NCBI GenBank assembly: GCA_002373755.1
Contig: DFJU01000105.1
Coordinates: 1 to 21,216 of the forward strand
Length of the DNA stretch: 21,216 bases
DNA from: Bacteroidales bacterium UBA3663
GTDB lineage: Bacteria > Bacteroidota > Bacteroidia > Bacteroidales > UBA3663
Direction of reading: 5' to 3'
Part shown: piece by piece, positions 1 through 21,216 of the stretch
Layout: each line of letters starts with the position of its first letter
Numbering within the stretch: position 1 is the stretch's first letter
Made by a program: the position numbers and the translations under genes
Notes under the pieces: model-generated
Databases searched by the model: none
Told to the model about the DNA's origin: nothing
The model's input: only the letters and a program-made list of their open reading frames with translations

Positions 1-86
1 AAAACCTGAACAACCATAGCGGACTGTCGATAGAGAACCGCAGGCGGTTCATTTCTGGGTTTTTCTTGGCATTGACAGAAACTTAG
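1..86 (+). CDS. 3' end of an unknown gene (partial)
   Basis: An open frame enters from the left edge (codons in phase with position 3) and ends at TAG 84-86. It gives about 27 residues ending in RRFISGFFLALTET. The mix of charged and hydrophobic residues and the hairpin a few bases downstream are consistent with a real gene end. The fragment is too short to assign a family, and the start lies outside the window. Confidence 0.4.
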   Translation, partial: NLNNHSGLSIENRRRFISGFFLALTET

Positions 87-91
87 GCATG

Positions 92-128
92 AAAAAAGGC
101 AGGAGCCCCGTTGATAGAGACTCCTGCC
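92..128 (-). terminator. Intrinsic terminator-like hairpin, best on the minus strand
   Basis: GGCAGGAG (98-105) and CTCCTGCC (121-128) form a perfect 8-bp stem with a 15-nt loop. Read on the minus strand the stem is followed directly by six T residues, a textbook intrinsic terminator. On the plus strand there is no T-tract right after the stem, although it could still end the gene that stops at 86. No minus-strand gene was found to its right before 2274. Confidence 0.6.
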
Positions 129-257
129 CATGCCTGTAGTTTTGTGCAATCCTATTCCTCGCAGAGTTGCTCCCCAGCAGAGCTCCACTATGCTTCGGAC
201 TGCGAAACGAAGATGCAAACTTCTTTGCAGATGTCAAAAAATAATGTCAAAAAAGTC

Positions 258-317
258 ATCCTGCAATTTGAGCTATTGACTAGCTACTACTCAAATTTAT
301 CCTGCAAAATGAGCTAT
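258..317 (+). repeat. Imperfect direct repeat, 41-nt offset
   Basis: Positions 258-276 and 299-317 share 17 of 19 bases (both begin ATCCTGCAA and end TGAGCTAT). The 41-nt offset is not a multiple of three. It lies just upstream of the first ATG of the hypothetical gene, where an open coding frame has no start. Confidence 0.5.
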
Positions 318-397
318 ACGCCAAATTTGGCGATGCCTACTATATCGTCGGACCTCTACATCTACGCAAGGTTTCTGACCCACATAAGGGTTGGGAA

Positions 398-1315
398 ATG
401 GATGACAGCATAAAATATGGGCGATGGTCTTCGGTCGCTCCACCAGCAGGTATTGTCTATGGAACAAAATACCGCAATTGGATTGAATATGATTTTTCTG
501 ACGACCATAGTCAAGACACCTTGTTCTGCACTGGCTTTATGCGCAACGGCCAAATGCACTTCTTGATGAGAGGCTCGGAGGACACTTTCATTGCCAAATA
601 TATAAAAAGCCGACACGGTTCGATAGAAAAGGTTTTGTCGTTGGGCAATATCCCTGTGAAATATACTCAAGGTCGAAAGAATCAAGACGAACTGACCTAT
701 TATTTTCAAGAGGATTGGACCAAAGATGGCATTTTGAACATAGACCAAGATACCATCCGCATCACATACATCAAAAAACACTCCGACACGCTGCAATACA
801 GAGGTATCGAGGCATTGGAACAAGTTATTGACTTCGCAGCCAACCATACAGGAAAAGCCTGCATGAATGAAGTCAGGGCATTGGAGGAAAAGATTGGGGG
901 AGAGCACGATGGGCATATTTTGGAAACCAATTGGATAGGATATATCACATCCGAATATCAGAAAAAGGTAATAGGGGTGGATTTCAATTCACGAATCAAT
1001 GGAGAAAAAATTGAAGGTGACCATGAGCGTGTCAATTATTTTCATGCCATAGACGAGTTCGATTCTTTCTGCGTCAGTTACTGCTATCAGAAAGAGACAC
1101 AGATGCTTACTACTGTTTGGTTGGATTTATATAATACCAGTTATGCAAGTAGTGGACGTAAATATAGACAAGACGTTCATCTTGCCTTAGACTCAATAGT
1201 GAGCAAATGCCTTTCCATCACGCCCGACTCCAATGGTGTGTGGCACAAAGGGGATTTGACAATTAAACCTTTTGGGAGCAAGAATAGAATCATCGTACAA
1301 TCGAAACTACAATAA
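398..1315 (+). CDS. Hypothetical protein, low-GC, possibly 5'-damaged
   Basis: A 305-residue protein that I do not recognise. It is soluble-looking, with no signal peptide or membrane segment, and rich in Tyr, Asp and Lys. Its base composition is clearly more AT-rich than the following genes, which suggests acquired DNA. The ATG at 398 is only the first ATG in frame. The same frame stays open back to a stop at 281-283, and the upstream codons (…ELYAKFGDAYYIVGPLHLRK) look like real protein, so the natural start is probably further upstream and may be separated by a frameshift near 260-300. Neither domain nor partner is visible, so function is unknown. Confidence 0.6.
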   Translation: MDDSIKYGRWSSVAPPAGIVYGTKYRNWIEYDFSDDHSQDTLFCTGFMRNGQMHFLMRGSEDTFIAKYIKSRHGSIEKVLSLGNIPVKYTQGRKNQDELTYYFQEDWTKDGILNIDQDTIRITYIKKHSDTLQYRGIEALEQVIDFAANHTGKACMNEVRALEEKIGGEHDGHILETNWIGYITSEYQKKVIGVDFNSRINGEKIEGDHERVNYFHAIDEFDSFCVSYCYQKETQMLTTVWLDLYNTSYASSGRKYRQDVHLALDSIVSKCLSITPDSNGVWHKGDLTIKPFGSKNRIIVQSKLQ

Positions 1316-1411
1316 TCCGTCATTAGGGCGCGGACTTCGGGCAATAATTTGTCATTTCTGCGTTTTAAATTGAGCATAAGAACTATACCTTCCTCATCGA
1401 CCACCGACGCA

Positions 1412-2098
1412 ATGAAAAGATTCCTGTTCCTTTTGGCGGCTTGCCTGGCCATCGCACCGCTGTCGGCCCAGCGTCAGTCGCTCAAAAACATCCCCTATAT
1501 CGACCAGCGGCGCCTGCACTACGGTTTCCTGCTGGGGCTTGACATGTCCGATGTCACCTTCAGCCACAGCGGGGCGAATGCGTGGGCGGCAGAATGTCCG
1601 AGCGTGAATCCGTCATTCTGCGTCGGACTGATGGGCGATGTCGCATTGACCGAAAACCTGAATGTGCGCTGCACGCCGATGCTGCATTTCATGTCGCGCG
1701 ACGTGAAGTTCCGCAACGCCACAACGGCCGAGACGCGCACGCAGACGCTCAAGTCGAACTACATTTCGCTGCCCGTCAGCCTGAAGGTGGCCACGCACCG
1801 GCTCAACAACTATCGGCCGTACATGCTGCTCGGTGCACAGCTCGACTTCGACCTCGCACAAGAGAAGGAACAGCCCATCGTGTTCCGGCGCGCCGACGTG
1901 GGGCTGCACGTGGCTCTGGGGTGCGACGGCTATCTGCCGTTCTTCAAGTTCTGTCCCGAACTGCGTTTCAACATCGGTCTGCTTGACATGATCGACCACG
2001 AACGCAAGGGGCTGAAGGATGAGACGCTTTTGCCCTACACCGAAGCCATCGGCCGTGCGCACAACAAGAGCATCTCGCTGCTCTTCTTCTTCGAGTGA
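1412..2098 (+). CDS. porT: PorT-like outer-membrane beta-barrel protein
   Basis: The protein has 228 residues. The start is placed at ATG 1412, which opens with a signal peptide (MKRFLFLLAACLAIAPLSAQ); an upstream ATG at 1349 would add an unlikely 21-residue leader. The mature N-terminus has the PorT-type stretch LKNIPYIDQRRLHYGFLLGL, followed by alternating hydrophobic strands (LPVSLKVATHR, YMLLGAQLDFDLA, FCPELRFNIGLLDM) and an aromatic end, LLFFFE, as in small barrels. In Porphyromonas gingivalis, PorT is an outer-membrane protein needed for type IX secretion; homologues are called SprT in gliding flavobacteria. The family call rests on recognising this pattern. It could be a general PorT-family barrel without a secretion role. 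It stands alone on the plus strand, ending before a convergent hairpin. Confidence 0.75.
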   Translation: MKRFLFLLAACLAIAPLSAQRQSLKNIPYIDQRRLHYGFLLGLDMSDVTFSHSGANAWAAECPSVNPSFCVGLMGDVALTENLNVRCTPMLHFMSRDVKFRNATTAETRTQTLKSNYISLPVSLKVATHRLNNYRPYMLLGAQLDFDLAQEKEQPIVFRRADVGLHVALGCDGYLPFFKFCPELRFNIGLLDMIDHERKGLKDETLLPYTEAIGRAHNKSISLLFFFE

Positions 2099-2183
2099 AC
2101 AACAGGCCCTTTCTTTTCGCTGCGAAGACCCGTTGTGCGGTGTGAAGGGAGCGATAACATCCGAATCCTTGTTAATTCAAATA

Positions 2184-2218
2184 ATGGCCTTTGATTCTAC
2201 AACGGAATCAAAGGCCAT
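2184..2218. terminator. Strong hairpin between convergent genes
   Basis: ATGGCCTTTGATTC (2184-2197) pairs perfectly over 14 bp with GAATCAAAGGCCAT (2205-2218) around a 7-nt loop. On the minus strand it is followed by a T-rich stretch (TTATTTG). It lies between the convergent porT and symporter genes, so it can serve as a bidirectional terminator. A TCGCGTAG octamer follows immediately at 2224-2231. Confidence 0.7.
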
Positions 2219-2273
2219 AAAAGTCGCGTAGCAAGGCATTGAAGTCGAGCTAAAGGGTCGCATTGGCCGAAAA

Positions 2274-3134
2274 TCACGCCGAGAACTTGCCACGCACCTT
2301 TATCATGGCCACGTAGCCTAGCAGGACGACGTTCATCATCAGTGCGTAGATGATGGCCGGAATGGCGATGCGGCCGTCGTTGAACACAAACGGGCTGCTG
2401 GCCACGGCGATGGCCTGTGCGGCGTTCTGCATACCGACCTCGATGACGATGGTGCGGCGTTGAGCCTCGTCGAGCTTCGCTACGCGGCTCAGCAGTCCGG
2501 CCATGATGACCGACACAAGCAACAATGCCGTGACGCACGCGCCCAAGGTGGTGAAATGCTCGGCGATGGTGTCTTGATGCTGCACGAAGAAGATGGTGGC
2601 CAGCAGCAGCAGCGCGGGGAAGGCGAAGCGCGACAGCACCCTCTCGATGGCCGATGCCGCACGGCTCCAACGCCAGCGCACCACGATGCCGAGTGCGATG
2701 GGCACGAACATCGTCGCCAAGTTCTGCATCAGCAGGTTGCCCACCGGCAAGTGGATGCCGACAGCATCGCCCACCTGAGCCGTGACCCACTGCATGACGA
2801 GCGGCAGGGTGAACAGTGTGACCACCGAGCTGACGGCTGTGAGCGACACCGAAAGCGCCACGTCGCCGCGCGCCAGCATCGAAAACACGTTGCTCGACGA
2901 ACCGCCCGGACAGCAGGCAATCAGCATCACGCCCACCACGAACATGGCAGGTACGTCGAACGCGGCAACCACGCCCCACGCCACGAGGGGCAGCAGGACG
3001 AGCTGGCCGACGAGACCCATCAGCATCGCCTTGGGCGAGCGCACGATGAGCGCAAAGTCGCTGATGCGCAGGGTCAGGCCGAGGTCGAACATCAGAAGGG
3101 TGAGGATGGGAAGTACGATGAAGATGCTGTTCAT
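2274..3134 (-). CDS. Bile acid:sodium symporter family (BASS) transporter
   Basis: A 286-residue integral membrane protein with about nine or ten hydrophobic helices. The family hallmarks are both present: the CPGG motif at residues 75-78 followed by SSSN, and EVGMQN at about 232-237 in the second helix-crossing motif. In structurally known BASS proteins these two regions form the sodium and substrate sites. Members move bile acids or other organic anions such as pantoate, pyruvate or sulfated compounds with Na+; the substrate here cannot be read from sequence. ATG 3132-3134 lies 3 nt after the stop of the upstream peptidase gene, with an AAGGAG ribosome-binding site inside that gene's last codons, so the two genes are co-transcribed and probably translationally coupled. 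Confidence 0.85.
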   Translation of the reverse strand: MNSIFIVLPILTLLMFDLGLTLRISDFALIVRSPKAMLMGLVGQLVLLPLVAWGVVAAFDVPAMFVVGVMLIACCPGGSSSNVFSMLARGDVALSVSLTAVSSVVTLFTLPLVMQWVTAQVGDAVGIHLPVGNLLMQNLATMFVPIALGIVVRWRWSRAASAIERVLSRFAFPALLLLATIFFVQHQDTIAEHFTTLGACVTALLLVSVIMAGLLSRVAKLDEAQRRTIVIEVGMQNAAQAIAVASSPFVFNDGRIAIPAIIYALMMNVVLLGYVAMIKVRGKFSA

Positions 3135-3137
3135 AGG

Positions 3138-4562
3138 TCACTCTCCTTTCGTTTTTAGGATTTCGTCAATGCTGCACGGCTTTTTGTGGCCGATGCGTCG
3201 TGCGCCGTCGTCGGTGATGAGCCAGTCCTCCTCGTTGCGGATGCCGCCGAAGTCGCGGAAGGCATCGAGCCTGTCGTAGTTGATGAACTCGCGGAACCTG
3301 CCTTCGGCGCGCCATTGGTCGATGAGTTCGGGGATGAAGTAGATGCCCGGCTCGACGGTGAAGACGAAGCCCGGCTCCAACGCGCGTCCCAGTCGGAGCG
3401 ACGAGAATCCGAAGCGGCTGTCCTTCTGTGCGCCGCGCGGATAGCCCACATAGACCTCGCCGTAGTTCTCCATGTCGTGCACGTCGAGCCCCATCATGTG
3501 GCCAAGCCCGTGGGGCATGAAGAGGGCGACGGCACCGGCTTCGGCCGCCTCCATCGGGTCGCCCTTCATCAGGCCGAGCTGTTTCAGTCCGTCGGCAATG
3601 AGCGACCAAGCCCGCACGTGGCAGTCGCGGTAGGTCACGCCGGGGCGGATTTTCCGTGTAGTGGCCTCGTAGGTCGCGTAGAGGATGTCATAGACCTCGC
3701 GCTGGCGTGCCGTGAAGTCGTGGCCGACGGGCATCGTCGATGTGCAGTCGCCCGCGTAGTGGCTCATGGCCTCGGCTCCGGCATCGAGCAGGAGCATGTC
3801 GCCGTCGCGCAATGTGTGGATGTAGCCGTGGTTGTGGAGCGTCTGGCCGTGACTCGTGGCGATGGTCGGGAACGAATAGAAGTAGCCTTGGCTGAGGGCG
3901 ACCTGCATCACGGCGGCGTTGATGTCGCGTTCGTGTACGCCGGGGCGCACCATGCGCATTGCCGTCTCGTGCATCTCAACCGTGATGTCGATGGCGCGTG
4001 CAATCTCGGTCAGTTCCTCGTCGCTCTTGTGGTTGCGCATGTCGGCCAACGTGTAGCAGAGTTCGAGCGACGGTGCGGCCGATGGCGCATCGGCCATGAA
4101 CGGGTCGCCTGCCGGAGCCGCGATTTTTTTGCCCAGCAGGTGTTGCAGCCACATCACCGTCTCGCCTCGGTAGGGCGGCACGAAATGCACTGGCTGGCGG
4201 CGGGCAATGGCATCGGCCACGTACTGCTCGAGTGCGGCCAGCGGACGGGTGTCGGCCACGCCGACACTGGCGGCTTTTTCGGCCAATGTGGGTTGCGGGC
4301 CGGTCCAGACGATGTCGTCGATGGTCAGTTCGTCGCCGAACACGACGGTGCGCGCGTTGTCGATGTCGATGACGGCGGCCAACCCCTCGTAGTCGAGTCC
4401 GAAGAGGTAGAGGAAGGTGCTGTCCTGCCGGAACGGATAGTTGTTGTCGCGATAGTTCATCGAGGCCACGCCGTTGCCGAGGAAGAGCAGCAGGCCGCTG
4501 CCCATCGTCTTGGCCAGGCGTTCGCGGCGCTCGATGTAGGTTTGTTTTGGAAATGTTGCCAT
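3138..4562 (-). CDS. pepP: Xaa-Pro aminopeptidase (aminopeptidase P, M24B)
   Basis: A 474-residue cytoplasmic metallopeptidase that removes an N-terminal residue preceding proline. Residues 1 to about 160 match the aminopeptidase P N-terminal domain (NYPFRQDSTFLYLFGL). The rest is the pita-bread catalytic domain. The five metal ligands are visible: D260 (LLLDAGAE), D272 (AGDCTSTM), H355 (PHGLGHMMGLD), E404 (FTVEPGIYF) and a glutamate at 444/445 (GIRNEEDW). Length is normal for the family and there is no signal peptide. It is followed 3 nt later by the BASS transporter gene, forming a two-gene operon. One TCGCGTAG octamer lies inside it at 3674-3681. Confidence 0.92.
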   Translation of the reverse strand: MATFPKQTYIERRERLAKTMGSGLLLFLGNGVASMNYRDNNYPFRQDSTFLYLFGLDYEGLAAVIDIDNARTVVFGDELTIDDIVWTGPQPTLAEKAASVGVADTRPLAALEQYVADAIARRQPVHFVPPYRGETVMWLQHLLGKKIAAPAGDPFMADAPSAAPSLELCYTLADMRNHKSDEELTEIARAIDITVEMHETAMRMVRPGVHERDINAAVMQVALSQGYFYSFPTIATSHGQTLHNHGYIHTLRDGDMLLLDAGAEAMSHYAGDCTSTMPVGHDFTARQREVYDILYATYEATTRKIRPGVTYRDCHVRAWSLIADGLKQLGLMKGDPMEAAEAGAVALFMPHGLGHMMGLDVHDMENYGEVYVGYPRGAQKDSRFGFSSLRLGRALEPGFVFTVEPGIYFIPELIDQWRAEGRFREFINYDRLDAFRDFGGIRNEEDWLITDDGARRIGHKKPCSIDEILKTKGE

Positions 4563-4633
4563 ATCTATAAATTTTTATGATTTTTTTAACCAAAGGCACG
4601 AAAACCGATTTTTGTCTGCATGAGCAAACTACT

Positions 4634-4659
4634 CCCTTCCCCTATGTAACGGGGAAGGG
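4634..4659 (-). terminator. Hairpin abutting the beta-helix lipoprotein stop
   Basis: CCCTTCCCC (4634-4642) and GGGGAAGGG (4651-4659) form a 9-bp stem with an 8-nt loop, directly next to the stop codon at 4660-4662. There is no clear T-run, so it may be a weak terminator or an mRNA 3'-end stabiliser. The adjacent G-rich stretch (GGGGATGGGGTCTT) closely resembles the one at the 3' end of the SRPBCC gene. Confidence 0.5.
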
Positions 4660-6072
4660 TCAGGGGATGGGGTCTTCATAGCACCCTATCGTCGGCGCAT
4701 CTGCCGCGCGCGTCTTGCCGTCGAGGTCGGTGGGACAGATGGCAGCTCCATTGGCCGCACCTGCACCGATGGCTGGCGATTCGGACTGCACGTGGAAGTC
4801 GAACGAATAGTTCGGGATGTCGATGAGGGCGAAGAGCGGATCCTGGTTCCACACCGTGGCAATGAAGTCGTTGTCGTCCGTGCCGCCTTCGGCCAGAATC
4901 AGGCAGTGGTCGAAGCGGTAGCTGGTGATGTCGCCGGCCAATGCCGTTTTCTCCGGGAGGCTGACGTCCGGATCATTCCATCGGCCCCAGATAATCGTAT
5001 TGCGAATGACGCACTCATGGAGCGGTTGCGCGCGTTCGCCATTGGCCGAAATGTTGTCCAGACAGAGCGCGGGGCGCGTCACGGCAGCGGCGAAGTTGTA
5101 GTTGGCCAACGTGCAGTGGGTGATGTCGTGCCAGCCGCCGCAGATGTTGAGCAAGGCTCCGGACGCGTTGCTCAGTTCGCAGTTGCGCAGGGTGAGGCGC
5201 GTCATGCGGCAGGCGATGAGGTGGCTACCGCTGTTTTTCAGTCGGCAGGCATCGAACGTCACATCGGTCGAGTCGAGACGGATTCCGTCGCTCATGCCGC
5301 GTATGTCGGTGTGGCGGAAGAGGCATCCGGTGGCCGTGCTATCGATGATGAGCGAACCCCACTGTGCCGGCAGATTGTCGTAGGGCAGGTTGTCGAACAT
5401 CCAGTCGGTGCGGTCGCCGCGCAGGGTGACGGGTCGGCCGAGGGCGCCCTCGCAGCGCAAGGTGCCGTACACGCGGATGTCGGCCTTGTCGTGCAGGTAG
5501 AGCGTCGAACTGTCGCCGATGGTGAGCGTCACACCGTGGGGGATGACGAGGCTGTCGTAAATCTGCACTTCGGTGCCCGACGGCCAGGTGGCATCGGCCG
5601 CAACGACCTCGCCGCGCAGTTTGGCCACGTCCTTGCTCTGCGCATCGAGCACGACGCTCTGCGTGCGTCCGTTGCAGGTGATGTCGATGTAGTCGGTATG
5701 TTGGGCGGTGGCCGATGTGCCGTCGCTCGGGAATGTTGCCTCGACGAAGATGAACATAGAGTCGCCAGATGCGATGCGCAGCAGGTCGCTGTTGGTGAAC
5801 GATGTGCCGTTCATGCCGTCCACGTTCATGCGGAAGCCGTTGTCCGATGCGCCGCGCAGGGCAATCGAGGTGAGCAGCAGGTCGTTGCCGCAACGGTTGT
5901 AGAGCTTTAACTGGTAGGTCGGACTGCTGTTGCCGGTCAGGAGCAGCCCCATGCTGATGGTGTCGGCCGATGGTGTCGGCTGGTCGGACGGACTGGTTGA
6001 AAAATCGTCGTCGGAACAGGCGCATAGCATTGCCGCCCACAGAGCAAGGATTGAAAAATCGCGTAGTTGCAT
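4660..6072 (-). CDS. Surface lipoprotein with a right-handed parallel beta-helix
   Basis: A 470-residue predicted lipoprotein. The N-terminal hydrophobic segment ends in the lipobox LCAC with C19 as the lipidated residue. It is followed by SDDD, which resembles the acidic lipoprotein export signal that sends Bacteroidetes lipoproteins to the cell surface. The middle (roughly residues 190-390) consists of short repeated strands typical of a parallel beta-helix (ADIRVYGTLRCEG, VTFDACRLKNSGSH, LTLRNCELSNASGALL). The C-terminal SPAIGAGA…DLDGKTR…IGCYE is the usual ending of this protein class. Such proteins often bind or cut polysaccharides, but no catalytic site is evident and the function is unknown. 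Codons 2-6 form one arm of a 13-bp inverted repeat with the leader. Confidence 0.8.
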   Translation of the reverse strand: MQLRDFSILALWAAMLCACSDDDFSTSPSDQPTPSADTISMGLLLTGNSSPTYQLKLYNRCGNDLLLTSIALRGASDNGFRMNVDGMNGTSFTNSDLLRIASGDSMFIFVEATFPSDGTSATAQHTDYIDITCNGRTQSVVLDAQSKDVAKLRGEVVAADATWPSGTEVQIYDSLVIPHGVTLTIGDSSTLYLHDKADIRVYGTLRCEGALGRPVTLRGDRTDWMFDNLPYDNLPAQWGSLIIDSTATGCLFRHTDIRGMSDGIRLDSTDVTFDACRLKNSGSHLIACRMTRLTLRNCELSNASGALLNICGGWHDITHCTLANYNFAAAVTRPALCLDNISANGERAQPLHECVIRNTIIWGRWNDPDVSLPEKTALAGDITSYRFDHCLILAEGGTDDNDFIATVWNQDPLFALIDIPNYSFDFHVQSESPAIGAGAANGAAICPTDLDGKTRAADAPTIGCYEDPIP

Positions 6073-6118
6073 CGCTTCAATGGGTTTGATACCTATCTAT
6101 AACGAAGAACTACGCGAT
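6059..6118 (-). repeat. 13-bp inverted repeat across the start of the beta-helix lipoprotein
   Basis: AAATCGCGTAGTT and its exact complement AACTACGCGATTT lie around 6056-6068 and 6108-6120. On the minus strand the first arm is in the leader and the second is codons 2-6 of the lipoprotein (Q-L-R-D-F). The start codon (6070-6072) lies in the loop, next to the second arm. Each arm contains one TCGCGTAG octamer. Confidence 0.65.
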
Positions 6119-6131
6119 TTATTTTGATGGC

Positions 6132-6152
6132 GACGGCACTTTGCGCGCCGTC
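6132..6152 (-). terminator. Weak hairpin downstream of res
   Basis: GACGGC (6132-6137) and GCCGTC (6147-6152) form a 6-bp stem with a 9-nt loop, 38 nt after the res stop. On the minus strand it is followed by GCCATCAAAAT rather than a T-tract, so termination here is only a possibility. Confidence 0.3.
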
Positions 6153-6189
6153 CGGGCTTCAATCAGGGTGGAGGGGGAGTGGAGAATCT

Positions 6190-8391
6190 TCAGAGGAAGT
6201 CTTTCAGCATCTGCCAGTCGTTGCTTGCAATGTCGTCAGAATAATGTTCGGTGCAGATGCAGAGTTCGCCACTCTGCTTGTCTTTGCGCACGAATCCACC
6301 CTTCAGGTTGTGTTTCTGCAAATAGGCTTTCAGTACTTCAAATTTCTTCGGACTGAAGATGTCGATGTCTTCGCTCCGGCCCGTACGGTCGAATCCACCC
6401 TTTGTCTCGACAATCCACGTTTCGCCATTTTCGAGGCCGATGATGTAGTCGGGGAAGAACGATTTGAGTTTGCCCGCGTTGTCGGCATAGACGATGGAGA
6501 AATACTCGCTACCCTTGTCGCCGTTCTTGTAAACCCATTTCACCGCTGCGCACGTCTCGCAATATTTCTCAAACGAACGCTCTGAGTCAGAACGTGGTTC
6601 GGCCGAGGCGAGATAACCATCGTACACGCTTTTCGTCATGGTGGATTGGTCTTTCGAGGTGGCATTGTAGGTGAAAATGGTCTCTTGCGGAATGGTGAAT
6701 TTGTATTCCGTGATATTGTCAATCGGTATCGGCAAATTGTCCGTGTCGTTCGACGCTATGGCCTCTTGCACATCGTGGCGCAGGCGGTCGCTGTTGTTGA
6801 GCACAAAGGCGTAGAGCTGTCGCGGTTCAAGGTTCAGCAGCTTCTTGTCGTACTTGTCTTTCTTTCCAAACAGACGGCGTGCAATCAGGTTCATCTGGTC
6901 GTATTGCATACTGATTTTTAGGGCTATTTGCGACAACTCATGATGAAAATCACGACCATGGCGGTGTGTGTTCAATGGTTCACGGATGGCAATGTCGTTC
7001 AACTTGTCTATTTCCTCCTGACTGAGTTTGCGCAGGTCGCCCGAAACGGTGTGCTTCACAATGTCGGCCGAAAAGTTGTAGCCCGCCGTCTCCAATCGTG
7101 TCTGGTTTTCTTTGAAATCTTTGCCCAGATTGTACGTCTTCTGAAAATAGAGTGCGATGGCGTTGAGTGCCTGATAGCTGTCGCGCGGCGTGGTGCTCAG
7201 TCCCGGTTTCTGTTCGCCCGTGAGCGAGAAATTTTTATGCTCTTTTTTCAAGTATAGTTTCACGGCGTTCAATGCGCCTTTGCCCATCGTCGTCTGCACG
7301 CCTTCGGTGAATTTCTCGTCGAGGGTGTAGAGGTAGCAGCGGTCGAGCAAATCGCTGTCGTAGTGGTGCGCTTCGGGCATTCGGCGTATGCGGCCGATGG
7401 TCTGAATCTCGAATGTCTCGCTCATGTTGTCGCGTAGCTTGACGAGGATGTGCGCGCGTGGGCAGTCCCAGCCTGTCGCCACCGCCTGTTTGATGATGAC
7501 GGCTATGGGTTGCGCATCGGGGCGTTCAATGTCGTTGAGATTCTCCTTCTTGTCGCTGAGCCACACTGCAAGCGAGCCGTTTTCGTAGGTTATCTGATGG
7601 CTCTCGAACCACGTTTCGACCTCGTCGAGCAAAACGTCGTTCTTGTTCGGCAATTGGACAATGATTAATGGGTTGACCGACGTTTTTTGTTGCAGAAAAG
7701 CTGTTGTCAGTTCGCGTTGTTTGTTCAATGCCCGTTCGAGCAGGAAGTCGATTTGGTCGTCAACTTTTTCGTTCTGATGAAAATCCTCGTTGATGACGAG
7801 CAGCTTCTTTATCAGTCCAGATGCAACGACATCCGCCTCGTCCACCTCAATGAACTCAACGGCATCTTTGTTGAAATTCTTCGGCGTTGCCGAGGTGCGT
7901 ATTATCTTGTCGGTCTGGAAATATTGCAGAATCTCGTTGGCCTTCACGCTGTCGTTCTGGTGGCTTTCATCGACGATGATTTTGAACTGCAGACCGTTGT
8001 CGCGCGCCGTCTCGATGTGTTCGATGAAGTTTTTGCGCTCGCCCTCCTTCAGGGCGTTGTTGCCCTTCTTGGTCAGTTTTTCCCAGTTGATGAAGCAGCA
8101 GTCGTTTTCGCTGAATCCGCTAGTCATCACGTCGGCAAGCAGTTTGGTCTGCGCATTGTGGATGTATTTGTCCATCTTGGCCTTGCTCTGTTCCTCGAGG
8201 TCGCCCTTGCCCGGCGTGAGCCAGATGAAAACGGTGTTTGCGACGCTTTTGCAATACTCGTCCATGAAGTGCGTGAGCATGATGGTCTTGCCGCTGCCCG
8301 TTGGGCTTTTCAAGATGATTTCGCGCTTGCTGGAGTTCATCGCCTCCATCAGTTTGCCAATTGTATGTAGCTGAAAATCTAATAATTGCAT
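6190..8391 (-). CDS. res: Type III restriction-modification system, restriction subunit (Res)
   Basis: The protein has 733 residues from ATG 8391 (MQLLDFQLHT…). An in-frame ATG at 8421 lies inside a palindromic repeat and would add ten residues; the later start fits the family better. Superfamily 2 helicase motifs appear in order: Walker A SPTGSGKT (29-36), motif II DESH (141-144), motif III TSATP (166-170), then a motif VI-like QTIGRIRRMPE. Near the C-terminus FPDY followed by VETKG forms the PD-(D/E)xK nuclease. Type III Res works with Mod: the complex translocates or slides on DNA in an ATP-dependent way and cuts unmethylated DNA beside the recognition site. All key residues are intact. 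The gene lies 103 nt after mod, a gap filled by two palindromic repeats. Confidence 0.9.
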   Translation of the reverse strand: MQLLDFQLHTIGKLMEAMNSSKREIILKSPTGSGKTIMLTHFMDEYCKSVANTVFIWLTPGKGDLEEQSKAKMDKYIHNAQTKLLADVMTSGFSENDCCFINWEKLTKKGNNALKEGERKNFIEHIETARDNGLQFKIIVDESHQNDSVKANEILQYFQTDKIIRTSATPKNFNKDAVEFIEVDEADVVASGLIKKLLVINEDFHQNEKVDDQIDFLLERALNKQRELTTAFLQQKTSVNPLIIVQLPNKNDVLLDEVETWFESHQITYENGSLAVWLSDKKENLNDIERPDAQPIAVIIKQAVATGWDCPRAHILVKLRDNMSETFEIQTIGRIRRMPEAHHYDSDLLDRCYLYTLDEKFTEGVQTTMGKGALNAVKLYLKKEHKNFSLTGEQKPGLSTTPRDSYQALNAIALYFQKTYNLGKDFKENQTRLETAGYNFSADIVKHTVSGDLRKLSQEEIDKLNDIAIREPLNTHRHGRDFHHELSQIALKISMQYDQMNLIARRLFGKKDKYDKKLLNLEPRQLYAFVLNNSDRLRHDVQEAIASNDTDNLPIPIDNITEYKFTIPQETIFTYNATSKDQSTMTKSVYDGYLASAEPRSDSERSFEKYCETCAAVKWVYKNGDKGSEYFSIVYADNAGKLKSFFPDYIIGLENGETWIVETKGGFDRTGRSEDIDIFSPKKFEVLKAYLQKHNLKGGFVRKDKQSGELCICTEHYSDDIASNDWQMLKDFL

Positions 8392-8407
8392 AATCGTATT
8401 TTTTCTG

Positions 8408-8433
8408 TAGAGACGTGCCATGGCGCGTCTGTA
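8408..8433. repeat. Palindromic repeat copy 1 (mod-res gap)
   Basis: TAGAGACG…CGTCTGTA around a GCCATGGC core, centred between 8420 and 8421. There is one mismatch in the outer arm and one G·T pair. It contains an in-frame ATG for res (8421) that is probably not the true start. Confidence 0.75.
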
Positions 8434-8446
8434 TGTTTGTTGTTCT

Positions 8447-8475
8447 GTAGAGACGTCATATTATGGCGTCTCTAC
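8447..8475. repeat. Palindromic repeat copy 2 (mod-res gap)
   Basis: GTAGAGACG (8447-8455) and CGTCTCTAC (8467-8475) are perfect 9-bp arms. The inner bases CATA/TATG also pair, giving a nearly complete 29-nt hairpin centred on 8461. It lies 20 nt after the mod stop codon. Confidence 0.85.
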
Positions 8476-8494
8476 GGGTGAATGGATGAAAAAA

Positions 8495-10159
8495 TTATTT
8501 CGTCATTTCGTTGTAATAATAATCGGGAATGACGTGCACGTGTATGCCGTGTGCTGCGATGAACGCCTCCTGTTCGGCTGTCAGCAGCACGTTGTGACCA
8601 CGGTACAGCGTGTGTGGCGGTTGTAGAGACGTTTCATGAAACGTCTCTACGAATTTTGCCATTTCGTCGTCGGTCAGCACGATGGCTATCTCGCTGTTGC
8701 CCGTGAAGTTGATGCCGTTCTCGAGTTCCACCAACTCGCGCACGTGGAGCAGCAGTTCGTCGGCGTATTCGTAATAGACCTTGTCGGTGATGGGGACGAA
8801 ATCGACTTTGTAGTATTTGAGCGAGGCAGGGTATTTTTCCGAGTATTCGCTGCCGTCTTTGCGCTTGCCCGAGATGACTGTTTTCAATCGTTCGTAGGTC
8901 ACATCGCGACAGATGTTGTTCTCGTTGTTGGTGCAGAGAATGAAACGGCGTTTGCCGCCATCTTCGGCATTGAGTTTCATCACGGCGTGACCCGTCGTGC
9001 CACTGCCAGCGAAGAAGTCGAGGATGGTGGCGTTCGGTTTTATGCTTCCTAAATCAATTATTGATGATATGAGTTTTGTCGGTTTGGGATTTGTAAAAGG
9101 AGATTCTCCACTAAACAACTCTTTTAATTCGTCAGTTGCATCTTGATTACAACCGAACAAATCGTTTGGCCACCAATTTGTTGCACATTGACCTTCTTCT
9201 AAACGTTCAGACTTATAATATTTTTTTCTTGGACTTCCGTTGCCATTTTTGGGAAATACAATTCGTCCTTCTTTTTTTAGTTGATTGAATGTAGATTCTT
9301 CACCTAACCATTCTTCTTCAAAAATTTTACCAGTTGGACTTACAATTTTGTAAAAACATCCAGACTGATTATTCGCAGCCTTCCACGGTTTTGTCGCCCA
9401 AGCACCGCGTGGATCATTGTCTGGATTTGAAAATTTTCCAGTGATTTCAACTTTACCAACGCCAAATTTCTTATGTGCCTCTTTGTTTTTTGAATAACAG
9501 ATAATATGTTCTGCTACTAAGCCTATCAATTTGGTTTTGTCATTTGGCTGATTATGTCGTCGTCTCCAATGAATTTGCCCTTCAAAATTTTTCTCGCCAA
9601 ATATGTTATCACAAATATATTTTATTGATGCTTGTTCATTATCATCACAGGAAATAAAAATACACCCAAATTTTGTTAGTAACGATTTAGCAGCCTTTAA
9701 TCTTTTTGAAAGGAATGAAATATATTTACTATGTCTAAATGTGTCATTTATATCAACATAATTATCGTCATACGTAAAATCGTCTTTCTTTCCCGTATTA
9801 TACGGCGGATCAATGTAAATGACATCAATCTTGCCCTTGTGTGTTTTTTCAAGGAGTTGGAGAGATGCAAGGTTGTCGCCTTCGATAAGGAAATTCATCT
9901 GTCCGCCGTTGTCGATGAAGAGGTCGGGCTGCTCGGTCAGGACGGGTACATGTGTTTCAAGCGTTTCGTCAATCGCCTCGCGGTGCTGCTCGAAGACGAG
10001 GCCGTATTTCTTGCCCTTTACGTCTTTCACGAGTTCGTCGAGATACTGGAGTAGGTTGCCCGTGTTCTGGTCTCGCTGGGCTGAGGCAATGTAGGTGCGA
10101 ATCTGTCGGATTTTGTCCAACAAATCTTCGCGATGGAGTTTGGAGATGTTTGTACTCAT
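8495..10159 (-). CDS. mod: Type III restriction-modification system, DNA methyltransferase (Mod)
   Basis: The protein has 554 residues from ATG 10159 (MSTNISKLHR). It is a beta-class adenine methyltransferase: the catalytic motif IV DPPY is at 117-120, and the SAM-binding motif FAGSGTTG follows at 383-390, with the target-recognition region between them. Mod methylates one strand of the recognition site and gives specificity to Res. The central part (about 9045-9830, residues 110-371) is much more AT-rich than both ends, which suggests an exchanged target-recognition segment. Residues 504-512 (VETFHETSL) are encoded by a perfect 28-nt palindromic repeat. No simple-sequence tract for phase variation was seen. 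It is followed by res in the same operon. Confidence 0.92.
   Translation of the reverse strand: MSTNISKLHREDLLDKIRQIRTYIASAQRDQNTGNLLQYLDELVKDVKGKKYGLVFEQHREAIDETLETHVPVLTEQPDLFIDNGGQMNFLIEGDNLASLQLLEKTHKGKIDVIYIDPPYNTGKKDDFTYDDNYVDINDTFRHSKYISFLSKRLKAAKSLLTKFGCIFISCDDNEQASIKYICDNIFGEKNFEGQIHWRRRHNQPNDKTKLIGLVAEHIICYSKNKEAHKKFGVGKVEITGKFSNPDNDPRGAWATKPWKAANNQSGCFYKIVSPTGKIFEEEWLGEESTFNQLKKEGRIVFPKNGNGSPRKKYYKSERLEEGQCATNWWPNDLFGCNQDATDELKELFSGESPFTNPKPTKLISSIIDLGSIKPNATILDFFAGSGTTGHAVMKLNAEDGGKRRFILCTNNENNICRDVTYERLKTVISGKRKDGSEYSEKYPASLKYYKVDFVPITDKVYYEYADELLLHVRELVELENGINFTGNSEIAIVLTDDEMAKFVETFHETSLQPPHTLYRGHNVLLTAEQEAFIAAHGIHVHVIPDYYYNEMTK
8623..8650. repeat. Palindromic repeat copy 3, inside the mod coding region
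   Basis: A perfect 28-nt palindrome with arms GTAGAGACG and CGTCTCTAC and a TTTCATGAAA core, centred between 8636 and 8637. It is in frame with mod and encodes VETFHETSL near the C-terminus. Its arms are identical to copy 2. Confidence 0.9.
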
Positions 10160-10200
10160 CGGCGTAGCTTTTGCGCGTTCAGCCACTTACCGATGATGCA

Positions 10201-10283
10201 GGTCACGCTACAGAAACAGATACCTCAGTGCACAATAAGGGCGTGAACTTCCCTTATCATGCTCCGAGGTATTTGGCGTGACC
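10201..10283. other. Nested three-stem hairpin upstream of mod
   Basis: Three stems nest in one 83-nt block: GGTCACGC (10201-10208) with GCGTGACC (10276-10283); ATACCTC (10220-10226) with GAGGTAT (10266-10272); ATAAGGG (10235-10241) with CCCTTAT (10251-10257) around a 9-nt loop. All pairs are Watson-Crick, so the strand cannot be told from pairing. It shares bases 10266-10283 with the closing stem of the neighbouring long hairpin, so both cannot form at once. Confidence 0.55.
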
Positions 10284-10380
10284 CGCAAAATCAAATAAGT
10301 TCCGTCCACGCCCATGGCGCAGACGTTTACTGAACTTATTCTTGATTTTGCATCTTCTAATCGCCAAATTTTCGGAGCAT
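10259..10380 (-). ncRNA. Candidate structured RNA, long hairpin with a central bubble
   Basis: Read on the minus strand, the 122-nt block folds as one long hairpin. The closing stem is AUGCUCCGA/UCGGAGCAU plus AUUUGGCG/CGCCAAAU (10362-10380 with 10259-10278). Next comes an asymmetric bubble, then an AU-rich stem (10332-10351 with 10285-10302), then an apical stem CGUCUGCGCC/GGCGUGGACG (10316-10325 with 10303-10312) that needs two G·U pairs. Those pairs would be A·C mismatches on the plus strand, so the RNA is on the minus strand. A -7 element (TATATTCG, 10383-10390) places the transcript start at or just inside the hairpin. The shape resembles 6S-type RNAs, and 6S-Flavo is one candidate, but a mod leader or an immobile palindromic element is also possible. 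Confidence 0.5.
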
Positions 10381-10382
10381 CT

Positions 10383-10390
10383 CGAATATA
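10383..10390 (-). promoter_or_regulatory. -7 element for the structured RNA / mod transcript
   Basis: TATATTCG on the minus strand matches the Bacteroidetes -7 form TAnnTTCG. The expected start point is about 7 nt downstream, at the beginning of the long hairpin. No convincing -33 TTTG was seen at the right distance. Confidence 0.45.
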
Positions 10391-10499
10391 GTAGCAAACG
10401 CTAATTGTTTATAATAAATATGTTAACTAAAAATTGTTTTCTGTTTCTTGTTACAAATTTGAGTTAAAGTTTTTGGATAGTTTTTTTGGATTCATATTC

Positions 10500-11024
10500 T
10501 CAATTCCTCACCACCAGCTTGTCGCCCACCAGTGAGGCGCGGTATTGGCGCAGCACGTAGTTGTTCTGGTTGGCGGGACCGGCGGTCGGCGCGGGCGAAC
10601 CCCAGAAGATGGCACCGAATTCCGATTCGCAGTCGGGACAGATGGCGGTCTGACCGTCATCGGCCATATCGAGCTGGTGCAGTTTCGAGGCCGAAGAGCC
10701 GTAGGTCGCGTAGCAGTAGGGGCAGGCCAGATCGTAGGCATAGAATGTCGTCGCATCGTAGCCGTGCACCAGAAGCAGGCCGCCCGTGCCCCACGACTCG
10801 TTGCCCATGCGCTTCGTCAGGTCGTAGCATCGCACATAACCGCCCTGCACCTCGATTGAGGGTTGTGGTGCGCCCTGCTCCATCACTTCGTTGACCGTGG
10901 CCAATGTGCATGAATAGGTCACGTAGCCGGCCGGCACGGGACTTTCGCCCACGCTGTCGCGGCATGAAGCCGTGGCGCACCACAACAGCAGCAGGTCAGC
11001 GCACCAGACGTTCCACTGCTTCAT
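10500..11024 (-). CDS. Rieske-like lipoprotein with two CPxC pairs
   Basis: A 174-residue predicted lipoprotein. The start at ATG 11024 lies inside the last 29 bp of argH and is preceded by an AGAAGG ribosome-binding site; an upstream ATG at 11057 is possible but poorer. The hydrophobic segment ends at ATASC with C21 lipidated. The body ends like a Rieske-fold domain: a YDLACPYC segment (C101, C104), then AICPDC (C129, C132), then GSPAPTAGPA and LRQYRA. In a true Rieske protein two ligands are histidines (CxH…CxxH). Here both pairs are cysteines, so a Zn or rubredoxin-like site is more likely than a Rieske cluster. Function is unknown. It is the last gene of the pyrE/argH cluster. Confidence 0.7.
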   Translation of the reverse strand: MKQWNVWCADLLLLWCATASCRDSVGESPVPAGYVTYSCTLATVNEVMEQGAPQPSIEVQGGYVRCYDLTKRMGNESWGTGGLLLVHGYDATTFYAYDLACPYCYATYGSSASKLHQLDMADDGQTAICPDCESEFGAIFWGSPAPTAGPANQNNYVLRQYRASLVGDKLVVRN

Positions 11025-12327
11025 CGACCTTCTGGAAGTTGAATCCGGCAAGGACATTGGCCATCAAGGCCGCAATCTGCTCGGTGCAGAGGTTGCCGAT
11101 GCTGCCCTCGTGCGTGTGGTTGACCTGCTTGACGGGCTGGAACTTGCCGGCTTCGATGTCGAGGCCGACCTTCTTGTAGGCATCGCGGAAGGGCATTCCG
11201 TTGGTGGCCAGGCGGTTGACCTCTTCGACCGAGAACATCAGGTCGTAGCGCGGGTCGTCCAGGATGTGGTCGTTCACCGTGATGTGCTCCATCATGAGCG
11301 TGACCATGCGCAGGATGTCCTTCAGCTCGTCGAACGTGGGCAGGAAGACCTCTTTGATAATCTGCAGGTCGCGGAAGTAGCCCGACGGCAGGTTGTTGCA
11401 GATCATCATGATCTCCTGCGGCACGGCCTGGATCTTGTTGCACTTGGCGCGCGTAAGTTCGAAGACGTCGGGGTTCTTCTTGTGCGGCATGATGCTGGAG
11501 CCGGTCGTGAAGGCGTCGTGCAGCTTGATGAAGCCGAAGTTCTGGCTTGAGAACATGCAGGCGTCGAACGCCAGTTTCGACAGCGTGGCAGCGATTCCGC
11601 CCAAGGCCTGGGCCACGATGCGCTCGGTCTTGCCGCGTCCCATCTGCGCATAGACGACGTTGTAGTCCATCGAGTCGAAGCCCAAGAGGTCGGTCGTCAT
11701 CTGGCGGTTGAGCGGGAACGACGAACCGTAGCCGGCAGCCGAACCGAGCGGATTGCGGTTCACTACGCGATAGGCCGACTGGAGCACCATCAGGTCATCG
11801 ACAAGGCTCTCGGCATAGGCGCCGAACCACAGGCCGAACGACGACGGCATGGCCACCTGCAGGTGCGTGTAGCCCGGCATCAGGACGTTCTTGTACTGCT
11901 CGCTCTGCTTCTGGAGCATGTCGAAAAGGCTCTTTACGGCCAATGTGACCTCCTTCAGTTCGTGGCGCATGTAGAGCTTCAGATCGACGAGCACCTGGTC
12001 GTTGCGGCTGCGGCCGGAGTGGATTTTCTTGCCGATGTCGCCCAGACGACGGGTGAGGAGCAGCTCGACCTGGCTGTGCACGTCTTCGATGCCCTCTTCG
12101 ATCACGAACTTGCCGGCCTCGGCGTCGGCATAGATCTTCTTCATCTCGGCCAACAGCACTTTCAGCTCATCGGCCGTCAACAGACCGATGCTTTCCAGCA
12201 TGGTGATGTGCGCCATCGACCCCATCACGTCGAACGGAGCCAGATAGAGGTCCATTTCACGGTCGCGGCCGATGGTGTATTTCTCGATGTCCTTGTCCAC
12301 TTGGACAGATTTTTCCCACAATTTCAT
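10996..12327 (-). CDS. argH: Argininosuccinate lyase
   Basis: A 443-residue cytoplasmic enzyme of the fumarase/aspartase superfamily that cleaves argininosuccinate to arginine and fumarate, the last step of arginine synthesis. HSGRSRNDQV lies at 103-112 and the superfamily signature GSSIMPHKKNPD at 276-287, containing the catalytic serine loop. PGYTHLQ at about 151-157 carries the conserved histidine. Length is normal. It follows an SRPBCC gene by about 100 nt and overlaps the next lipoprotein gene by 29 bp. No other arg genes are in the window. A TCGCGTAG octamer lies on its coding strand at 11763-11770. Confidence 0.96.
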   Translation of the reverse strand: MKLWEKSVQVDKDIEKYTIGRDREMDLYLAPFDVMGSMAHITMLESIGLLTADELKVLLAEMKKIYADAEAGKFVIEEGIEDVHSQVELLLTRRLGDIGKKIHSGRSRNDQVLVDLKLYMRHELKEVTLAVKSLFDMLQKQSEQYKNVLMPGYTHLQVAMPSSFGLWFGAYAESLVDDLMVLQSAYRVVNRNPLGSAAGYGSSFPLNRQMTTDLLGFDSMDYNVVYAQMGRGKTERIVAQALGGIAATLSKLAFDACMFSSQNFGFIKLHDAFTTGSSIMPHKKNPDVFELTRAKCNKIQAVPQEIMMICNNLPSGYFRDLQIIKEVFLPTFDELKDILRMVTLMMEHITVNDHILDDPRYDLMFSVEEVNRLATNGMPFRDAYKKVGLDIEAGKFQPVKQVNHTHEGSIGNLCTEQIAALMANVLAGFNFQKVDEAVERLVR

Positions 12328-12397
12328 AGTCTTCGACTAAATTACAGATTACTAAATTACAAATTACGACCCTTTATGGCCAATGGTTCAATCCTCA

Positions 12398-12433
12398 CCC
12401 CTCCCTTGTGGAGGGGCTGGGGGATGGGTCTTA
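12398..12433 (-). terminator. G-rich hairpin at the 3' end of the SRPBCC gene
   Basis: CCCCTCC (12398-12404) and GGAGGGG (12410-12416) form a 7-bp stem with a 5-nt loop, followed by GGGGATGGGTCTT running up to the stop codon at 12431-12433. No T-run follows on the minus strand. The layout matches the hairpin beside the beta-helix lipoprotein stop at 4634-4678. Between it and argH, 12338-12368 holds loose repeats of AAATTAC. Confidence 0.45.
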
Positions 12434-12889
12434 GTACGGAATCTTGGTCAATGCCTCGGCAATCATGTCGGCCGCGCCCTCCAGCTTGTTGCCCACCATT
12501 GGGCGGAGGTAGAACGGGATATCGACATCCATCGTTACGCGGATTTTTGTCTGGTAGGCCGATTCGGGCAGCATCTGGATCCAGATGGTGACGGGCACGG
12601 GTGAATTGTCGGCCGAGAACTTGACGCACTTCGGCTCTTCGCGCTCCACGATGCGGATGCAGGCATCCATGCCGTTGACCTTGAACCGGGCGGTGTCGGT
12701 GTCGAACTGGAAGTTGCTCACCTGCACCTTGCCCTGACCCTGCTCTTCGAGCTTGGCCTTGATCTGCTGTTTCATCTCGGCCGGCATGTTGTCCTTCATC
12801 GCCTGAAGGGTGCTCAGGTCGGCGAAACGGTTATAGACGCTCTCCTGGAGCGCATTGACGATTTTTATTTTGCTTTCGTAACGAGCCAT
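12431..12889 (-). CDS. SRPBCC (START/polyketide cyclase-like) family protein
   Basis: A 152-residue soluble protein starting ARYESKIKIVNALQ and ending in a long amphipathic helix (MVGNKLEGAADMIAEALTKI), as in small helix-grip SRPBCC proteins. These have a hydrophobic pocket and bind diverse ligands; the role of this member is not known. It lies between pyrE and argH on the same strand, an arrangement I recall from other Bacteroidales, which suggests conserved linkage rather than a proven metabolic role. The 239-nt gap to pyrE is filled with repeats, so it may have its own promoter, but no -7 element was found. Confidence 0.75.
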   Translation of the reverse strand: MARYESKIKIVNALQESVYNRFADLSTLQAMKDNMPAEMKQQIKAKLEEQGQGKVQVSNFQFDTDTARFKVNGMDACIRIVEREEPKCVKFSADNSPVPVTIWIQMLPESAYQTKIRVTMDVDIPFYLRPMVGNKLEGAADMIAEALTKIPY

Positions 12890-12900
12890 AATTCTTTACT

Positions 12901-13110
12901 TTCGTGTTAATATTCGCTTCGCTCATGTTAATACTGCGTGGTAATACTCACTCTGTTCGTGTTAATAGTCAATAGCTGTATTCTCTCCTCGAACCCCCGT
13001 TAAACTCTTTTGACCTCGTCTTGACCCGCAGGCCTAACACGAGCGAAGCGAGTATTAACAAGAGCGCCAGCGAATATCAACACGCAGTATTAACACGTCA
13101 GTATTAACCT
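12901..13110. repeat. Face-to-face array of degenerate GTTAATAC/GCTTCGCTC repeats
   Basis: The left block (12901-12968) contains units of the form GTGTTAATAYTCGCTTCGCTC and GTTAATACTGCGTG. The right block (13035-13110) holds the same units in inverted orientation. Positions 12906-12930 and 13035-13059 are complementary over 25 bases with two mismatches. About 65 bp separate the blocks. The array fills the pyrE-SRPBCC gap and could fold as a large cruciform or mRNA hairpin. Confidence 0.7.
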
Positions 13111-13128
13111 AAGCGAATGGGAAAAGCC

Positions 13129-13764
13129 TCACTTTCCCCACTCGCTCGGATTGGCGCGCCACTGCTTGAGCACCTCAATCTCGTCGGCCTTGATGTAGTT
13201 CAGCTCGGCAGCCTCGGCCACGAGTTCGCTGTAGTTCGACAGGGTGGTCAGTTCGACGTTGGCATCGGCAAAAGCCTGCTGTGCCTGCGGGAACTGGTAG
13301 GTGAAGATGGCCACCATGCCGAGCACGTTGACCTTGGCATCGCGCAGGGCAGCAACGGCCTTGAGCGACGACATGCCGGTTGAAATCAGGTCTTCGACGA
13401 CGACCACGTTCCAGCCCTCCTTCACTTCACCCTCGATGAGGTTGCCCATGCCGTGATCCTTCGGAGCCGAACGCACGTAGAGGAACGGTACGCCAAGGGC
13501 ATCGGCCACAAGTGCGCCCTGAGCGATGGCACCCGTTGCAACACCTGCGATGGCGTCGATCTTGCCGCCGTACATGCGCTGGATGGTGCTGACCAGACCG
13601 GTCTTGATGATGGTGCGCACCTCTGGATAGGCCAAGGTCTTGCGGTTGTCGCAATAGATTGGCGAATGCCAGCCCGAAGCCCAAGTGAATGGGTTGGATG
13701 GCTGCAACTTGACGGCCTTGATGGCCATGAGCTTTTCGGCTACGAGACGTTCGATTGTTTTCAT
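13129..13764 (-). CDS. pyrE: Orotate phosphoribosyltransferase
   Basis: A 211-residue cytoplasmic enzyme that joins orotate to PRPP to form OMP in pyrimidine synthesis. The PRPP-binding motif VVVVEDLISTGMSS lies at 121-134 with the acidic pair E124/D125; most relatives have GGS where this has GMS. The substrate-binding region around residues 25-45 (FTWASGWHSPIYCDNR) and the flexible-loop region (APKDHGMGN) are present. Length is normal. It is the first gene of the pyrE-SRPBCC-argH-lipoprotein cluster, with a well-formed -7 element about 120 nt upstream. Confidence 0.95.
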   Translation of the reverse strand: MKTIERLVAEKLMAIKAVKLQPSNPFTWASGWHSPIYCDNRKTLAYPEVRTIIKTGLVSTIQRMYGGKIDAIAGVATGAIAQGALVADALGVPFLYVRSAPKDHGMGNLIEGEVKEGWNVVVVEDLISTGMSSLKAVAALRDAKVNVLGMVAIFTYQFPQAQQAFADANVELTTLSNYSELVAEAAELNYIKADEIEVLKQWRANPSEWGK

Positions 13765-14061
13765 AAGCGGTTATATTTTAGTTTGTTATTATGAATTTTA
13801 TCTTTAATTTTTTTGGTGGGCGGCCGATGACGGCTTCCTGAAACTCCCCAAACAGGGTGGGTCCGGTGGACCTGAAAATCGCGCAAAGATAGCATTTTTT
13901 GGGCAATGTCGTGCGCGTGCGTCGTTAAATCGGCCAACGCCCCACAACTTTGTCGAGTAGCGGCCGACGCACCTGCCAACCGGAAGCAGAATGTTGTTTT
14001 TTGGCAAGCAATCGTGACAAACAAGAAGACAACCGACCTCTGACGCGCCAGCAAAAACGAA
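13765..14061. other. Intergenic region upstream of pyrE
   Basis: About 300 bp with no supported gene. Apart from the -7 element at 13884-13891 it holds an AT-rich stretch just before pyrE (13772-13812) and a GC-rich remainder. Open frames here on the minus strand lack a plausible start or protein-like composition. Confidence 0.5.
13884..13891 (-). promoter_or_regulatory. -7 promoter element for pyrE
   Basis: TATCTTTG on the minus strand is a perfect match to the Bacteroidetes -7 consensus TAnnTTTG. It predicts a leader of roughly 110 nt before the pyrE start. No clear -33 TTTG was found at the usual spacing. Confidence 0.6.
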
Positions 14062-14105
14062 CTACGCGACTTTTCCTGTCCAATGCTGACGGAAAAGTCG
14101 CGTAG
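14062..14105 (-). terminator. Terminator hairpin after the TlpA-like gene, built from paired octamers
   Basis: CTACGCGACTTTTCC (14062-14076) and GGAAAAGTCGCGTAG (14091-14105) form a perfect 15-bp stem around a 14-nt loop, 22 nt after the stop of the thioredoxin-like gene. On the minus strand TTCGTTTTTG follows, giving a plausible U-rich tail. Both arms carry a TCGCGTAG octamer. Confidence 0.75.
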
Positions 14106-14127
14106 CAGTCTGTCATTCAGTAGGTTT

Positions 14128-15207
14128 TCATAGACCGTCGCCATTGCCGAAGCGTCGTTCCACGTCGGCCAGGATGATTCCTGGATCCGCACCGCACGGT
14201 GTGCAGATTCGGCCGTCGGGACCGATGAGCATGAGCGTCGGCAAACTGCACACGCCGTAGGTGCTCATCGTCTTGATGTCTGCCACCTGTGGGTAGGTCA
14301 CGCCGAGTTGCTGCACGATTTCGCGCGCCCGTTCCACATTGTTCGACATGCGTGGCATCACGCCAACCATGAGCAGCCCGTTACCCTTGCATCGTTCATA
14401 AACCTCCTGCAAACGTGGCATCGTGGCGATGCACGGCCGGCAGAACGAGCCCCAGAAGTCCAGCAGCACATATTGGCCGTGGCCGATGTAGTCCGACATC
14501 CGCACCGAGTCGCCTGTATGGAGGTCGATGCCGCGTGCGTCCTTCAGCAGGTCGCCCTCCTGCGAGCCGTAGCGGAACGAGTTCTGCTCTTCGACGATGG
14601 AGACGTAATTGCGCATCCGCACCGGCGCGGACAGCGAGTTGAGCAGTGAATCGACCACCTGTGGCGGCATGACGTTGAAGTCCACCCAGATGACGAACTC
14701 AGAAATCGGATGGTCGGGATATTGGCTGACGATGTTGCAGACCTCGGCCGTGATGCGCCTGCAGCGTTGACGCCAGTCGTCCAGTGTGCCGTGCTCGTAG
14801 TCGAATTGTCGGGCCAGGAAGAAGCGTCTTAGCACCTCGTTGAGCGGTGTCCCGCCCATGTTGTCGATTGCCTTCCGTTCGCCGGTCAGGTCGATGTCGA
14901 GTCGGATTGTGCCATATTCCAGACAGATTAGCATGGTCTGCACCCGACGGTGACCAGATGCGGCGATGCGGCACAGCGTGTTGTGGCCGACGGTGTCCTG
15001 CAACGGCACAATCTGTCCGTCGCGGGCGTAGAGCGTGGCGATGGTGTCGCGATCCGCCTCGCTCACGATGTAGAACGTGTCGGCCGCGTTGTCGCTTTTT
15101 ACGGTGCCCTCGATGCGCCATGCGTCGCTTGGTGCATCGGCCGTACAGCCAATGAACAGAATTTGGCCGATGATGGCCGACAGGATTGTCAGTAACAATG
15201 TCTTCAT
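14128..15207 (-). CDS. TlpA-like thioredoxin-fold lipoprotein
   Basis: A 359-residue lipoprotein. The signal peptide ends FIGC with C21 lipidated; the following TADAPSD lacks a strong acidic surface-export signal, so it may stay periplasmic. Residues about 30-130 look like the N-terminal DUF4369-type beta domain common in Bacteroidetes TlpA proteins. The C-terminal thioredoxin fold holds the redox motif CRPC at 256-259 (FWGSFCRPC) and the cis-proline at 323 (SLPT). It probably reduces or reshuffles disulfides in the envelope. It has its own promoter (-7 at 15236-15243) and a terminator directly after it, so it is likely monocistronic. Confidence 0.88.
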   Translation of the reverse strand: MKTLLLTILSAIIGQILFIGCTADAPSDAWRIEGTVKSDNAADTFYIVSEADRDTIATLYARDGQIVPLQDTVGHNTLCRIAASGHRRVQTMLICLEYGTIRLDIDLTGERKAIDNMGGTPLNEVLRRFFLARQFDYEHGTLDDWRQRCRRITAEVCNIVSQYPDHPISEFVIWVDFNVMPPQVVDSLLNSLSAPVRMRNYVSIVEEQNSFRYGSQEGDLLKDARGIDLHTGDSVRMSDYIGHGQYVLLDFWGSFCRPCIATMPRLQEVYERCKGNGLLMVGVMPRMSNNVERAREIVQQLGVTYPQVADIKTMSTYGVCSLPTLMLIGPDGRICTPCGADPGIILADVERRFGNGDGL

Positions 15208-15235
15208 CTTGTGTGTGTTTTATGGATTGGAGCTG

Positions 15236-15243
15236 CAAAGGTA
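15236..15243 (-). promoter_or_regulatory. -7 promoter element for the TlpA-like gene
   Basis: TACCTTTG on the minus strand matches TAnnTTTG. The predicted start point is about 22 nt upstream of the ATG at 15207. Confidence 0.55.
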
Positions 15244-15310
15244 GTCATCGGCCACAAATAGCCGGAAAAAAAACGTGGGACAATGTTGGGACATCGGCCG
15301 AAAAAGTCGT

Positions 15311-16087
15311 TCACACCTCGCGGCCTTCGTTCACGCCATAGCCGAACAGGGCGAAGTCGCCGCGCAGTGGGTCGTCGGGGAAGATTGCGGCCAATGACTG
15401 CGTGAGGCGTATTGCGGCGTGCATCGAGGCGCATCGGCTGTTGAGCAGTCCCAGACGCACCGACTGGCTGACTACATGGGTGTCGAGCGGCATGATGAGC
15501 GTGCGGCGGTCGATGAAGTCCGACCAGAGTCCCAGATCGACGGGCGAATTTGTGCGCACCATCCATCGCAGGAACATGCAGACGCGCTTGCAGGCCGATT
15601 GCGCGTCTTTCGGCACGACGGTGCTGATGCCGTGGCTTCCGAAGTATTGGCAGATGGCCTGCACGGCGCCGAGCCCGTCGTCGGCATTGCGTCGCACGTA
15701 GTCGCCCAGCGTGCCGTGTTCGGCGAGCATCTGCTCGTAGGCCGTCAGGAAACTGTGCATCGTGGCGCAGGTGTAGAGCCTGTAGAAGCATCGGTGGTCA
15801 TCGGCCGCAAAAAGCTGGCGGAAGCTGCCCGACCGCACCCATTCGTAGGGTTCGCCCGATGCGCTGTCGAGCAACTGCTGGATTTTGGGCATGAACTGGC
15901 TGCGGCTGCCGTAGCTCAGACACGAGGCAAGGAAGGCCATCGTCTCGCGGTTGGCATCGCCCGTTACCTGGTGCATGAACCACGACGGATCGCCCGTGAG
16001 GAACGCCTCGTTCTCATATCGTTGTGCATAGCCGATGAGCATATCGGCCAAATCGGCCGTCACTGCGGCCTGTTTTTGCTTGTTCAT
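15311..16087 (-). CDS. TIGR02757 family protein (DUF2400)
   Basis: A 258-residue soluble protein matching the TIGR02757 pattern by eye: an N-terminal DPSWFMHQV and ETMAFLASCLSYGSRSQF, then CMFLRWMVRTNSPVDLGLW, then LIMPLDTHVVSQSVRLGLL. The family is widespread in Bacteroidetes and also found in other bacteria. It resembles helix-hairpin-helix DNA glycosylase-like folds in its C-terminal half, but its function is not established. It lies 27 nt after comF and is the last gene of the prmC-recX-comF operon, so a link to DNA handling is plausible but inferred. Confidence 0.8.
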   Translation of the reverse strand: MNKQKQAAVTADLADMLIGYAQRYENEAFLTGDPSWFMHQVTGDANRETMAFLASCLSYGSRSQFMPKIQQLLDSASGEPYEWVRSGSFRQLFAADDHRCFYRLYTCATMHSFLTAYEQMLAEHGTLGDYVRRNADDGLGAVQAICQYFGSHGISTVVPKDAQSACKRVCMFLRWMVRTNSPVDLGLWSDFIDRRTLIMPLDTHVVSQSVRLGLLNSRCASMHAAIRLTQSLAAIFPDDPLRGDFALFGYGVNEGREV

Positions 16088-16114
16088 ATCTCGGTTGTTT
16101 TCAATGTGTTCCGT

Positions 16115-16765
16115 TCATAGTCTCAGCGTTGCGGCCAATGTGAGCATCGAGACGCGCGTGCCATCGACCTGCAGAAGCTGTTCGGCGCACGAAATCAACG
16201 TAGCGCCGGTGGTGCAGACGTCATCGACCAGAAGCACGTGCCGGCCGCGCAGTTTTTGGCCGTTGCGCAACGTGAAGGCCGACGTCTGGTGGTTGTGGCG
16301 CACATCGGCCGACATTCCGACCTGCGATGCGGTGTAGTGCGAGCGCGACAGGCAGTTGCTGGCTACGGGCAGATGCCACCTCCGGCTGAGGGTGCGCACG
16401 ATGGGTGTCACCTGGTTGTAGCCGCGGATGAGCAGACGTCGCCAATGCACCGGCACAGGCACGATGACGTCGATGTCGAACGGCCATCCGCTGCCCTCCA
16501 GACGGTCGCAGAGCATGTTGGTGAGCAGCTCGTTGTGCATCGGCTTGTCGTCGTATTTTGCCTGTGCGATGAGCAGCGAAAACGGGTCGCCAGGCTGGTA
16601 GTAGCCGAGGTGTGTGGCGTGCTCGAAGGCGACCTTTCCCGTCAGGTTGTGCCACAGCGGATTGTGCTCGTCGGCGCTGTTGACCAACGGGAATCCGAGC
16701 ATACAGTCGAGGCAGACAAATTCTTCGCCATCAACGAGTTCCTTTTGGCAGCACAGGCAGTTCAT
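16115..16765 (-). CDS. comF: ComF-family phosphoribosyltransferase-like protein
   Basis: A 216-residue protein. A small N-terminal zinc-binding segment has cysteines at 3, 6, 18 and 21. The conserved PVPVHWRRLLIRGYNQ follows at 103-118, and the PRPP-type motif LLVDDVCTTGATL at about 178-190. ComF/GntX proteins are linked to natural transformation, acting with the ComFA helicase in firmicutes and needed for DNA uptake in several Gram-negatives; whether this organism is competent is unknown. ATG overlaps the recX stop as ATGA, so translation is coupled. Confidence 0.88.
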   Translation of the reverse strand: MNCLCCQKELVDGEEFVCLDCMLGFPLVNSADEHNPLWHNLTGKVAFEHATHLGYYQPGDPFSLLIAQAKYDDKPMHNELLTNMLCDRLEGSGWPFDIDVIVPVPVHWRRLLIRGYNQVTPIVRTLSRRWHLPVASNCLSRSHYTASQVGMSADVRHNHQTSAFTLRNGQKLRGRHVLLVDDVCTTGATLISCAEQLLQVDGTRVSMLTLAATLRL

Positions 16766-17238
16766 AGGTCATCGTCGTCGGGTTGGTTCAGCTGGCGCAG
16801 GGCTTGGCCGATGATGTTGCTCTCGAATCCGCGTTGCGCCGCGAAACGGTAGATGCGGGCGCGGTCGTTGGGCGACAATGGCAGCTTCATTCCGCGCATT
16901 TTTCCGCGTAGCAGGTCGGTCAGCGTGGTCACGTAGCTGTCCGGGTCGATGACGTCGTCCATCGTGTTCTGAACCAGCGCACCGCCTATGCCCTTCTGTC
17001 GCAAGGCATAGGCAATCTTGACGCGGCCCCATCGCTCGTAGGTGAACTTGTCGTTCACGAAGGCGTGTACGAAACGGGCCTCGTCGAGGAATTTCTCGTC
17101 GCGCAACCGCTGCATGATGCGTTCGATGTCGGCTTCGGCCGTTTCCCAGTCGCTCAGTTTCTGCGCGACGTCGTGCGGTGCGCGTTCTGCTTGGCTGCAA
17201 TATGCGGCGGCGCGGTTGAGTGCTTGTTCGTAGGTCAT
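16762..17238 (-). CDS. recX: Regulatory protein RecX
   Basis: A 158-residue all-helical protein of normal RecX length, with repeated three-helix units. The hallmark segments are present: LRDEKFLDEARFVHAFVNDK near residue 45-65, then ERWGRVKIAYALRQKGI, a usual RecX block. RecX binds RecA filaments and limits recombinase activity. It is usually next to recA in other phyla but stands free here, between prmC and comF. The start is ATG 17238, 25 nt after the prmC stop; that gap is an 8-bp tandem repeat and shows no ribosome-binding site. Confidence 0.85.
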   Translation of the reverse strand: MTYEQALNRAAAYCSQAERAPHDVAQKLSDWETAEADIERIMQRLRDEKFLDEARFVHAFVNDKFTYERWGRVKIAYALRQKGIGGALVQNTMDDVIDPDSYVTTLTDLLRGKMRGMKLPLSPNDRARIYRFAAQRGFESNIIGQALRQLNQPDDDDL

Positions 17239-17242
17239 TGTT

Positions 17243-17290
17243 GAGGTTATAAGGTTGTGAGGTTATGAGGTTATGAGGTTGTGAGGTTTT
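17243..17290. repeat. 8-bp tandem repeat (GAGGTTAT/GT x6) at the prmC-recX junction
   Basis: Six consecutive 8-bp units (GAGGTTAT, AAGGTTGT, GAGGTTAT, GAGGTTAT, GAGGTTGT, GAGGTTTT). They encode the last residues of PrmC (PHNLITS), contain its stop codon and end five bases before the recX start. As 8 is not a multiple of 3, a change in copy number would alter the PrmC tail and the spacing to recX. Confidence 0.85.
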
Positions 17291-18414
17291 TGGGCCAATA
17301 CGAACCTGTCGCGTCCGTCGAAGTCCTTGCGCAGCGTCACGCCGGTGTAGCCCAAGTCGCGTAGCAGTTGGCAGGTTTCTGCACCGAACGATGCGTTGAT
17401 TTCGAAGTACAGGCCACCGCCCGGGCGCAGGTGCCGTTGGCCGTAGCGGGCAATTGCCCGATAGAACAGCAGTGGGTCGTCGTTGGGCACGAAAAGGGCA
17501 AGATGTGGTTCGTGGTCGAGCACGTTGGCCTCCATATCAACAGCCTCGCGCCGGCAGATGTACGGCGGATTGCTCACGATGGCATCGTAGAGCGCATTGC
17601 TGCGGGCCGCAGTGCGGTTCACAACTTCGCTCGGAAGTGTGGATAACTCGGTTGAGAAGTCCGTTTCTTCTTCGCGCAGGATGTCGGCCTCGACGAAACG
17701 CACGTTGCTGATTCCCAATGCTTTTGCGTTCGATTTTGCGACGTCCAATGCCGCTGTTGACAAGTCGGCGGCGGTTATGAACGACCTGTTTATATCTGCG
17801 GCCAACGAAAGGGCGATGCAGCCGCTTCCGGTGCCCACATCGAGCAAGTTGTAAACCGGTTTGTCAACAGGGTTTTCAACCACTTTTTCAACTACGCGAC
17901 TTGCGTTTTCAACGGAGTTTTCAACAGGGCTTGAAGTGGCCTTGTCCGATGGGTTTTCAACAGAGTTGTCAATGGTTTTATCAACCGGATTGGGGCAGTT
18001 TTCAACATCGTTGTCCGATGGGGAATCTGGCTTTTCAACGACGTTTTTCACAGCGTTGTCAACTGGGTTTTCGGCGTTTCTCAACCGTTTGTCAACAAAG
18101 TTATCAACAACCATATCGACCAGTTCGGCCGTTTCGGGACGCGGGATAAGCACATCGGCCGTGACCCTGAATTTGCGTCCGCGGAACCATGTGTAGCCGA
18201 GCACCTGCTGCACCGGAATGCCGTCGGCCAAAAGCCTTCCGCAGGCCTCGAGCTGGGTGCGTTGCGCATCGGACAAGACGGCCGTCTGCATGACGATCTG
18301 CGTGTAGCTGAAGCCGCACAGTTCTTCGAGCAGGAGGCGCACGACGGCCTTCGCTTCGCGGGGTTCGTAAAGGGGTGTGAGCAGGGCTTGCAGCCGCTGG
18401 ATTGCTTGCTTCAT
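17263..18414 (-). CDS. prmC: Release factor glutamine methyltransferase PrmC (HemK), with a repeat insertion
   Basis: PrmC methylates the glutamine of the GGQ motif in release factors RF1 and RF2. The start is ATG 18414 (MKQAIQRLQ); a TTG seven codons upstream is less likely. The N-terminal helical domain spans about 1-80, then the linker IPRPETAELVD (90-100), SAM motif DVGTGSG (192-198) and catalytic NPPY (282-285), all intact. The total of 383 residues is about 100 more than usual. Most of the excess is residues 104-186, a low-complexity run of V-[DE]-[NK]-x-P-type units that separates the linker from motif I and is encoded by a repeat array. A smaller extension lies at about 246-272. The C-terminal residues come from the 8-bp repeat. 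It is first in the prmC-recX-comF-TIGR02757 operon. Confidence 0.92.
   Translation of the reverse strand: MKQAIQRLQALLTPLYEPREAKAVVRLLLEELCGFSYTQIVMQTAVLSDAQRTQLEACGRLLADGIPVQQVLGYTWFRGRKFRVTADVLIPRPETAELVDMVVDNFVDKRLRNAENPVDNAVKNVVEKPDSPSDNDVENCPNPVDKTIDNSVENPSDKATSSPVENSVENASRVVEKVVENPVDKPVYNLLDVGTGSGCIALSLAADINRSFITAADLSTAALDVAKSNAKALGISNVRFVEADILREEETDFSTELSTLPSEVVNRTAARSNALYDAIVSNPPYICRREAVDMEANVLDHEPHLALFVPNDDPLLFYRAIARYGQRHLRPGGGLYFEINASFGAETCQLLRDLGYTGVTLRKDFDGRDRFVLAQKPHNLITS
17857..18110. repeat. Array of degenerate TTTTCAAC/TTGTCAAC repeats inside prmC
   Basis: On the plus strand about 15 copies of a T-[TAG]-TCAAC core, mostly as GTTTTCAAC, GTTGTCAAC or TTATCAAC, occur at irregular 10-25-nt spacing over some 250 bp. 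They encode the VDN/VEN/VDK units of the PrmC insertion. Spacing and sequence are too irregular for a CRISPR array. Confidence 0.8.
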
Positions 18415-18444
18415 TTTCGGGAAAATACGGTTCAAAAATCAGGG

Positions 18445-18452
18445 CGAAGTTA
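18445..18452 (-). promoter_or_regulatory. -7 promoter element for the prmC operon
   Basis: TAACTTCG on the minus strand matches TAnnTTCG. It predicts a leader of about 24 nt before ATG 18414, which supports the ATG start over the upstream TTG. Confidence 0.5.
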
Positions 18453-18567
18453 GGCATATTCGGCCGAAAAGTGACTTCCAATTCTTAAAAAAACAAAATC
18501 GGCCGTGAAAAAGTCCTAAAATTGGATAATAGTTTTTTATTTAAAAGAGAATGTCGCAAATTTTCAG

Positions 18568-18575
18568 TATCTTCG
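18568..18575 (+). promoter_or_regulatory. -7 promoter element for the DUF6242-porG operon
   Basis: TATCTTCG matches the Bacteroidetes -7 form TAnnTTCG. The predicted start point is about 18 nt before ATG 18600. It is divergent from the prmC promoter. Confidence 0.55.
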
Positions 18576-18599
18576 CACCCGTTTTTTTACGACATACGA

Positions 18600-20132
18600 A
18601 TGAACCTGTCCATCAACCGAATATCCAAAACCGCACTCTGCGCGCTTGCATCGGCCGTCATGTTGTCCGGCTGTTTCGACGACAACGACTCCGAAACCAT
18701 CGTCAACGACTACGACAATGCGCTCATTACGTCGGTCAGCCTTTCGACCAACACGAAGGTCTGCTCAAACCTTTCCAGCTATACATTTACCATCGACCAT
18801 CTCGGAACCAGCGACGAAGACCTCATCGAGCGCTGCGCTTCGTTGTGGCAGGTCGATGAATATTCGCAGCAACCGGGCATCATCTTTAATGCCGATTCCC
18901 TGCCGGTTGGCTCTGTGGCCGACTCGATCAAGGTGACGCTGTCGTATTCGTCGCCCTACAAGGTGCGTTTCTTCCAGTACGACTCGACGCTGACGCTTCA
19001 GAACGTCACCAACTATGCCGACACTCAGATCATTTGGTTCGACGACTATGCCGTGACCCGCATCGAGGTTGTGGCCGAAGACCAGCTGACCAACAAGAGC
19101 TACTTCATGAAGATGAACGTCCACACCCAGACGTCCGACACCATCATGTGGAAATATGCCGCTACCGACCTCTTCGACATGAGCGACGTCATCGACCAGC
19201 GCGTTGACACGTTGGGCACGACGCTCTGCTGGTACACGATGTCGGCCGACAGTTCACAGCAGGTGCGCACGGCCGATCTGACAGGCGACATCACCGCATG
19301 GAGCGACGCACAGGCCGTCACTGCGCCATCGGCCATCAACCTCGGCACGCTGCTCAACTGGGGCGGCAAAATCTACGGCGTGGGCTACGACAAGCAGCTG
19401 CTTGCCACGACCGACGGCATCGCATGGAGTGTGGCATCGGCCGACTATAGCTTCGTCAACCTGCTGGGTGTCCAGCTGGCCGACAGAAATCGCGTAGCGG
19501 AGCACTTGTGCGCCATCGCAATGGTCGATGACACTTGCCGCTTCGTGCGTTCGGCCGACGGTGCATCGTGGCAGCTCGATTCGTTGACCATCGGCGGCAC
19601 CACGACATCGGCATTGCCCGCCCGCTTCCCGTTGTGGGACTATACACGCCCGATTTCCGTCGAGGCCGACCTGGAGGGCGGCAGCACCCGTTCGCGAATC
19701 TACATCAGCGGCGGAATGTTGGCCGACAGCACTCTCACATCGAGCACTTGGGCCACCGACGGCCTGCAATGGGTCGAGTTCACGCAGCACATCGTGCCGG
19801 CTGCCCGCCGTTCATCGGTCGTGCGCTATCAGCTCGATGTTGACGACCCCGACAGCTTCTGGATCATGCAGCTCGGCGAGCGGGCCGACGGCAGCGTTAC
19901 CGACACGCTCTACTTCAGCCAGAACAGCGGCGTGACGTGGAAGATGCTGCAACGCGAATTCTACAAATACGGCGATACGTATCCGATTGCGCAGTTCGGC
20001 TGTAGCAGCGCGTTCGTCAACCCGAAGAACTACCGCATCTACTTCATCGGCGGCAAGAACAACGACGGCGAACAGGAGAGCAACATCGTGACCGGACAGC
20101 TCGCCAACCTCGCCATGGATCAACTCCGCTAA
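18600..20132 (+). CDS. DUF6242-type surface lipoprotein
   Basis: The protein has 510 residues from ATG 18600, chosen because it opens with a signal peptide ending in lipobox LSGC (C25); an in-frame ATG at 18522 would precede the promoter. FDDND after the cysteine looks like an acidic surface-export signal. The N-terminal domain (about 40-200) is a beta-rich, possibly Ig-like region. The rest contains repeated blade-like stretches with DG-IAW, DGASW and SGVTW motifs, typical of beta-propeller (sialidase or Kelch-like) repeats. I recognise it as the DUF6242 type seen next to porG-like genes in Bacteroidales, from memory. Function is unknown. It ends 20 nt before porG. Confidence 0.75.
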   Translation: MNLSINRISKTALCALASAVMLSGCFDDNDSETIVNDYDNALITSVSLSTNTKVCSNLSSYTFTIDHLGTSDEDLIERCASLWQVDEYSQQPGIIFNADSLPVGSVADSIKVTLSYSSPYKVRFFQYDSTLTLQNVTNYADTQIIWFDDYAVTRIEVVAEDQLTNKSYFMKMNVHTQTSDTIMWKYAATDLFDMSDVIDQRVDTLGTTLCWYTMSADSSQQVRTADLTGDITAWSDAQAVTAPSAINLGTLLNWGGKIYGVGYDKQLLATTDGIAWSVASADYSFVNLLGVQLADRNRVAEHLCAIAMVDDTCRFVRSADGASWQLDSLTIGGTTTSALPARFPLWDYTRPISVEADLEGGSTRSRIYISGGMLADSTLTSSTWATDGLQWVEFTQHIVPAARRSSVVRYQLDVDDPDSFWIMQLGERADGSVTDTLYFSQNSGVTWKMLQREFYKYGDTYPIAQFGCSSAFVNPKNYRIYFIGGKNNDGEQESNIVTGQLANLAMDQLR

Positions 20133-20152
20133 GCCGCAAACGACCATCGGCC

Positions 20153-20857
20153 ATGAAACGTCAGCTCCTCGCAATCAGCCTTGCCGCCGTCGGCAGCCTT
20201 GTCGGCGTGTGTCCGCTACGTGCGCAGGATGGTGAGGAGTATATGTACGAAATCGGTCCCGCTGTCGGTGCAAGCTGGGCTTATGGCGACGTGAACCGCA
20301 GCAGCGCGCTCTACGACCCCTCGTTGGCCTACGGACTGCTGTTCCGCTACAACGTCAACCTGCGCTGGGCCTTCGCGCTCGACTTTACGGGCAACCGGTT
20401 GACGGGCGACAGCCATGACTTCGACAACGTCATGCCCGGTGGCACCGACTGGAGTTTCGACCGCCGCTACTGGCAGTTCGGCATCCGTCCGGAATTCGCC
20501 TTCTGGAACTATGGCTGGGGTGCCGACTATCGCGAAAAACACCGTTTGGCTCCGTTCCTCACCGCCGGCATCGGCTTCGGTTGGGCCAACGGAAGCTCGT
20601 CGGGCGATGACCGCAGCACATCGACCCTTGCCCTGCCCGTCGGCATCGGCATGAAGTGGAAGATGGCACCGCGCTGGGATTTGCAGCTCACCTGCCTTTG
20701 GACGAAAACCTTCGCCGATGGCATCGACGGCATCTCCGACCCCTATGCAATGGGCACAACGACTCCCGTCAACACCGATTGGATCGGTTCGATGATGCTC
20801 AGCATCACGTTCAACTTCAAGGAGCGGTGTCTCACCTGCCACAATCAGGATGAATAA
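20153..20857 (+). CDS. porG: PorG-like outer-membrane beta-barrel protein (DUF6089)
   Basis: A 234-residue protein with a signal peptide ending PLRAQ. The mature part starts YMYEIGPAVGASWAYGDVN, as in the PorG/DUF6089 family, and continues with amphipathic strands (LLFRYNVNLRWAFALDF, LAPFLTAGIGFGWANGS, SMMLSITFNFK). It ends with a short cysteine-containing tail (CLTCHNQDE), also a family habit. In Porphyromonas gingivalis PorG is an outer-membrane part of the type IX secretion machine linked to the PorK/N ring. Many Bacteroidales without that system keep homologues, so a direct secretion role is uncertain. It is co-transcribed with the upstream DUF6242 lipoprotein gene. Confidence 0.75.
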   Translation: MKRQLLAISLAAVGSLVGVCPLRAQDGEEYMYEIGPAVGASWAYGDVNRSSALYDPSLAYGLLFRYNVNLRWAFALDFTGNRLTGDSHDFDNVMPGGTDWSFDRRYWQFGIRPEFAFWNYGWGADYREKHRLAPFLTAGIGFGWANGSSSGDDRSTSTLALPVGIGMKWKMAPRWDLQLTCLWTKTFADGIDGISDPYAMGTTTPVNTDWIGSMMLSITFNFKERCLTCHNQDE

Positions 20858-20920
20858 TCAAAAAAGGGCATTGAAAGGCTCAAAAAAGGAGTGAAAGGGG
20901 AGTAAAAGGGACGACAGCTA

Positions 20921-21216
20921 ATGTCTGCAAAACCCTTTGAAAACCCCGACAAACGTCACTTTTACTCCAAATATGCAGCCATCTTCTTTCTCTGCTGGTT
21001 TGTCCTCCTGGTCTTCCTTGTAGATGGAGTTTTGAAATTCCAGACACTGGTTGACTTCTTTGGGTCATACGCCTTAGTGGAAGTTACGCTATTGTTGTTT
21101 GTGGGTTTCCCTACTTGGGGCGTTTACAAATGCACTAAAGAGCATAAATCAGAAGTAAATAAACATATAAATCGTAATATAGTCATGAATTTGATAAAAA
21201 TACAGTCAAGCAAAGA
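20921..21216 (+). CDS. Small predicted membrane protein (3' end outside window)
   Basis: An open frame from ATG 20921 runs 98 codons and off the right edge. It starts MSAKPFENPDKRHF and has two hydrophobic segments, about residues 19-38 (AIFFLCWFVLLVFLVDG) and 49-69 (ALVEVTLLLFVGFP), followed by a lysine- and asparagine-rich tail. This suggests a two-helix inner-membrane protein with a cytoplasmic tail. It is more AT-rich than the upstream genes. The 63 nt before it are unusually purine-rich. I do not recognise a family. Confidence 0.5.
   Translation, partial: MSAKPFENPDKRHFYSKYAAIFFLCWFVLLVFLVDGVLKFQTLVDFFGSYALVEVTLLLFVGFPTWGVYKCTKEHKSEVNKHINRNIVMNLIKIQSSK

Follow-up and report, generated by a model that had tools for sequence, protein, structure and literature searches.

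Sequence motifs in the window

The window, by which we mean the whole stretch of 21,216 nucleotides analysed here, carries a Peptidase_M24/AMP_N gene, a type III restriction (ResIII) gene, a Lyase_1 family gene, prmC and a DUF6242 gene. Copies of an octamer, TCGCGTAG (the core of motif A), and of a second word, motif B, are scattered among them (Table 1). The octamer had been reported as over-represented in an earlier note on this DNA, and 12 copies were indeed found, compared with a mean of 0.67 and a maximum of 4 in 100 shuffled sequences. Eleven of the coordinates given there were correct; the remaining copy lies at 10706 rather than 10707. The flanks are alike, as claimed, with 11 of the 12 copies fitting RTCGCGTAGY.

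Table 1. Positions of motif copies, hairpins and segments compared with the sister genome G009
Feature	Position	Strand	Context
Motif A TCGCGTAG	2224..2231	+	intergenic, AAAAG flank
Motif A	3674..3681	+	in Peptidase_M24/AMP_N gene 3138-4562; sole copy off RTCGCGTAGY (next base A)
Motif A	6059..6066	+	hairpin arm; probably in lipoprotein-like ORF starting 6072
Motif A	6110..6117	-	second arm of 6050..6125 hairpin, intergenic
Motif A	7430..7437	+	in ResIII gene; common to G009
Motif A	10706..10713	+	small ORF 10500-11057; common to G009, 97% identical tract
Motif A	11763..11770	-	Lyase_1 family gene (argininosuccinate lyase by our own reading); common to G009
Motif A	14062..14069	-	hairpin left arm
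Motif A	14098..14105	+	hairpin right arm
Motif A	17357..17364	+	in prmC
Motif A	17892..17899	-	in prmC, within low-complexity insert
Motif A	19490..19497	+	in DUF6242 gene
Motif A variant CCACGTAG	2309..2316	+	
Motif A variant CCGCGTAG	2480..2487	-	
Motif A variant CCGCGTAG	3752..3759	+	
Motif A variant TCACGTAG	10919..10926	+	
Motif A variant CCGCGTAG	16904..16911	+	
Motif A variant TCACGTAG	16929..16936	+	
Motif B TGGCCGATG	2648..2656	+	
Motif B TGGCCGATG	3187..3195	+	
Motif B TGGCCGATG	4088..4096	-	
Motif B TGGCCGATG	4211..4219	-	
Motif B TGGCCGATG	5709..5717	+	
Motif B TGGCCGATG	10658..10666	-	
Motif B TGGCCAATG	10898..10906	+	
Motif B TGGCCAATG	11055..11063	-	
Motif B TGGCCAATG	12377..12385	+	
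Motif B TGGCCGATG	13500..13508	-	
Motif B TGGCCGATG	14480..14488	+	
Motif B TGGCCGATG	15164..15172	+	
Motif B TGGCCGATG	15246..15254	-	
Motif B TGGCCGATG	16805..16813	+	
Motif B TGGCCGATG	19327..19335	-	
Motif B TGGCCGATG	20145..20153	-	
Inverted motif A pair, hairpin	6050..6125	.	across likely start codon 6072; folding energy -26.5 kcal/mol (minus strand; z -5.8)
Inverted motif A pair, hairpin	14052..14115	.	perfect stem of 15 bp, in the gap between called genes; folding energy -32.0 kcal/mol (minus strand; z -7.0)
Near-identical tracts with G009	9762..12893	.	96.4-98.5% identity
Stretch on the same G009 contig	16140-18414		73% identical

According to the gene caller, seven of the motif A copies fall within genes and the other five (2224, 6059, 6110, 14062 and 14098) do not. 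The copy at 6059 is probably coding despite this call: the ORF from 6072 opens with the lipoprotein-like sequence MQLRD..., in which the copy supplies codons 3-5, in agreement with the LRD reading proposed earlier. Because of this, only the 14062/14098 pair fully fits the description of hairpin arms in non-coding DNA. Neither hairpin was listed by a simple terminator scan restricted to loops of 3-8.

Motif A is enriched throughout the genome and at the DNA level

The genome to which the window belongs (G000, 2.84 Mb) contains 1336 copies of TCGCGTAG, divided equally between the strands (669 forward, 667 reverse), and 380 copies of the reversed word used as a control. An order-3 Markov model predicted 12.9 copies in a 346 kb sample in which 152 were observed. 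Enrichment of motif A is therefore real and genome-wide, and a count near expectation, raised as a doubt in the earlier note, is excluded. The longer form RTCGCGTAGYG occurs 393 times in G000 and at most 16 times in each of 392 other genomes of the order.

Called genes hold 118 of the 152 copies in the sample. When synonymous codons were shuffled (200 shuffles), 7.0 +/- 2.5 copies were expected in these genes, with a maximum of 14, a 17-fold excess; the null is imperfect by about twofold, since the reversed word also exceeded its own shuffles (42 observed, 20.7 expected, maximum 34). All five combinations of orientation and frame that lack an in-frame TAG are used. Outside called genes 34 copies were found and 0.81 expected, and in strictly masked intergenic DNA there were 18 copies of motif A (0.50 expected) and none of the reversed word (0.60 expected). 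Codon use thus does not explain motif A, as had been argued from the window, and the signal is at the level of DNA. No bias of the copies towards gene ends was seen.

The extended consensus is AAAAWTCGCGTAGY. Between genes it reads AAAA[A/T]TCGCGTAGY, with A at positions -5 to -2 at frequencies of 0.72-0.88 in 50 intergenic sites, 0.68-0.91 in 44 unpaired sites and 0.77-0.87 in 30 sites under the strict mask. An AT-rich tract therefore flanks the core where coding imposes no constraint; AT-rich tracts are also borne by the core of the USS. One-mismatch neighbours of motif A were not in excess (176 observed, about 207 expected, two tolerated variants set apart). A long balance between mutation and drive might leave such an excess, and its absence counts against an uptake function. 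The double variant CCACGTAG was found 36 times in coding and once in intergenic DNA, counted without an expectation.

Three further inverted pairs of motif A with A/T-tracts lie outside called genes. There, pairs in '+-' orientation within 35 bp numbered 3 against 0.23 expected (p 0.0012); under the strict intergenic mask two '+-' pairs and two same-strand pairs remained, and no excess of inverted pairs was seen when all sites were pooled.

Words of the DUS and USS kind would be expected to be sparse in recently acquired DNA. Seven long motif-free stretches were found, and 20 of their 29 listed ORFs were scanned. Four stretches (37-41% GC) carry defence-like genes, one (38% GC) gave no Pfam match, and metabolic and MoxR/VWA genes lie in the other two (63% and 45% GC).

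A sister genome iterates an unrelated word

The sister genome G009 iterates motif B, TTGGCCRATG (consensus TTTTGGCCAATG), which is unrelated to motif A; TGGCCRATG occurs 5039 times, compared with 25 for its control. Motif B is partly palindromic, with a near-palindromic core TTGGCCAA; a 120 kb sample of G009 contains 12 sites with the full palindrome CATTGGCCAATG. Pairs of motif B in G009, counted without simulation, comprised 26 '+-', 4 '-+' and 8 same-strand pairs outside genes and 24 '+-', 10 '-+' and 22 same-strand pairs inside genes. A U-run after the stem was absent from motif B pairs.

The distribution of the two words follows sequence divergence. In 60 kb of diverged sequence each genome keeps its own word (motif A, 20 in G000 and 3 in G009; motif B, 25 and 123), whereas in 35 kb of near-identical sequence both words are shared (motif A, 12 and 11; motif B, 40 and 43). 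Twenty-three copies of motif A lie in segments less than 90% identical to G009; of these, G009 retains two, 18 show substitutions in an ungapped alignment, and three are gapped. Below 84% local identity 1 of 20 copies is kept. Loss of the octamer from sister orthologues, also raised earlier as a doubt, thus occurs in diverged segments, with retention in near-identical ones; we do not take it as refutation, because G009 carries a different iterated word. Over 67 genes, identity at fourfold sites took values between 0.24 and 0.97 in a broad continuum rather than two clear classes, so that the near-identical tracts may in part reflect constraint.

Iterated words and competence genes in other genomes

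Motif A is absent genome-wide from the 13 other members of the genus, in which other words were screened in samples of 7-80 kb each. A third word, AAGTATAAA, is iterated in a named strain of another order, Pontibacter ruber, with 2758 copies against 38 for the control. This word is comparable to motif A but different in sequence; an iterated word thus recurs in the phylum. It is found on both strands and in all six combinations of orientation and frame in sampled ORFs, and is denser between ORFs. It has no extra flanking tract, and between genes we counted three inverted and five same-strand pairs, with no excess of the former. We found no published account of this word.

Among the 15 genus genomes ComEC was found in 12 and DprA in 13. 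G000 has DprA; its assembly, 70% complete, yielded no ComEC. Neither gene predicts motif A: of the 13 genus mates without the word, 11 have ComEC and 11 have DprA. A search confined to the T2SSE ATPase of type IV pili and type II secretion gave no match above the cut-off in any of the 15 genomes and six weak matches below it.

Discussion

We regard motif A as a putative DNA-uptake-type self-recognition word, a reading that the sequence patterns place at about an even chance. It would work like the DUS of Neisseriaceae or the USS of Pasteurellaceae, the uptake-sequence systems that we found in the literature (sources cited here in part), in DNA uptake or exchange. The DUS occurs in thousands of copies, forms inverted pairs at terminators and is accompanied by low-count 'peregrine' words of other dialects, according to the sections of PMC3630211 used here. 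Motif A is similar in lying both in and between genes, in its hundreds to thousands of copies, in forming some inverted pairs between genes, and in being a lineage-specific word found alongside low-count words of what may be another dialect. It differs in being an unrelated word, in belonging to Bacteroidota and in coming from a genus in which no type IV pilus ATPase passed the cut-off, and its uptake role is putative; the DUS dialects described in PMC3630211 are variants of one word, and motifs A and B are unrelated. A core with an AT-rich tract is common to motif A and the USS. The two are also alike in genome-wide abundance and in having some inverted repeats (PMC12616744, in part), but motif A is a different word and has no receptor candidate, and the inner core common to the two USS dialects in that account has no counterpart between A and B. 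The receptor that recognises the DUS (ComP) and the one predicted for the USS (ComN) are type IV minor pilins, and the lack of a pilus ATPase match above the cut-off in the 15 genus genomes speaks against the uptake reading, as does the unrelatedness of A and B. In the phylum of motif A, natural transformation is described for Riemerella anatipestifer (PMC8459023, in part), involving ComEC, DprA, ComF, RecA and proposed outer-membrane proteins. The earlier note had pointed to comF near the motif as a hint of uptake; this carries no weight, because motif A is genome-wide.

It is unlikely that motif A is instead an architectural word like HIP1 of cyanobacteria, a site for a methylase, repair enzyme or nucleoid protein that is selected at the DNA level, changes with the lineage's protein and has no role in uptake. 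The genome-wide density is similar to that of HIP1, likewise a highly iterated DNA-level word (PMC4390886, in part), the near-palindromic core of motif B would suit such a site, as would the C5-methylase matches at three loci of G000 (11 of the 15 genus genomes have none), and the Pontibacter ruber word lacks an inverted-pair excess. However, TCGCGTAG differs from its own reverse complement, and no consistent C5-methylase partner was found across the sisters: G009, with the denser word, has no match. The G000 methylase stretches that were fetched have 39-47% GC and no motif A, and so look acquired. Nor would an architectural word be expected to differ entirely between sisters that apparently exchange genes. 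A Chi-like word, protecting a cell's own DNA against RecBCD/AddAB nuclease attack and promoting recombination, would also be short, frequent and spread over the sampled contigs, and would likewise favour exchange with DNA carrying it. Chi and KOPS, though, work in a single orientation and usually show a skew towards one of the replication strands. Motif A lacks such polarity: strand use was homogeneous over 152 sites on 15 contigs (chi2 14.2, 14 df, compared with about 52 for a 75:25 skew). This makes a Chi-like role distinctly improbable and disfavours a polar recombination or segregation motif in general.

Of the three candidates in the earlier note, this leaves the uptake signal as the one favoured on sequence grounds, a dispersed small repeat also being disfavoured: no homology around the copies extends past about 15 bp, and most diverged copies align ungapped in G009. 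The ungapped alignments also speak against a transcription terminator, or some other RNA element, that has spread by copying, a reading that the hairpins and A/T-tracts might suggest. Most copies lie inside called genes, one window hairpin crosses a likely start codon, and inverted pairs within 80 bp hold just 10 of the 54 motif-family sites outside called genes (428 kb); we consider such an element very improbable. An artefact of binning, assembly or codon use is hardly credible, even though all 15 genus genomes are incomplete (50-330 contigs), one (G006, RGIG3218) is titled a MAG, and the reversed word exceeds the codon null. The excess of motif A over that null and outside genes argues otherwise, and A and B sites are intermixed as expected by chance (63 within 200 bp, 62 expected). 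Every near-identical tract longer than 400 bp is less than 99% identical, and the tracts therefore do not derive from the same reads.

For an uptake word, the mechanism would be as follows. A surface or periplasmic receptor would bind motif A on incoming duplex DNA, conspecific fragments carrying the word (AAAAATCGCGTAGC) would be taken up and recombined, and repeated preferential recombination would build up the word in either orientation and in all reading frames. The receptor of G009 would recognise motif B, and ongoing exchange between the lineages would leave both words in near-identical tracts; from these patterns we infer uptake, a receptor, and exchange, with its direction, as the cause of the tracts. 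A joint reading, possible but on balance doubtful, is that Bacteroidota have an uptake code without a type IV pilus that arose more than once, as the third word in Pontibacter may indicate. The sisters would have switched to unrelated words, AAAAWTCGCGTAGY and TTTTGGCCAATG, while exchanging genes, and G000 would be caught part-way through the switch, motif A being its new, sharp word and motif B an older one already in partial decay.

We found no such uptake tags described for Bacteroidota in the literature. If the uptake reading is true, it would suggest that the system arose independently in this phylum and uses another receptor in the outer membrane, and gene flow would be readable from sequence. 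Unrelated words in sisters that share near-identical tracts would provide a natural experiment on the origin of such codes, their switching and species isolation, and the general question could be put to the test in a named strain, Pontibacter ruber.

Abundance of the octamer and independence of codon use

The octamer TCGCGTAG (motif A) occurs 12 times in the window, compared with 0.67 times in dinucleotide-preserving shuffles (maximum 4), and 11 of the 12 copies fit the extended consensus RTCGCGTAGY that the earlier note had proposed from their flanks. The coordinates reported there were all recovered except 10707, which should read 10706. In the 2.84 Mb assembly of the window's genome (G000, 70% complete) the forward strand carries 669 copies of the octamer and the reverse strand 667, whereas the reversed word, a control with the same letters read backwards, totals 380. 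Motif A was also the top-scoring octamer of a 346 kb sample of G000 under an order-3 Markov model (152 copies, 12.9 expected). Over-representation of TCGCGTAG is confirmed and extended by these counts.

Called genes contained 118 copies of A, compared with 7.0 ± 2.5 when synonymous codons were permuted (maximum 14 in 200), and A was found in every combination of orientation and frame without an in-frame TAG. Codon use is therefore insufficient to explain an octamer read in several frames and strands, as had been argued from the window. The reversed word was found 42 times in called genes, against 20.7 after codon shuffling (maximum 34), so the shuffled null is about twofold too low, not seventeenfold. 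Outside called genes there were 34 copies of A (0.81 expected) and one of the reversed word (1.29 expected). Because the gene caller, a simple codon-score script, overlooks low-GC genes and some true starts, sites were recounted under a strict mask of 428 kb of G000, in which genes were lengthened to their furthest start and all ATG-initiated ORFs of at least 120 aa were hidden. The 39 kb left contained 18 copies of A (0.50 expected) and none of the reversed word (0.60 expected). Motif A is a DNA-level signal.

Coordinates of features in the window and in other loci
Locus	Position	Strand	Feature
Window	2224, 3674, 6059, 7430, 10706, 14098, 17357, 19490	plus	motif A
Window	6110, 11763, 14062, 17892	minus	motif A
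Window	6059/6110	minus	hairpin, −26.5 kcal/mol, z −5.8
Window	14062/14098	minus	hairpin, −32.0 kcal/mol, z −7.0
Window	6190–10186		type III restriction-modification genes (ResIII, N6_N4 methylase)
Window	6194–9028		aligned with sister genome G009, 89% identical
Window	8495–12889		called genes, fourfold-site identity to G009 0.90–0.94
Window	16115–18414		called genes, fourfold-site identity to G009 0.55–0.59
Window	17263–18435		prmC
L060	1–5811		motif-free stretch
L217	1–5581		motif-free stretch
L215	5455–10658		motif-free stretch
L054	1–5966		motif-free stretch

Anatomy and spacing of the motif

A logo of 152 copies showed conservation from about −4 to +10. Outside genes the motif reads AAAA[A/T]TCGCGTAGY, with adenine at positions −5 to −2 at 0.72–0.88 in 50 motif-family sites, 0.68–0.91 in 44 unpaired sites and 0.77–0.87 in 30 strict-mask sites. 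Two one-mismatch variants are tolerated, CCGCGTAG (57 copies, 8.2 expected) and TCACGTAG (50 copies, 7.5 expected); the remaining one-mismatch neighbours, pooled, showed no excess. The variance-to-mean ratio of [CT]CGCGTAG was 1.2, 1.5 and 1.1 in bins of 2.5, 5 and 10 kb. Unconstrained EM motif fits were discarded, as both fits to G000 fell onto codon periodicity and that to the sister species' genome, G009, was diffuse.

Two pairs of window copies had been described as hairpin arms in non-coding DNA. Both hairpins fold, but the copy at 6059 probably supplies codons 3–5 of an ORF that begins at 6072 and encodes a lipoprotein-like product, so that the first hairpin would span a start codon and would not be a plain terminator. 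Neither Rfam matches at the gathering threshold nor an excess of close inverted pairs across all sites was found. Outside called genes, three '+-' pairs within 35 bp were present in 428 kb (0.23 expected, p 0.0012, small numbers), and in such pairs the A-tracts yield T-runs after the stem. The strict mask left two of the '+-' pairs, together with two same-strand pairs 36–80 bp apart, and inside genes of the 346 kb sample seven same-strand pairs and no inverted pair lay within 80 bp, all small numbers. The copy at 17892 lies in a low-complexity, VENPVDK-like insert of about 80 residues that precedes the methyltransferase domain of prmC.

Distribution of motif A and the word of the sister species

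RTCGCGTAGYG has 393 copies in G000, whereas none of 392 other genomes of the order, a set drawn without G009, has more than 16. Within the genus, TCGCGTAGY occurs 1230 times in G000, 370 times in G009 and 6–37 times in the 13 other genomes. In one genome of the order, G391, RTCGCGTAGYG has three forward and 13 reverse copies; GTCGCGTAGCG is the sequence at each of the 10 positions listed, which may represent a repeat or gene family. Four long motif-free stretches have 37–41% GC (see the table) and hold defence-like genes: a Schlafen AlbA protein with a helicase, a type I specificity subunit with a YhcG nuclease, DarT, and an AAA-ATPase with PD-(D/E)XK. C5 cytosine methylase matches were seen at three places in G000 (L266, L270, L271, L272, L273; contigs C101, C50, C105), in DNA of 39–47% GC without motif A; 11 of the 15 genus genomes, G009 included, gave no such match. 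The type III restriction-modification genes of the window are common to G009.

The over-represented word of G009 itself is TTGGCCRATG (motif B), unlike A; the Lyase_1-family protein of this genome (argininosuccinate lyase by our reading) is 99% identical to that of G000. TGGCCRATG was counted 5039 times in G009 (reversed word, 25), 2233 times in G000 (42) and 103–498 times in the 13 other genus members (25–72), with the highest count of these in G014, so there is a low-level excess genus-wide. The longer form TTGGCCRATG has 958 copies in G000; none of 392 other genomes of the order (G009 not drawn) has more than 139. Genes contained 208 copies of B in G000 and 186 in G009, against 33.5 and 21.6 in codon shuffles, and DNA outside genes 36 and 50, against 1.65 and 0.82. 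A T-rich tract precedes the core in G009 (634 intergenic sites). Motif B is partly palindromic, and its pairs within 35 bp in G009 comprised 26 '+-', 4 '-+' and 8 same-strand outside genes, and 24, 10 and 22 respectively inside genes, with no U-run after the stem.

Iterated words of two other genus members, G007 and G004, turned out to be tandem or clustered repeats. A possible dialect word, TGGTCGATG, in locus L079 of genus mate G006 (publicly available as MAG RGIG3218, assigned to the Bacteroidales and recovered from goat reticulum) was weak, with 5 copies against 0.4 in 16 kb yet 1 against 0.8 in another 40 kb of the same genome.

Retention of the words between sister species

Alignment of the G000 sample with 1.14 Mb of G009, one genome per species, gave 48 segments (95 kb), which a two-state segmentation divided into 60.4 kb diverged and 34.8 kb near-identical, patches down to 52 bp included. 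In diverged DNA, A numbered 20 in G000 and 3 in G009, and B 25 and 123; in near-identical DNA the counts were 12 and 11 for A, and 40 and 43 for B. Only 1 of 20 G000 copies of A was kept in G009 below 84% local identity, against 9 of 9 at 90% or more, where random octamers are kept at 0.63–0.79. Among the 23 copies below 90% identity, two were kept, 18 were ungapped with substitutions and three were gapped. Fourfold-site identity in 67 genes formed a broad continuum from 0.24 to 0.97. This pattern suggests that the two lineages, while otherwise keeping their own words, exchange homologous DNA in a mosaic fashion; constraint at synonymous sites could contribute.

One-mismatch forms of B, leaving out the A/G alternative, exceeded expectation by about 2.5 per perfect site in G000 (613 against 195; reference TGGCCGATG, 167 sites) and by about 1.1 in G009 (165 against 23; reference TGGCCAATG, 126 sites). 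Since A shows no mismatch excess beyond its two variants, these values would fit a view in which A is the younger word of G000 and B is decaying there, but the reference words differ between the genomes and we take this as a lead only.

Possible roles of the words

A chromosome-organising or recombination motif, an uptake signal and a dispersed small repeat had each been put forward for A. Strand use per contig was homogeneous (χ2 14.2, df 14), which makes a strong bias to the leading strand, as in Chi or KOPS sites, unlikely and disfavours the polar form of the first proposal. A dispersed repeat does not fit logos without extended homology, or substitutions that are ungapped in the sister alignment. 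Termination alone would not account for A, the majority of whose copies lie inside called genes. A mixture of two organisms in the bin was likewise rejected: A and B sites intermingle at the chance rate (63 within 200 bp, 62 expected), and near-identical tracts longer than 400 bp are all below 99% identity.

An uptake-type reading of A is, in our judgement, about evenly balanced. The words resemble uptake sequences in abundance, use of many frames and AT-rich extension, and possibly in close inverted pairs, as well as in being lineage-specific and present together in near-identical DNA. For the DUS of Neisseriaceae, both inverted pairs and 'peregrine' words at low count have been described (PMC3630211), and inverted repeats are reported to serve as terminators in DUS as well as in the USS of Pasteurellaceae (PMC12616744). 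A bias of uptake sequences to gene ends, reported for Pasteurellaceae (PMC2346458), was not seen in the G000 and G009 data. ComEC was found in 12 of the 15 genus genomes, though not in G000 (70% complete), and DprA in 13, G000 and G009 included; neither discriminates, because most genus mates without the word have them. The comF noted nearby corresponds to a ComF-family gene in the window, but one below the curated cut-off. No T2SSE/PilB-type ATPase reached the cut-off in the 15 genus genomes, and the receptor is therefore the main obstacle to the uptake reading. We file A, by analogy, as a word that may work like an uptake sequence and, on the pilus evidence, set it apart from the DUS and USS families. 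Riemerella anatipestifer, also of the Bacteroidota, transforms with ComEC, DprA, ComF, RecA and a helix-hairpin-helix protein, and fimbrial and outer-membrane proteins have been proposed as well (PMC8459023); our guess is that a receptor for A could be of this fimbrial or outer-membrane kind. Among the open-literature matches listed, none was an account of uptake sequences in a member of the Bacteroidota.

Iterated words elsewhere in the phylum

Clusters of AGTGAAAA-type words were seen in three Prevotellaceae contigs (L092, L097, L158), with 26 copies of AGTGAAAA in 21 kb of L097, and in a sample of genome G012 (L072–L074) GGGTTAAGGG and related words were over-represented (14 against 0.0 in 50 kb).

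Of 80 loci around a shared gene, those of 9 kb or longer were surveyed for iterated words, and AAGTATAAA of locus L132 ranked first and the window's word second. In the 4.8 Mb genome of Pontibacter ruber JC213 (G403; L132, L289–L291), AAGTATAAA occurs 1372 times forward and 1386 times reverse (2758), compared with 38 copies of the reversed word. Within 81 kb, its copies within ORFs use all six combinations of orientation and frame and number 20 against 0.7 after codon shuffling (maximum 4), the reversed word giving 0 against 0.7. Copies of AAGTATAAA are denser between ORFs (39 in 17 kb) than within them (21 in 64 kb), with neither an additional flanking tract nor an excess of inverted pairs in the 81 kb. 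The iteration of AAGTATAAA in Pontibacter ruber thus indicates that iterated DNA words recur in Bacteroidota.
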